From assembly GCF_026151205.1 (NCBI RefSeq), contig NC_087080.1, positions 13,339,337 through 13,403,336 on the forward strand: a DNA stretch of 64,000 nucleotides, in the 5' to 3' direction. The notes beneath the pieces are model-generated. The model saw only the letters and a program-made list of their open reading frames with translations. It had not been told where the DNA came from and searched no databases. This stretch comes from Bolinopsis microptera (lineage: Eukaryota > Ctenophora > Tentaculata > Lobata > Bolinopsidae). Positions 1 through 64,000 of this stretch are shown here, piece by piece. Each line of letters opens with the position of its first letter. Position 1 is the first letter of the stretch. A program made the position numbers and the translations under genes.

Positions 1-3000
1 CTGGAGTAGACAAGGAAAAGAAACTGATCTCTGGAGAGGAGCAGGAAAGGAAGATAATGGGATACGAGGAGGCGATGCACAAAATTAAGGAGGCTACTGG
101 TGTCTCTGATATTCAGGTATCGCGGTGTCGTGAAATAAATAACTTAACGTTTATATTCCATATATTTTGTTTCTTGTTTTTGTCCTAGTAGTTCCTCACG
201 ATCAGTTTAATAATAACGTTGGATGGAATGTAGGAATGGCTTTTCCACAATTTGTCTTACAGGAAGTGGTTCAAAGATTCCTGCTACAAGGAGAGACTCA
301 GAAACATCTCGAGAAACTGAAGTTCGATAACGAGAAGACTCTTCTCAGACTCCGAGAGGAGAAGGTAAAATATATATTAAAATGCACGTTCATCATTTCT
401 TTTCCCTTTACAGCAACTTATCAGACACTTCACCGTGCAATATTATGCCTTTACTCCAAGACTCTCAGTAAACTGAGAAACTAGTACAGTTCATTAGTTC
501 AGTGCGACCTTAACGCTGTTTTAAATACTATACATGACTATATCTGATTTCATTCAACTCCAGGCCAAATTCCAAGCTGAATTTGAAAATATGAAGTACT
601 CTGGAGAAGCCAAGTTGTCCAGTGGACAGAGAATCCTGGAGGACATGCAGGCTAAACTGGAGGAATGTGACGGAAATTCCACTGATAGCAGACTCAAACT
701 GGAAAGAATGGATAGAATCTTACTCAACGTAAAGGCTGGAATCGAGCATCTTTCTGACAAACTCATTTCTCTTAAACTTGTGAGTAATTATGAACTATCT
801 TAAATTCCGCGGACAAATTCTTCGAAAATTTGACGAATTAGGGTACATTTTAATCAACCTAAATTATCACTAGTAAAAGTCTCTTCGGAATATTCAAATA
901 ATGCTGGACACTGTCTTAACATTGTTTATAATCTGTTCACCTTCCTTTTGCTTCTACAAATCCGACTATCTTCAAGCATGAGCATGAAAAGTTTTTCATG
1001 GTTTTAAGGACATTGTTGAACTGTTATTGTCAAAATATCGTCGTTTTAATAGTTCCTGTGCTGGTTCAAGGGTACTGCCGAACTGATGAACTTCGTTTCC
1101 AACACAGAGTCAGAAGTTTCTTCTTAGTGAAATCTCTGAACGTTGGGTTGACTACCAAATATATAAACGGATTAATCCAAGATGATAGAAAGCATATTGC
1201 CCAAGCTACTTCGTCGAACGCCAGTCGTGTTGCGATTATTGGCATAACAGAGATAAAGTAAGGAATAATTGAAATCAAGAACCCGGTCGTTACGAAAACA
1301 ACTGCCAGCAAGCTCTTAATGTTTATTGCTGAATTTGATTTAATGATCGCAAAGATCACTAAAACAGTGTTTAAAGCAACTAATGTAACGCAAGGTAGTG
1401 CATTAAAAATGCTGATAATCGTGAAATGAATAATCTCCCTTGTGTCGCCTAATTTATCAGGTCCTTCATATCTCACATAAGCATTGCCTAATTCTGAGGC
1501 TCCAAGATACCATTTGTCACTCCAGTGTTGACTGATGTGTAAAAAACCATCTTGAAGTCCGTACGCAATCTAGAGTGCTGGTACTATGCTGACCAAAACC
1601 GTAGATATAGTTACGCTGATTCTTTGACGTCTTGTAGTATCCAAGTTCCTCAAAGGAAATACACATCTCATCAACTTGTTGAGAGACAAGACATTCACAA
1701 GGAAAAGATTAGCCACAAAGAACGTAAACAGGTAGCATCCAAAAACGTCATAGAAGGTGCTCCCAAAGACTTGAGCGTGGAACAGTTTCCAATATTGAAT
1801 GAGGATCATAGGCATCAGAACCAAGACACAGTTACAAATATCCGCTACTGCTAGGTTCTTGATTATCCAGATTGACATTTTGTCCAGCTTTATGGCACTG
1901 TGACCAATGGTGGCATAAAGGACAAACTGTATTTCCAAAAATGCCCAAAATAAAGCAGATCGGTTCCCATATAAACTGAAATATATGCTCGAAAAACATT
2001 ATTGCTAATCCTGAAAATAATCGACTGTTTAACCTTATTCTGTTTTTCATCATGACCAATGGTTGCATATATAACAAAAATTCCATCGCATGCCATCTGG
2101 TATCGCAAAACACCATTATAAATGTGCTAGTAAGAATTCACACTTATCATCGTGAAGTATTATTGACCATCTATTTAATAGAAAAAGTATGGACCTTCTT
2201 TAATAAAATACAATAAGGTGTGCGTTAGTTGCATCTAAAACTGTAAATTATAAATTTATTGATTTTTAAATTATAATCAAAGAATCTAATCACGACTGTC
2301 GTCTTGATCTTCAAGCTGGATACATTTTGAGAATTTAACAACACGAAGCGTTTCAAAGAGCTGCTAAATTTTATCATGCGATTATATAGTGCCAGCAAAA
2401 GAGTTTGTTTACCACAAGAGGGTGGGTTTTAAGACAAAGCATCGAACAACAAAACAGTTTAATCTGCAAATAAAGACTAGAGTCAACTTGAGCATTATAT
2501 ACGAACGTGAACTTTAGCAGCTTTATAATTTCTTTGCACCTGGTCCAATTCCACTGTTTAAATCTGTTTTATGCTATTTTAACATCACTAATGCCTTATT
2601 ATTTTATATAAGAAGTTATTAGTGATGTGTGTTTGGTGTGCTAATTTGCTAAGGAACTGTTCAGTTTACTCAACATACTGAACTATTTAAATACAATACT
2701 GATCCATTTAGACTCTTTTCTCCTCCTCATTTAGCGTGATGATGTGATTGTTGACTAAGGTTATAAGGTACAGGTATCTATAGTATAAACAATCGTTGCT
2801 TTCTAAGTTTTATATATCACTTGTGAAATTCCATGCTTATCACCTAGAAAAACTAAAACAATAAGGTTGGAGCAACTTGTAAATTAGTATATAGTATTGA
2901 ACAAAACATTATCGAAATAATAATTGCATTAACATAAGTCCTATTGATCTAATTCGTATAATTAATAATATAATCTCGTGTCATATCACATGATAGCTTG

Positions 3001-6000
3001 ATATAGTTCTCTCACTAAAATAACTAATCTAATAATTACAGAAGCACTCCAACTACAAAGTATTTCATAAAACGCCTCTCTGATATAGAAAAACGACTAA
3101 GTTCTGATAAAGCAAAAGTATTATATCATGGTAAAGAGAGAAGACTTTGTTAATGCAGATTGAAGAAGAGCACGGTCGAGAACAAATGCATAGCTTCATT
3201 TAGAACACATTCCTTCTTTTTTTTCTTCCTTTTTTTCTTTTTTTCTTGTCTCTCTCGCGGTTTGGAACCTAGTTAGCCCTCGCGTCGTTAAGTAACCCTT
3301 AACGGGTATCTGTACTGATATCGGCACTGTTCAGTTCCCGCTATCTCACCACAATATTAGGATATTGTCAGGAGAACATCTGACATGCATAATGTTCTGA
3401 ACAATACAACGGTTCTGAATTTCTTATGGAGTTTTGCGACCCTAACCCAGCTATTATTTATTTAGCGGTAGGGGTTTGGTCGGTTAGGGATTCAGTCTGG
3501 TTACCTTGCCCTGCTACATCTCTATTTGCTCCTTGCTAGTTGCTGGTTCTGGGGCACTGCCGAACTGACGATCTTTGTTTCCAACACAGAAGTTTCTTCT
3601 TTGCGAATTCTCTGAAGGTAGGATTAACTAACAAATATACGAACGGGTTGATCCAGGAAGATGAGAAACATATCGCCCAAGCTATCTCGTCATATTGTTG
3701 TTTTGTTCCTGACTCAGGTATTTGATAAATGAAGTAGGGAAGACTGGATGCTAAGAATCCAGTTGTCACTAAAATAACCGTCAGAAGGTTCCTCTTATTT
3801 ATTGCTGAATTTGATTTAATAATCGCAAAGATCACTAAAACAGTGTTTAAAACAACTAATGTAACACAAGGTAGTGCATTAAAGATACCGATAATGGAAA
3901 AAATGAATAATCTCCCTTGTTTCACCTATTTTATCAGGTCCGTTCATATCTAACATACGCATTGCCTAACTCTACAGATCCAAGATAATCTTTCTCAAGA
4001 TACCAGTGTTGACTGATGTGTAAGAAACCATCTTGAAGTCCGTACGCAATCCAGAGTCCTGGTACTACGCTGACCATAACCGTGGACATGGTTACGCTGA
4101 TTCTTTGACTTCTTGTTGAATCCAAGTTTCTCAAAGGAAATACACATCTTATCAATTTGTTGAACGACAAGACATTCACAAGAAAAAGATTCATTACGAA
4201 GAACGTAAACAGGTAGCATCCAAATACGTCGTAGAAGGTGCTCCCAAAGACTTGAATATGGAGCAGTTTCCCATATTGAATGAGGATCATAGGCATCAGA
4301 ACGAAGACACAGTTACAAATATCCGCTACTGCTAGGTTTTTGATTATCCAGATTGACATTTTGTCCAGCTTTATGGCATTATTCCTAATGGTCGCATACA
4401 GGACAAAAACATTTCCAAATATACCTAGAATAAAACACATTGGTTTCCAAACAAACTGGAACACATCTGAAAACTCCAAAGTGTACACGAACTTTTTGCT
4501 CATCCTGAAAATAATCCAGAGTTTTACATTATTCTTCATTAAAATGACATCACAGTTGTAAACGTACAATATCATCATAGTATAATCGTTGCTTATTTAA
4601 CCTTGAAAAACAACTGAATTAATAATTTACACGACCTGCTATAATGGGAATAATAGAAATGAAACCTCATCAAGAAGGAACGCTATAGTATTATAGTTAA
4701 AAGTAGTCGCTACAATCAGTGAGCCAGTGCACATACGTTCAGGAATCAGGGCTTTAGTTCCCAGGGCGCACATGTTTATAATTACCTCGCTCTCGTACAA
4801 ATAACTCGGTTTACTTACCTATAAAATTAATAGCGGCTGCTAGGTAGCCTAAATATAGTACAAATATATAGCAGTAGCACGTGCACATGCACGTGCAGAT
4901 GGGGTGCGAGTTGTGACGTACATTCTAATATGGGGCATGTTTTTAGAGCATATTCTAATTGGTGGACCGATACTATTAGAGTTGGCAGCACTGGTCCAGA
5001 TCATACTTTATTTGTGGTAAACAGCTGACCGAAAAGCCCAGAGTATCTGACGATCTCACTGCACTGGTTACCAGGACTACCAGTGGTTACCAGGACTACC
5101 AGTGGTTACCAGGACTACCAGTGGTTACCAGGACTACCAGTGGTTACCAGGACTACCAGTGGTTACCAGGACTACCAGTGGTTACCAGGACTACCAGTGG
5201 TTACCAGGACTACCAGTGGTTACCAGGACTACCAGTGGTTACCAGGACTACCAGTGGTTACCAGGACTACCAGTGGTTACCAAGACTACCAGTGGTTACC
5301 AGGACTGCCAGTTCCATTGGTAGTCCTGGTAAATAATTTCTCAAATTATAAAGCTTCTGAATGTAGGTATACAGCTTAATTACTGGTGTGTCACCAGGCA
5401 GGTACCGCTACTATCTATTTAGGTAAGGAGATATAAAACAACCAAATAAAGCGTGACGGATTTAACTAAAGCACTTGCACTCATCTGGAAACAGCCGTCT
5501 GTTTGCAGATATGAATAAACCAAAATATGAGCGTTTTAAACCAAACTAGACGATACTTAGAGAGACTATGGTTACCATCTAGGAAATAATTATTACTTAT
5601 GTACGTTTAATAAAAAATTAATATTTATTACCTTACAAGTTGTCATGTCGGTTATTGCAAATTCAGATAATGTCAGATGTACGACAAATAAGGATTGAGG
5701 AAGTTATTTAATCTCCAAAGCTGTATCATATTGGTGGCCAGCATGCAGCTGTCTCTCTGTCTGTGATTAGTGAAAGCTATGGCAAAAGCTTTACTCAGTA
5801 AAAAACCAATTGTAGTAAATATAAGAATTGAACCGAGAGTCTAGTCAGTCCGAAGTATTAAATAATTTTTCGTAGTTAACAACACACAGTTTAAGTTCGT
5901 AGATTCATATATTTAATTTTTTCCTTTTTTTAGCGAGTAATTCTCTCCATAACGATATCTATTTGTCTTTAAAGAGTAGTCTCCCGAACGAGGTTTCTCT

Positions 6001-8774
6001 GTGATCTTTGCTGCGTCAATTGTAGCTGACGGAGGGTGCGGAATGTTGTAGGTGTAGCTAACCCCAACTGTAGCGCAAGATGTCGGGCTCTTGCGGAGAG
6101 GAACTCTCGGAAACTCCTTACAGTCAGAGAATACACGAAGAAATTAGCCACGATGTTGATGTTCTCAAAGAATAAAGCTCCACGTTTAAGAGAATTGCTG
6201 AGATGAACCAGTCGGCCTGTAAAGGAAACAACCAAGTTAGGCAGGTAAGAAACCAGGAAAACTGCAGTTGTTAGGGTTACAGTTATATTATATATATATT
6301 AAGATTCCACGCCATTGGAGAGAGCCTGCATGTCTGTCAGCTGACTGCTTTGCCTGATGCAGCAGAAGGGACGACGTTGTTAGGAGGATCACAAACATCG
6401 CTAGAAACGCAAAATATGTGAAAATTATTTGAAACCAAATAAACCAAACAGGGGTTAAGGTTGCAAAACGATCAACATTACAGAAATAATAGACCTTGTC
6501 AAAGTAAAGCGATTTCCTGGTACTGAGGAACAAATGAGTCACTTGATAGGGCTGCAAGACACATACCAGCCATACCAGACCACATATAACATGTGCTCTC
6601 TTTCTAGACCAAATCTCAGTTCTCAGAGGACGCTGAACAATCAGCAACTTGAAGGTAGTCAGGACACAGGTGAAGACGGCGGTTGTACAGATAAAGGTCA
6701 TGTTGAGGTTTAGGAGACAGAGGAATGTGCTGAAAACATTCCTCTGAGCTACTAGAGATACTATCTGTGGGGTCACTCTAAACACGGTGAGTAGGAGGTC
6801 ACTGACTGCAAGGTGTTGGATTGTTACGATTAGCACACGGTGCAGATTAATTGCTTTGTATCTAGTGGTTCCTATCAGGATTACAGAGTCTCCGGTAAGT
6901 GAGAGTAGTGCTATTATTACATGGTACACTATCCAGCAGCCTTTTTCTCCTTCACCGAGGCAATCTGCTGTTGTGCTGTTAGTTTCTCCAGTCATATTAG
7001 GGAACTAATGGGGTTACTTTGTTAGAGGTGAGATGTAAAAAACAATGCGGTTCATATTATCCGAAAGACTTAAGACGTCCCCTTTTGTTTATGAGGCTGT
7101 TATTGAGTTTCAAAGAAAGTAAAAACGCACTCCAACTAAACAGATAATCAAATGGCGGATGTTTTTTGTATGCCCTTTGTTTATTACGTTACAGCCAAAA
7201 TTAGAACGGGACTATTGCGAAATATAGAGAATAAAGTCAGTTGCGAAATATAGAGAATAAAGTCAGCTGCAACACCCAAGAAATTGGTAGAAGAGTAGAT
7301 TCTTAAATACCATAGCGACCAGATCATTTCTATCGCAACATTGATATAGAATAGATGGTTTCAATAAGTTATGATCGTACTAGTCAAGTACTCAATTGAC
7401 ACATTCATGAAATATATGGGTTAAATTCCCTACCTGATATTGATATCTGATCTTGCCCATCTGATATTAGTTTTGAACATTCTGCACATTGTTAATACTC
7501 AACTAGATAAGCAAACACTCAGCCGCACTAGCAGTTTCATAGCTCAATGTAGATAAAAGGACTTTTTCTAACCTAATTTGAGAGGTTTACTTTACATTGG
7601 TCTGCGTTGTTCCTAGTACTGTCCGGAATAGTGGGTTTAAACAAAACATTAGGTGTCATATACCCTCTCATAATGAAGTGTTGTAACATTACCTGACGAT
7701 TGTGAAAGTTTCAAACTCTACGTGTGCGTACTTTGTATCAGGTCCGAAAAAGGAGGTTTTGTTAAAATCCGTTGTCCGAACTCAGAAGACATAATTTCAA
7801 GACTTGTAGGAGAACCTAGGCTTAATTCCATAATATCCACAACATTTTTTTCTGGTCAAGAGGCATGTACTCTGGTTAAAACTTGAAATTATCTTACCCA
7901 CAATAAAAGCGTTTTCACGTAATCGTTATTTGTAATGTCACAAAAAATGGCTCTTGCTTTTGCATTACGGAAATGGAGCGCGCGATGCAAATTTTATCAA
8001 TAAAGTTTTCAATTTTTGCGCTGAATCTCGGGGTTTCCATAGAGACTGCAACTAAACGCGCGCGATGTTTTTGCGAATAAAATATACCTAGAGAAATTTC
8101 TCTCTGGCAACGCGAACTCCGAACTATAAGTATTGGCTATTAGGAAAAATCATCAAACAATTTCGTGAATTAGATTCGTTTCAGCCCAAGGGACAAGGCC
8201 CAGTTCGCCTGACTCAATCTACTGCCGACGATTATGTGATCGATTTACTGGCTCAATGCGAACAAAAACTCATGAAGCTGATGGAGGATTTGGACGGCAA
8301 AGACGTTTCGGAACTTTACAGTGGTATGGAGGATGAAGAAGTAAGCTCTTGAACAATTCGTTATGTGTTAACCGAGTAGAGTTTGAAATAAATTGAAACA
8401 TTTTAGTAAATATCCTAGCTAACCGATTTGTCTATTGCAGTTCAGAGTATCGATTGAGAACAAACTACCAACATACAACGTCCGTATTAGCCTGCCTGCT
8501 GCGTCTGACAGGGGTGCATACGATGGTAAGTTCAGCATGATGTTCACTGATTTCATTTCAAAAACTAATAATACTGTGGACAAAAGCAAGATTCTGGTAT
8601 AACCGATTTAAAAATGGCATCTCCATTAAAATGTAAAACACAACAGATGAAGAAGAGAGCGATCCTGATGATGAGGCACCAACTCGAGCAAACATCAAGA
8701 AACAAGCTCAGCAGATCATCGACCAGCGAAACAAGAAAACCCGTGGTGGAATCAAGAAGAAGAAGAAGATGTAA
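1..8774 (+). CDS. ODAD3: ODAD3/CCDC151 outer dynein arm docking protein, C-terminal half
   Basis: Coiled-coil subunit of the complex that docks outer dynein arms onto ciliary doublet microtubules. Six exons with GT/AG borders and compatible phases: 1-116, 263-364, 564-779, 8185-8340, 8441-8525 and 8647-8774 (stop TAA 8772-8774), giving 266 residues; the 5' part lies before the window. The first three exons are Glu/Lys-rich coiled coil, with the family-like run ATGVSDIQEVVQRFLLQG across the first junction. The C-terminal exons carry DYVIDLLAQCEQKLMKL, then FRVSIENKLPTYNVRI, then a Lys-rich tail ending GGIKKKKKM, matching my memory of the CCDC151 C-terminus. CCDC63/CCDC114 are relatives and the alternative call. 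The 7.4-kb third intron hosts three antisense GPCR loci. Exon joins are by eye. Confidence 0.82.
1066..2110 (-). pseudogene. Class A GPCR-like pseudogene (copy A)
   Basis: Rhodopsin-like seven-helix receptor remnant read on the minus strand. TM2 carries NLAVAD, the TM3 end has LSLNKLMRCVFPLR where DRY is usual, and TM7 has NPFIYLVVNPTFR (NPxxY). It is broken twice relative to copy B: the Trp of the LWIAYG segment is TAG (near 1571), and a single-base shift after the first-helix FGN disrupts the N-terminal frame near 1940. The start codon found in copy B is ATT here. It is a tandem copy of the locus at 3536-4503 and lies antisense inside an ODAD3 intron. Ligand unknown. Confidence 0.75.
3536..4503 (-). 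pseudogene. Class A GPCR-like locus (copy B), frameshifted
   Basis: Tandem paralogue of copy A. The frame opens at ATG 4503 (MSKKFVYTLEF...), one base after an acceptor-like TTTTCAG. TM1 to TM4/ECL2 are continuous to about 3934. Two single-base gains relative to copy A, near 3937 and 3905, push TM5-TM7 (3536-3925) into another frame. Family features: NLAVAD in TM2, LSFNKLIRCVFPLR in place of DRY after TM3, NPFVY in TM7. TM6 lacks the common CWxP and ends LPYF. Either a young pseudogene or, less likely since there are two indels, sequence error. Confidence 0.72.
5066..5312. repeat. 19-bp minisatellite, 13 copies
   Basis: Unit GGTTACCAGGACTACCAGT repeated exactly 13 times (247 bp) with only two visible substitutions, in the last two units. 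Because 19 is not a multiple of three, all three forward frames stay open and read the same 19-residue cycle; this is a property of the repeat and not evidence of a gene. An inverted 14-bp piece of the unit (GGTAGTCCTGGTAA) sits just beyond, at 5319-5332, and could fold back on the array. Confidence 0.95.
5969..6995 (-). pseudogene. Class A GPCR-like locus (copy C), one TA unit out of frame
   Basis: A third, divergent rhodopsin-like receptor. ATG at 6995; TM1 to TM5 run to 6288, with HLAVSDLL in TM2 and a DRY-region replaced by CVLTTFKLLIVQRPLR. TM6 (TTAVFLVSYLPN) and TM7 (ENINIVANFFVYSL, NFFVY at the NPxxY position) plus a basic tail lie in a second frame ending at 5969. The frames part within a short TA run near 6288-6300; one more TA unit would make them continuous, so the break may be polymorphic, an assembly error, or true decay. 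Antisense inside the ODAD3 intron. Confidence 0.7.
7215..7266. repeat. 26-bp tandem duplication
   Basis: A 26-bp unit beginning TTGCGAAATATAGAG occurs twice head to tail (7215-7240 and 7241-7266) with no difference visible. Non-coding, in the ODAD3 intron. Confidence 0.9.
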
Positions 8775-8815
8775 AGACGACCGTTTTATGAAGATTAGTC
8801 AGAGACTGTAAACTG

Positions 8816-9590
8816 TTATTTGTAAATAGTTTAACCCTATTGTTACATAGCATTTTACATAGATGTATTGCGTTTTGAATGGTGGTTGGGCAAGACTAGG
8901 AATATTTAATGAACCGTAACATAGTATCATCTAACACATTATCCTCGGATCCTATTTCGCTTTTACAAACGATTTTCTGAAAAAGATGTTCATTTATGAA
9001 AGTTATTATTTTATCTTACTCGAATAGCTTAGCTATGCCAAATCTAAGATGTTTTCATTTTGTAATTTTATTCTCCAGCATTTGTTGTTGATATGATGAG
9101 TTTCATTTTGACTTCCAATCTCTTAGAAGTACGAGGAAAAAACTCCAGGGTACGAAATGAAACCCTAAATATAACTTGTGGAATGAAATTTTTGTTCAAT
9201 CATAAATCAGTCTTTCAAAATGTTACTAAAATGTTTGTTAGTTTTTTTTCTAAATAGCTCTCTTTCTTTAAATAACCGTATAATATCCCCAACAATTTTG
9301 AACGATTAAAAAATAAAAGAATTCTGATTTCACCCCGAAGTCCGCGACAATTCGAAATGAGCACTGCACGTCTGCGCTGTTGAATTCTATTCATTATAAG
9401 AAGAGAAGTCCGTTATGCAGGATCAAAACGTAGGGCTGAAATAGTGACATTTTTAGGGCAAACCAACATGACAATTTCTTTAGGACAGCAAGTTGAGTCT
9501 GAATTCTGAGGGTCAAGGGCAAGATAACAGACAGTAACCATTTCCTCGTATCATTAACAACAGAGCAGAAAATCAAAGTAACAACAAATT
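8816..9590. other. ODAD3 3' flank, no gene seen
   Basis: AT-rich sequence after the ODAD3 stop; no convincing open frame or repeat. A poly(A) signal could not be assigned confidently. Confidence 0.5.
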
Positions 9591-9597
9591 GAATTAC

Positions 9598-9736
9598 TTT
9601 GAAGACATTCATTTTCCTAGTGTTGATACAAAGGTAGAAACTTTCGAATCCCTCCTTTAAATTCGTAACGTACACGAAATCAAGTGAGACAGTCGTACAT
9701 GGGATTGATATCTTCTCCTTTCCATAAATATTATCA
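9598..9736 (-). pseudogene. Decayed copy of an EHMT pre-SET exon
   Basis: Reads GKEKISIPC, then LDFVYV, then SFYLCIN and MNVFK, paralleling the EHMT exon at 30859-31003 ([26 protein letters not shown]). The intron donor GTAATT after the last Lys is kept, so this is a genomic, not processed, duplicate. The acceptor CAG has become CCG, and several codons are gained or lost inside. Flanking reading frame (9394-9879) is intron read-through. It lies about 0.8 kb upstream of the conserved 5' element of RPRAAH copy A, like the 0.7-kb spacing at the EHMT locus. Confidence 0.8.
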
Positions 9737-9879
9737 CGGAAATATTTAATATACCGTGTAATAATTGTTATAGATAGTGTAATAATTGACAATGGATACA
9801 ACTTTGAACTTGTTAATTTCAAACAAAACTTGTCTTTGATGGAGATAAACATGCCAAAATGCAGATAGATATAATTCAA

Positions 9880-10608
9880 TTATTGTCGTTCCGCCCGTAG
9901 TCAAGACCAGCATGATGAATGAATGACCAATATATCAAACAAATAATTTTCTATGTTGTTAAATTATACCTATAAAAAAGTGGCTAATAACCAAAGTATA
10001 ATATTAAGTTTTTCAACCTGTACATCAGTCTTATCAGGTTTTGGTGGAGAACCATGAAATCTCGTTCATCCTTCACTTAGAGCATCGACCGAACAATTTC
10101 TGACCAAGCCTACTAAACCCAAATATGGAGAGGTTCTGTTGCCGACATACAGTTGGTATTTCACAATTCACATGTTCTAATTCTACTGTAATTGTGGATA
10201 TGACGCATATTCGACACTTCTGGTCGCGCGCGAGTTTGAGTGCACGTCACGTGATATTGTCAGCAGTGAGTGTAAGTACGAGTTTCGAAAATTTTTCGAA
10301 TTCAAAGCCCACACCCTTTGGCCTTTGGCATGTCTGTAGTAAATATTTTGACACAAACTCTACTCTGTTTGCAGCATGATAATGTCGTGCTCAAAACTTC
10401 AGCTTTCACAGAAAAACTTTCATTGCAGCTGACGGCTCCCTGATATGTTAATCTTGGCGAGTATAGAAATGTTGATAAAGGAGTGCGAAAGTTAAAAGGC
10501 AACAGTAGCAGTCAAAACGCTTTGCGGAACGCTTTGCAGTCAGCTCGTGCAACTTTAGTCACTAATACTTTTATCGTACATGCATTGTATTTCGAACTAT
10601 ACAATATT
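9880..10608 (+). promoter_or_regulatory. 5' flank/leader of RPRAAH copy A
   Basis: No gene seen. Near 10537-10556 it holds GCAGTCAGCTCGTGCAACTT, shared with the 5' flanks of copies D (about 18919) and E (about 31718), where the central hexamer is CACGTG. Here it is CTCGTG, and the X-box found in D and E is not recognisable. Confidence 0.45.
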
Positions 10609-12231
10609 ATGGGATACCGACTCTTAGACCCACAACTAGTTTTAGAACGTCTGCTTAGACCTGTCAGGAGTACAAGCACAACGAAAGTGCAAGTTATTAA
10701 TAACAATCTTCCGGAGAACGATAGTCGCCGGGATCATTTTCAACATACAACTGTCAATCCACGATCATCCGAACATGGGGGACTCAACAATTTCAATAAC
10801 ATGGCCACCACTGCAGGATTCGAATTAAAAGCCCCGGTTAATAGCCCCGTTATGCAGTTCGAAGCCCCACCGGTCAGGATAGCGTTTACTGACCGCAAAC
10901 CGCCTCGACCTAGAGCCGCCCATAGAAAAAATCAGATAAAACATCCAAACCTTTCAGATGAAGTAGAAAACACTATATGTTATGGTCCTCAGACGGCTAT
11001 ATCACTGTGGAAGACCGAGTATATTTTGAGCGTCCCGAAATTTCAAAATACCGAGGAATCCATTGAGGTGCATAATTATGAGCTTAAAATGCCAAAGAAA
11101 AAAAGCAAACCAACCAAGTTACGAAAGCTGGTCTCAGAGTTTAGGACGATCAGATCCGACACAGATCTCATCAGCAAACACCAGTTTTCGCTTCAACAAG
11201 TACATGTTCAGGATCGTTCGTTTAGACGCAAAGTTGGAAGACCTAAGGGAGCCCACCATAAGAACCACCCGATGTTCATCCCTGGCCTAGCAGATCATGA
11301 CAGTGACGACGAATTTGAGGCTTTGTCAGAAGCAACAGCGGCATCGTCCAAACTTGTCAACCAGTTGATAAAACCTGCTGAACCTTCAAGGATGAGTGAA
11401 CGAGCGATATTTACATTTGTTCCAGGTTCAAACGTATAATAAGTATTTATCTTCCTCGTGAAATTAATTATGGGCATCCTACTCCTAGATTAGATTGTGT
11501 ACTGTACACACGGACTTTAAATTACTGTCTGACCTATTTCAGGACCACCAGAAAACTCTAGAACACCGGAACAACCATTGGTGATCCGTGGTACTCGAGT
11601 AAGCTCCAATGAAACACAAAAGGTCGCCGAAAACAAAGTTGATAAACAAATATCTCCTAATTCTGACGAAGGAGGTATCATTAAAGAACTGGAGGATCTG
11701 ATGACTTTAAACCCAGACTCGAGAATGTCAGATGTAACAATTTCAGCAACGTCAGAAAGGCCTATCAACTGTCTAGGGTGAATTATTTGAAATCCCATGA
11801 AAGATCCATACATAATTTGAGAGCCAATTATCGTAACACTAAAAGTAATTTTGACTGATCAATAAGCTGAATTTTGATCATATTATTATAATTTTTTATT
11901 TTGTTTGCCGTATTGAATTATCATTCATTAATAACTTAACTTAACAATTGAAATAACATTATACTAATAAATGAAACATTGCAGACATGCTTTGCTCCCG
12001 GGAGGTATTAGTGATACTGATTCTGAACCAGAATTGGGAGAAGAACCTAACACCAAAATTCGAAAAGCAACATCAAAACCATCCCAGAGTGTCAAAAGAA
12101 ACAAAACTCGCGACAGAGCATGCAATGTAGGACGAACTATTATCTTTCCATTCAAAAGACCTTTCAATGGTGTGAGACGAGCGGTCACAAGGGTGATCAC
12201 ATCAATCCGGGCTCTACTGTTAAATTCCTGA
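10609..12231 (+). CDS. RPRAAH family copy A: basic three-exon protein, function unknown
   Basis: Not a family I recognise. Exons 10609-11425, 11543-11777 and 11985-12231 join in phase (G|GA, GG|A) to 432 codons and a TGA stop. The first ATG of the frame is 10609; ATG 10801 is an alternative because similarity to copy E is strongest after it. Exon 1 has the basic [12 protein letters not shown] segment, then [20 protein letters not shown] (an AT-hook-like GRPK core), an acidic DHDSDDEFE stretch and ends ERAIFTFVPG. Exon 2 carries EGGIIKELEDLMTLNPDSRM; exon 3 opens LLPGGISDTDSEPE and turns Lys/Arg-rich. The exon-1 donor GTTCAA is weak. No signal peptide or membrane segment. Alternating basic and acidic blocks suggest a nuclear or nucleic-acid-binding role (inference). 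It looks intact. Confidence 0.6.
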
Positions 12232-12345
12232 AAAATTAATTCGAAAAGAAGGAATTTTGAAACCAGGAAATCAAACTCGACAGCAGTCTCAGAATTTGGA
12301 TCGAACACGAAATCTCCTATTAAGCGATTGAGTACTTGAAATTTT

Positions 12346-12378
12346 AATGGGTAATTCCTTTATAAAGAATTACCCATT
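12346..12378. repeat. Short hairpin after copy A
   Basis: Near-perfect inverted repeat, arms AATGGGTAATTC and GAATTACCCATT with a small T/A loop, about 115 bp past the copy A stop. It could form a stem-loop in the transcript's 3' region, or be a small foldback remnant. Confidence 0.7.
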
Positions 12379-12865
12379 ATTACCAGATTAATTTTGCTAT
12401 AAAAGCAAATCAGAAAAGTCCTTGATGCATTTTGTATTATCAACCAGAAAAGCAAAAAATGTTGCAAGTTAGGCGAAAATGCATGGTCTCGTTTTTAATT
12501 TTCTTGTAATAGTTTCACGATTGAATGACTACTTCTACTATGTCGGAGCTAAGTCCGATCTACGCCAGATAACCCACTCCATATATCCCTGTCCCGCATC
12601 AGGGTTCGCAGTTCCTCTTTAGAGTTTGTCCCAACTTCCTTCAGTAACTTAGACAAGTAGCTTTGTCTTGGTCGGCCTTGCTGTGCTCTACAGTGCGTAG
12701 GTTCCCATAAGACTAAATCACTGGCAAGTAGCTCAGGATGTCCGACGATTGAATGAAATGTAGCAATCTGGATATAATACTTTTTTTAAAATCTCGACAC
12801 TTATTTTACTTCGGCCATTCCAACAGCCACATTGTTACACAATTGTGTAACCAGCCAATTACAGG

Positions 12866-13340
12866 AATTATAGCCAACTATGTCAGATGCGACGGTCTCA
12901 ACAATTACGTCAGAGGGACCTGACAACTGCGGACTGCCTGAGGTAAATATTTTGTAAAGTTGGAGGCCAATAGCAAATAGATTAGAGGACTATGTTTTAT
13001 TGCCTACCACTTTCAATATTTATAATTATATAATAATTAGCTTAATTTACAACAATCTATTAGTTTGTTTGAGTTTAATCTTGTCCTGCTGCAGTATTGT
13101 CATTGAACTGTTGTCTATAAGTAATGATACGTTAGTAAGCATTTCTAACAACAACTAATAAGTAAACCATTGCAGACAGAATTTGCTACTGGGTGCAGTC
13201 AGCGATTCCAAAGGAGAAGTAGTCAAAAAGAAACCATAAAAACTCAATGATTATTTTCGATAAAAAGCCACCACCGCCTAGGGCTGCTCACCCGAAGAGA
13301 CCACGCGAACCAGAAAAAACTTTCAGAAGAGTGACACAAA
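12866..13340 (+). pseudogene. RPRAAH family copy B fragment (exon 2, exon 3, exon 1 piece)
   Basis: The end of an exon 2 (MSDATVSTITSEGPDN, donor GTAAAT at 12943) is followed by exon 3 after a TTGCAG acceptor (13176; RQNLLLGAVSDSKGE, stop near 13239). A short exon-1-like piece then follows (DKKPPPPRAAHPKRPRE, about 13258-13310). Exon order is out of register for one gene and no start remains, so this is a duplication remnant between copies A and C. Confidence 0.65.
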
Positions 13341-13562
13341 TTAGTATAAGTGTTAACTAAAACAAATGAAAGCAGTAAAAGTGACAGCACGAAAGATCAG
13401 CAAGCAAAGGACCAAATGAAACAAAAAGATTTGTTATCAAGTTATAATACGCTAACCATTATTGGTTCATGTGTCTTCCAAGAGCTGTTATAAAGACGAC
13501 CAAAACACTTTGTCAAGAAAACAATACAGCACGTGTACGATTTCGAAGCCTCGCAATAACTG

Positions 13563-14078
13563 TTGGCGCTGTTTATGTTTCTTCTTTTACTATCAATTCG
13601 TAAACACAGAAAAATGGTTTTGGAGCGTCTTCGTACACCATTAAAGACAACTGTAAATACAGGTAGGCCTCAAAACCCAATGAGCCAACAGAAACGCAAC
13701 AGAAACGCTTGGGGCTGTCTTCACGGACAGAAGCCTCCACGACCCAGGGCTGCTCACCCGAGAAGACCACGCACAAGAGTACACCATCATGCTGTGGCTG
13801 GTGACAGGTAAAGAGTAGAAACCCTTATGGCCCAAGGGTGCGCATCACAAGAACCACCCGATGTTCATCCCTGGTCGTGATTAGGAGGTTGATAAAGAAT
13901 ACATTAGAAGGCTTCCTCAGAAGAAACTATAACTTCCTCAAAGAGAATGAGATGACAGAAAATAAGGAACGAGGGACTTTATTCCTAGCTCGATTCTCAT
14001 TTCGGCTGATTAAAGGGCTGATTGAATCAACGGAAAGAGCTATATTTACATTTGTTCCAGGTATTTCTTTTTTAGATA
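13563..14078 (+). pseudogene. RPRAAH family copy C, exon 1 remnant
   Basis: Begins with a block GCGCTGTTTATGTTTCTTCT shared with copies F (about 39158) and H (about 41604). [16 protein letters not shown] is in one frame to the stop at 13809; [16 protein letters not shown] lies in another (13838-13884, with an in-frame stop), and the exon end ERAIFTFVPG with its donor GTATTT (about 14062) in a third. At least two frame breaks, and no exon 2/3 located downstream. Confidence 0.65.
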
Positions 14079-14089
14079 CTGTTTGAACT

Positions 14090-14940
14090 TTGATTTCAAT
14101 TGTTCATGCAGCGAAGAGTGAGGCAATTGCTTGTACTTTAGTAATTACCAAATTACTGAACTGCAGATCGTACGGTTGCGGTAGCTGAGCTTATATAAAA
14201 CATAACCCATTCATATATTTTTTTTAAATAGCCAATTTGCATGATCATTCAATTCAATTTCAGGGAAGAGTAATGAACGTAAAGAGGCAGAAAGTAATAT
14301 TATTATTGATATCGCATCTACATAAAATTGCAAAACAGTTTAGAACTTAAAGATGAAGTTTTGAAATCTGTTTGTTTGGGGACCGGTTTTTGGTACACCG
14401 GCCAATGTTTACAAAATCATATGATACATAACAATATAATTGTATTTAATATACGTGAATATTAGAATAGAAATGAAATCTTAAATTTCTATTTATTCCC
14501 TGAAATTGCTACTAAGTTCAAAATAAATTTATATGATGAAGTCTACTATAAGAATATATATGAAAGTCAGACCTGCTTCGCGAAAACTAACAGTTCTGTG
14601 TGCTAACAGATCCTGACTGATACTAATTTACACTAACTAACTAAGTAACTAATACTCTTAACTATCTAAAAACCAGCTAGCTAGCGTGTGTGCTCGTAGA
14701 GCAGCTTAAATAATAAAATATGAGCCTCAGTTCATGCTGCTTAAATCTCCTCACAAAATACTGCATCGTAAAAAAACTCGTTAAAAACGGTTTATAGAAT
14801 ACAACGGCCACCACTTACACCAAATTATAAATACATACTATGTAAAAACTACACTGTATCACCACGTAGATAACGAAAGTGAACATAACATATTAAAGTT
14901 CATAAATTCTGATAACAAGTCAGTGTACTTGTAGATAAGG
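14090..14940. other. Intergenic, no gene seen
   Basis: AT-rich stretch between RPRAAH copy C and a LINE ORF1 remnant. I find no supported coding sequence; part may be LINE 3' untranslated sequence. Confidence 0.4.
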
Positions 14941-14959
14941 CTCTAGCTCTCACTAACAC

Positions 14960-15808
14960 AATTAACTTTATTGTCTCTGATAAAATAACGCTTGCTATTG
15001 TCCTGCTTTATAAGTTCTTTCATCTGTTTGACAAGTCCACTGTGTAGTATTCTCTGCTCCCTTGTCCTATCCAGTGCAAGATAAACTGACTTAAATCATC
15101 ATTTGTTTTAAGTTTGTGTGCATTCCTTAGTATAATGTCCACATCGCTAGAGCTTTGTAACTGACCTTTGACTGGTCGCGTTTTCTCAGGAACTTTCTTC
15201 CCAATCCTGCATATCTCATCCGTGTCAGGAAAATGACAGCCGGCCTCAGCAAAAACTGACTTGAAAAAGTCCGGGAGAGGGTCCATCTCTAATACGTCCT
15301 CCCACTCCCCTTCTTCCGTCTCTTTCAAACCGTAGATAATCAAGTTTCTCGATCTTTCTTCTTCTTTATTCACTGATCGCACGGCTTCTTTCACAGTTTT
15401 TGTTGTCAGCTGATTGTTTAGGACGCTGTTCTTCTTGACGACATCTGCCCAACTTTTCATTTCATTCTTTACAGTTTTCTTCACCGATTCGATCTGATTC
15501 TGCTGTCTGTTTATCAGCTGCTTTTGCATGTCTATCTGTTCTGTTTTCATCTGATCTATCTTGCTGGCTGCAGACCTGCATAGCTTCATATTGCTGTCCA
15601 TTAAATTTACTATGCTGCTGAGGAAATTTACAAGCGGACCCTTAAGCAGTTTTTGTAGAACACCCTGGTTGATATCAGAGAAGGACGAGACATTCACGGC
15701 TTTCATGAGCTTTCCAATCTCCGATTGCATATCCTTTTCCACTGTGTGTAGTAAGTCCACAGAGAAATTCATCAGGTTAGCGTGGTGTGTAACACTTGCA
15801 GATAACAA
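14960..15808 (-). mobile_element. Non-LTR retrotransposon ORF1-like remnant
   Basis: Reads (minus) a coiled-coil segment (QIDMQKQLINRQQNQIESV), then RSRNLIIYGLKETEEG and ICRIGKKVPEKTRPVK, the order typical of the RRM-like domain in LINE ORF1 proteins. The frame is broken near 15080: LDRTREQRILHSGLV and MKELIKQD continue in another frame. The first ATG in the frame is MNFSVDLL, near 15777. It lies 3' of the neighbouring minus-strand RT rather than 5', so the two are probably separate insertions. Confidence 0.65.
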
Positions 15809-16030
15809 CTGCTGATAACAAGCTAAAAACGATACAAATGCTAAGTGGTTTACTGCGAATCTGAAATTGAAATGAATATCTAGACAATATTTAGAGTAAT
15901 GAAATTATTATTAATTCATTCATCATTGACGTTTTATTATATTTGAGGCAATGCTCAATTAAATTGAAAAGTCGTCACAACTTTTATATATAACCTGCAA
16001 AACCGCTAAAAGCTAAAATTGAAAATTGAC

Positions 16031-17700
16031 TCACTTGACTCCCGTGTCGTTGAGACCCGTGTCAGCTCGTAGGCTATCAACATAGGTCATGGCTGGTCTC
16101 CCCCTACTCCGCACCCCATGAGTTGGTTCCCAGAGTAGCAAGCGGTTTGCGACTAGTTCTGGGTGCCGGTGGATATGGCCTGCTAGTCGCATCCTGCGCT
16201 TTTGGATCTTCATGGTTGCTCTCGGTAGGTTGCCATAGACTTCTTTGTTGGTTTTTCGCTGCTTCCAATCCACATTAAGTGCCATCCTTAGCATTCTAGT
16301 GTAGCAGCCATCAATGCGTTTCTTCAGTTGCTCTGTCAACGTCAACGTTTCAGAACCATAAAGAAGTATTGACTCCACAGTAGCAACAAATAGACGGATC
16401 TTCAGTCCTCTTCTAAGGTCAGACTTCCACATCTTCTTTAGCTTGTGGCAGGCTGCCCAAGCCTTAGCTTTTCTGATCCGCAGGTCCCTCTCTGTTGTTG
16501 ATATCCAAGCTCCAAGGTAAACAAAGTCTGTCACCTTTTCCAGCTGGTTTCCAGAACAGCTATTAAGACTACTCGCCTCTTTTGTCATGTTCAGAGTCAT
16601 GAACTTAGTTTTAGTGCCGTTCATGGCTAGCCCAACACTCAGTGCTGCTTTCTCAAGCCTGTCTAGGAATAGTTTTGCCCCTTCAATGGTATCAGTGATA
16701 AGGGCAACATCATCTGCAAACTCGACGTCTGCGATCTTCTCGGCTGTCGGCACCAATCCTTCTACTCCGTGCAGGCCTGAGAGTGAACCCAGAGTCCGAG
16801 TCATCATCGTCTATAGACACTGTCATGATATATAGTCGATCACGATAATGAACAAGTACGGGGCAAGAGTGTCTCCTTGCAGTACTCCAGCCAGGATATC
16901 AAAAATTTCTGTTATACCATCGGCTGTAACTACTTTAGCCTTTGTGCTCGTATAGATACCCTCAATGAGCCGCACTATGGCTTCTGGTATGCCATATGCT
17001 TTCAATATCTTCATGAGCAAACCTCTATGCACACTATCGAACGCCTTTTTGAAATCTATGAAAACCATGGTGGCCTTAAGATTTTTAGCTCTAGCACCCT
17101 CCATAATTCTTCGTAGAGCAAGGATCTGCGATGTTGTAGAGCGCCCAGGTCTAAAGCCATTCTGGTTGTCCCTTAAAACTTCCTCAAGACTTGGCTTCAT
17201 CCTGTTCAGCAACATTTTGTTCAGAGTTTTACTGACTATCGATGTCAGAGATATTCCTCTGTAGTTGTCGGTCTTACTCTTAGTGAGGTCCCCTTTCTTT
17301 GGCACAGGAACAATATTACTGAGCTTCCATTGATCGGGCATGAGACCATCACATAATGCATCGTTGCAGAACTTCAGGATGACGTCATCGATGTCCACCC
17401 TCTTCATCACTTCAGGTGAGATACCATCATCACCATAAGCTTTGCCTTCTACTATCTGCTTGTAGCGCGATGCGTTACTGTGCCGCGCCGCGCACTCAAC
17501 AAGGCTTCTCACAGCGAGATTGGCTAGATCGGCGAGATGCGCTACTGTGCCGCGCCGAGCTGCCATGAATTGACATCGTCAATTAACTATCTGCTTTTTG
17601 GCAAGACGTAGTTCCTCAATGGTGAACGGGCCATCCTCAATATTCAGTGGAGGGTGTATATTCCTGATCGGAATACTATTGTCAGGGACTGTGGGTGGCT
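16031..17700 (-). mobile_element. LINE reverse transcriptase (RTE-like), inactivated
   Basis: Non-LTR reverse transcriptase on the minus strand: GKAYGDDGISPEVMKR, NYRGISLTSIVSKTLNK, NGFRPGRSTTSQI, FIDFKKAFDSVHR, LAGVLQGDTLAPYLF and the catalytic FADDVAL, then a C-terminal LAGHIHRHPE segment. The style is RTE-like. In-frame TGA and TAG between IDYIS and MMTRTLG (16807-16823) inactivate it. A 126-bp GC-rich insertion (17461-17586) also splits the region before GKAYGDD; upstream coding (EDGPFTIEELRLAKKQIV) continues to about 17700. No endonuclease recognised, so it is 5'-truncated. Confidence 0.85.
17461..17586. mobile_element. 126-bp GC-rich insertion with 10-bp target duplication
   Basis: ACTATCTGCT occurs at 17451-17460 and 17587-17596, flanking GC-rich DNA unlike its surroundings. 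Inside, a block ending TACTGTGCCGCGCCG occurs twice, and the right end carries a perfect hairpin AATTGAC-ATC-GTCAATT. Removing the insert and one duplicate restores the expected LINE reading (AKKQIVEGKAYGDD), which supports a real insertion. Too short to code; class unknown. Confidence 0.8.
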
Positions 17701-17910
17701 AATTGAAAATTAGACTATGATTAATGATCATATATTTGATTTTGTATTGTATATTTGTATTGTACTGTATCATCCTGCCAATGTATATATAAAGTACACA
17801 CTAGGCGCGAGCTCAGATATAATGCAATGGCAATGCAATAGGAGAGTGGAGACCCCTTCAGTACATACTGGGTAAACATAGTATTATTACTATTGGCTCT
17901 TACTTATATA

Positions 17911-18277
17911 CTAATTCGCTCGCCCAAAAATTTCACGTGACTTTGGTTTTTATGGTTTTGCAGCCGTACAAAACGGTTTTAGTTTTACATAAACGGTAAT
18001 CCTGCAACCCTAACCATAATGCATAACCCCAAAGCTATCCATAACCCTTACCACAACCCTAACCCTAGCCCCAGCCCTAAACAATCGAATTCATGAATTT
18101 TACTAGCCTGTCACGTGACAAAAACGGTTTTTCCCGTAACTCTCCAGGAAAGCATTTTTACCCTACGTCATTGGTCATGGGGGTGATTCGAAATCCATTA
18201 CACCGATTCAGATCAATTTCATACCCAAAGGGCCTTTTCACAAACATTTTCTTCAAATTTGGGCGAGCGATTTAGTA
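17911..18277. mobile_element. MITE-like element with telomere-like core
   Basis: Ends are inverted repeats: TCGCTCGCCCAAA on the left and its complement TTTGGGCGAGCGA on the right, about 365 bp apart. The interior is partly symmetrical (TCACGTGAC on the left, GTCACGTGAC on the right). The middle (18001-18080) is a degenerate run of CCCTAA-type units on this strand. No coding capacity. Confidence 0.75.
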
Positions 18278-18426
18278 GGAGCGATTACTATTACTATACT
18301 ATTACTATAAACTATACTAGTTGCCAATTTTCAATATTATAGTCACATGGTCAGCAAATCTTGACCAGGAGCTCGCTCCTCTCTAGTATCAAATCATCAA
18401 TAATTAAATGAAAATCCAAAACACAG

Positions 18427-18857
18427 AACAAGAAATGCAAAATGTGAAATGGGGCCGCTTTTCTTTTGAATTTGTGGATGGCCGCTCATGCATCAATTTC
18501 CCGACCGTGATTGATGGCGTATTTCATCATATTCCATATTATATATATATAACAACCTGGGGGCTGGGTACCCGAGTCTTTACTGTTTATATACATGCAG
18601 ATTTTGGATATAATATCAATATGGCGAAGCGCGACAATAGTGAATAGGCGGAACGAAGTGGCAGGCCGAGCGCCGCCCAGTTATTATTTTACATCGTTAA
18701 TTTCTATTATATTTATACGTGCATGGTGAAATTAACAATTTACTTGTTATATTATGAGCAGGTCAGCGTTGCCAGTTGTGCGACAACAATTTGAATTATA
18801 TCTAATTTAGATTACCTCGTAAAATAACTTTGCGCAGGCTAGTCAGGAACGTGGGCA
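18427..18857. repeat. Upstream segment of copy D, duplicated at 37769-38410
   Basis: Matches 37769-38410 in order: CCGCTTTTCTTTT, GGATGGCCGCTCA, GGTGAAATTAACAATTTACT, CGACAACAATT and AAATAACTTTGCGCAGG. Both copies lie upstream of an RPRAAH member (D here, F there), so the duplicated unit included promoter-side DNA. Confidence 0.75.
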
Positions 18858-18882
18858 CGTACGACGACGACATCTGACGGTC

Positions 18883-18896
18883 GTTGCCATGAGAAC
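18883..18896 (+). promoter_or_regulatory. X-box (RFX site) upstream of RPRAAH copy D
   Basis: GTTGCCATGAGAAC fits the RFX X-box consensus RYYNYY-N1-3-RRNRAC with a 2-bp spacer. It lies 121 bp before the ATG of copy D and is followed by ACACATCGATGTT and the shared AGCACGTGCAACTTCAGT block. RFX factors commonly drive ciliary genes; that link is inference here. Confidence 0.6.
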
Positions 18897-19016
18897 ACAT
18901 CGATGTTCAAATTTTGCAGTCAGCACGTGCAACTTCAGTTATTATTATCAAATTCGTAACATTAGCAAATTAGAACCAGAAGATTAGAAGAATCAGAAAG
19001 AAGAAGCAGGTTAAAA

Positions 19017-19984
19017 ATGGAGAAAACAATCATGGTTTTCAAGACAACAAGCTCAGCCAACAATGGGAAGCCAATGAACAGCCCTATTTTGGCCACAGGA
19101 TCAAGACCACCGAGACCGAGGGCGGCCCACCATAGGAGGCAAAGAACACCTACAGAGCTGCCCGAAAGTGCAGGTACTAAGTTACATTCTCATTTTTATT
19201 ATCATCAGTGTGAAATTGTTGAATTCTGAATTTCTTCGTACTTTCAAATTGTAGTAGCTTTTAGTAACCCTAGATTAGATTTTGTACTCATTAAACTATT
19301 ACAACCTATATAATAGTAGAACTAAAAGAAGCTTATATGGCTAGACTGGCTTGCGAATAGACAACGATCCATCAACTTGAGGAGTATCTTGGCCTCAGGC
19401 CAGACTCCTCAATGTCTGACGTCACAACTTCGACGATGTCAGCAACATCAAGGTAAATATTTTGTATTTGTAATGCAAAAGTCTATAGATTAGAGGGTCA
19501 GGTTTTATTGCCTAACACTTTAAATATTTATTATAATATATTGGTTTAATCTACAACAATCTATTAGTTTATTTGAATTTAATCTTGCTGCAGTATTGAA
19601 CGGTTCATTTTAATAATACGTTAGTAAGCATTTGAACGGTTTATTTTAATGATACGTTAGTACTTAGTAAGCATTTGAACGGTTTATTTTAATGATACAT
19701 TATATAGTAAGCATTTGCATTGTATCAATAAAATTATTATTAATTATTCCAGGCACAGCGTACTCCCAGGTGCCGTGAACGATTCGGAAGATGAGGTAAG
19801 AAGGGAAAAAGTCTTCGATACCAGGAGTGTCGAGTCCCATAGGAAAATAGAGAAGGTAAAGAGGCGCAAAAGGATTCCCATTCAAGGACGAGCGGCTCTC
19901 TCGTCTTTGAAGAGAACTTTAACTGCTGCAAAGACGAATTTCATGGCCTGTTTCCATTGGTTAGTTTTAAATTTAATTCATTAA
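19017..19984 (+). pseudogene. RPRAAH family copy D, single nonsense codon
   Basis: Exons 19017-19173, 19317-19452 and 19753-19984 join in the family's phases. Exon 1 is short: MEKTIMVFKTTSS, then [17 protein letters not shown], lacking the GRPK/HPMFIPG part seen in A and E. Exon 2 reads LACE then TAG where copies F and H have NEW or SEW, a Trp-to-stop change; downstream it keeps [16 protein letters not shown]. Exon 3 reads HSVLPGAVNDSEDE, then Lys/Arg-rich VKRRKRIPIQGRAALSS, ending FHWLVLNLIH. All splice sites look usable, so a truncated product of about 70 residues is possible, but decay is the simpler reading. Confidence 0.65.
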
Positions 19985-20499
19985 AAATAGTTACCACAGA
20001 AAATTGGGCTGTAGGCGTGCAGTGATAGATGCACATTTTTTCATCCGGAACATTGCCCAACATCTTTGTCTGATTAGAGCAGTCCCCCAGTTCCAACCGC
20101 AAGTCATGTTCCTCCTCCTCCAGCGAACTGGTCGAACATTCTAGCATCTGGCCAATGAACATTCTGATTCATTCTTTTAACCCAAGCGCCGGCCATGGCA
20201 CATTGGCACCTTCAGATATGCTAAGAAATTTTCAAAGAATAAAAGCAATATCAGCACGCTTTTTGATGGAAACGGTGCCATCAAATAGAATCCAAAAAAC
20301 AGATTACCAACCTCTTGCAGAGTCAGTTCTTGTCAGTATTCAGTGGTCCTTGACTCTGCTTCTTTTAGTCCCCTCAAATCGAGCATCCTTTTACATGCTG
20401 GTTGACCTTTCTTCTTCGTGACCACTGTAAGATAGAGCATTGGAGCCCTGTGCTTACCCCGGTAAAATTAATAAATCAAGAAAAAAAAATGTTTAGATT

Positions 20500-20880
20500 T
20501 TGTTTTCTTTGCATTTAGTAAATCGTTTTGTTGCTTGTATGAAGCCGATGATCCTTGGTAGTGAGAATTTGGCCACTATGTCTGTCACGCTAAGATAAAA
20601 GGAGTCAAAGTATCCTCCTCGTTAGTAAGACCAACGGCCAATAGGCACTGGCCAATAAAGTGGTTCATTGTCTCCTCCTCCATGAGAAAGTGTGGACAAA
20701 TTTTGGGGACCGTTGTCGGCTTGAACTTATTAATGTGGTAGTTTAGTTCACAATGTCAAGTAAGGAATTGTGTTGCTGTTCTTATGCTCTCTTTGCCAAG
20801 TTTTGGGATTGATCTGGCGAACTTATGTCTCCATACTCGGCTGGTTGACCATTACTTGGTGTTTTATAACTGACACCGTG
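20500..20880 (-). mobile_element. LINE C-terminal fragment with Cys/His tail
   Basis: The minus strand reads RSIPKLGKESIRTATQFLT, HCELNYHINKF, then KICPHFLMEEETMNHFIGQC. This C..H..EEET..H...C pattern follows the RT/RNase H region in many non-LTR polyproteins. One stop codon (LT*HCE) interrupts it. A short, 5'-truncated remnant of a different element from the CR1-like copies nearby. Confidence 0.5.
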
Positions 20881-21189
20881 TGGACATTAGCCAAGTTTCA
20901 GCAAGCTGTAAATCTCATCAAGCTGTAAATTGGGCCGCTGCGATTTATCATCATTTGCTGAATGCTGTTCAGTTTCCTGTGATTTAAAGAGTGAAAGCTT
21001 TTTTCTGAAGCTCGTTTTCATTGAATTTGAGGTGAACATTTTTTGCATGTTCTGGGAGGATGGAGAGTTTCTGAGAGCGGAACTGCTTTACTCAAAAGGT
21101 TGCCAATAACTAGCCTTATTTTGTATTTATTCAAAATAACAGTTGAAATATTTTTCAGATTCCGCGCACACTGGAATCCACACCTCCCT

Positions 21190-24100
21190 TCGCCTATAGA
21201 ATGTGCCTATTGACGACCTAGGAAGACCACCGGTCCCTATTCTCGCTATCACTGAATCATGGTCGAAGCCAAATATCAGTGACGCTCAAATAGCTATAGA
21301 TGGGTACAACAGTCTTAGAGCAGACCGTAAAAGTCGAAAAGGTGGTGGTTGTGTGCTTTACGTTGAAAATTCGCTGCTAGTATCATATACTGTAAATTTT
21401 AGTGACAAACATTGCAGTATGCTGCATTGTTTCATAGACTCTATGAACGCCCTTGTTTCCGTGATATACCGCCGACCAGATGCTCCTCTCGGATCCTTCA
21501 CAGCAGTCCTGGACCAGGTGCAGGAGAAGCTAAATAACTTGACATCGGACGATAGATCACCTGACATCTACATTATGGAGGATTTCAACCTCCCAAATAT
21601 AGATTGGGACTCTTGCCAAGCTTTACCTGGTCAACCGCTTTGTGACCAGCAAGCTTGTTCCGAACTAATTGATTTCATGGAGAGAAATTTCTTGACACAA
21701 ATGATTTGTAAGCCCACGAGAAATAACAATACCATCGATCTCGTCCTCACAAATAAACCACAAGACACAGTTGAGACCAACATCTCCGAATGCCAATTAT
21801 CTGACCATAGGCTAATCGAGCTCGTACTCGGACATAACCCACTCTGCCCAAAAGAACATACTCTGATATCTTTCGACAGAAACTCTTTTCGAGCGACTGA
21901 TTTTCATAGAGCAGATTTTGAAGCTATGAACGATCGTTAACTGGATCTCTTTGATCAGAGAACTCTGTTATGAAGATGAAGATGGAAGTACATTTCTGGA
22001 GCTTATACGCCCAACTGTCCTCCAGAATCCAGATAACCCTCCTAAATTCGCCTTCTAAAGACCCTACCGGAACTGGCCCCTCCCGCCCCCGTAGAAGTCG
22101 CCAAGTCCGTGAAAAATACGCAATGAAGAGGAAAAGAAGAAAACTGAATGCCCAAATAAGTGCACTTACTCAAAACAACCCAACTTCGAGAAAGATCGAA
22201 AAGCTGAAAACCGAAGAAAATCTTCTGACCGTGACCTTCTAAATAGGCGAACTTGTGATCAAGCAACTTAACGAAAAAGAAGTAAAAGCTGTTAGTACAA
22301 TAAAGGCGAACCCAAGATTCTTTTATTCTTACGCTAAACGATTTGCAAAGATAAAATCATCCGTCGCCCCAATTAGAGACACAAACGGAACTCTGAAAAT
22401 GGACCCAGCGGAAAAAGCAGAAATTCTACAGACTCAATACTTCAATATGTCACAGTAACCCAAATTCTGAAAATGTAGAAGAGTGCCTCACCGGATTAGA
22501 TCCTCATCTAAAGGAAGATATCAACACATTCACCTTCACAGCAGACGACATATCAGATGCCATAAAGGAACCGGACCCGTATGCATCCACCCCTGATGGT
22601 GACATCCCGGCCACGATCCTAACTAAATGTCGAAGGACAATCGCTGAACCAATTTATCTACTCTGGAAACGCTCATTTGATAACGGAGTCATACCATCTG
22701 GCATGAAGACACAGTACATCACACCTGTGTTCAAGAAAAGAGACCGAACATCTGCCGCTAACTACCTCCCTGTCTCGATAACCTCTCACATTATTAAGAT
22801 ATTTGAGAGAGTGGAAGTTGGAACATATGGAGTCAAACAGCTTTCTCTCCCCCCATCAGCATGGATTCCGCAAGAAAAGAAGCTGCTTAACTCAATTAAT
22901 AGACCACGTAGATAATATCCTGAAAACTCTCAATGACGGCAACGAGGTTGATGTGATATACCTTGAATATGCCAAAGCGTTGATCGATAAGGTAGACCAT
23001 CAAATACTACTTGCAAAGGCAAAACGCTATGGAATAAAAGGAAAGACTCTGCAATGGCTGACCGAATTCCTGAAGGATCGCCTGCAAACTGTGGTCGTGG
23101 AAAGAACAAAATCATCATTTCAGCTAGTAATCAGTGGGCTACCCCAAGGAACAGTATTGGGACCCATACTTTTCATTCTATATATTGACGACCAACTTGG
23201 CACATTGGTTACCGCTCTGGGAAAGGTGTTTGCTGACGAAACCAAGCTCATTGGAAAATTCATGGACCTAGCTACCAAAAGCCTACCTCAAGACGACCTC
23301 CTCAATGTAATAACTTGGGCCCTGAAAAACAACATGCAACTAAATGAGGCCAAATTTGAAATATTGAATTACAGCTTGAACAATTCATTACTTTTAAGAG
23401 AATTACCCTTTACCAGTCAATATTCCTGTTACAAATTACCAAATGGAAGAACTATTGACTCAGCCAAAACTGTGAGGGACCTAGGGGTTCTCCTGTCAAA
23501 TGACTGCTCCTGGTTTTCTCACATACAGCTTTCTAAAACAGCAAGGACGATGACGTCATGGGTCCTTACTCACCTTAGCGTATTCAGAGATAGGTCACGC
23601 TTCCTCATGCTCACCTTTTACAAAACTATGGTGAGGAGGCAAACTCGAATACTGCTGCCCGGTGTGGAACCCTGACAAAATCAGCGATATAGAAGCTATT
23701 GAAACTTGAAATCATCCAACGACACTACACTCGTCGAATCAGTGGCTGCCAGAACCTTGATTACTGGGAACACCTGCAGAACCTGAATCTTCTCTCATTA
23801 CCGAGACGCAGAGAACGGTACATCATAATCCATATATGGAATATGATGAATGGACTAGCTCTGAACGACATCAACATGCAGTTCAAGGAAAGCTCCCGGC
23901 ACTGTGTAAAGGCCACTGCCTGCATTTAATAAAAAGGCACAATGCTCAATCTCGACCCATTATGAAACTCTTTTGGAGTAAAAGCAGCCAAACTACGGAA
24001 CCTGCCCCCCCAAGGAAGTTAACACAATCCAAGTCTTGGAAACTTTCAAATCCTCCCTTGCTAAATTCTCGTAAGGCTTCCCGGATACCCCGCCCACAAA

Positions 24101-24245
24101 AGCTATACCGCCATCACAAATAACTCTCTTCTGGAATGGACTCTACAAAAAGATCTAATCCAGGAGTGATCGGACGTACTTGATAATGTACGATCCCTGC
24201 CGAACCTACCTAAAGTAACCTAAAGTAACCTGAAGTAACCTATTG
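21190..24245 (+). mobile_element. CR1-like LINE, nearly full pol, inactivated
   Basis: Endonuclease 21203-21940: PVPILAITESWSKP, GGGCVLYV, VIYRRPDAPLGSF, MEDFNLPNIDW (the usual GDFN Gly is Glu) and LSDHRLIELV. A frame-broken linker (21970-22460, RFFYSYAKRFAK) leads to RT 22470-23675: YITPVFKKRDR, HGFRKKRSCLTQL, YLEYAKA, SGLPQGTVLGPILF, VFADETKL (second catalytic Asp is Glu) and KTVRDLGVLLSND. The C-terminus continues to about 24120. The 3' end is a 10-bp repeat CTAAAGTAAC (24208-24240), the short 3' tail typical of CR1-type elements. Multiple stops and active-site changes make it dead. Confidence 0.85.
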
Positions 24246-24422
24246 GGGAGTCACGACTGTGAGGAGCCGACGAAAAAGGCAGAGATTATGAGTAAGACAA
24301 TCCCATACCTCAGGGCAAAAGAAAGAACAAATCTGCGAGCTCTTCAAAAAAGGGCATGCCCACATGGATCATCTGGCAAGGTCCTTGTAGACGGCAAAAC
24401 CTTGTGAACTGTGAAAGGAATC

Positions 24423-24589
24423 TTCTTTTGATTTGTCGGCGTCGACAGTAAGCCTTCCTTATGGTGGCTTTCACAACGCGTCCCCATTCTCCAACTCCTG
24501 CTGCCGGAGAGAGAGAGAGACTCCCAAATTATATACCATAAATATATTAAACATAGATATCGACAACAGACTCCGAGAGTCTTGAAGAA
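24423..24589. mobile_element. SINE-like insertion, short copy
   Basis: About 165 bp nearly identical to 25077-25237, flanked by GGAATC duplicates (24417-24422 and after the insert). Removing it restores the LINE reading VKGIIIGEGKRL. Contains GGTGGCTTTCACAACGCG and a GA run. If the element is read on the minus strand, this is a 5'-truncated version of the longer copy. Confidence 0.7.
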
Positions 24590-25074
24590 ACGGAATCATC
24601 ATCGGGGAAGGAAAGAGGCTAGACACCAACCGATTCCCCAGCAACTTAACGCCATGGAGGTACCGTGTAACCCCGCAACTCAAGCTGTTCCGGGACTACA
24701 CCCGCCCATTCCATCCCATACATGATGGCGCAAAGGTGGTTCAGCGAGAACTTTCCACCATTGTCCTCCTAAATGGACAGAGTGTGTCGCCGGCAGCTAC
24801 TATAAGCTACTTATAGCAGCTCTAGATGGAAACTCCCTACATTCAGAAAACCATCACCGAAGGAAGTAGCTCAGTAGCTGCCCCACCATTCATAGCCATT
24901 ACCGAGTCAAGGCTTAAGAGTTACATCTCAGCCGTTGTGGTGCAGATATTAGACTACCAATCTTTTAAATTTGACAGACCAGAGAGAGCATGAGGAGGCT
25001 GCCTCCTTTATGTTCATGACCAGCTAGTGGTGACAGAAACCGACCATTACGAGGAGAGAAGCAATAACATGGTC

Positions 25075-25463
25075 TTCTTCTTTTGATTGGTCGGCGTCGA
25101 CAGTAAGCCTTCCTTACGGTGGCTTTCACAACGCGTCCCCATTCTTCAAATCCTGCTGCCGGAGAGAGACTCCCAAATTATATACCATAAATATGTTAAA
25201 CATAGATATCGACAACAGACTCTTAGAGTCTTGAAGTTCTGTTACCACCGCCCCTGGTGCAACCCCGCCGGGTTAACGACGGAGAGACAGGGACTTCCAG
25301 GGGAGGTCATGGCCTGCTACGTGCAACTCGTAGGAGTATATGCAATGTTCCTGTAACGTCACTGTAGACCGCTCCTAGCCTCTATCGTTCTTTTGAGTGT
25401 CCGATCCAAAACCAAATCCTAGGGTACACGAGACGTGGAAGCCTGTGAGCGTGTTAGAGTCCT
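25075..25463. mobile_element. SINE-like insertion, long copy, 15-bp target duplication
   Basis: AGCAATAACATGGTC at 25060-25074 and 25464-25478 bracket 389 bp inside the degraded LINE. The first 160 bp match the copy at 24423; the remainder (GTTACCACCGCCCCTGGTG onward) is unique in the window. The long perfect duplication fits target-primed reverse transcription. No protein coding potential and no tRNA structure that I can confirm. Confidence 0.8.
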
Positions 25464-26799
25464 AGCAATAACATGGTCATGTGCTATGTTAAGTAATGCA
25501 ACACAGTTTTTGCTACTGTCTACAGACCTCCCGGAGCAGAGACTACAGGCAGGAAGAACTTGCTAGACAGACTGCAAGCAAAAGTTCAGAAAGTTGGTTC
25601 GAATTGTTCAAGCTGACAGTGCTCCAGATAACATTGGAGTTCTCCCCAAAGAATAAGAGTGCAACTGAAATTGCCTAAAGAAAGAGAAGAGGAAATAAGC
25701 ACGTTTATGTTATGAAGAGAACACGAAGAAAGTGAAATGCTAAGATACGGGCACTACAGAAAATGAATCCTAGCGCGAGTCTTATCCCTACACTGAAAAT
25801 GGAGGTTTCCCTGCTTTGTTACTACATACAGGAAGGGACCCTTAGACTTAACAGGAAAGAACTCGGGCAGTCGACGCAATAAAAAAGATCCAGAAATATT
25901 TCTTCTCGTATGCCAAGCGTTTTCAGAAGACCAGACCAGATCTACGATCCCGATGTTGAGAGACGAGACAGGGGCATTAGTGGATGACCCTAGTATAATT
26001 TAGGCTGAGTTACTACCAAAAGGTATTTAGTAACCCTATGAATGCTGATATTGACGAATGTATGAGAAGCCAAGGATTACCTCAGGGACTATAATCTTGA
26101 TTGAACGAGCTAAGCTTCACTAAACAAGGTATCATTGAAGCACTAGGAGAACTGGATTCCTATTCTGCCGCACCTGACGGATAGATCCCTGCTAGGATAC
26201 TCACAGCCTGCAAAGAACAACTTGCAGACCCACTAACACTCCTCTGGTAGGAGATATATTCGGGGAATTCACCTCCGTTAACTATAGTGGAAGTAGCGTG
26301 GTATACTACTGTACTGCTACTCCTAACATCCGTGAAAGAGTGTCTTCATTTCGTATCATGGAATATGGATCTCACCAAGTTCTCTGACCACAAGCAAATT
26401 CAAATGCGGAAGTGTTGTCTCTAATGCAGATACGTTAACCGAATCTTTAGAAGATGCACCCCGAAAGCATAAATGGAACAGGTCTGAAAATGAAGCAACT
26501 CGACTCCGCTATATTACAGCTTAAAACACAACCCAGTTCGCAAGCCGAGTTGAAGGCATACTAGGAACCGAATGTCATGTCAGGAACCAAAGAAGACGTG
26601 AAATGCAAGTCAAGATATTGTCAAGATTCTCAATAATGTTGCTGACAAGGTAACCCCAAATGAAAAGCTTCCTGACACTCCAAATCAACTCGGGTTCTGC
26701 AAAGGGGCCCAAACAAATGACCACAAGCTAACTGGTTGACTGTGTCGAGACTCAAGACGCTACTGTGACTCAACTCTGCTAAATCAACAAATCAAGGCA

Positions 26800-28390
26800 T
26801 TTCAAACTTTGGGAGAATATGGGTACATTTACTAATCCCAAGTTTAAATGACTTTGATGAATATGTGCGAGCGGTCATAGCAAGCAAAGCTCTCGTTATG
26901 CCACAGCAACACCATTTGTTATAGTTATACTTATACCATTGAATTTGATTGTTATGTCTTAAAAGTTTTCCAAAGAATATGTCTATTTTATTTCTAATGT
27001 CAAAATTAAAGATGTAACATTCGAGTGCAGGCAGTGTTGACCATTGGTACGCCCCGGGAGGACTGTTCTGGTTGCCCATCTTATTTTACACTATATGTGT
27101 CAGACAAATGTGGATCCCATTCCTATATCAACTTTTAACTGTTAATAAAAAACTTACTGAAGAAAAGACTGTACGCAACAGCTCGGTAAATATTAGCGAT
27201 CTTCCATTGCATTCCCGCGGCAGATTTTTCCTTGGTATGACATTATAAATTACTCAATGCATCTTTGATCTTTTACCAAAAGTGGACGACAATCAACTGG
27301 AAGAATATCAGCGGGATCAACTATTGATCGAGCTTCATTATGGTTTACTTCTAATTAAATCCCATGGTGTTCTTTTCTTCTACCAAATAGTGTAAAATTG
27401 ATGCCTTTCTGTCGTCACTCAACGGGGTGCCGGGTGATGATTTCGTAACTTTCGGTTGATTGAATAGAACGCGTAATGCGTTTAGTTTAGAAACGATTGG
27501 GGCTAAATTCCCCCAAGGCTTATTGCACAATATAGCTCATGAAGTAAGTCCACTTTATATTAAGAAGAGTTGAATGAAATAAAGGATATACTCAAACTTA
27601 TAGCTCGCAGCAAGCAATATTTAAGGAATCCTTTGTAGTGAGAATGATTTAACCAAGGTATATTCTATTTGTACTGTATGATCCAGTTAATAATGATAAC
27701 TGTTACCAATGAGGAATGTCGGGACACTAAACGAGATCATAGACATAGTTTTAAATATTCGCCGAAGGCAACACGTAATATATAATATAGGCCTCCAGCT
27801 CGCGATTTTTGAGATTCAACTTTCAAGCAAGCTGAATTAGCTGTTGTTGTTGAGATTCAAAGTTTACAAAAGAAACCCGTAGTATAATAAGTGGAATGAC
27901 TTTATAGCATATGTTCTATCAATCATAAATAAACAAGATTCCAATGACAAAAGATTAAAAAAGTTAAAATACTGGCAGAATGTCAATAATATAACAAATG
28001 TATAATTAGCTTAGTAGGAAAGGTTAAAAAGGAAATCCCAATGTGATGGACAATGAAAACTAAATTTACTAATTTATCAACTACCTATAACATAATATTA
28101 TCTTAATGTCCGATTTTGAAAATTGTTTCCTAGTAATTTCAGAAGAATAAGAAATAAATTTAAAGCATTGAGCGGTGTTGGAAATATCTGGCCCTCCGAC
28201 AAATATTATTGACTTAATGTGTTAGATGGTACTTCGACTATTGTGTCCTTCATATCATTAAATTCACTGTAGGTTGAAGATGGAAGAAAACAGTTATATT
28301 CAGTACCCTATCACAAACTAACCCACGAGCATGAGTCGCTCACCGCTTTTACAAATTATCTGATTCATTTGATTCTATATTGGTCCCTTC
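26800..28390. other. EHMT 3' flank, no gene seen
   Basis: AT-rich DNA between LINE debris and the EHMT stop. I see no supported gene. The EHMT 3' UTR must lie in its upper part. Confidence 0.4.
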
Positions 28391-28397
28391 AGACAAC

Positions 28398-29265
28398 CTA
28401 CTCTACGATCTCAATATCTGAGTTCTCACTGTCGGGCTCGCCAGAAACCTCTTTCTGAGCCAGCAGGCTGATGCAGTTGGGAGCTCCGCAACAACATTTG
28501 AGAACTTCTTTTTTGATGTCCCAGAACGAGTCTCCATAGTAGAATCTGAAAAATATTTGTTTATAAAGGAGCATAATAAGGGCAGTAAAGAAGCATAATA
28601 ATAATTTGGTTAAACGGAGTAGTTCACATGATCAAGAAAACTTGGAAATTAAGGATAGAGTATTTCTAAAATTAGGATTACTGTAACGATTCGTAATCAA
28701 CCGTAAATCTTTAAAAAACGCCTCTCAATTCTCAGATCAGTAACTCACGTGAGCTCCTCGTAAGGTTCCACTTCTTTAGTAGTAAAGAAAGCTATCCTGG
28801 GGAATCTTAGATCGTGATGGTCTACAAACACCTTCACTGGAACACAGTTCGGCTCACAAGAGGAGTTGATGAACCGGGAGATGTTGCCATAGTGACATGC
28901 ATCTATAGAACCAATTGTCTTGTTGTCGTTGTTTATCGAGTTTATACTCTGAAATTTTTCAATTAAATTCAGTTTCCAATTGAAAGTAAACTTGATAGAA
29001 TCGTGAGTAAAATATTTTTAGTGGTGTCAGATCATCTAAAATATCAACAGAATGAGCTCGAGAAATTATCACCCAGATCGCTCGATAGAACTATGAACGA
29101 TAAAGGTCCTCAAGTGTTCTGTACTCACCACAACAGTTAAATCGAAAAGGTAGGTATCGTTCAGCCTCCTATCAGCGTCACTATCTGATATTATCTCCCC
29201 AATATACTCGCAGATGAAGGATCCTTTCATTAAACGTTTCGGGCTTCTTACTCCCCAACCCTTAC
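28398..29265 (-). CDS. EHMT: EHMT SET and post-SET exons
   Basis: Three exons: 29265-29129 ([39 protein letters not shown]), 28948-28749 ([37 protein letters not shown]) and 28545-28398 ([12 protein letters not shown], post-[12 protein letters not shown], acidic tail, stop TAG). Cofactor motif GWGV, the ISRFIN knot segment and the post-SET CxCxxxxC are present. The His of NHxC is Ser and the Asp of FDYG is Tyr, both unusual for an active SET enzyme. Donors are GTGAGT. Confidence 0.92.
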
Positions 29266-32200
29266 CTGAAAACCAAGTTTCATAACGCATGAATATTGGG
29301 GGGGGGGGGGGGGGCCAACCATATTAAAGTATATTAAAATGTAGGATTTTTCCCGATTTTGACCCGGGGATATACTTTAATATACTTTAATATACTTTAA
29401 TATACTTTAATATATCCCTATCTCCTTGGAGGCCTACTTCAAAAATTGTTGCCCAAAATAAGCTTGAAATGCAATTCTTAATCTATTCCAAAAAGTTTTT
29501 CCCAATTTTCCCAATTTTGTTCATGGAGGTCTTTTTACTTAGTATCCACTATATTCAACAAACACTGAGTTATATCCTTCACATAGAGTTAGTCTCATTG
29601 AAAAATATTGAAGCTTTATCGAATTTGGTCAAAAGCGAATTTGGGCAAAAGCGTATGCCCAAATATGGGCATATTTTTTAAAGCTCATAGCTCAGCCAAT
29701 TTTTGACCAATCTGGATGGAAATTCATGTACTAGTCCTAAAACAGGCTTATCTTGCGAATCTGAGTGAAAAATATAGTTCATCATGTAAATCTTAACGAA
29801 GAATATAAATCTTCTAATTGTAGGTATATTAAAGTATATTAAAATGTAGGATTTTTTCCGATTTTGACCCGGGGATATACTTTAATATACTTTAATATGG
29901 TTGCCCCCCCCCCCCCCCCCCCCCCAATATTTTAACAGAATGAAAATAATGCATAAGAGCATACAGAATTGCCTCAGCCATGTAACAGTGACATCGTGAT
30001 TTTTTACCTACGCTTTTATAAGATTCATGAATGCAGTATATAATATCTTACTATATATAAAGCGAGACGATATATATATATATTTATCTGTGCCATTTTA
30101 CTGACACCACGGCATCAACTTTAACGCGAATTTCTGCAAAAACCGTAAAAGATATACAACTGAAACTTTTTTGACTGGGTCAAATGCTTTAATGGCCTCC
30201 AAATCAGCAAAAAAAAAAAAAAATAGGCCAAGAAATAGGAGTTTTAGAGCCCAAAATTTGGTACCCCAAGTGGTGTCAAAAACGCGAATTAAATAGGTAA
30301 TAATTGTTTTAGTCTCTTGAGTCTTGACACCATTTTAGGGTTAGACGGGTTCCTGCTAGTATCTTATAACTGACCGTTAGTCCTGAAGAGTTGTAAGGGA
30401 TTTGACAGCCCCTTCTGTATAACTCTGTTTCTGCACTGATTAACCCAGCATCTACACCGCTGGTTACACTCGAATATCACAATATCGTTGTACTGTTCGC
30501 TTATCTCTGTGTTCAACCGACCGTCCTGAAAAGTTATCGTAGTTCGTTAGGATTTGTAATTCGTCACGAAAAGGCAGGGTTCGACAGACTCTAGGACTAT
30601 TCTGGACAGCCCAGGAGACTATTAAACGTTGTTTCTAGCTTTCTAAGTCGTTACCTTGTTGTAAACACATTTGCCGCCAGTAGTAAGGAAGAAGCAGGAG
30701 CAGGGAGCCCCAGGTCTACAATGGTTCTCACATACGCACGACTGAAAAGGTGGTTGTAAAGAAAGTTAGAGTTACATCCGAAGGGGCTGCAATCATAAAA
30801 CTATTTCTTTGTAATTACAATATCAATGCAGAAAAGTGAGATCAACTTAGTAAATTACCTTGACTACATTCATGTTCCTGTTGATACAAAGATAGGAACT
30901 CTCGAAACTCTCCTTTACGTACACGAAATCTAGTGGAGCAGCCACGTCGTCCATTTCGTTTATGCAGGGGATCGGTATCTTTTCCTTACCACAGGTGATA
31001 TCACTGGAATAGAAGAAATAATTCAGGGAAAACGTATTGAAATACTACCCAGAATCTAGAAAAGTATACACTAGATTTGATCAAACCCGAATTGGAAACA
31101 TGAGTACTTCTTTATCAGCATGGAGGGCTCTGCAAACTAGAGTCGAATACACCACAAGTAAATAGATCAAACTATATGATGTAACTAAATTGTTTGATAT
31201 TTTAATATATTAAAGATGCTATATTTAATGATAACGACGTCTGACGATATATTTAAATATATTTCCTGACCTGTGCAATACGGTATTTTTCTGAGGTTTG
31301 GGCGAAGTAAAGTTCCGAGAATCTCTTTCTTTTTCCAGTTTCTGAATTAACTGTACTATTTCCGGTGAAGCATCCTGAAAAATACATTTAACAGACTTAA
31401 CTTGACGCTATTGTATCAAGAGTTATTTATGCTTTCACAGCAAACAAAAACAGTGAAACTTAACCACTTTTCACGATTGGCGGGACGAGTTTTGACTGTT
31501 ATTATATGTTTGCGCTATGATCTCATATGAGATGTCGTGCGCGCGGGTTCCTAGCTTTCATAGGTAAACAGTCTTCGCGTCTTCCTGATATGTGATTTTA
31601 TGGTAACATTCTTTTTGTTTTTGCCTCTTTCAGGGCCGTAACTATTATTTCACCAGATTTTGCACGCTCTTCGAGACCGTTGCCATGAGAACACATCGAT
31701 GTTGATGAATTTTGCATTCAGCACGTGCAACTTCAGTAGACAATATCAAAATCTCTATTTCGTTTAAATCATACCACAAGAAAGTAAAGGACAGAAACAA
31801 AGGAAAGGAAGAAGGAAAAATGGCGTACCGGATGCTCAATAACTTGAACATCCTGAACGAAAACATGAGATGCAGGGCACCAACTAACAGCCCTGTGCCA
31901 GTTACATCCAGACTGGTCAGGATTGCATTCACAGCACAAAAGCCGCCCAGACCACGCGCAGCCGACCCACGAAGACGACAGAAGCCTGAAATGGGCCTAT
32001 CAGAAGGGCTTCGGACGGTCAGACCTAAAACCGCCCACCCAAAGAAACGGCGAAGTCTGGTGAATGGTAGCCCAATAAACCCGTCTCCGAAATGGAAAGG
32101 TGGTAGGCCTAAGGCAGCCCACCACATGAACCATCCTATGTTCATTCCGGGAAGGGAGGAAAGTAGTGATGAGGAGAAATTCTCAGAAGTTCCCTTCGAG

Positions 32201-35200
32201 GAACTGACAAAAAACCAGGAACGAGGATCGTTTGTGCCAGGTACTTAAAAAGTGCTGTATTATCTTCGTTTTTTCATGTTGCAATTATTGTATTCTAAAA
32301 TTCAATAACTGTAGTTTTTGAGATTCTAAACGGGATTTTGTACACACTGAACACTGAACTATTTCATAATTTCAGAGTCCCCCTTCTCTGATGAAGGAGA
32401 AGCTATCAAGGAACTGGAAATGGTAATGAGGTTGAGTCCTGGTTCAGGGATGTCTGAATCAACGACTTCCAAACGACCTCTTAACCGCTTACGGTAAACA
32501 AATTGTAATCTTAAAAGCCTATATAGATATTATAGGGCCATAACTTAAACGTCACCGTTTACATTTACTGTTGAATAATCTGTGATATTTAACGAATTAT
32601 AAATGCAATGTTTTATTGCTGCAGTGAACGAATTCATTTCAATTAATATGTTAGCGAAAATTAGTACTGTGCCATTAAGTAACTCTAGCTGATGTGAAAA
32701 CTATTGCAGGCAATTTCAACTTCCAGGTGCCGTTTTTGATACAGATTCGGAGGAGGAAATTGTGGAGCAAAAGAAGGCTCAAATTCTGAATACAGAATCC
32801 TTTTCCAACACAAGAAAGGGCAACAGATGCTGCAGAATACGCAGAAGAGGAAGAGCTATCATATCTTCTTTGAGAAGGACGTTACTCAGTGTCACACAGA
32901 AGGTCCTGTGTCTCAATTAAACGAGACTAATTTGTGCTCTGCCTATGGCCATTCACATGTCGGTCAGATTCTTCAGTACCCCCAGATTTCAGTGTTTCTT
33001 CGTTTCGGTCACTGGACTTCTACAAAGCAGATTATGTCAAAATCGATCATCTCCTTGATTCTGTTAATTGGAGTGAACTATGGGAAATTTGTGATCCTGA
33101 AGAATTTCCTGAACTGTTGAACTTTGTCCTTCTTCAGATATGTGAGATGGGGTGCCCAAGAAAAAGGCATCTAGCAAAAGGCGGGGTTCACCGGTTAGTA
33201 AATTGTCTCGCAAGAAACGCAAATCAGAACTTCGGTTGCAATTGGCTGAACAAAATCCAGTCGCTACAACAGCTTACTTGGAGTCACTTAGAAACAAGAT
33301 TTCGAGTTTTTACGCTGACATGCGAGACGCTATAAACCACGACCTTAACTACCGTGAACAACAGGCGGTAGATAAAGTGCACAGCAATCCAAAATATTTC
33401 TACAGCTATGCTAAAAAGTTCTCTAAGCAGAAACGCAGTATTCCAATGCTTTTCAATGAAGCCAAAAGAACAAAAGAAGTGATTGCCAACATCCTCCAGC
33501 GTATTCAGTGACCATTCAGCCACTAACGTCAATGATGCATTATTTCAGTCACCATCCCTACAGAAGCCATTCATTGATGACATGTTGACATTCTCGGTTG
33601 CTGATATAATTGAGGCTATTGATGTAATTAAGCCGGGTGCCGCTGCTGGGCCTGACGATCTTCCAGTCCTGCTTCTGAAGAAATGCAAGGAAGTACTCTC
33701 CAAACTTATACACATGATTTGGCAGCATTCTATGTTTACAGGCACAGTACCGAAGTTCCACAAGACATCAAACATTGCTTCACTTCACAAGAAGGGCAGC
33801 CAAAAGTTACTTTAGAACGCTTTCTGACCTCCTTAACGAAGCTACTGTGAACATCCCACACACACACAGCGTGGGCTGATGATATAGTAATACTTTCTCT
33901 AGAGTCAATCCAAAAGTCTCCCGTGCTTACCAAGCTTATAAATTAAGTGGACCTCTTGAAAGTTTAAATGGGTAAGTAGTAAGCCAAAGCTGTAACCACC
34001 ATAGCGACTTACCCACGATTTCTCTAAAGCTATCAGAGGATTTCGAAAGTCAATTCTCCTGTTTCCCACATCAGAGATGGAGAAGTTCGACTGCACACTG
34101 ACCCCAAGGAAAAGGCCCAGCTCCTCCAGGCCTAATTTGTAAAAGTGTTTAGTGACCCCGATAAAGCCTCCATTGACAGCGACATCTGTGCGACAGTGAC
34201 ATCTGTCCGACTCAGGGTATCAGAAAAAACGACATCTGTCCGATTGTGATCTGATTTCAATACGACACATTTCCATACAAACTGCTTTAAAGCCATCAAG
34301 GAACTTCTAAATTATGGGTTTCGAGCAGGAGAGCATTGAATGGAATCCGTGATGCCAACCTTCTGCGATATTGGATGAGGGAGGAATCATCATCTGTGCG
34401 GCTTCGTGTGGGGAGCGATGTTAGGATTGGTGGTTGATGTCCCGATCCAAGTACGTTTTCGTAGTATGAAGCAAACTCAGCCATGTCTTCAACCAGAAGC
34501 CTTTCTTTTCAAGTTCTGTTTGCTGACATGGACGTTGTTTCACCACGGTAGATATGCGGGCTCTGGAACCCTTCCGGAAATCCGAACATTTCCAGTAGGT
34601 GGTGTCGTCCCCTCGTTTGTCGAAGACGTATCGGAAGCCATTCAGGACAGAGTTTTCCGAGCCTTGTTTGTGTCCAGGGATAAACTGAAGATTGGTTGCC
34701 ATTGTGCCATAATGGCATTGTGGATTGCGATAACTGATCTCAATACCGCTGTCCGGCTGTCCTATATGTACTGAGTACTCATGTAGGCTGTGTCCTGTGA
34801 TATGATAAACAGGTTGTTAGTGTACGGCTAGCACGATCATGTCCTCAACTAGTCAATCACGTATCGATGGATCAGATCTCAATGGATCACATCAGCATTA
34901 GAACAATGGGAGCAACGTCACAAGATTACCCGTGAGCTTGTGAAATACGAATGTGAACCGAAATTACAATATGAACCGAAATTCGGACAGATGTCGCCAA
35001 AAACGACTCCTTTCCGACATCGACATCTGTCCGATATCCCTAATTCGGCTGTCGGACAGATGTCGCCAATCCCATTGAGGAACGCCTACTAAACCCGGTA
35101 CCATCAAAGGAGCTTATTCCGATGCAGTTATCAGCAAATGATATCTCAGAAAGCATCAAAGAACTGGACCCGTACTCATCAACTCCTGATGAAGATATTT

Positions 35201-38200
35201 CTACTAGGATCCTGACCAAGTGTAGAGAGACATTGTCTGAGCCTATATTTCTACTTTGGCAAGATTCTCTCCTAGCATGAAACCGCAGGTTATTACTCCT
35301 GTCTGCAAGAAGGGTGATCGCAGAGAGGCTGTCAACTATAGCCCAGTTTCTATAACTTCCCATTATGAAGATCGTTGAAAGGAACAGAGTCATCCTTTTA
35401 ACTGGCAATTAGTGGGATGACACAAAGTACAGTGTTCGGACCGATTCTGTTCAACCTCTACTTCGATGACCAACTGGAGACATTTCTCTGTGGGGAGGTC
35501 ACACAATGTGATGGCCCTGTTAAAGCTTACCGTTCCTCAACATAGGTGACATAGGTAGGTGAATATACCACCATTTTTAGTGAAGAAGAAACAAATTAAA
35601 GTTTAATCTAAAAAATCTACCGAATCTCAACATAGGTGACATAGGTATGTGGATATACCAGAATTTTTAGTGAAGAAGAAACAAGTTAAAGTTTAATCTA
35701 AAAAAGATAAACAAGAGTTATGCCAGAACCTCATTTACAAATGACTGTTTTTCAGAGAACTCTCCAAACAAGGTTGGTAGACCACCTAGAGCGGAATAAA
35801 ATCTTGCCCGACAAACAACACGGTTTGAGAATTGTAGCTGCCAGAGTATGTTGATTCGGTTCTCAAAGAACTCAACAGTGGAAAAGAAATTGATGTCATA
35901 TATCTTGATTATTGCAAGGCATTTGAAAAAAATCCTGCTAGAAAAGACACAGAAGTATGGAATAGGTGGCAAAGTCTTCACTTGGATGAAGAACTGACGG
36001 GGCGAGAAAAAAGCAGTCACCGTAGAAGGACACAAGTCCAGACTCGAGGATGTAGAAAGTGGAGTACCATAAGGAACCGTCAATGGTCCTGTATTATACT
36101 TCATGATCTATGTGATCGACCGAGCAATACAAATCCGAAATTCTTTACAACTGGCCTTCGTAAACAACACGAAGCTCATGAAGGCAATAATATCCATGAT
36201 CTGCTGTACACTACTTCAGATCGACTTTGGTCATGTGCTCGAGTGGTCCAAAGTTAACAGTATGGTCCTGCAAGAGAATAAGCTTGAGGTGATCAATTAC
36301 TGCCTCAACCACGGATTGCCAGCCGACCTTCGACAATTATACGTCACACCAAGTGGCGTTGAAATAAAGCCAAAGGATGCTGTTCGTGAACCCCTCACGT
36401 TTGTCAGGTCACTGCTGGCGCAAGGAAAATGGCCATGTAAAGGCCGATCACCACTACAAATGATCACACTTTTTAAGTCAATGGTCAGGAGCAAACTGGA
36501 ATACTGCTGTCCAGTTTGGGTGACATACAAGCGATTGAGAACATCCAGCAGCAGTTCACCCGAAAGATATTACAAGGACTACTGCTCTACTGGGATCGGC
36601 TAAAAAAGCTACGCTTGATGTCCTCTCAAAGGAGACGTGAGAAATATTCATTGGGGTGCGAGCCTATGTGCGAACACTGAACCACAAGGCTCAAAAATCT
36701 GTGGCAACCAAATATGAAAGCTCATTTGGATTCAGGGCACCGCGCCTCTGGAATCCAACCACCAGGGAACCCTTCACCTCAACTGTAACTCCAACATGAC
36801 TCTCAGTACATCCTGCCAGTTCAACTCCTCCTTCCATTCAGCTCCGTCAGCAACATGAGGTATATCCATTACTAATATCACTAATATGAGTAGTATTTTG
36901 TAAGATCTACTGTTTCCTGTGACGGTCTTTTACATTGAACCGGTTTATTTCTGCGGTTCAAATTCCTCCAGTAAAGGTGGATAATGTAAGGCATCTGTCA
37001 CAATCCTAACATTTAACTATCTTTCCAGTTTCTCAACCCCAGCCAGAGACGGAAACAGTAACTACCACTTGGTAACTACCATCTGATAAAAAGTCTCAGA
37101 CCTGAACAACCTGTCTGAGTACCTGAAGGAATACGAGGAGAAGTGGCAGAGTGGCTGCCACAGTGTCACGTGATAGTTCATGGAAACATGCTACAGTGGT
37201 CAAGTGAATTCCTGATGAACCTCCTCAACACAGTGGTCGTTGAAGGAACAAAGTCATCCTTCCAACTAGAACTGGTGATAAGTGGGATGACTAGGAAAGA
37301 ATTGGGCGACGAAAGCGTTCCTTGAGATCTGGTCCATCGATACGTTATTGACTATGAGAGGACAGGATAGTACTAGTCGTACATTAATAAGCTTAGACAA
37401 GCTGCCCATCACGGATCACCACACAGCCTACAGTATATCATATATAGGAGAACAGAATGAAGATCAGATATCACAATCGTCAGTTTATTTCTGGAATTGC
37501 GATTAAGTTTGATTATTAAAAAGTTTGGTGAACAAAACATGGCAATGCATTGTTTCTCTTGTTTTACGATTGAGTCAGTGAGACCGAAAATCATAGAAAC
37601 TTTATGTTAAAAGTGAGGTTATAAACATGAAATCCTGCACAGAAGTACTTCATTTATCAAAAATTTTGCAAACCAAACACTGCTACATCATATATCTCTA
37701 CAATAGAATAGATATTATGTCGAACTATTTAAAAATAAATAAAACTACACTCTACAGACTGCTGTTCCTGAACAAGAAATGCGGCCGCTTTTCTTTTGTG
37801 GATGGCCGCTCAATTTCCTGATCCGTGATGACTTATTTTATTATATTCGATATAACCTAGACCTGGGTCTTAGCTGTTTATAAGCAGTTCTTTTATTCAA
37901 ATTTCTGATTGTTTCTGAATAGACTCAGTGAAGACAGATTCTAATGGAAATAAATAGCTGAATAACGTATCGACATTTCTACGTCATACTCATATTCTGA
38001 AATAGTAGTAATTCAATTATAACGATCAATATGTACATTAAAAATTTGACGACGAAATTTATTTCAAACAAAATATATAACTGTAAAATAGTTATCCACT
38101 GTAAAATAGTTTTTAACGAAATCAGAGCAAATATGAACATAAAACTGACAAAATTTATCAAATAGGGCTCATCTGAAAATTAACGAATAGCGTGACGAGG

Positions 38201-41200
38201 TTGTATATTATGCAACCTGACACGGATCTGTGCAAAAAAGTAATACTAACAATAATAACAATATGCTATTAATTAGTGCCTAGTGAGATACGTACATATC
38301 ATGGTGAAATTAACAATTTACTTGGTCAGGTTAGCGCAGCGCGACAACAATTATTTAATTCAGAATATCTCGCAAAATAACTTTGCGCAGGATAGTTAAG
38401 AACATGGGCGACATTATATTGGCTACATAGCGGGCACGTATGTACGCACGCTCGCACGCACGGTCGCAAAGCTACCAGTACCATATACAAAAAAACCTCG
38501 TTCGCTAACCCTTGTCCTTGACTCTTTTGTGCCTTCGGCACTTTGAGTCATGGATCGGGAAAAAATATATAGAACTTATTAGAGACATCTTATGTCAAAC
38601 ATTCATACAAAATGAAATTGCTAACTTGAAATTTTGGCTGGACATTTTTCCAAACATTTAACGAAAATATGTTTTGATAAAGGAGCATGCTTGCGATTAG
38701 TCTACAGTACTTTATTATCTCACTTTTGTTGTATGTATTGTTGCCCTATCTAATCTTTAACCAATTTTGGATGCCGCAGCTCAGATATTGTTACAGATAA
38801 AACAGTTTTGATAAAGGAGCATGATCGTAATTGTTGTTCTCTAGTACTTTACTGCACACTTTGACAATTACAGTTTACCCATAGTTGCTTAATGTATATC
38901 AGACTTTACTGCTTAAGATGAGAGTTGCAGTTGGTGATTGGACGAAACCCGTGTCTAGATAAGTAGAAAGAGACTGTACAGTAATTCTGACGATTCATTA
39001 ATATATATAAGAGGGGATTCTAAACGTATCTGCCATCAGTATTGGTGCTCTTTTTATCTTCTTTTACTGTCAAGAAGAAAACGGCTCTCAATGGATGAAA
39101 AACCTTATATTAGTACACAGAAGAAAACTAAGGCTACTCCACAATAACATATTATTGGCGCTGTTTACGTTTCTTCTTTTACTATCAAACATTGATCGTC
39201 CTTGACCGTACAAAGGTACGGTGGCAGGCCAAAGGGTGCCCACTGCCCACCACATGAACCACCCAATGTTCATCCCTCACCAGCTTAAAACCTCTGAGAC
39301 CTAGGGCGGCCCACCCCAGGAGGCAAAGAACACCTCCAGAGCTGCCTAAAAGTGCAGGTACTAAGTTACATTCTCATTTTTATTATCATCAGTGTGAAAT
39401 TGTTGAATTCTGAATTTCTTCGTACTTTCAAATTGTAGTAATTTTTGGTAATCCTAGATCGGATTTTGTACTCATTGAACTATTACAATCTATAGTGGAA
39501 TTCAAAAAAAGCGTACCTGGCAAACGAATGGACAAAGATCCATGAACTTGAGGAGTATCTAGGGCTCAGGCCAGACTCGACAATGTCTGACGTTACTACA
39601 TCTACGATGTCAGCAACATCACGGTAGTAAATATTTTGTAAATATTTTGTAATGCGAAGGTCTATAGATTAGAGGGCCACGTTCTATTGCTTAACACTTT
39701 AAATTTTGCTATTGCTTAACACTTTAAATTTTATAATATATTGGTTTAATAGATACAACAATCTATTAGTTTAAAAAAATTTGATCTTGCTGCAGTATTG
39801 AACGGTTCATTTTAATGATACGTTAGTACGCATTTGCATTGCACCAATAAAATTATTATTAATCAAATCATTGCAGGCACACCCTTCTACCAGGTGCCGT
39901 GAGCGATTCGGAGGATGAGGAACGAAGGGAAGAAGTCATCAATATCAGGGATGTTGAATCCGATAGAAAAATAGAGAAGGTAAAGAGGCGAAAAAGGATT
40001 ACAATTCGAGGACGAGCGGCTCTTTCGTCTTTGAAGAGAATACTAATATTTATAAATATTAGTTTAATCTAGTCTATCAGTTTGTTTGAGTTTAATCTTG
40101 TCCTGCTGCAGTATTGAACTGTTGCTTTTAATGATACGTTACTCGTTAGTAAGCATTACTAATGCAGGCAGAATTTGCTACCAGGTGCAGTCAGCGACTC
40201 CGAGAATGAAGCAGGAAAGGAAGCAACCGTCAAAACTCAATGATTCGGAATGATTATTTAGTATTTGCACTGTTCATTTTTCTTCTTTTACTAAACGTTT
40301 ATGGTCCGTGGCGTATCAGATACTTGACCACAACCTAGTACTAGTGTTCGAGTGTCACTGTCTCACGAAGGCGGTCAAGACAACAGGCAGCCCATCTGCA
40401 TTCTGCATCAATCAAAACATGGAAACGGCCACAGAAACAACATGAATATCCTGATTAGTTGACAGCCCCGTACAACAGCTCCCAGCTCCATCCAGACCAG
40501 TCGGGGTTGCTTTCTCAGACCAAAAACCACCCGGATGCCTAAGGCAGCACACCAGACGGCAGAAGCATGCTCAAATTGAGCAGATGTCTGAAATGGGCCT
40601 ATCGGAACGACTTCGGACGGCCAGACCGAAAACCGCCCACCCAAAGAAACGGCGAAGTCTGGTGAATGGAAACCCGATAAACCAGTCTTCAAAACGGAAA
40701 GGTGGTAGGCCTAAGGAAGCCCACCATTCCATGTTCATTCCGGAAAGGGAGGAAAGTAGCGATCAGGAAAGATTTTTAGAAGCTCCCTTCGAGGAGCTGA
40801 TAAAACACCAGGAACGAGGATTCTTAACGTTTGTGCCAGGTATTTTAAAAGTGCTGTATTATCTTCGTTATTTCATGGTGAAATTATTCCATTATAAAAT
40901 TCAATAACTATAGTTTTTGAGATTCTAAACGGGATTTTTTACACATTGAACTATTTCATAATTTCAGGGCCATCGGAATCCCCTTTCTCTGATGAAGGAG
41001 AAGCTATCAAGGAACTGGAAATGGTAATGAGGTTGAGTCTTGATTCAGGGATGTCTGAATCAACGACTTCAAAACGACCTCTTAACCGCCTACGGTAAAC
41101 AAATTGTACCCTTAAATTCCTATATAGATAGAGGGCCATAACTTAAACGTCACCGTTTACATTTACTGTTGAATAATCTGTGATTTTTAACGAATTATAA

Positions 41201-44200
41201 TGGTTTATTGCTGCAGTGAACGGATTCATTTTGAATGATATGTTAATGAAAATTAGTATTGTGCCATTAAGTAACTCTAGCTGATGTGAAAACTATTGCA
41301 GGCAATTTCAACTTCCTGCTGCAGTTTTTGATACAGATTCGGAGGAGGAAATCGCAGAAGAAAGTAAAGTTCAAATTCTGAATACAGAACCCCATTCCAA
41401 CACAAGAAAGGGCAACACACGCTGCAGAATACACAGAAGAGGAAGAGCTATTATATCGTCTTTGATAAGAACGTTAAGCCTCGGACAAGGAGGGTCCTGT
41501 GCCTCAATTAACTGAGGACTAATTGCAATGTGTGATGTATCCATTCACACATATGTAAGAAGAATGCCTCCATGATCCCCACACATCTCCATAACTGTTG
41601 ACGCTATTTACATTTCTTCTTTTATCATCGTCGTTTACTGTTGAAGACAACTTGTACTGCAAATACAGTTAGGCCTCACAGCCCAGCCAAAGAGCCAGAA
41701 AGACAAGTCGGGGCTGTCTTCACGGACAAGAAGCCTCCGCGACCCAGGGCTGCTCACCCAAGGAGAGCACGCACAAGAGGAGACCATCTTAGTCAACGAA
41801 CAGAAACCCTTAAGGCCCAAGGGGGCAAGGGTGCCCATTATAAGAACCACCCGATGCAATGGTAATCCCCGGTCAGGATGCGGCCAGTGGGGATAAGTCA
41901 GGTACTTAGCTACATTCTCATTTCGGTTATCATCATTGTGAAATTGTTGAATTCTGAAATTCATCGTACTCTCAAATTTGTAGTAGCTTTTGGTGATCCT
42001 AGATCGGATTTTGTACTCATTAAACTATTACAACCTACAGTGGCACTAAAAGAAGCATTATATATGGCTAGACTGGCTTCCGAATGGACAACGATCTAAC
42101 TTGAGGAGTATCTTGAGTCAGACTCCTCAATGTCTGACATAATGTCACCAACATCAAGGTAAATATTTTGTTCCGAGGTCCCTCAAGACCGGTCAGGGTG
42201 GGGTTCAGAGACCAGAAACAACTGCGCCCACCACGCGATTCAACGACACTGAACCGTCATAATTGATATTACACCTACGTTCTACATACTATCACAAGAC
42301 GGAATGAACAATTGAAATAGTTTTGACTTTTGAGTGACTGATTTATTCATGATACATGCAATTATTATTGATGTTATCAATTAAAATAATTATTAGTTTT
42401 AGTTTAATTTGTAAAATCAGCTCTTTGCGCGGCGTACTGACCTGCAAGCAAGTTTTTCCCTGTTTGTTTGGAAGTCTGAGACTAGCACCTGCGTTAACAA
42501 TCCCTCTAACACTGCCACTGTGTGATAACCGCGCGGAGATGTGCAATGATGTGTCTCCTGTAAACATTACCTTGTCAGCACAATCTTATTATAATAAATG
42601 TTCTGCTGGATACTCTTAGTATATATTATTATATAGTGATTGTATGGGGGAGGGGGTGAAGGGGGCCTATTACTCTATTATATAGTACACATTATCCCAG
42701 CTTTGGTCATAGCCTGTTCATGGTCCGAATCCCCCGGTCAGAACAGCTACACTGAAAGGTCAAGAATCAATAGTTCCCACAGTCAGACAACGAATGAGTT
42801 TAAAAATTCCAACAAAATCTTTATAACATCATTGGTAAAACATTTTCGGACATCTTCAGTACCTAATAAAGATAAGGGTTAATACTCCAATTATATCAGA
42901 AAGGTTTCAAGATAACATACCTCGCTCGTTGATGGCGTCTATGTCGGACCTAACACTGAGAAGTAGCTGGACAATGTCAGCATGTCCGGAGAATGCTGCC
43001 CAGTGTAGTGCTATATTCTGTTCCTGTGAGGGCATCACGTGTCATGGATTGTTTTTATAATATTTCTAGTTCAGAACTCTTTGCTCCATTCGTGTTATCG
43101 ACGGAAATGATATAATACACTCAATAAACTAAAATACTGAAATGACGAGAATGGAGATATATATCGAAACGGGAAATGATATAAACACACGACCGAGGCC
43201 AAGGAGGTATGTATTATAAGTAAAACTGAACAAAGTAAACTAACCCTATCTCTAAGATGGGGATCTGCCCCTTTCTCCAGTAAACTCTTCACCACATCTA
43301 CGAACTTGTACTCGCACGCCCACATCAACGCTGTCCAGCCGTCCATGTCTTGTGTGTTAACTTTTATACGGTTATCTGTCAACAACATCTGAGGAAATGT
43401 TATGTTATGGTGGATGGATCCTTTGTATCAAGTTACAAAAAATAGATAAAGTTAATTAAAGATCTGAGCAAGGGATTGTTTTATTTATTGATTTTCGGGT
43501 CGTAAAGATGACCCCTCTTAAAATATACTGGAAAGAATTTACAAAAAAAGGGGACTATGTGAGAAATAATTTAAGATCTTTTAATCTTTTAAATTTTGAC
43601 ACCAAATAATGAGCAACTCACGTCAATACAAAGAAGATTACCAAGCTCACAAGCATAGTGTAGCGCCGTTCTGGCGTTGGTGTCACGAGCGTTTACATTG
43701 ACCCCCTGAAAACAATAAACAGTTTAGTATTATATAGAGCAGCAGACAGATTTTACATTTTGGTAGATTGATTGTGGAAATGTTGTAAGGAGGTTTAGAA
43801 ATACTGTCTGGACTAAATCGGAATGACGGGGTTGTCCCCAAAGCTCCAAAGGTACCCGAGCATTTAGTACCCGTGATTTGTTCACCTTGAGTTTCCAAAA
43901 GGATCATGGATAAAATATTAGCACTAATCTGGAGATCATTGAAGCGGGCAAGTGGAAACATTATTATTTGGCTTTTTGGAATGCATTTATGAAAAAGTGC
44001 TATATTTTAAGTGACATATTTTCCCTGCCGACCGTTAATCGTGAAACTTTTATATGGCTTACTGAACCAAAAAAAGATGATTCATACTTTTGTTTGCACG
44101 TCAGATTTTACGTGATACATATCTAGAAAATTACCGTAGCCAGAAATGAAATTCAATAACTAGCCACTGGCCGGGTGCATACCAACAGTTCTACTCGTAG

Positions 44201-47200
44201 TTTTGTTTTCGAATCCGTCACTCAGCTCTGTTTCCTTAATAACCCAAAACCAATAGTAAACTTTATGAATTCAAATTCGTTCTTACTCTACTTCTACGCG
44301 ACTTTTGTGATGGCGAAAACCAAACAGAACAACAATGTCAGAGTTAAATAGTTGTCTGTGACAAAAGTGAAATGTTACTTGGTAAAGATTACATCATGGT
44401 TATTTTGAAAACGTCATATTATATTATCTTCTTTATATGAAGTGAGTGGTCATAGCCGACCTACTTAAAACCGAAACTATTGCATCATGTTCAATAAATA
44501 CAAAAGCTCTCACGATTTGATACAAAGACAATGAAAGGCAAATTATAACGGCACAGGTCGTCAACTATAATTATAGACGGAGTAGTTTTCTATACTGACT
44601 TTAGACGTGAGAACAATGGATTGATTATTACGTCATCATCTTTCCCTAATGTCTTTCTTGTGACTGATGTACAGACATTTAGCCAATCCATAATTTGACT
44701 TAGTGATGAATTTTTCGTTCGATGAAGACATTTTTATGGTTATTACATTTAGTACAGTCAAATACGTATTTTTGTATGAAATAATTCGCAACAAAGCGAT
44801 TTCAACGGGAAATTGTCGGGATAGGTCTCAGGAATAATTCCAGAGAGTTCCCAAAATTTCTGACGTCAGCAAAATTCACAATTACCATTTTTTAACAACG
44901 TTTTTACCACATTGGTTTTTCGCAAATAAATCAACTTTTGGATATCGTAGAATATTCTAGTTTAAACCTGTGTGTTTGGAACATAAAGGAGAACGACTTT
45001 TCTTTTCTAAATAAAACTTGCAATTAAAATCATTTGATAGTGAATCCTAATTTCTCCACTTAACTTGCTGTAGTCTCTTTCACCACAACCAACACATCTA
45101 CAGAAAGGAAAGATAATGCATATGGTCTGAAACAGTTATACAAAACAAATTTGAATTGACGAGGTTGTCAAGCATTTCGTTTATCGGGTTAGCAAAATTG
45201 ATTGGGTAATTACATAATACGGTGACGTACTATTTATGAATTGCACAAAAACATCCATTAGTTTAGACAAAGACAGACTTTTAGAGGAGAACAAACATTC
45301 GGAATGTCACCAAGATTAAAAATACTGTTTTGATTTCCTGGAAATTGAAAATTTTCAAATTTTCTTTTCATACAAAATATTTTAGGTTCAAATATTTGAA
45401 GTCAACATTTTTAAACATCTCATAAACAATAGTTCATTGTACGTTTCAAGTAATTGTGAACATTTTTGATCAAAATATATTTTTGAAATTTCTGAAAATT
45501 TACTAATTATTTTATACATAATACACATTATTGTATAATTAATCAACTAGTTATTTAATTGAAAACTGAAACGTTGTCAAAAGAAAAGTTGTTCTCCTCT
45601 ATGTTTTAAACACACTGATTTAAATTAGAATCTTCTGCGATATCCAGAAGTTGACTTAGTAATTGTGGATTTTGCTGAAGTCAAAAATTTTGGGAACTCT
45701 CTGGAATGATTCCTGGGACCTATCCCGACTATTTCCCGTTGATACCAAACTTTAAATCATTTGCTGACTAGGATAATATAGCCGTGTTGTATATTTTCAA
45801 AAGCTCTTTCGTTGCACTATACATCTTCTATGAAGATTATTCTACTATATTATATAATATTGACACCGTCATCATTAAGGCTGTATGACATCTAGATTAC
45901 TAAATTTTTAAAATTAGGATGGGTTCGATACAACCATTCATCATTATTGAGTTCATTTTCTACAATCATTGTTTTCAGAATGAAGACCAGTTATGTTTTG
46001 CTACTCAGCTGTCTTCACACCGCTTTCTCCCAGGACACATATAATGAAGCCGCATACAATGGAATTTTGGACGACTACACATTCATCTCTATTTTAGTAG
46101 GAACAGGTCTCTGTCTCACCATCGTGATCGTTCTGGTTGTCGTGATTGCTTTTCTAAAGATGAGACAAATTGTGTACACATCGGTACCTTTCAATATTCA
46201 AAAAGTGCTGTCAGTTACCCATGCTAGGTACAGGAACGATAAGTCATCGGCAAACTTGCCAAAACCTAAAATAAAGACATTTGTTTTGAATAAAGACATG
46301 AACGTGCACAGGGCCGGTGGTATCAGCTTCTATGGTGTTTAGAAACACGAAGTTTAGAAACTAAGCTCAGCTCGCTTAATAACAACTTTTTAGCACAGCT
46401 TCGATAACGCCATGTATCTAATGACCGGCGTCTTTTTAAGACGTTGCATTTTATTCCGGCCACCAGGAATTTCAGCATCAAAGTTTAGGCACTTTATAAA
46501 AAATTCCGGAATCTTGGCACTTGGTGGTTCGATAATTTTATGGTCTGATGTGGGCTGGTCTGGTCATTGTGGTCCGAATGTGACTGACAAAAACGATAAA
46601 CTCAATTATACAAAATACGATTGTATTTATTGTGTACCCATTACACAATCAATAAAGCACAAGAGAAACGTCATTGTGTTCAGCAAAATCGTGTCAGCAA
46701 GCACTTTCTTTGTGTCTCAAAATTTTCCTTTGCACTAGAGTAAGAGTGACGCTTTAAACAACTTTTCTTTTGACAACTTTTCAGTTTTCAATTAAATAAC
46801 TAGTTGATTAATTAATTAAATAATTTTCAGAAATTTCAAAAATATATTTTGATCAAAAATGTTCACAATTACTTGAAACGTACAATGAACTATTGTTTAT
46901 GAGATGTTTAAAAATGTTGACTTCAAATATTTGAACCTAAAATATTATGTATGAAAAGAAAATTTGAAAATTTTCAATTTTCAGGAAATCAAAACATTAT
47001 TTTTAATCTTGGTGACATTCCGAATGTTTGTTCTCCTCTAAAAGTCTGTTTTTGTCTAAACTAATGGATGTTTTTGTGCAATTCATAATAGTACGTCACC
47101 GTATTATGTAATTACCCAATCAATTTTGCTAACCCGATAAACGAAATGCTTGACAACCTCGTCAATTCAAATCTGTTTTGTATAACTGTTTCAGATCATA

Positions 47201-50200
47201 TGCATTATATTTCCTTTCCGTAGATGTGTTGGTTGTGGTGAAAAAAATACAACAAGTTTATTGGAGAAATTAGGATTCGTTATCAAATGATTTTAATTGC
47301 AAGTTTTATTTAGAAAAGAAAGGTTGTTCTCCTTTATGTTCTAAACACACAGGTTTAAACTATAATATTCTACGATATCCAAAAGTTAACTTATTCGCGG
47401 AAAACCAATGTGATAAAAAGGTGGTAAAAACCCCTAAAAAAGTGGTAATTGTGGATTTTGCTGACGTCAGAAATTTTGGGAACTCTCTGGAATGATTCGT
47501 GGGGCATATCCCGACCATTTCCCGTTGAAATTGCTTCGTTGCGAATTATGTCCGACAAAGACTTAAATTTGGACATATTTGACTGCACTAATCTGCAATT
47601 AATATATTATCACAAATTTGTTATCTATTAAACCACAAAACCTATTTTGTAGGTAATTCTTGTGCCTCACAACTGAGCGAATTTCAACATTAAAAGAGGT
47701 TACAATTTCAAACCTTTCTACTCACTAATAATTTAGTACTTTTATCTCTTAGCACATATTTCCATTCATCGGTCTGTTGCTTGAATGAACAATGCAGAAC
47801 AACCACTATTGTGTCCTTTCTTTATGCCCAACTGATGCAACATCTTTGTTACACTCACAGTGCAACATTCATAACTATAACAGTTATTTCGGCAATAAAG
47901 CCACCTCTTATTTGACTCGGCTCTCTGTAATAATTTGATTGACTTTGTTCTGATTGTTTTACACATGGTTAAATTCATAATTATTGTCAGGAAATGATGA
48001 CAGATAAACTTCTACTTCTTTGCTGTTCTATATTAACTGCAAGAGGAAATAGTAACCCAGGTACTTCAGCAGCGACTAGCATAAGACGTCACACTTTAAT
48101 AGCTGGCTTTATTGTCTCTATCATGATCCTTGCTTTCGCTATATGCATCCTTTTCAAGTGGATATTGACCTTGAGGATTAAAGAAAATTGTAGAATCCCT
48201 CAGAAACGTTACAAATCTCGTGGTTGGATGGTGTTACAAACAAAGGATTACTTTACTAAAGCTATTCAAACACCAGGGCCCACTTGAAGATAGTGCTGCT
48301 GTCAAACTGAAATGATGTGAGACAAACACTGTTCCCCGAAATTCTGTAGGCCAGGTTGTAACTTTGTAAGAGTTCCAGAATTTGATGCACATGACTTTTA
48401 AATAACAATTGTTCAATTCAGAGTGTTTTTGGACAATTATTACGAAACCTTATAATATGAGCCTTAAACGCACATTACTCTCAGCGATATGATTATGTTA
48501 ATTTTTGGTTTTTACGTAAGAAACTTCTCATTTTTCTAAAGCTTTTTCAGCGTTTATCTCCTATCTTTTAATATGTGAAGTAATTTCAGTTGGAAGCTCT
48601 TGACCACCATGTATGTTATACGGAGACATACGCAGTACATAGTTATTAGTTATCCCTAAGTACTTGAATGTAATTAAGATTGATATATTTGGTTCCATAC
48701 ATATAATTATGTATTAAAAAGGTCCTGAGTCGTGACGTATTTTGCAGTCTATAAACATGAATATTGAGAATACAAAATACAGTGTTACTGCGAATGCGAT
48801 CGCATCCATTGTAATGAACTCAATGGATTCATTATAAACACAATAGATAATAATACGACACAGGTCATCAAACCAAACTTTGAATAATTTGCTGACTAGG
48901 ACAATATAGCCGTGTTGTATATTTTTTAAATCGGGCAGGAACCGAGAGTGCCTATTTTTCCACGGTGTGTCACATTTTGTTAATCTTGTCGTATACTGTC
49001 ATATATATTGTCAAATATTGTCATATATTGTCATATATTGTCAAATATTGTCATATTATACTGTCGTATATTGTCAAATCTTGTCGTTTATTGTCGAATC
49101 TTGTCACATCTTGTCATGTATTGTCATATATTGTCATATATTGTCATATATTGTCGTATATTGTCATATAATGTCAAATATTGTCGTATATTGTCATATA
49201 TTGGCACATATTGTCACGTCATCTTGTCGTAAAATTGTCATGACATTGGGCACTCTCGGTTTCTGCCCTAAATCTCTTCTGTTGCACTATACATTTTCTA
49301 TGAAGATTATTCTACCACTAGTGTAACCCGGCCTACGGCCGGGACTTCACTGCCGCAGTTAAAAAGGGTAGGAGTAATTACCCGCTGAGTCAAAACCCGC
49401 ATTAGGTGACCCAATAGTTTCTTAAACAATAATCTCATAATCAGTTATTTCTTGTGGATAATTTAATCATTATTAGGCACCACATTCCATGATCATAAGG
49501 TCTGAACACCGAGTATTACACCTCATCACTCCCGTCCTGAACCGCTTAAATCGTTATAGAAATTAACCCTTGTTAACTCCGCACCACACCCGCATATTAT
49601 ATTTGAAAACACGCATAACATTGTCGTATGAACTCTCTCTCTCTCTCTCTCTGCAGTCCAAACAGACCCCAAACACTAACAGTACTCCCTCCCCTAATAA
49701 GCTTAAGGTATAACATTACAGCAAATCTTCCGGGCTAATCCAATTATGACGCTACTTAAATGCAGCAGATAACATATTACACAGTAATGAGAGAGAGCGA
49801 GAGAAAGAGAGAGCAGGCCCCGTAACTCTTGCCGTTCTGCTCAAGCAACTTTATGTAACATTTGTGGTACAAAACCATCAATAAAACCACTTACCACCGG
49901 CCGATTTTTAAAAAAATTTCCTATGGGCTTCATCAGAGTTTTGTCGACACTATACCGAAAAAATCAGTCCCGTAACTCTTACCGTTTTTTTTGTATAACC
50001 GACCGGAAATTACACACGGACAGACAGACAGACAGACACACACACACACACACATTCTGGTGTTATTAAGGTGATATTCTCATATTATATAATAATATTG
50101 ACACCGTCATCATTAAGGCTGTATGACATCTAGATTACTAAATATTTTAAATTCGGATGGGTTCGATACAACCATTCATCATTATTGAGTTCATTTTCTA

Positions 50201-53200
50201 CAATCATTGTTTTCAGAATGAAGGCCAGTTATGTTTTGCTACTCAGCTGTCTTCACACCGCTTTCTCCCAGGACACGTATAATGAAGCCGCATACAATGG
50301 AATTTTGGACGACTACACATTCATCTCTATTTTAGTAGGAACAGGTCTCTGTCTCACCATCGTGATCGTTCTGGTTGTCGTGATTGCTTTTCTAAAGATG
50401 AGACAAATTGTGTACACATCGGTACCTTTCAATATTCAAAAAGCGCTGTCAGTTACCCATGCTAGGTACAGGAACGATAAGTCATCGGAAAACTTGCCAA
50501 AACCTAAAATAAAGACATTTGTTTTGGGTAAAGATATGAACGTGCACAGGGCCGGTGGTGTCAGCTTCTATGGTGTTTAGAAACACGAAGTTTAGAAACT
50601 AAGTTGGAATAACGGGGTGTATCCAAAACTGAGTATCTAAAAAGATTGTGGATAAAGTTTAGAAACACTGTCTACTAGCCACTAAGTCGGAATGACGGGT
50701 GTCCCCAAAGGTACCGGAGTATTTACTATCTATGATTTGTCCATCTTGAGTGTCCAAAAGGCTCATGTAAAATGTATATAGAATAAGCACCTTTCTGTAC
50801 ATCATAGGAGCGAGCAAGTGGAAACATTATTTGTTTTTCAGAACTGTGATTCAGCTAATTTGGAATGTAGTGCTCTATTTAAAGTGACAGCTTTTCCTAC
50901 ATACCGATGACAGGTTATTCTTACTTAAATTGTTTTGAAGACAATACTTTCACATCCGATATAAGTTACAACACGATACATAATATCGTGGAAATTATCG
51001 TAGACAAAAATGATATTCTTTTTGGAAAAGTTTTGTGACAGCAATATTTCGCTTTCAATTTGTGGTATATTGAAGTGCACTTAGCAACTGAATGCCATAT
51101 CATTCAATACCAACGTTTTATATTGCTACCTTGTCAAATTTGTATTTCAAAGCAATCTACTTTGTAATAGTGATAGCCCACTAGGAACGACCCTAAACTG
51201 CATGTAGTACATCCTGGTTAGACTATCTGCGGAAGGAACTATTTTTGCAATAATTACAAATGATTTGTTTGTCACATAAATTAGCGCAGATCTTCGGTTT
51301 TACATCCTTGAATAGCAAAGCGTGCCCGGAAACTCAAAATCTTTTTCAAGATATAGATGCTAAGATGTTTGTTATTTGATAGCTTATTTACGCGAGAAAC
51401 AACTACAATGTAGTACTACGTTGTCACAAGCCCGCTTAACAATGACTTTTTAGCACAGATTCGATAAAGCCATGCATCTAATGACCGGCGTCTTTATAAG
51501 ACGTTGCATTTTATTCCGGCCACCAGGAGTTTCACCATCAAAGTTTAGGCACTTTATCAAAAATTCCGGAATCTTGGCACTTGGTGATTCGATAATTGTA
51601 TGGTCTGATGTGGGCTGGTCTGGTCATTGTGGTCCGAATGTGACTGAAAAAACGATAAACTCAATTATAAAATACGATTGTATTCATTGTGTACCCATTA
51701 CACAATCAATAAAGCACAAGAGAAACGTACTTGTGTTCAGCAAAATCGTGTCAGCAAGCAATTTTTTTGTGTATCAAACTTTTCCTCGCACGTCTTTACA
51801 TTTTAAACTGTATTTGTTATTCATAAATTTAGGTTAATAACCTATCCAATATCCATTCTTATCGAGCCCTAAACTGAAAGCAATTGTTCCAGAATGACGG
51901 CCGGTTATATTTTGCTACTTTGCTGTCTCGGCACTGCTCTTCCCCAGGATTTAAACCAAACAAAGAGTGAACCTTACAAGGAAGTGATTGCCACCCAAAA
52001 ATAACGAGGAAGATATCAAAAAATACAAGGTATACGTAAACGAACCGATGAACGACGTAACATTTTACAGTATCGTAGGGGGAACCAGCGTTTGCCTGAT
52101 CCTTCTGCTTTGGCTCTGCGGACTTTTCGCTTGTCTAAAGATGAGACACGATATGGAGAAGTCTGCATCTTTTAATATCAAACGAGTCATGATGGCAACG
52201 CATTCTATCCCATCACATCAGAAGCTACGAGCACAAGCAACATTTGTAAGAAATACGGGTTATAACGCACGAATCAACGAAAAAATCCGGTCTGGTATAA
52301 GAAGGTACTCAAGGTATTCATTACGCAAACAAGCATCATTTAATAGGAGCAACTTACGAGTCGACAGATCAAGCCGGTCGAGTATCAATTACACTCAGAG
52401 AGAGCTACAGTTCAGACAGGAGAGAAGCCACAGTATACATTTGATCCTTAGTACTAGAGTAAGAGTGACGCTTTAAGCTAGAAGGTGTGAACGAACAGAG
52501 GTAAAGTGTCCTGTAAGTTAAAGTTACATTTATTGTAGGAGTAAGATTACTCGATTTGTATGTGTTTATTAGCAGTTATCAAATATATGTGTACGTTATT
52601 TAGTAAGTAATCTTCTCTAATTTTGACATAAATTATTTTGATCATATAATATTATCTTCGTTTTCATGTCTGACAGTAAAGTTGATAATTTCCTTTTTAA
52701 ATTACCTCATGGACGGCAGACGCCTGTTCTCAGTATGGACCGGTTGTTGTGAAGTTGTGATTCAGACTAAACTTAGGAGGAAAATATAAAATATAACGAT
52801 GTTAGTAACTTAATACTTTCAAGTTTCAACACTACTATATACTATATAATTACTGTATTAGTAATTATCTGTTATATAATATTATATATAGAACAAATAA
52901 TCTGAGGTATGACACTGTAATTGAGTATATTTAGTTAGAGAGAGCAATAGGAAATTATAGAATTTAGAATGTTTTAAAAATTCCCTAAAAATAATCTATT
53001 TCCACCTAGCTTTTGATAAAATCTGAACTGATTTACAAGTGCATATTATATATAATAATTTTATTATTAATTATTGAACATTGAAGTCATTCAAGCGAGA
53101 CTCTGTTAATAATTAAGTCTCGCTTGAATGACTTCATCTTCTTTGGGTATATATTTAATGTCGAAGCGTGTAATAAATGTTAAAAGAATTTATTTATTCA

Positions 53201-56200
53201 TTTATTTATGAAAGTTCGCACTAAGGTCGCAATAAGACGTTGATTTTAGCACTTCAGGAATATTTAAACATGCGTGATATTCTATCAAAATGTACTAAAG
53301 TTGAGTCTTGCTTTTCAGAAACTTTAGATTTGTTACTGATAATTAATGTGACGAATGAGATTAATTAGCTGTTGTAATTATTGTACCTAATTTATGTTAC
53401 AGTCCGTGTACTTGACACTAACTTTCTACTCATGTAACGGATGATAACTCCCTTATGGGCTCATTACCGTGTGTATAAGTTTCCTTCTGTTTGATGCTTC
53501 CTTGTTGCTTCAATTTCTATGATTTTGTAATGGAATGGATTTAAACTATAAATATAAACTCTTGTCTATCTTTTATTAGAATAAGTAAGCTCACAAAAAT
53601 ATTTAACAAAAACGATTGGTTTTGACAATTTGACGTTCGGCGAATACAAAGAAAATATGCACCGACGTCTTTTCTTTTTGTTAAGTACAAAATGACAATG
53701 GGCACCATCTCTAGACTAATATATAAGAGGAGATCTGAAATTGTAACCCAGGAAGTGCTGTAATTTCTGATCAGACGTCTGGGCTCCAGCAATATTAAAG
53801 GTGTCCATCACCAATCTTAAGCGATCATTTGCGACAGTAAACTCATTAAGGGAGACAATGTGCCGAACCACCGCTGGGCGTAATATGTAACTGATACTCC
53901 GTGGTAATACGTGTCTAATAGTTTTATCTTTCTGGACGGATGTCGAACCCATTTTCAAAGTTACTGCCATTCATTTACGATGTCGTCAACGAGGTTGACT
54001 GCACTTCTTCTTAATTATATGGTCATAGTTGCTGCAGTTATGGCGAAAATGTTTGATTTATTTTGAGCTCTTCGTTAATGATGGAGCTGATTGAGACGCA
54101 ACAAACATCGATGTATGTAATTGTATCAGTTCTTGGATTTACATGGCATATCGTCTTACTTGGATTCACAATATTATATGGAAATTTCTTTAACATAAAA
54201 ATGCTTCCACCGTTTTCATTTCAACTGTTGCCATATTTTCTACAATCCACTCAAATTTAAATACTGCTGCCGACAAATTTCAGGTCATCATCAATAGATT
54301 TAGCCATTACATTAATCACATTAATAAGCAATTAGCATGGTTCATCCAAACTTCCTGGTTGCTTATCATTTAAGATCCACTGAAAACAGATTAGCTGCGA
54401 AATGCTCCTCAGATTATACCACAACAGCGTGGCAAGACACTATCTTCGTCTCATAATTCCCACTATTAAGCTAGCTTGAATTTCTCTGCGTTATACTAAA
54501 TTTGACTGTCTAGTATGTTCTGCCGCTCACTAACTTTGTTCGACATTCTTCATAAATCTTAATGGAACGTAGTTTTTATATTTTATCTCGGCACAAAACT
54601 GGTATCTACGACTGACGTTTGCTAATTGTTAATTAAGTTAAAAGTGCTAAAATTCCCGATAAAATTGCTACCGTTTTAGCATCTTTATCTGCATTCTTCA
54701 GAAGCATAATTTTCATTCTTTTCATTTCTGCAGGCATTCCTCAATACTGCACGTGCCTCGTTCTTTATTCCACTCCTATTCGCATGCAAAACTACAATAA
54801 GGGTTTGCACTTTACGGCATAATTCTTCTAATTGCAGAGATTTTATTTCCATTATGAAACATTATAATAATTTGCGCTGATTTTAAGTTTTTGATAATAG
54901 CCAGATCAAGTTTAAAGAGGAATGATACCTTGTGAAATGTGCAACCCATCTGTGCAGGTATACTATTTTGTAAACATACCACAGTGAACCGTAGCATGTG
55001 GTATCAGGCACTTCCCCATCAAAACTAGATCTCTAGTCCACACACTCCATCAGTCTACCAAATCCAGTAGTTTTTGTTAAAACTAAATAGTTTTGTAGCT
55101 TGATATCAACGTCAATAATGGCAGAGACTAGTGATACAGATAAGTCACCTTGTAGATAATATGTACATTAATTATAATTATTATATATTGTTTGATATTA
55201 TGTTCAAAGCGCGAGCGACCAGTCAGGAGTTTTGTCTCGTGTAACAATAGCTCCATTGACGGTCCGTGGCTAGCTAACATTATCATGGTTAATATTGTGA
55301 ATATGATAGACATATTCATTATCTTTCATCATTACTTTTACTTGCGACTGATCAAGCGGCTAACATTCATTCTTGAAATTATGATAACGTTTATATATTT
55401 TGATTAGAACTGTTGCTCACGTCGAAGTCTCCTTCACTTGGAAGCTGGAAAGTTATTTTAGCATCAGGCCAACAGTAATTCCAAAAATTAGTCTCATGAG
55501 CTGTTGACTTTATTGAGTTGCTAGGGTTTGTTATAAAATTTTAATATTGATTAATTGTCTTAACAATTGACATTACATATTATTTTACTTCCTCATCTTT
55601 GCCTTTGTTCATCTTCTCGCACAATTAAGTGGGGTAAGTCATGTGAATGTTTGCAATTTTCCATACATTGATTGGGCTGTATAGTGGTCAAGTTTATGTC
55701 TAGTGGTCAAGTTTTATATGTCTAGTGGTCAAGTTTATGTCTAGTGGTCAAGTTTTGGGGACGTTTTTGGCTAACAATGTTACGTCAGCAGACGAGTGGG
55801 TTAAGAAATGCTTGTGAAGGTGGATTCCTAGAAACCAATTGTTTTCACGGTTCATGCTACCCTGATCATTATGAACCTATCATATTTTTCGGTTTATACT
55901 TTACTGAAGTCCGAACCTAGTAGTAGTACCTACCTCTCGATATACGATTTTGGACTCGATGCTTCCCCCTTGTAATGCGATCTCGGAATGCAGGCGGGAG
56001 CTTTGTTATCAGAGGTACGTATCGAGAATTAATCGGACCAAAAGAAGTCGAAATTTGTTGCGGAGAATGGGAAAAATCGCGATTCAGTTCACAGTTGGTA
56101 ATGTTAAATGTGTTAAATCTTCACACATCTCCATTCAATTTTAATGGGAAAACTCAATAACCCCGATGTTGACGGGCCTGATTGTGCTCGAGGTTACTGA

Positions 56201-59200
56201 ACTGCATATTTTAAATATCATATTATATGATACTAGAAAGCCCGTGGTAACAGGGACGACGCTAGTAGTATTCTTTGAAAGAAAGTTTTAATCGCATCAA
56301 AAAATATCCATCTCAACCGAAGATACGGGTATCGGCCTTACAAAATGACAGGCCTCACAAAATGACAGCCCACATAGACCATGCTGTAGCTTAGGTTCCC
56401 TATACATTGAACCCTATTCCTTTTACTGTATGAAAGAAAAAGCATTAATTAACACTTCCCAAGGAATGATAATGACATAGAATCTATATTTCTTACATAA
56501 ATATGGACGTTTTTGCTGTTCAGTCATTGCCCCGCCTAACTGTTACCCAGAATAGAGACCAAAGTTCTGAATTTAACCCCAGAAAACCAGGTACTACCAT
56601 GACTTATGTCAATCAAAGACTACTCTGGTCAAATAAAAAAACTGATTTAGTGACTTTGGTAGAAGAAATGACAAAAAAATGACCTAGCCTCACAAAATGA
56701 CAGTGTTATGCCTCACAAAATGACAGTTTTATTTTATGATACAAAGATGGCATATTTATATTGGATGCCCCTTGCCTAATTATTGGGATTCTTAAACCCA
56801 GTAAGCTCATGATGAGCCTAAATGTGTTTGTTTGATCATCAATTTTGATCAAAATGCCTCACAAAATGACACCGAAAAGCCTTACAAAATGACAATGTTT
56901 CAGGTTGAATTATTTTCATCATCTAAAATGGATCAGAGACAGTAAATTCAAGAAGGAGTTAAAAATAATCATAATCTGACAGTTAACAATCAAGTAGCAT
57001 TAAAAAAGTGCAGTTCTGATATCAAAACTTTGATTTCAAACTCTTTGATTTCAAACTCTGATTTCAAAACTCAACGAAATAAAGCTTCTATTTTGTGAAA
57101 GCAGAGAGTAATAACAACTCCTAAAACATGTCAAACGTTAACTAAACACTGAAAAGTGATCTATCCAGTCATAGAAAATATCAAATATAACCAAATACTG
57201 TGTTCAAGTATGAAAACAAAAAATGATTTTTACGCCTCACAAAATGACATTTTTTAAATTTTTTCAAAGTATAGAAAATGTTCCTTTTTAAATATATTTT
57301 GGTAAAAACAGAACTGGTATAATAGAAACAACATATATATCTAACAGTAAGACACGTGAAAGAATAATGAAACTTTTTTCCAAATCGTATTTGAAGTGAT
57401 GCCGTTTTGGGTTGTCATTTTGTAAGGCACTATCTCACGCGAAATTGCCCAACTTTTTTTAATCATCCTTTTTCCTGTAAAAGCTATTCTACTCTTCAAT
57501 CTATTATATTTATCTAACTGTCCTAGGTGAAATCAAATTTCTATAGGCTGCTGTTAAAAAAATGACAGCCGTGACGAAATTGTCATTTTGTAAGGCATGT
57601 TTTTTTGGAAGATTTCAAAGATGACAATTTTTATCGCAAAATTTACGGTTTATCAATCAAATCAACCCCCGGGAAGAAAAATATACCTGTTGAACTACCT
57701 ATCTGGATAATAAAACATGAACAAAACTCATTTTTGTGCATTTCAGAGCCATCTCCTTTTTCGTGTCATTTTGTAAGGCCGATACCCGTACAGCCGATTT
57801 AAATATAAAACACTTTAAACACAACGTAATTACCACAAAACCGATCAAAATTACGTTAAAAAAATCTTTGCACGTGCATGTGTGCATTAAAACACCGTTG
57901 CTATGGAACCTTTTGGTTGTTACCTAAATTCCTATTTTCATCTAATTTGCTTGTGGGCGGTCGTACATACAACAGAAAGAATTCTCTGAATTATAGACTT
58001 AGAGATTTGGGTTCCTTTTCTGTATTTATTATTTAGACTATATTCTTAGTTTCTACTTCAACTCTTCAACTATCAACACAGTCTATCTTGTGAGCCTTTG
58101 TAGACACTTTTGTTAATGTTGTGTTATATATAACTAACAATGGGCTTGCTTTGAGAATTGAGACGTAGACTGGAATTTGTGTTGGAACGTTTCGTTATTA
58201 TAATTACAGGCAAGGTTTGCAGAGAGGATTATGTGCGCTATAGTCCAACTAATCTTTGCTCCTTGGTCAGGTATTAGAAATAGTGGAGTCGTGGCTCTGT
58301 AGGGTATGTTCACAGTTTTTTATATATATATTATCTTAATTGCCAACTAAGGAGATAACAATCAGCATGTTGGCAATAATATGACTATATAATATTGCAT
58401 TCCCCGTTTAAGGTGTCCTTACGTTATGAAGCCTCATATGTATTAAGTTGAATATGTTATGTGAATATGCATTATGCAAGATATCATAATATTTTGTGAG
58501 AGTTGTGTAAGCTTCATTAAAGTAGCCGTCACAATCGATCATGTTTACCGTTTCTTGCGCCATGTTTTATAGATTGACAAATATATCGACCCAGCCCCGA
58601 TTACTCAATTACCTGAATGTAATTACCCTCTTGACAGTGGGCTGTCAGTGGCACCTGAATGGATTCCGGCTCAGTGTTGGCCAATTGCCTGGATTGTATC
58701 AGTCACTACAACAAACACCTTATTATTATTTTTATCCTGGACACAAATTTACGCTTATGCTTTAATCGCTCTCTCTCATAAGTTTATGTTTTAAAATATA
58801 AGAATGTTTCATTCTCTCTCGGAAGCTCCGGCTCGGCTCTATATTATTATTGTGAAAAGATTGCTGTTCAGTTTTTACAAAGTTGCATTTACAGTGAAAC
58901 ACCGATTTACTGCTAACCCCGATTTACAGCTGGCAATTTTCTTCCCTAAAATTAGAGCTTTACATACAATATGGGAACAATCGAAACCCGGCTGTTGCCT
59001 GTTAGCTGTTGCTTACTTTCCCCAATACTCCGCAGTAAACTGTATATTATTTTAATGAAAAACATAAACTCAGATTCATCTGCCTTAGTTCGTAGCTTTT
59101 TGTTCTCGGTTTTCAATTATTTTGTGATACCAAACTCCTTCCAGAAAAATGTTACATGATGAACTTTCACTGTTATAATATTATACCTTGTTGCTCTACT

Positions 59201-62200
59201 TCCCACAGTTGGATATTATAATATGAATAAGAGATATTTAAGGACGTGTTGCGTTTTGTGTTTGTGATTATAAAACATTGATTAATACCGACACTTATTA
59301 GACAAGGTTTATCACAATTCACAACACGCATATTCAGTTGCCAATGACTTTTTTTATAATATAAATATAATATGTATAATATGGTTCTGTACTACACAAT
59401 TTAAATAGTTCTGTTCTTAGTTTTAAACGCGATTACTTGACAGTAGGCTATTGTGTTTCTGAATCTAACTTAAAATCATACTACTACCGAAACATCAAAA
59501 TATTATTACATTATAGATCATTACATTTTATCATTCTATCATTCCATATTGATTAGCATTCCTCGGCCTCCGTAGCATTCCTATTGAATAAAATTACGCT
59601 AGTCTTCATTGAATTCTGTTCATTTTACATTGGAATGGTAAAATTAAATGATATTTATGTAGTGTTGAAATTGTGACGACTGCAATAAATAAATAAGTTT
59701 TCAATTTCATTAGTTTTAACTGTAAAACACTCGAAATCTTTGACGATTCGTCTGTTTGTAAGTTTGTAAGACGTCAGTTGATCACGTTTTGTGGAACCAA
59801 GCAGCAACTCTTTAGTAAAAATTTAGTTTTTATCTAATTTCCTTTTAGAAGTGACCAATCCCACAGTGCTGTACTATCACGCATATTTATTTCATATTTA
59901 TTTCATTACGTTAATTCATTACTTATCATGAATTTATCAATATATTCGTAACATCAATTACATATTATGTGATTTACTTTATGACTTGCTTTACTTAATG
60001 AATTAAAAGGCCGGAGTAGCGTATTCTGAAGAGGTGACTTGAGTTTACTTTGACACAGCTTTTAGATGCTTCATTTTTTATTAACAAAATATAATCTCTA
60101 GTGTTAATTGCGGTGTAAATTTAATCCTAATTATACTTTGAATTATTCTTTCATCGTCTTAGTCTGTCAGACGTAAGTTTTGTTATAACATCGAGGAAGG
60201 TTGCTCTCACTCTGTAAATAGTTTGACAGTTTGACCGTGAAATAACGTGCTGTAACTTAGTTTTATGACTGCATGATGTAAGTTAGTTAAAGAGTGCCAA
60301 CCATACTACACATTGCATTAGGCTTCCTGTAAACATAAAATCGAACTTTTGTTTAACTGATGAATCTTAGCTTGGGAAATACCGTCGAGAAGTTAAATCA
60401 CGTTTCACTTGTTAAGTCGTTACCTTGTTAAAAGTGTATCTCCTACATAAAAAATGGGTAGACTTAACTGTTTACTTTTTTTCTCTGTTTTTCGTTCCCG
60501 GTTTCACTTTTGAAATTATTAGTTCTGATTTAAAACTCCTTCCAGAACAATGTTACGAAAGATTCTCCTACTCACTCTCACTCTCTCCCTTGCTGCCCTC
60601 TCTCCCGTACCAGAAAATAAAGAATCGCAGTTAACAGAGGATGCGATAGCAGCTTTAGTAGTCGCCTCCCTAGCCCTAGCATTTGCAGTTCTCATCTTCT
60701 GTAGAATGTGTTATCTAAACCGTAGAAAGAGACTCATCCTGTCTGAAGACTCCACCATCAGTGAAGCAGCTTACCCAGCTCCGGGACCGTGTCTCCAGAA
60801 ATACGACCCCGGAGTTGATCCTCAGTTTGGACAGTTAGACCCTCCGCCTCCTTACCACCTGACAGCTGAACCAGGTTGGCATCACGTGACACGTCACGTG
60901 GGCGCTAATCGCTCAGCTCCTCAGTATCCTGGAAGAGCTTACTCTGAGGGAACTTCTTCCAGTCAGCTAGCTCCACCACTGTATGAGACTTTGGGTTATA
61001 GGGAAAATTGCCAGACTCAGTGTTATCGTAATCGTACTGTTGATGACTAAATTTGAGTTTTTTTAGAATCATAAAATACAGACTCTTACTGTTCATTGCA
61101 TTATCTTGTATTTCAAATCATTGGCTGTGGTGTACTATGCTGATTTCATATTTAACATGTACAAATTGTAAGTCCTCTGTACCAAAAAAAGAGGAAATAG
61201 GTTGAATCAATGATATATGAAGTAACCAACCAAATACTTCTCAATATTTTTAAATGGGTGTAGTGCTGCAGTGTGTGCAAAGAATTGTTTTCTTCGCCCT
61301 CAAATTTATTTTCAACGCCAATGGAAATTTGTTGTAAATTTCGAGAAATTTGTAACTTTTGATGATAGTTCAAACATTTTACTAAGAAACTCTACCTTTT
61401 GTGCTTGAACCTACATTATTCTTGATGAAGTTGACGAATAAACGGTTTTCAATTGTGTACCACACACTTTTACTAGTTTCACAAGATTCAATGTTACATG
61501 CATTGTGCAAATGACATTTCCTATGCGGTCTCGGAATTATCTTAAATCACTGATTGGTAAGTTATTCGAGTTTGGTATGTTGCCAGTTACAAAGTAGAAT
61601 GAGGAAACAATTGATGAGGAGTTGAACAATTGTTCGAATATATTATTGAGTCTCTATATTATATATAATGAAGATGAAACAGTACTCGGTCAACATCTGA
61701 TATCTTGTAAAGAAGTTCACGCCTAAGAATTCCTTAACAGAGACACGATGCAGTACTAATTGTATAGATAGCAAGAGTATTTGAAGCACTAGCTGAATAT
61801 TCCTGTACAGCTGGAAGCTCTCAGTATCTGAAATACAAACTGTTACAGAAGATGTACAAGCTAACCTGAGTGAGCAGGAAGCGAAGACACTGAGATTTGT
61901 TGTGTTTGATCGCATAGAATAACGGTGTCTGAAGTTCCTTGTCCATGGCTTCTAGAGTCAGTGTACCTGCACCTATATGGCGGGTTAACTCCTGAAATTG
62001 GTTTACATCTCAATCGTCTGATCGTTTAATTTGTTAATTAATTACTGTACTACCAGCTTCGAAGAAAGAGGAAAATTATTTCATTAAAACATTACGCTGA
62101 TGTGATAGTCAAAATAGCATGTCTTGAGTATTAACTTTGGTTAATTCGTTCGGGAAAATAATTGAACTAGTGGGATTTTTCTTGTCGAAACATGTCCCAC

Positions 62201-63860
62201 GATCATGTGGCAGTGAATTGTTTAAAGAGGTGAGATTGTCAATAGATAATTTGTGTAAAATTACTGATGTTTGAACAAATAACCCGGATATCAGTGCAAT
62301 TGTTTAAGGATAAGTTAATCAGCAAACCTTGAGAGTAGCCACACTCCCGCTTTTAACTGCAGCATGTAAGGGTGTCATGCCCGTGTCCTTTACTCTGAAG
62401 TTCATTCTATCTGGATTACCTTCTAACAGGTATGAAACCTGTGCGGTAAAAGAAGATAATTTTCAGAACATTCTTTTTAATTTAACAGCTGTCTTGAGCT
62501 CTGTTTTTTGTGGTCGATGTGAGATGAATACACAAGATATCAGTTATACAGTTATTATACTCGTACAAAAATCTTGTAAATAATTTTTGGCTGGAAATCT
62601 AAAATCCTATCCAATATCCGTGTGCGAATGTTGAACACAGTGCAATACTGTAATATGTTTATGATATCACGTTTACCTTGGCAGTGTCCCCTTTAAGGGC
62701 GGCGTAGTATAGAGTCTGATTGTTGAATCTGTGGTTATATTGATTGTCTCTGGGAAAGTGTAACTCAATCATTTTCGGGAAAAAAACTATGTTTCATTTG
62801 AACTTTGCATTCATCAGCAAAACACAGTGCATTTAGTTCTCAAGATCAAAAATTAAAACGGGTTATTGTAGAAACTGTTCCAGTACCTGTAAAACAACTG
62901 TCATTAATATTCAAACTCACTGTTTAGAATTAGTATCAAGTTTGCGTCTTTTAGCACCCTCATCCGGCTCCGAACCCCCCTCCTCCTCCAGCGTGACTTG
63001 TTGGGGAGAGTCAGGTTTAGGTTCCACCACTACAGGCAGGGGCTGCATTCCACCTGTACTGAGGGCTTTGTGGGGGGATCTCATGGGGGAACCATGGGGA
63101 CTTGTGCACTGAGGGGTTATGTGACGTAACTGTCAGATACTTATAATGGGGATATATCTTAAACATGGAGATAAAACTGGTTTTATAAAGATAATGTTAT
63201 TCGTATGATGATTGAACATGCATGAGGTGAATTAGATATGAACGTGAGCTATAATCAGGGTTTTCATTGTTTAAATTTTCCAAGCTGTATTATGAGTGCT
63301 TTGAAAAATACTTTTAACTCACCACAGACCGCTCAATATTTTTCTCTTCCTCACCGTCACTGTCATCAAGGGTTATTGGGGCCTCCGAGGAGCCCTGCTC
63401 CACATCAATCACCGGAGGTTTGTGTTTTAGACAACTTGTACACATTCTGTAGGTCGTAAATTGTTACTCCTCAATTTTATGCAAAATAAAATAATAACAA
63501 TAAATCGGAGAAGTTTACTAGATCAATTGGTATATTTCATGACTACATTTGATGGCACAATGGAACAGAGAAGAAGCTGCCACGATTTAACTTGAAATAA
63601 GAAATTGATTCGATAACTGTCAAATGGCTGCCTAATGTTGCAGAGTAAGCTATTAAGTATTGAGGCAGTTAAAATATTAAACCAAATAATCATACCTTTG
63701 GTGTCTGAATGGTACTGGAAATTTGAAATAGCCCCCAGCCATGGGTCTCCGGTTGTCTGTGATGGGGCCTTGTGACTGGGTTAATTGTGAGGAGGGTGAG
63801 GGTTGTTGTTGAGCTTGCTGTCCTGTGTTCAGACTGATGTTGATATTAAACTGCGGGGTC
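28398..63860 (-). CDS. EHMT: EHMT (G9a/GLP) histone H3K9 methyltransferase, 5' end beyond window
   Basis: Nuclear SAM-dependent lysine methyltransferase family acting on histone H3 Lys9; ankyrin repeats read methyl-lysine. Exons seen (gene order): 63860-63696, 63446-63323, about 63120-62921, 62786-62677, 62438-62328, 61991-61866, 43705-43622, 43388-43245, 43023-42921, 42557-42442, 31374-31271, 31003-30859, 30741-30655, 30535-30375, 29265-29129, 28948-28749, 28545-28398. The domain order (Cys-containing acidic N-terminus, ankyrins, pre-SET, SET, post-SET) is diagnostic. The join between 62921 and 62786 is out of phase as drawn, so a small exon or other border is missing there, and one ankyrin exon may be missing between 61866 and 43705. 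Two introns (11 kb and 18 kb) host many + strand loci. SET core shows NSSC for NHxC and FYYG for FDYG. Confidence 0.92.
29296..29926. mobile_element. Terminal-inverted-repeat element capped by G/C homopolymers
   Basis: The left end is a G run followed by CCAACCATATTAAAGTATAT; the right end is its mirror (ATATACTTTAATATGGTTG then a C run). About 60 bp of each end also share GTAGGATTTTT and GACCCGGGGATATACTT in the same orientation. Roughly 630 bp, no coding; sits in the intron between pre-SET and SET exons. Homopolymer lengths may be unreliable. Confidence 0.75.
30040..30360. repeat. Probable interspersed repeat in EHMT intron
   Basis: Contains a TATA run, GCGAATTTCTGCAAAAACCG and a poly(A) stretch near 30212. 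The composition looks like a short dispersed repeat, but no second copy is in the window, so the call is weak. Confidence 0.25.
30375..31374 (-). CDS. EHMT: EHMT pre-SET exons
   Basis: 31374-31271 (post-ankyrin linker, [15 protein letters not shown]), 31003-30859 ([26 protein letters not shown]), 30741-30655 ([24 protein letters not shown]) and 30535-30375 ([28 protein letters not shown]). The clustered cysteines are the zinc-binding pre-SET residues; GKEKIPIPC is the family's domain entry. Phases join cleanly into the SET exon (N G|K G W G V). Confidence 0.92.
31679..31692 (+). promoter_or_regulatory. X-box (RFX site) upstream of RPRAAH copy E
   Basis: GTTGCCATGAGAAC, identical to the site before copy D and in the same layout (ACACATCGATGTT follows, then CAGCACGTGCAACTTCAGT). 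It is about 128 bp before the copy E ATG. Confidence 0.6.
31820..32920 (+). CDS. RPRAAH family copy E: intact basic three-exon protein, function unknown
   Basis: Exons 31820-32240, 32376-32493 and 32710-32920 join in phase to 249 residues and TAA, the best preserved member. Exon 1: [44 protein letters not shown], then [19 protein letters not shown], three spaced RP(R/K)xAH repeats of which the last has an AT-hook-like GRPK core; then acidic EESSDEEKF and NQERGSFVP. Exon 2: [19 protein letters not shown] and [11 protein letters not shown]. Exon 3: [17 protein letters not shown], a [17 protein letters not shown] block and LCLN at the end. No membrane segment. ATG 31820 chosen because the upstream block is untranslated in copy D. 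Lies antisense in an EHMT intron. A nuclear or chromatin role is inference from composition only. Confidence 0.65.
32970..33820 (+). mobile_element. CR1-like LINE fragment (linker and RT start)
   Basis: [31 protein letters not shown] and [16 protein letters not shown] precede the RT start [35 protein letters not shown] and [11 protein letters not shown], which ends abruptly near 33815. Frame breaks near 33150 and 33490. Same family as the 21.2-kb element by the YFYSYAK segment. It begins directly after the stop of copy E. Confidence 0.75.
34179..35066 (-). mobile_element. Mutator-like DNA transposon remnant with FLYWCH-type motif
   Basis: Ends are inverted repeats built on CGACATCTGTCCGACAG (left copy has one change), with further GACATCTGTCCGA units just inside. 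The minus strand (34702-34421) reads [33 protein letters not shown], the pattern of a FLYWCH zinc finger, often found with MULE transposases; the second Cys (KGCRAR) is Ser here. No transposase core survives. Inserted into a CR1-like LINE. Confidence 0.6.
35533..35706. repeat. Tandem duplication of about 80 bp
   Basis: Two copies of a block starting TCAACATAGGTGACATAGGT and ending AAAGTTTAATCTAAAAAA, with a few differences, within the degraded LINE region. Confidence 0.8.
37140..37330 (+). mobile_element. Small CR1-like RT fragment
   Basis: [20 protein letters not shown] resembles LQTVVVERTKSSFQLVI of the 21.2-kb LINE RT. About 100 bp of clear similarity; nothing intact. Confidence 0.55.
37769..38410. 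repeat. Duplicated upstream segment (partner of 18427-18857)
   Basis: Shares GCGGCCGCTTTTCTTTT, GGATGGCCGCTCA, GGTGAAATTAACAATTTACT and AAATAACTTTGCGCAGG in order with the DNA before copy D. About 0.75 kb of other sequence separates it from copy F. That stretch contains two copies of TTTTGATAAAGGAGCATG (38671 and 38807) and no gene. Confidence 0.7.
39160..40240 (+). pseudogene. RPRAAH family copy F, broken
   Basis: Exon 1 debris holds YGGRPKGAH (about 39218) and [18 protein letters not shown], frame-shifted against each other, with donor GTACTA near 39358. Exon 2 (about 39495-39624) has an extra A in a run of A, then [19 protein letters not shown], keeping the Trp that is TAG in copy D. Exon 3 (39878 on) reads [33 protein letters not shown] second, shorter exon 3 ([15 protein letters not shown], about 40169-40240) follows, as in copy B. 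Confidence 0.65.
40408..41515 (+). pseudogene. RPRAAH family copy G, start region lost
   Basis: Close relative of copy E. Exon 1 to 40839 reads [13 protein letters not shown], a locally frame-shifted RPRAAH repeat, then [30 protein letters not shown] and ERGFLTFVP. Exon 2 is 40968-41093 ([19 protein letters not shown]) and exon 3 41302-41515 ([30 protein letters not shown]). Exons 2 and 3 are intact and in phase, but a deletion against copy E removes the start region and puts TGA before the first repeat, so translation could begin only at the internal ATG 40584. Possibly a short product; probably decayed. Confidence 0.65.
41604..42260 (+). pseudogene. RPRAAH family copy H, plus an extra exon-1 scrap
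   Basis: Opens with the TTTACATTTCTTCTTTTATC block shared with copies C and F. Exon 1 reads [20 protein letters not shown], then [12 protein letters not shown] and a stop where others have HPMFIPG; donor GTACTT near 41901. Exon 2 (about 42041-42160: [17 protein letters not shown]) is frame-shifted. At 42178-42240 a separate exon-1-like piece ([17 protein letters not shown]) remains. No start ATG or exon 3 found. Confidence 0.6.
42442..43705 (-). CDS. EHMT: EHMT ankyrin-repeat exons, distal group
   Basis: 43705-43622 ([19 protein letters not shown]), 43388-43245 ([27 protein letters not shown]), 43023-42921 ([20 protein letters not shown]) and 42557-42442 ([26 protein letters not shown]). Each shows the ankyrin TALH..A..G core, and [12 protein letters not shown]-type sequence is characteristic of the EHMT repeat block. 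Phases agree across all four; the group joins directly to 31374-31271. Confidence 0.92.
43790..44030. repeat. Segment duplicated at 50685-50910
   Basis: TCGGAATGACGGG, CCCCAAAG, AAAGGTACC, ATGATTTGTNCA-type sequence, CCAAAAGG and CAAGTGGAAACATTATT recur in order at 50685-50910. It looks like a remnant of a third duplication unit upstream of the small-membrane-protein array. Confidence 0.65.
44808..45732. mobile_element. Foldback element, copy 1
   Basis: Long terminal inverted repeats: CAACGGGAAATTGTCGGGAT at 44808 is mirrored by ATCCCGACTATTTCCCGTTG ending 45732, and similarity continues inward roughly 200 bp (GGGAACTCTCTGGAATGATT and its complement). About 925 bp with an AT-rich, non-coding centre. 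Confidence 0.8.
45980..46342 (+). CDS. Small type I membrane protein (copy 1), unknown function
   Basis: ATG 45980 lies one base after TTGTTTTCAG, an acceptor-like site, so I prefer it to upstream in-frame starts. 120 residues: signal peptide [18 protein letters not shown], a short acidic/Tyr ectodomain (about 20 residues), one membrane helix ([18 protein letters not shown]), the juxtamembrane LKMRQ and a basic tail ending SFYGV, possibly a PDZ-type C-terminus. Near-identical to the gene at 50218. Nested antisense in an 18-kb EHMT intron. No family recognised. Confidence 0.7.
   Translation: MKTSYVLLLSCLHTAFSQDTYNEAAYNGILDDYTFISILVGTGLCLTIVIVLVVVIAFLKMRQIVYTSVPFNIQKVLSVTHARYRNDKSSANLPKPKIKTFVLNKDMNVHRAGGISFYGV
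46412..46738 (+). CDS. Hypothetical ORF (copy 1), paired with 51472
   Basis: 108 codons from ATG 46412 ([45 protein letters not shown]). The duplicate at 51472 keeps the frame although two indels separate the copies (12 against 11 codons between NVT and the shared YDCI), which hints at coding. No signal peptide, weak codon evidence; it may instead be 3' UTR of the preceding gene. Confidence 0.4.
   Translation: MYLMTGVFLRRCILFRPPGISASKFRHFIKNSGILALGGSIILWSDVGWSGHCGPNVTDKNDKLNYTKYDCIYCVPITQSIKHKRNVIVFSKIVSASTFFVSQNFPLH
46750..47550. mobile_element. Foldback element, copy 2, inverted and truncated
   Basis: Reverse complement of copy 1 (44808-45732): AACAACTTTTCTTTTGACAA at the left, GGGAACTCTCTGGAATGATT near 47477 and CCCGTTGAAATTGCTTCGTTG near 47521. 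One terminal arm is missing at the left. With copy 1 it brackets the gene at 45980 in opposite orientation. Confidence 0.75.
47994..48287 (+). CDS. Small type I membrane protein, divergent, unknown function
   Basis: 97 codons from ATG 47994, three bases after ATTGTCAG (ATG 47997 is the next codon). Signal-peptide-like [17 protein letters not shown], a short Ser/Thr ectodomain, membrane helix [19 protein letters not shown], then a Lys/Arg-rich tail. Same architecture as its neighbours at 45980, 50218 and 51895, but little residue similarity visible. Confidence 0.5.
   Translation: MMTDKLLLLCCSILTARGNSNPGTSAATSIRRHTLIAGFIVSIMILAFAICILFKWILTLRIKENCRIPQKRYKSRGWMVLQTKDYFTKAIQTPGPT
48300..48866. 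other. No gene seen
   Basis: AT-rich spacer between the 47994 gene and duplication unit 2. Nothing I can support. Confidence 0.4.
48933..49268. mobile_element. MITE with satellite core, TAAATC target duplication
   Basis: Terminal inverted repeats GGGCAGRAACCGAGAGTGCC; TAAATC at 48927-48932 and 49269-49274. The centre (about 48990-49235) is a minisatellite of ATATTGTCAT-type decamers with variants. Unit 1 of the duplication (about 45800) lacks the insert. Open frames of Ile/Leu/Ser/Tyr repeats across it are artefacts of the satellite. Confidence 0.85.
49317..50074. mobile_element. Uncharacterised insertion with GC hairpin and microsatellite end
   Basis: Absent from unit 1. It starts near TAACCCGGCCTACGGCCGGG (perfect 7-bp stem), holds (CT)n at 49628-49652, two copies of CCGTAACTCTT(G/A)CCGTT, and ends with GACA and AC repeats followed by TTATTAAGG. 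No protein coding seen; class unknown. Confidence 0.6.
50218..50580 (+). CDS. Small type I membrane protein (copy 2), unknown function
   Basis: 120 residues, differing from the gene at 45980 by only a handful of substitutions (such as KTSYV/KASYV, SANLP/SENLP, GGISF/GGVSF). Same start one base after TTTTCAG, same signal peptide, helix and SFYGV end. The few changes preserve the frame, so both copies appear functional and the duplication recent. Confidence 0.7.
   Translation: MKASYVLLLSCLHTAFSQDTYNEAAYNGILDDYTFISILVGTGLCLTIVIVLVVVIAFLKMRQIVYTSVPFNIQKALSVTHARYRNDKSSENLPKPKIKTFVLGKDMNVHRAGGVSFYGV
51472..51837 (+). CDS. Hypothetical ORF (copy 2), paired with 46412
   Basis: 121 codons from ATG 51472 ([45 protein letters not shown]). 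It extends past the point where unit 1 is deleted, ending LLFINLG. Whether it is translated is uncertain. Confidence 0.4.
   Translation: MHLMTGVFIRRCILFRPPGVSPSKFRHFIKNSGILALGDSIIVWSDVGWSGHCGPNVTEKTINSIIKYDCIHCVPITQSIKHKRNVLVFSKIVSASNFFVYQTFPRTSLHFKLYLLFINLG
51895..52476 (+). pseudogene. Small type I membrane protein (copy 3), one-base frame break
   Basis: ATG 51895, one base after GTTCCAG: signal peptide [18 protein letters not shown], then a stop after IATQK (about 52003). The next frame continues from about 51990 as [17 protein letters not shown], helix [38 protein letters not shown] and a long Arg/Ser-rich tail to 52476. LKMR and FNIKRV match the copies at 45980 and 50218. A run of five A at the junction makes a sequencing slip plausible. 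Confidence 0.6.
52480..53540. other. Spacer with one strong hairpin
   Basis: No gene seen. A perfect 21-bp inverted repeat lies at 53082-53102 and 53116-53136 around a 13-nt loop, listed separately. Confidence 0.4.
53082..53136. repeat. Perfect 21-bp hairpin, 13-nt loop
   Basis: Arms 53082-53102 (starts TGAAGTCATTCAAGC) and 53116-53136 are exact complements. Size would suit a pre-miRNA-like stem or a short foldback/MITE; which strand, if any, is transcribed is unknown. Confidence 0.75.
53716..53970 (-). CDS. Hypothetical 84-residue ORF
   Basis: ATG 53970, reads [35 protein letters not shown] and [17 protein letters not shown] to TAG. Soluble-looking and mixed charge, with no motif I recognise. 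A neighbouring frame to 53541 is Lys/Arg-rich but unsupported. Could be chance. Confidence 0.2.
   Translation of the reverse strand: MAVTLKMGSTSVQKDKTIRHVLPRSISYILRPAVVRHIVSLNEFTVANDRLRLVMDTFNIAGAQTSDQKLQHFLGYNFRSPLIY
54000..56320. other. EHMT intron, no gene seen
   Basis: AT-rich; only short chance frames. Contains the TCTAGTGGTCAAGTTTATG minisatellite (55682-55756), listed separately. Confidence 0.4.
55682..55756. repeat. Minisatellite, four units
   Basis: TAGTGGTCAAGTTT with ATGTC or TATATGTC spacers repeated four times head to tail. Confidence 0.85.
56324..57790. mobile_element. Inverted-repeat transposon with many subterminal repeats
   Basis: Termini TACGGGTATCGGCCTTACA and its complement (57790). 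GCCTYACAAAATGACA recurs at about 56336, 56350, 56693, 56710, 56861 and 56879 and once more near 57234 in direct orientation. It recurs as TGTCATTTTGTAAGGC near 57413, 57580 and 57763 in inverse. This mirrored array suggests transposase-binding sites of a non-autonomous DNA transposon. No transposase; class unknown. Confidence 0.8.
57800..60540. other. EHMT intron, no intact gene
   Basis: AT-rich with chance frames only. 59080-59165 resembles the lead-in of the gene at 60550 (AACTCCTTCCAGAAAAATGTTAC against AACTCCTTCCAGAACAATGTTAC is given here as positions 59129-59152 and 60535-60557) but runs into TGA after two codons, so it may be a truncated duplicate of that start. Confidence 0.4.
60550..61050 (+). 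CDS. Small type I membrane protein with PPxY tail
   Basis: 166 residues from ATG 60550, four bases after CTCCTTCCAG. Signal peptide [18 protein letters not shown], short acidic ectodomain, helix [19 protein letters not shown], Cys/Arg-rich juxtamembrane [10 protein letters not shown], then a Pro/Tyr-rich tail with PPPPYHL (a WW-domain ligand of PPxY type) and a second PPLYETLGY. Tail motifs of this kind recruit NEDD4-like ligases or other WW proteins (general knowledge). Nested antisense in an EHMT intron; architecture like the genes at 45980-52476, no shared sequence seen. TAA at 61048. Confidence 0.65.
   Translation: MLRKILLLTLTLSLAALSPVPENKESQLTEDAIAALVVASLALAFAVLIFCRMCYLNRRKRLILSEDSTISEAAYPAPGPCLQKYDPGVDPQFGQLDPPPPYHLTAEPGWHHVTRHVGANRSAPQYPGRAYSEGTSSSQLAPPLYETLGYRENCQTQCYRNRTVDD
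61060..61860. other. No gene assigned
   Basis: 3' flank of the PPxY gene and EHMT intron. A minus-strand frame (61643-61817) follows an acceptor-like TTTCAG, but I could not make it fit the ankyrin pattern. Confidence 0.35.
61866..62786 (-). CDS. EHMT: EHMT ankyrin-repeat exons, proximal group
   Basis: 62786-62677 ([19 protein letters not shown]), 62438-62328 ([33 protein letters not shown]) and 61991-61866 ([27 protein letters not shown]). Ankyrin cores are recognisable in each. The upstream border of the first exon is uncertain: an acceptor at CATAG before a T run leaves the phase unmatched to 62921. Confidence 0.8.
62921..63860 (-). CDS. EHMT: EHMT N-terminal exons (partial)
   Basis: 63860-63696 (Gln/Ser-rich, [15 protein letters not shown]), 63446-63323 ([14 protein letters not shown], acidic [10 protein letters not shown]) and about 63120-62921 ([23 protein letters not shown] with a nuclear-localisation-like KRRK). 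Low-complexity, acidic and basic sequence before the ankyrins is usual for EHMT. The first Met lies beyond 64000. Confidence 0.75.
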
Positions 63861-64000
63861 TGCAAAGAAGGGATTGTAAGCGCAAGCTTGAGTATAATAT
63901 AACAAAGGTTATCATAAATATTTAACAATCATCTTCAAAGGACTGAACTGTTATAGTGTTATCAGTACATGAAATATTATACCATGTTTGATGATAAATA

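Follow-up and report, generated by a model that had tools for sequence, protein, structure and literature searches.

The stretch of the Bolinopsis microptera genome analysed here (the window; 64,000 nt, C9:13339337-13403336) carries repeated copies, all on the forward strand, of a three-exon gene that an earlier note had described as an RPRAAH family with copies A to H; the exons, intron phases and protein blocks that these copies share confirm that observation. The common plan has introns in phase 1 and then phase 2 wherever measurable (A, E, G and gene I, which lies outside the window) and combines RP(R/K)xAH(P) repeats with a GRPK-AHH-HPMFIPG block; ELE marks exon 2 and LPG..DSE marks exon 3. 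Two copies had been called intact, and both indeed have reading frames that stay open across all three exons, their GT..AG introns being in phases 1 and 2. In gene A (10609-12231, 432 aa), exon 1 (10609-11425) includes an N-terminal helix motif, two RPxxAH motifs and the HPMFIPG block and ends in FVPG, exon 2 (11543-11777) contains IKELE and PDSxMSDVT, and exon 3 (11985-12231) contains LLPGG..DTDSE and a basic C-terminus closed by TGA. Gene E (31820-32920, 249 aa) comprises exons at 31820-32240 (intact, with three RPxxA[HD] motifs), 32376-32493 and 32710-32920 (stop TAA). The FVPG exon end attributed to the family holds for A, whereas spliced E reads FVPE. Exon 1 is overlapped by long antisense frames, among them a 199-codon open frame opposite E exon 1 (31645-32244, minus strand).

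Copy D has exons at 19017-19173 (with in-frame deletions relative to I), 19317-19452 and 19753-19984, and the single nonsense codon reported for it is the TAG at 19358-19360 in exon 2. The other copies had all been taken as broken. This is right for B, C, F and H, which are fragments or broken in frame, but not for G, noted at 40408, which is open from 40455 through three exons (40455-40839, 40968-41094 and 41302-41514); it has no ATG before its first conserved block, and its first in-frame ATG lies at 40584. B (12866-13240) retains the end of exon 2, intron 2 and the start of exon 3, while C (13614-14062) is an exon 1 with a broken frame whose family ATG is at 13614. F (39200-40040) consists of a mosaic exon 1, intron 1, exon 2, intron 2 and a truncated exon 3, and H (41640-42171) combines a C-like exon 1 with a D-like intron 1 and part of exon 2; its exon 3 was not found. 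The starts previously given for C, F and H (13563, 39160 and 41604) fall in an upstream block common to the three, where no family frame was seen. Three further fragments had escaped notice: exon-1 pieces at 13265-13306 (KKPPPPRAAHPKR) and 42180-42262 (carrying RVGF), and an intron 2 with the start of exon 3 at 40045-40245.

Protein and DNA searches of the whole assembly (264.65 Mb in 232 contigs) extended the family beyond the window, to places that the earlier note did not cover. At E<=10 the protein searches returned 18, 13, 20 and 14 matches, which are lower bounds (the best candidates were scored), and all the protein matches listed lie either between 11.4 and 14.0 Mb on C9 or at a single place on C7. 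Gene I (C9:14028603-14029569, minus strand, 188 aa), about 0.65 Mb from the window, is the third intact gene. J, on C7 at about 7.3965-7.3974 Mb, is broken: its exon 2 carries a 7-base insertion, and its 5' part has been replaced. Two remnants lie on C9 at 11.413 and 11.425 Mb, about 1.9 Mb from the window, and are 98.5% identical to one another over 1,853 bp. The family thus tallies three intact genes (A, E, I) and one nearly intact (G), the rest being broken.

The proteins are built of short conserved blocks. An N-terminal L.LERL.RP..TTST motif, which the earlier note did not list, occurs in A, in I, and partly in C and the remnants. It is joined by KPPRPR[AS]A[HD], by GRPK.AHH..HPMFIPG (A and E, partial in G and fragments), by ELE....L.PDS.MS in exon 2, and by LPG....DSE and GRA..SSL.RT in exon 3. 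The RP[RK]xA[HD] motif occurs twice in A, three times in E and once in I, compared with 0.0005 to 0.002 per shuffled protein. All are basic (pI 9.8-10.5), and all three intact proteins contain K[KR]x[KR], a nuclear-import-like motif. In the AlphaFold2 model of A exon 1, mean pLDDT is 48 and helices appear solely at residues 8-15 and 237-245, while E exon 3 is modelled as a single helix (residues 14-68, mean pLDDT 65). These predictions suggest, at low confidence, that exon 1 is largely disordered and that helices form in exons 1 and 3; the input alignments had three and four rows, which makes the disorder call weak. In the plan of the proteins, the acidic LPG..DSE patch precedes the long basic C-terminal predicted helix.

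Two readings assign these blocks to established binding motifs. The earlier note proposed a DNA- or chromatin-binding role from AT-hook-like GRPK and charge blocks, and the family does recall AT-hook (HMGA-like) proteins in charge, in predicted disorder and in the GRPK core of A, E and G, a GRP placed near basic residues. The AT-hook core, however, is RGRP, and here V or G replaces its first R (VGRPK or GGRPK); Pfam yielded no match at E<=10, a level that very short models can escape, and the family has blocks of its own (RPxxAH, HPMFIPG, LPG..DSE). We therefore do not retain the AT-hook argument and regard AT-hook proteins as a very unlikely identity, while binding of DNA or chromatin through the basic segments is possible. 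A second reading takes the proteins as phosphatase-1 regulators in which an RVxF peptide, the PP1 docking consensus, would recruit PP1 to a surface in the nucleus. A and E both have RIAF at the corresponding position, within the block of highest pLDDT in A exon 1, and RVGF occurs in the fragment at 42180; yet RVxF is missing from I, so that only two of the three intact proteins have it at the shared block, and such a motif arises in 700 to 1134 of 2000 shuffles per protein, that is, at chance level. PP1 regulation is in our estimate highly improbable.

No protein family with this plan had been known to the earlier note, and that statement holds for the libraries searched. At E<=10, neither exon 1 from A, E and G nor the spliced A, E and I matched any Pfam model (very short models can escape), and NCBIfam contained no relative of the two intact proteins used as queries (I and E); a dsdC match (E=0.042) was taken as chance. 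PDB profile searches gave no significant match (E>=0.21). The best for exon 3 was small vasohibin-binding protein, in which a short stretch aligned at E=0.21; this likeness is not significant and was likewise taken as chance. Searches of IMG/VR and GTDB prokaryote contigs with exon 1 gave no confirmed relative, Rfam gave 0 matches at the gathering threshold for the window and two further loci, peptide strings of the family that were searched in open-access full text turned up in no paper, and a further literature search, of sources available in part, returned nothing on the family. Sequence comparison thus supports a multi-copy three-exon protein family without a match in the libraries searched, and this much of the previous interpretation stands. 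The family is ordinary in kind, an orphan duplicated family: like other taxon-restricted families it lacks relatives in these libraries, is basic and by prediction disordered, and forms clustered duplicates with many dead copies. As far as Pfam, NCBIfam, PDB, IMG/VR and GTDB show, the family is probably confined to this ctenophore's lineage.

Codon positions and dN/dS indicate that coding constraint has acted on the frames. Counted on the reading frame of I, differences at positions 1/2/3 are 25/9/48 among 162 codons for I-J (p=4.5e-8) and 28/16/49 among 157 codons for I-D (p=1.3e-5). Estimates of dN/dS are 0.16 for I-J (bootstrap 0.10-0.25), 0.25 for I-D (0.15-0.39), 0.43 for J-D (0.27-0.74) and 0.38 for E-G (0.25-0.57), all four ranges lying below 1; a cruder alignment gave 0.17, 0.25 and 0.54 for I-J, I-D and E-G, respectively. 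Neutral dN/dS in all copies, the outcome that had been named in advance as counting against the family, was thus not what we found. The E-G pair is less clear: across all codons its position test fails to reach significance (p=0.14). Its exon 1 begins with a mosaic part, in which 52 of 140 sites are different, and beyond this mosaic 5' end positions 1, 2 and 3 differ at 15/192, 23/191 and 27/192 sites (8, 12 and 14%), compared with 25/318 (8%) in introns, so that constraint there is weak. Also weighing against the coding reading, dN relative to the intron rate is about equal in I-J and I-D and higher in E-G. J and D, which enter these tests, are broken now, and part of the constraint therefore lies in the past; the family is real and was coding at least until recently.

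Might it be dying, a formerly coding family that now consists of neutral relics in a retroelement-rich region, with A, E and I open by recency or luck? The majority of window copies are broken, E-G is nearly position-neutral outside its mosaic part, and reverse-transcriptase and endonuclease frames lie between the copies. Against this, third positions are in strong excess in I-J and I-D, and A, E and I are far diverged from one another (all three pairs saturated, dS >1) but all open. We consider such a wholesale death unlikely.

The copies also keep their introns. Intron 1 is present in all eight copies examined (A, D, E, F, G, H, I, J) and intron 2 in A, B, D, E, F, G, I, J and one remnant; the copies are therefore not retrocopies. 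Boundaries were located with hand-chosen strings, so that GT..AG agreement marks homologous places and is not a blind test. In the copies compared (I, J, D, F, E and G; e.g. introns 19174-19316 and 32241-32375), introns evolve more slowly than third positions, by a factor of about 2-3: divergence is 0.29 at third positions vs 0.10 in introns for I-J (Fisher p=1.7e-7), 0.32 vs 0.11 for I-D, 0.21 vs 0.11 for I-F (exons 2-3), and 0.19 vs 0.08 for E-G when its mosaic 5' end is included or 0.14 vs 0.08 (p=0.03) when it is left out, these pairs not being independent. For I-J exon 3 by itself the gap does not reach significance (p=0.09). Neither base composition nor CpG suffices as the only cause, as the gap persists at non-CpG and at A/T-only sites in all four pairs, E-G being aligned there with its mosaic 5' end. 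As a control, the duplicated receptor-like pair in the window differs at 24-38% of third positions and has unalignable flanks (244 of 465 sites differ), an imperfect comparison in that flanks are not introns; a second pair (45983-46339), with 8 differences in 357 coding sites and poorly aligned flanks, is too similar to inform. Mosaic exchange between copies, of the kind seen in H, may explain part of the slow-intron pattern.

Within intron 1, all eight copies contain an 18-base element (CTAGATCGGATTTTGTAC), 24-40 bases upstream of the acceptor and with 0 to 4 mismatches. Shuffled introns reached the same match level in 0 of 5000 cases for A, 0 of 5000 for E and 11 of 5000 for G; the consensus was drawn from F and H, so the tests are the distant A, E and G, of which E and G are closely related to each other. 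A longer string taken at this site, allowing up to 3 mismatches, matched five family places and nowhere else. One could propose that the arginine-rich proteins regulate their own RNA through conserved elements in their introns and 5' region: introns would then be slower than third positions because the proteins act on intron elements, and CTAGAT..GATTTTGTAC would for the same reason survive in intron 1 of copies whose proteins are very different. We hold such self-regulation to be exceedingly doubtful. RNAalifold found essentially no structured RNA in the introns (-0.35 and 0.0; the intron-2 alignment includes a 24-base artefact row for one remnant, which was not counted). The idea that the introns are mobile introners was also rejected, because an intron 1-exon 2-intron 2 query (at least 12 matches) and an intron-1 pattern (5 matches) hit family places only.

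Upstream of the genes, and likewise new here, a block of about 75 bp (GTTGCCATGAGAACACATCGATGTT..GCAGTCAGCACGTGCAACTTCAGT) is 78-87% identical between E (31678-31753) and D, I and J, the highest value being that of D (18882-18955); part of it, compared by eye, lies upstream of A (10532-10560). E and I are less alike than this in their coding exons (40-54%), and they share 69% identity over the full 150 bp that precede the ATG. Just upstream of the block, D, I and J hold a piece of a dispersed repeat, which our DNA searches matched also outside the family places; it accounts for 29 of the 39 matches listed and extends over more than 500 bp in 20 copies examined. In the window it lies at 18446-18856 and 37776-38409, the repeat being found also upstream of F. 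These flanks, and the presence of copies on two chromosomes, would suit a cargo or accessory gene spread with a transposon. Yet the genes themselves are not dispersed, the listed protein matches being confined to the C9 interval and the one C7 place; moreover the introns are kept, the proteins contain no Pfam transposon domain, and among the matches listed the repeat piece has none at A, E or G. Spread as mobile cargo is in our judgement quite unlikely.

Given the copies, exon plan, coding constraint, motif repetition and charge described above, the reading that we favour, tentatively and at somewhat less than an even chance, is a real lineage-restricted coding family of basic, largely disordered nuclear adaptors that duplicates and decays. 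Its expansion would have proceeded by DNA-level duplication, with introns kept in the copies, and birth-and-death decay would have left few intact genes among many broken ones. The one to three RP(R/K)xAH(P) peptides may bind a partner several times over, while the basic C-terminal helix may hold a nucleic-acid or chromatin surface. Nuclear location, binding and function are suggested by charge, predicted disorder and motifs, and a point against the nuclear part is that import-like motifs are common in basic proteins. The family offers a compact case in which to study the duplication and death of disordered motif proteins, and the reasons for which introns can outlast silent sites.

The remainder of the window holds other duplicated and repetitive DNA. 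Decayed retrotransposon frames occur between the copies at 15020-17578 (minus), 21200-24123 (plus) and 33146-36603 (plus), the first two with Pfam reverse-transcriptase or endonuclease matches and the third judged by translation alone. The receptor-like pair (1059-2041 and 3541-4535) is 81.6% identical, and the single frame of it that was tested lacks a Pfam match; a receptor-like frame at 6288-7004 (minus) has a 7tm_1 match. A more recent duplicate pair (45838-46729 and 50075-51786), 94-97% identical and again without a Pfam match in the one frame tested, looks, by eye, to begin with a signal-peptide-like segment and to span the membrane once. Finally, a tandem repeat with a 19-bp period occupies 5062-5312, its self-matches being 97-98% identical.
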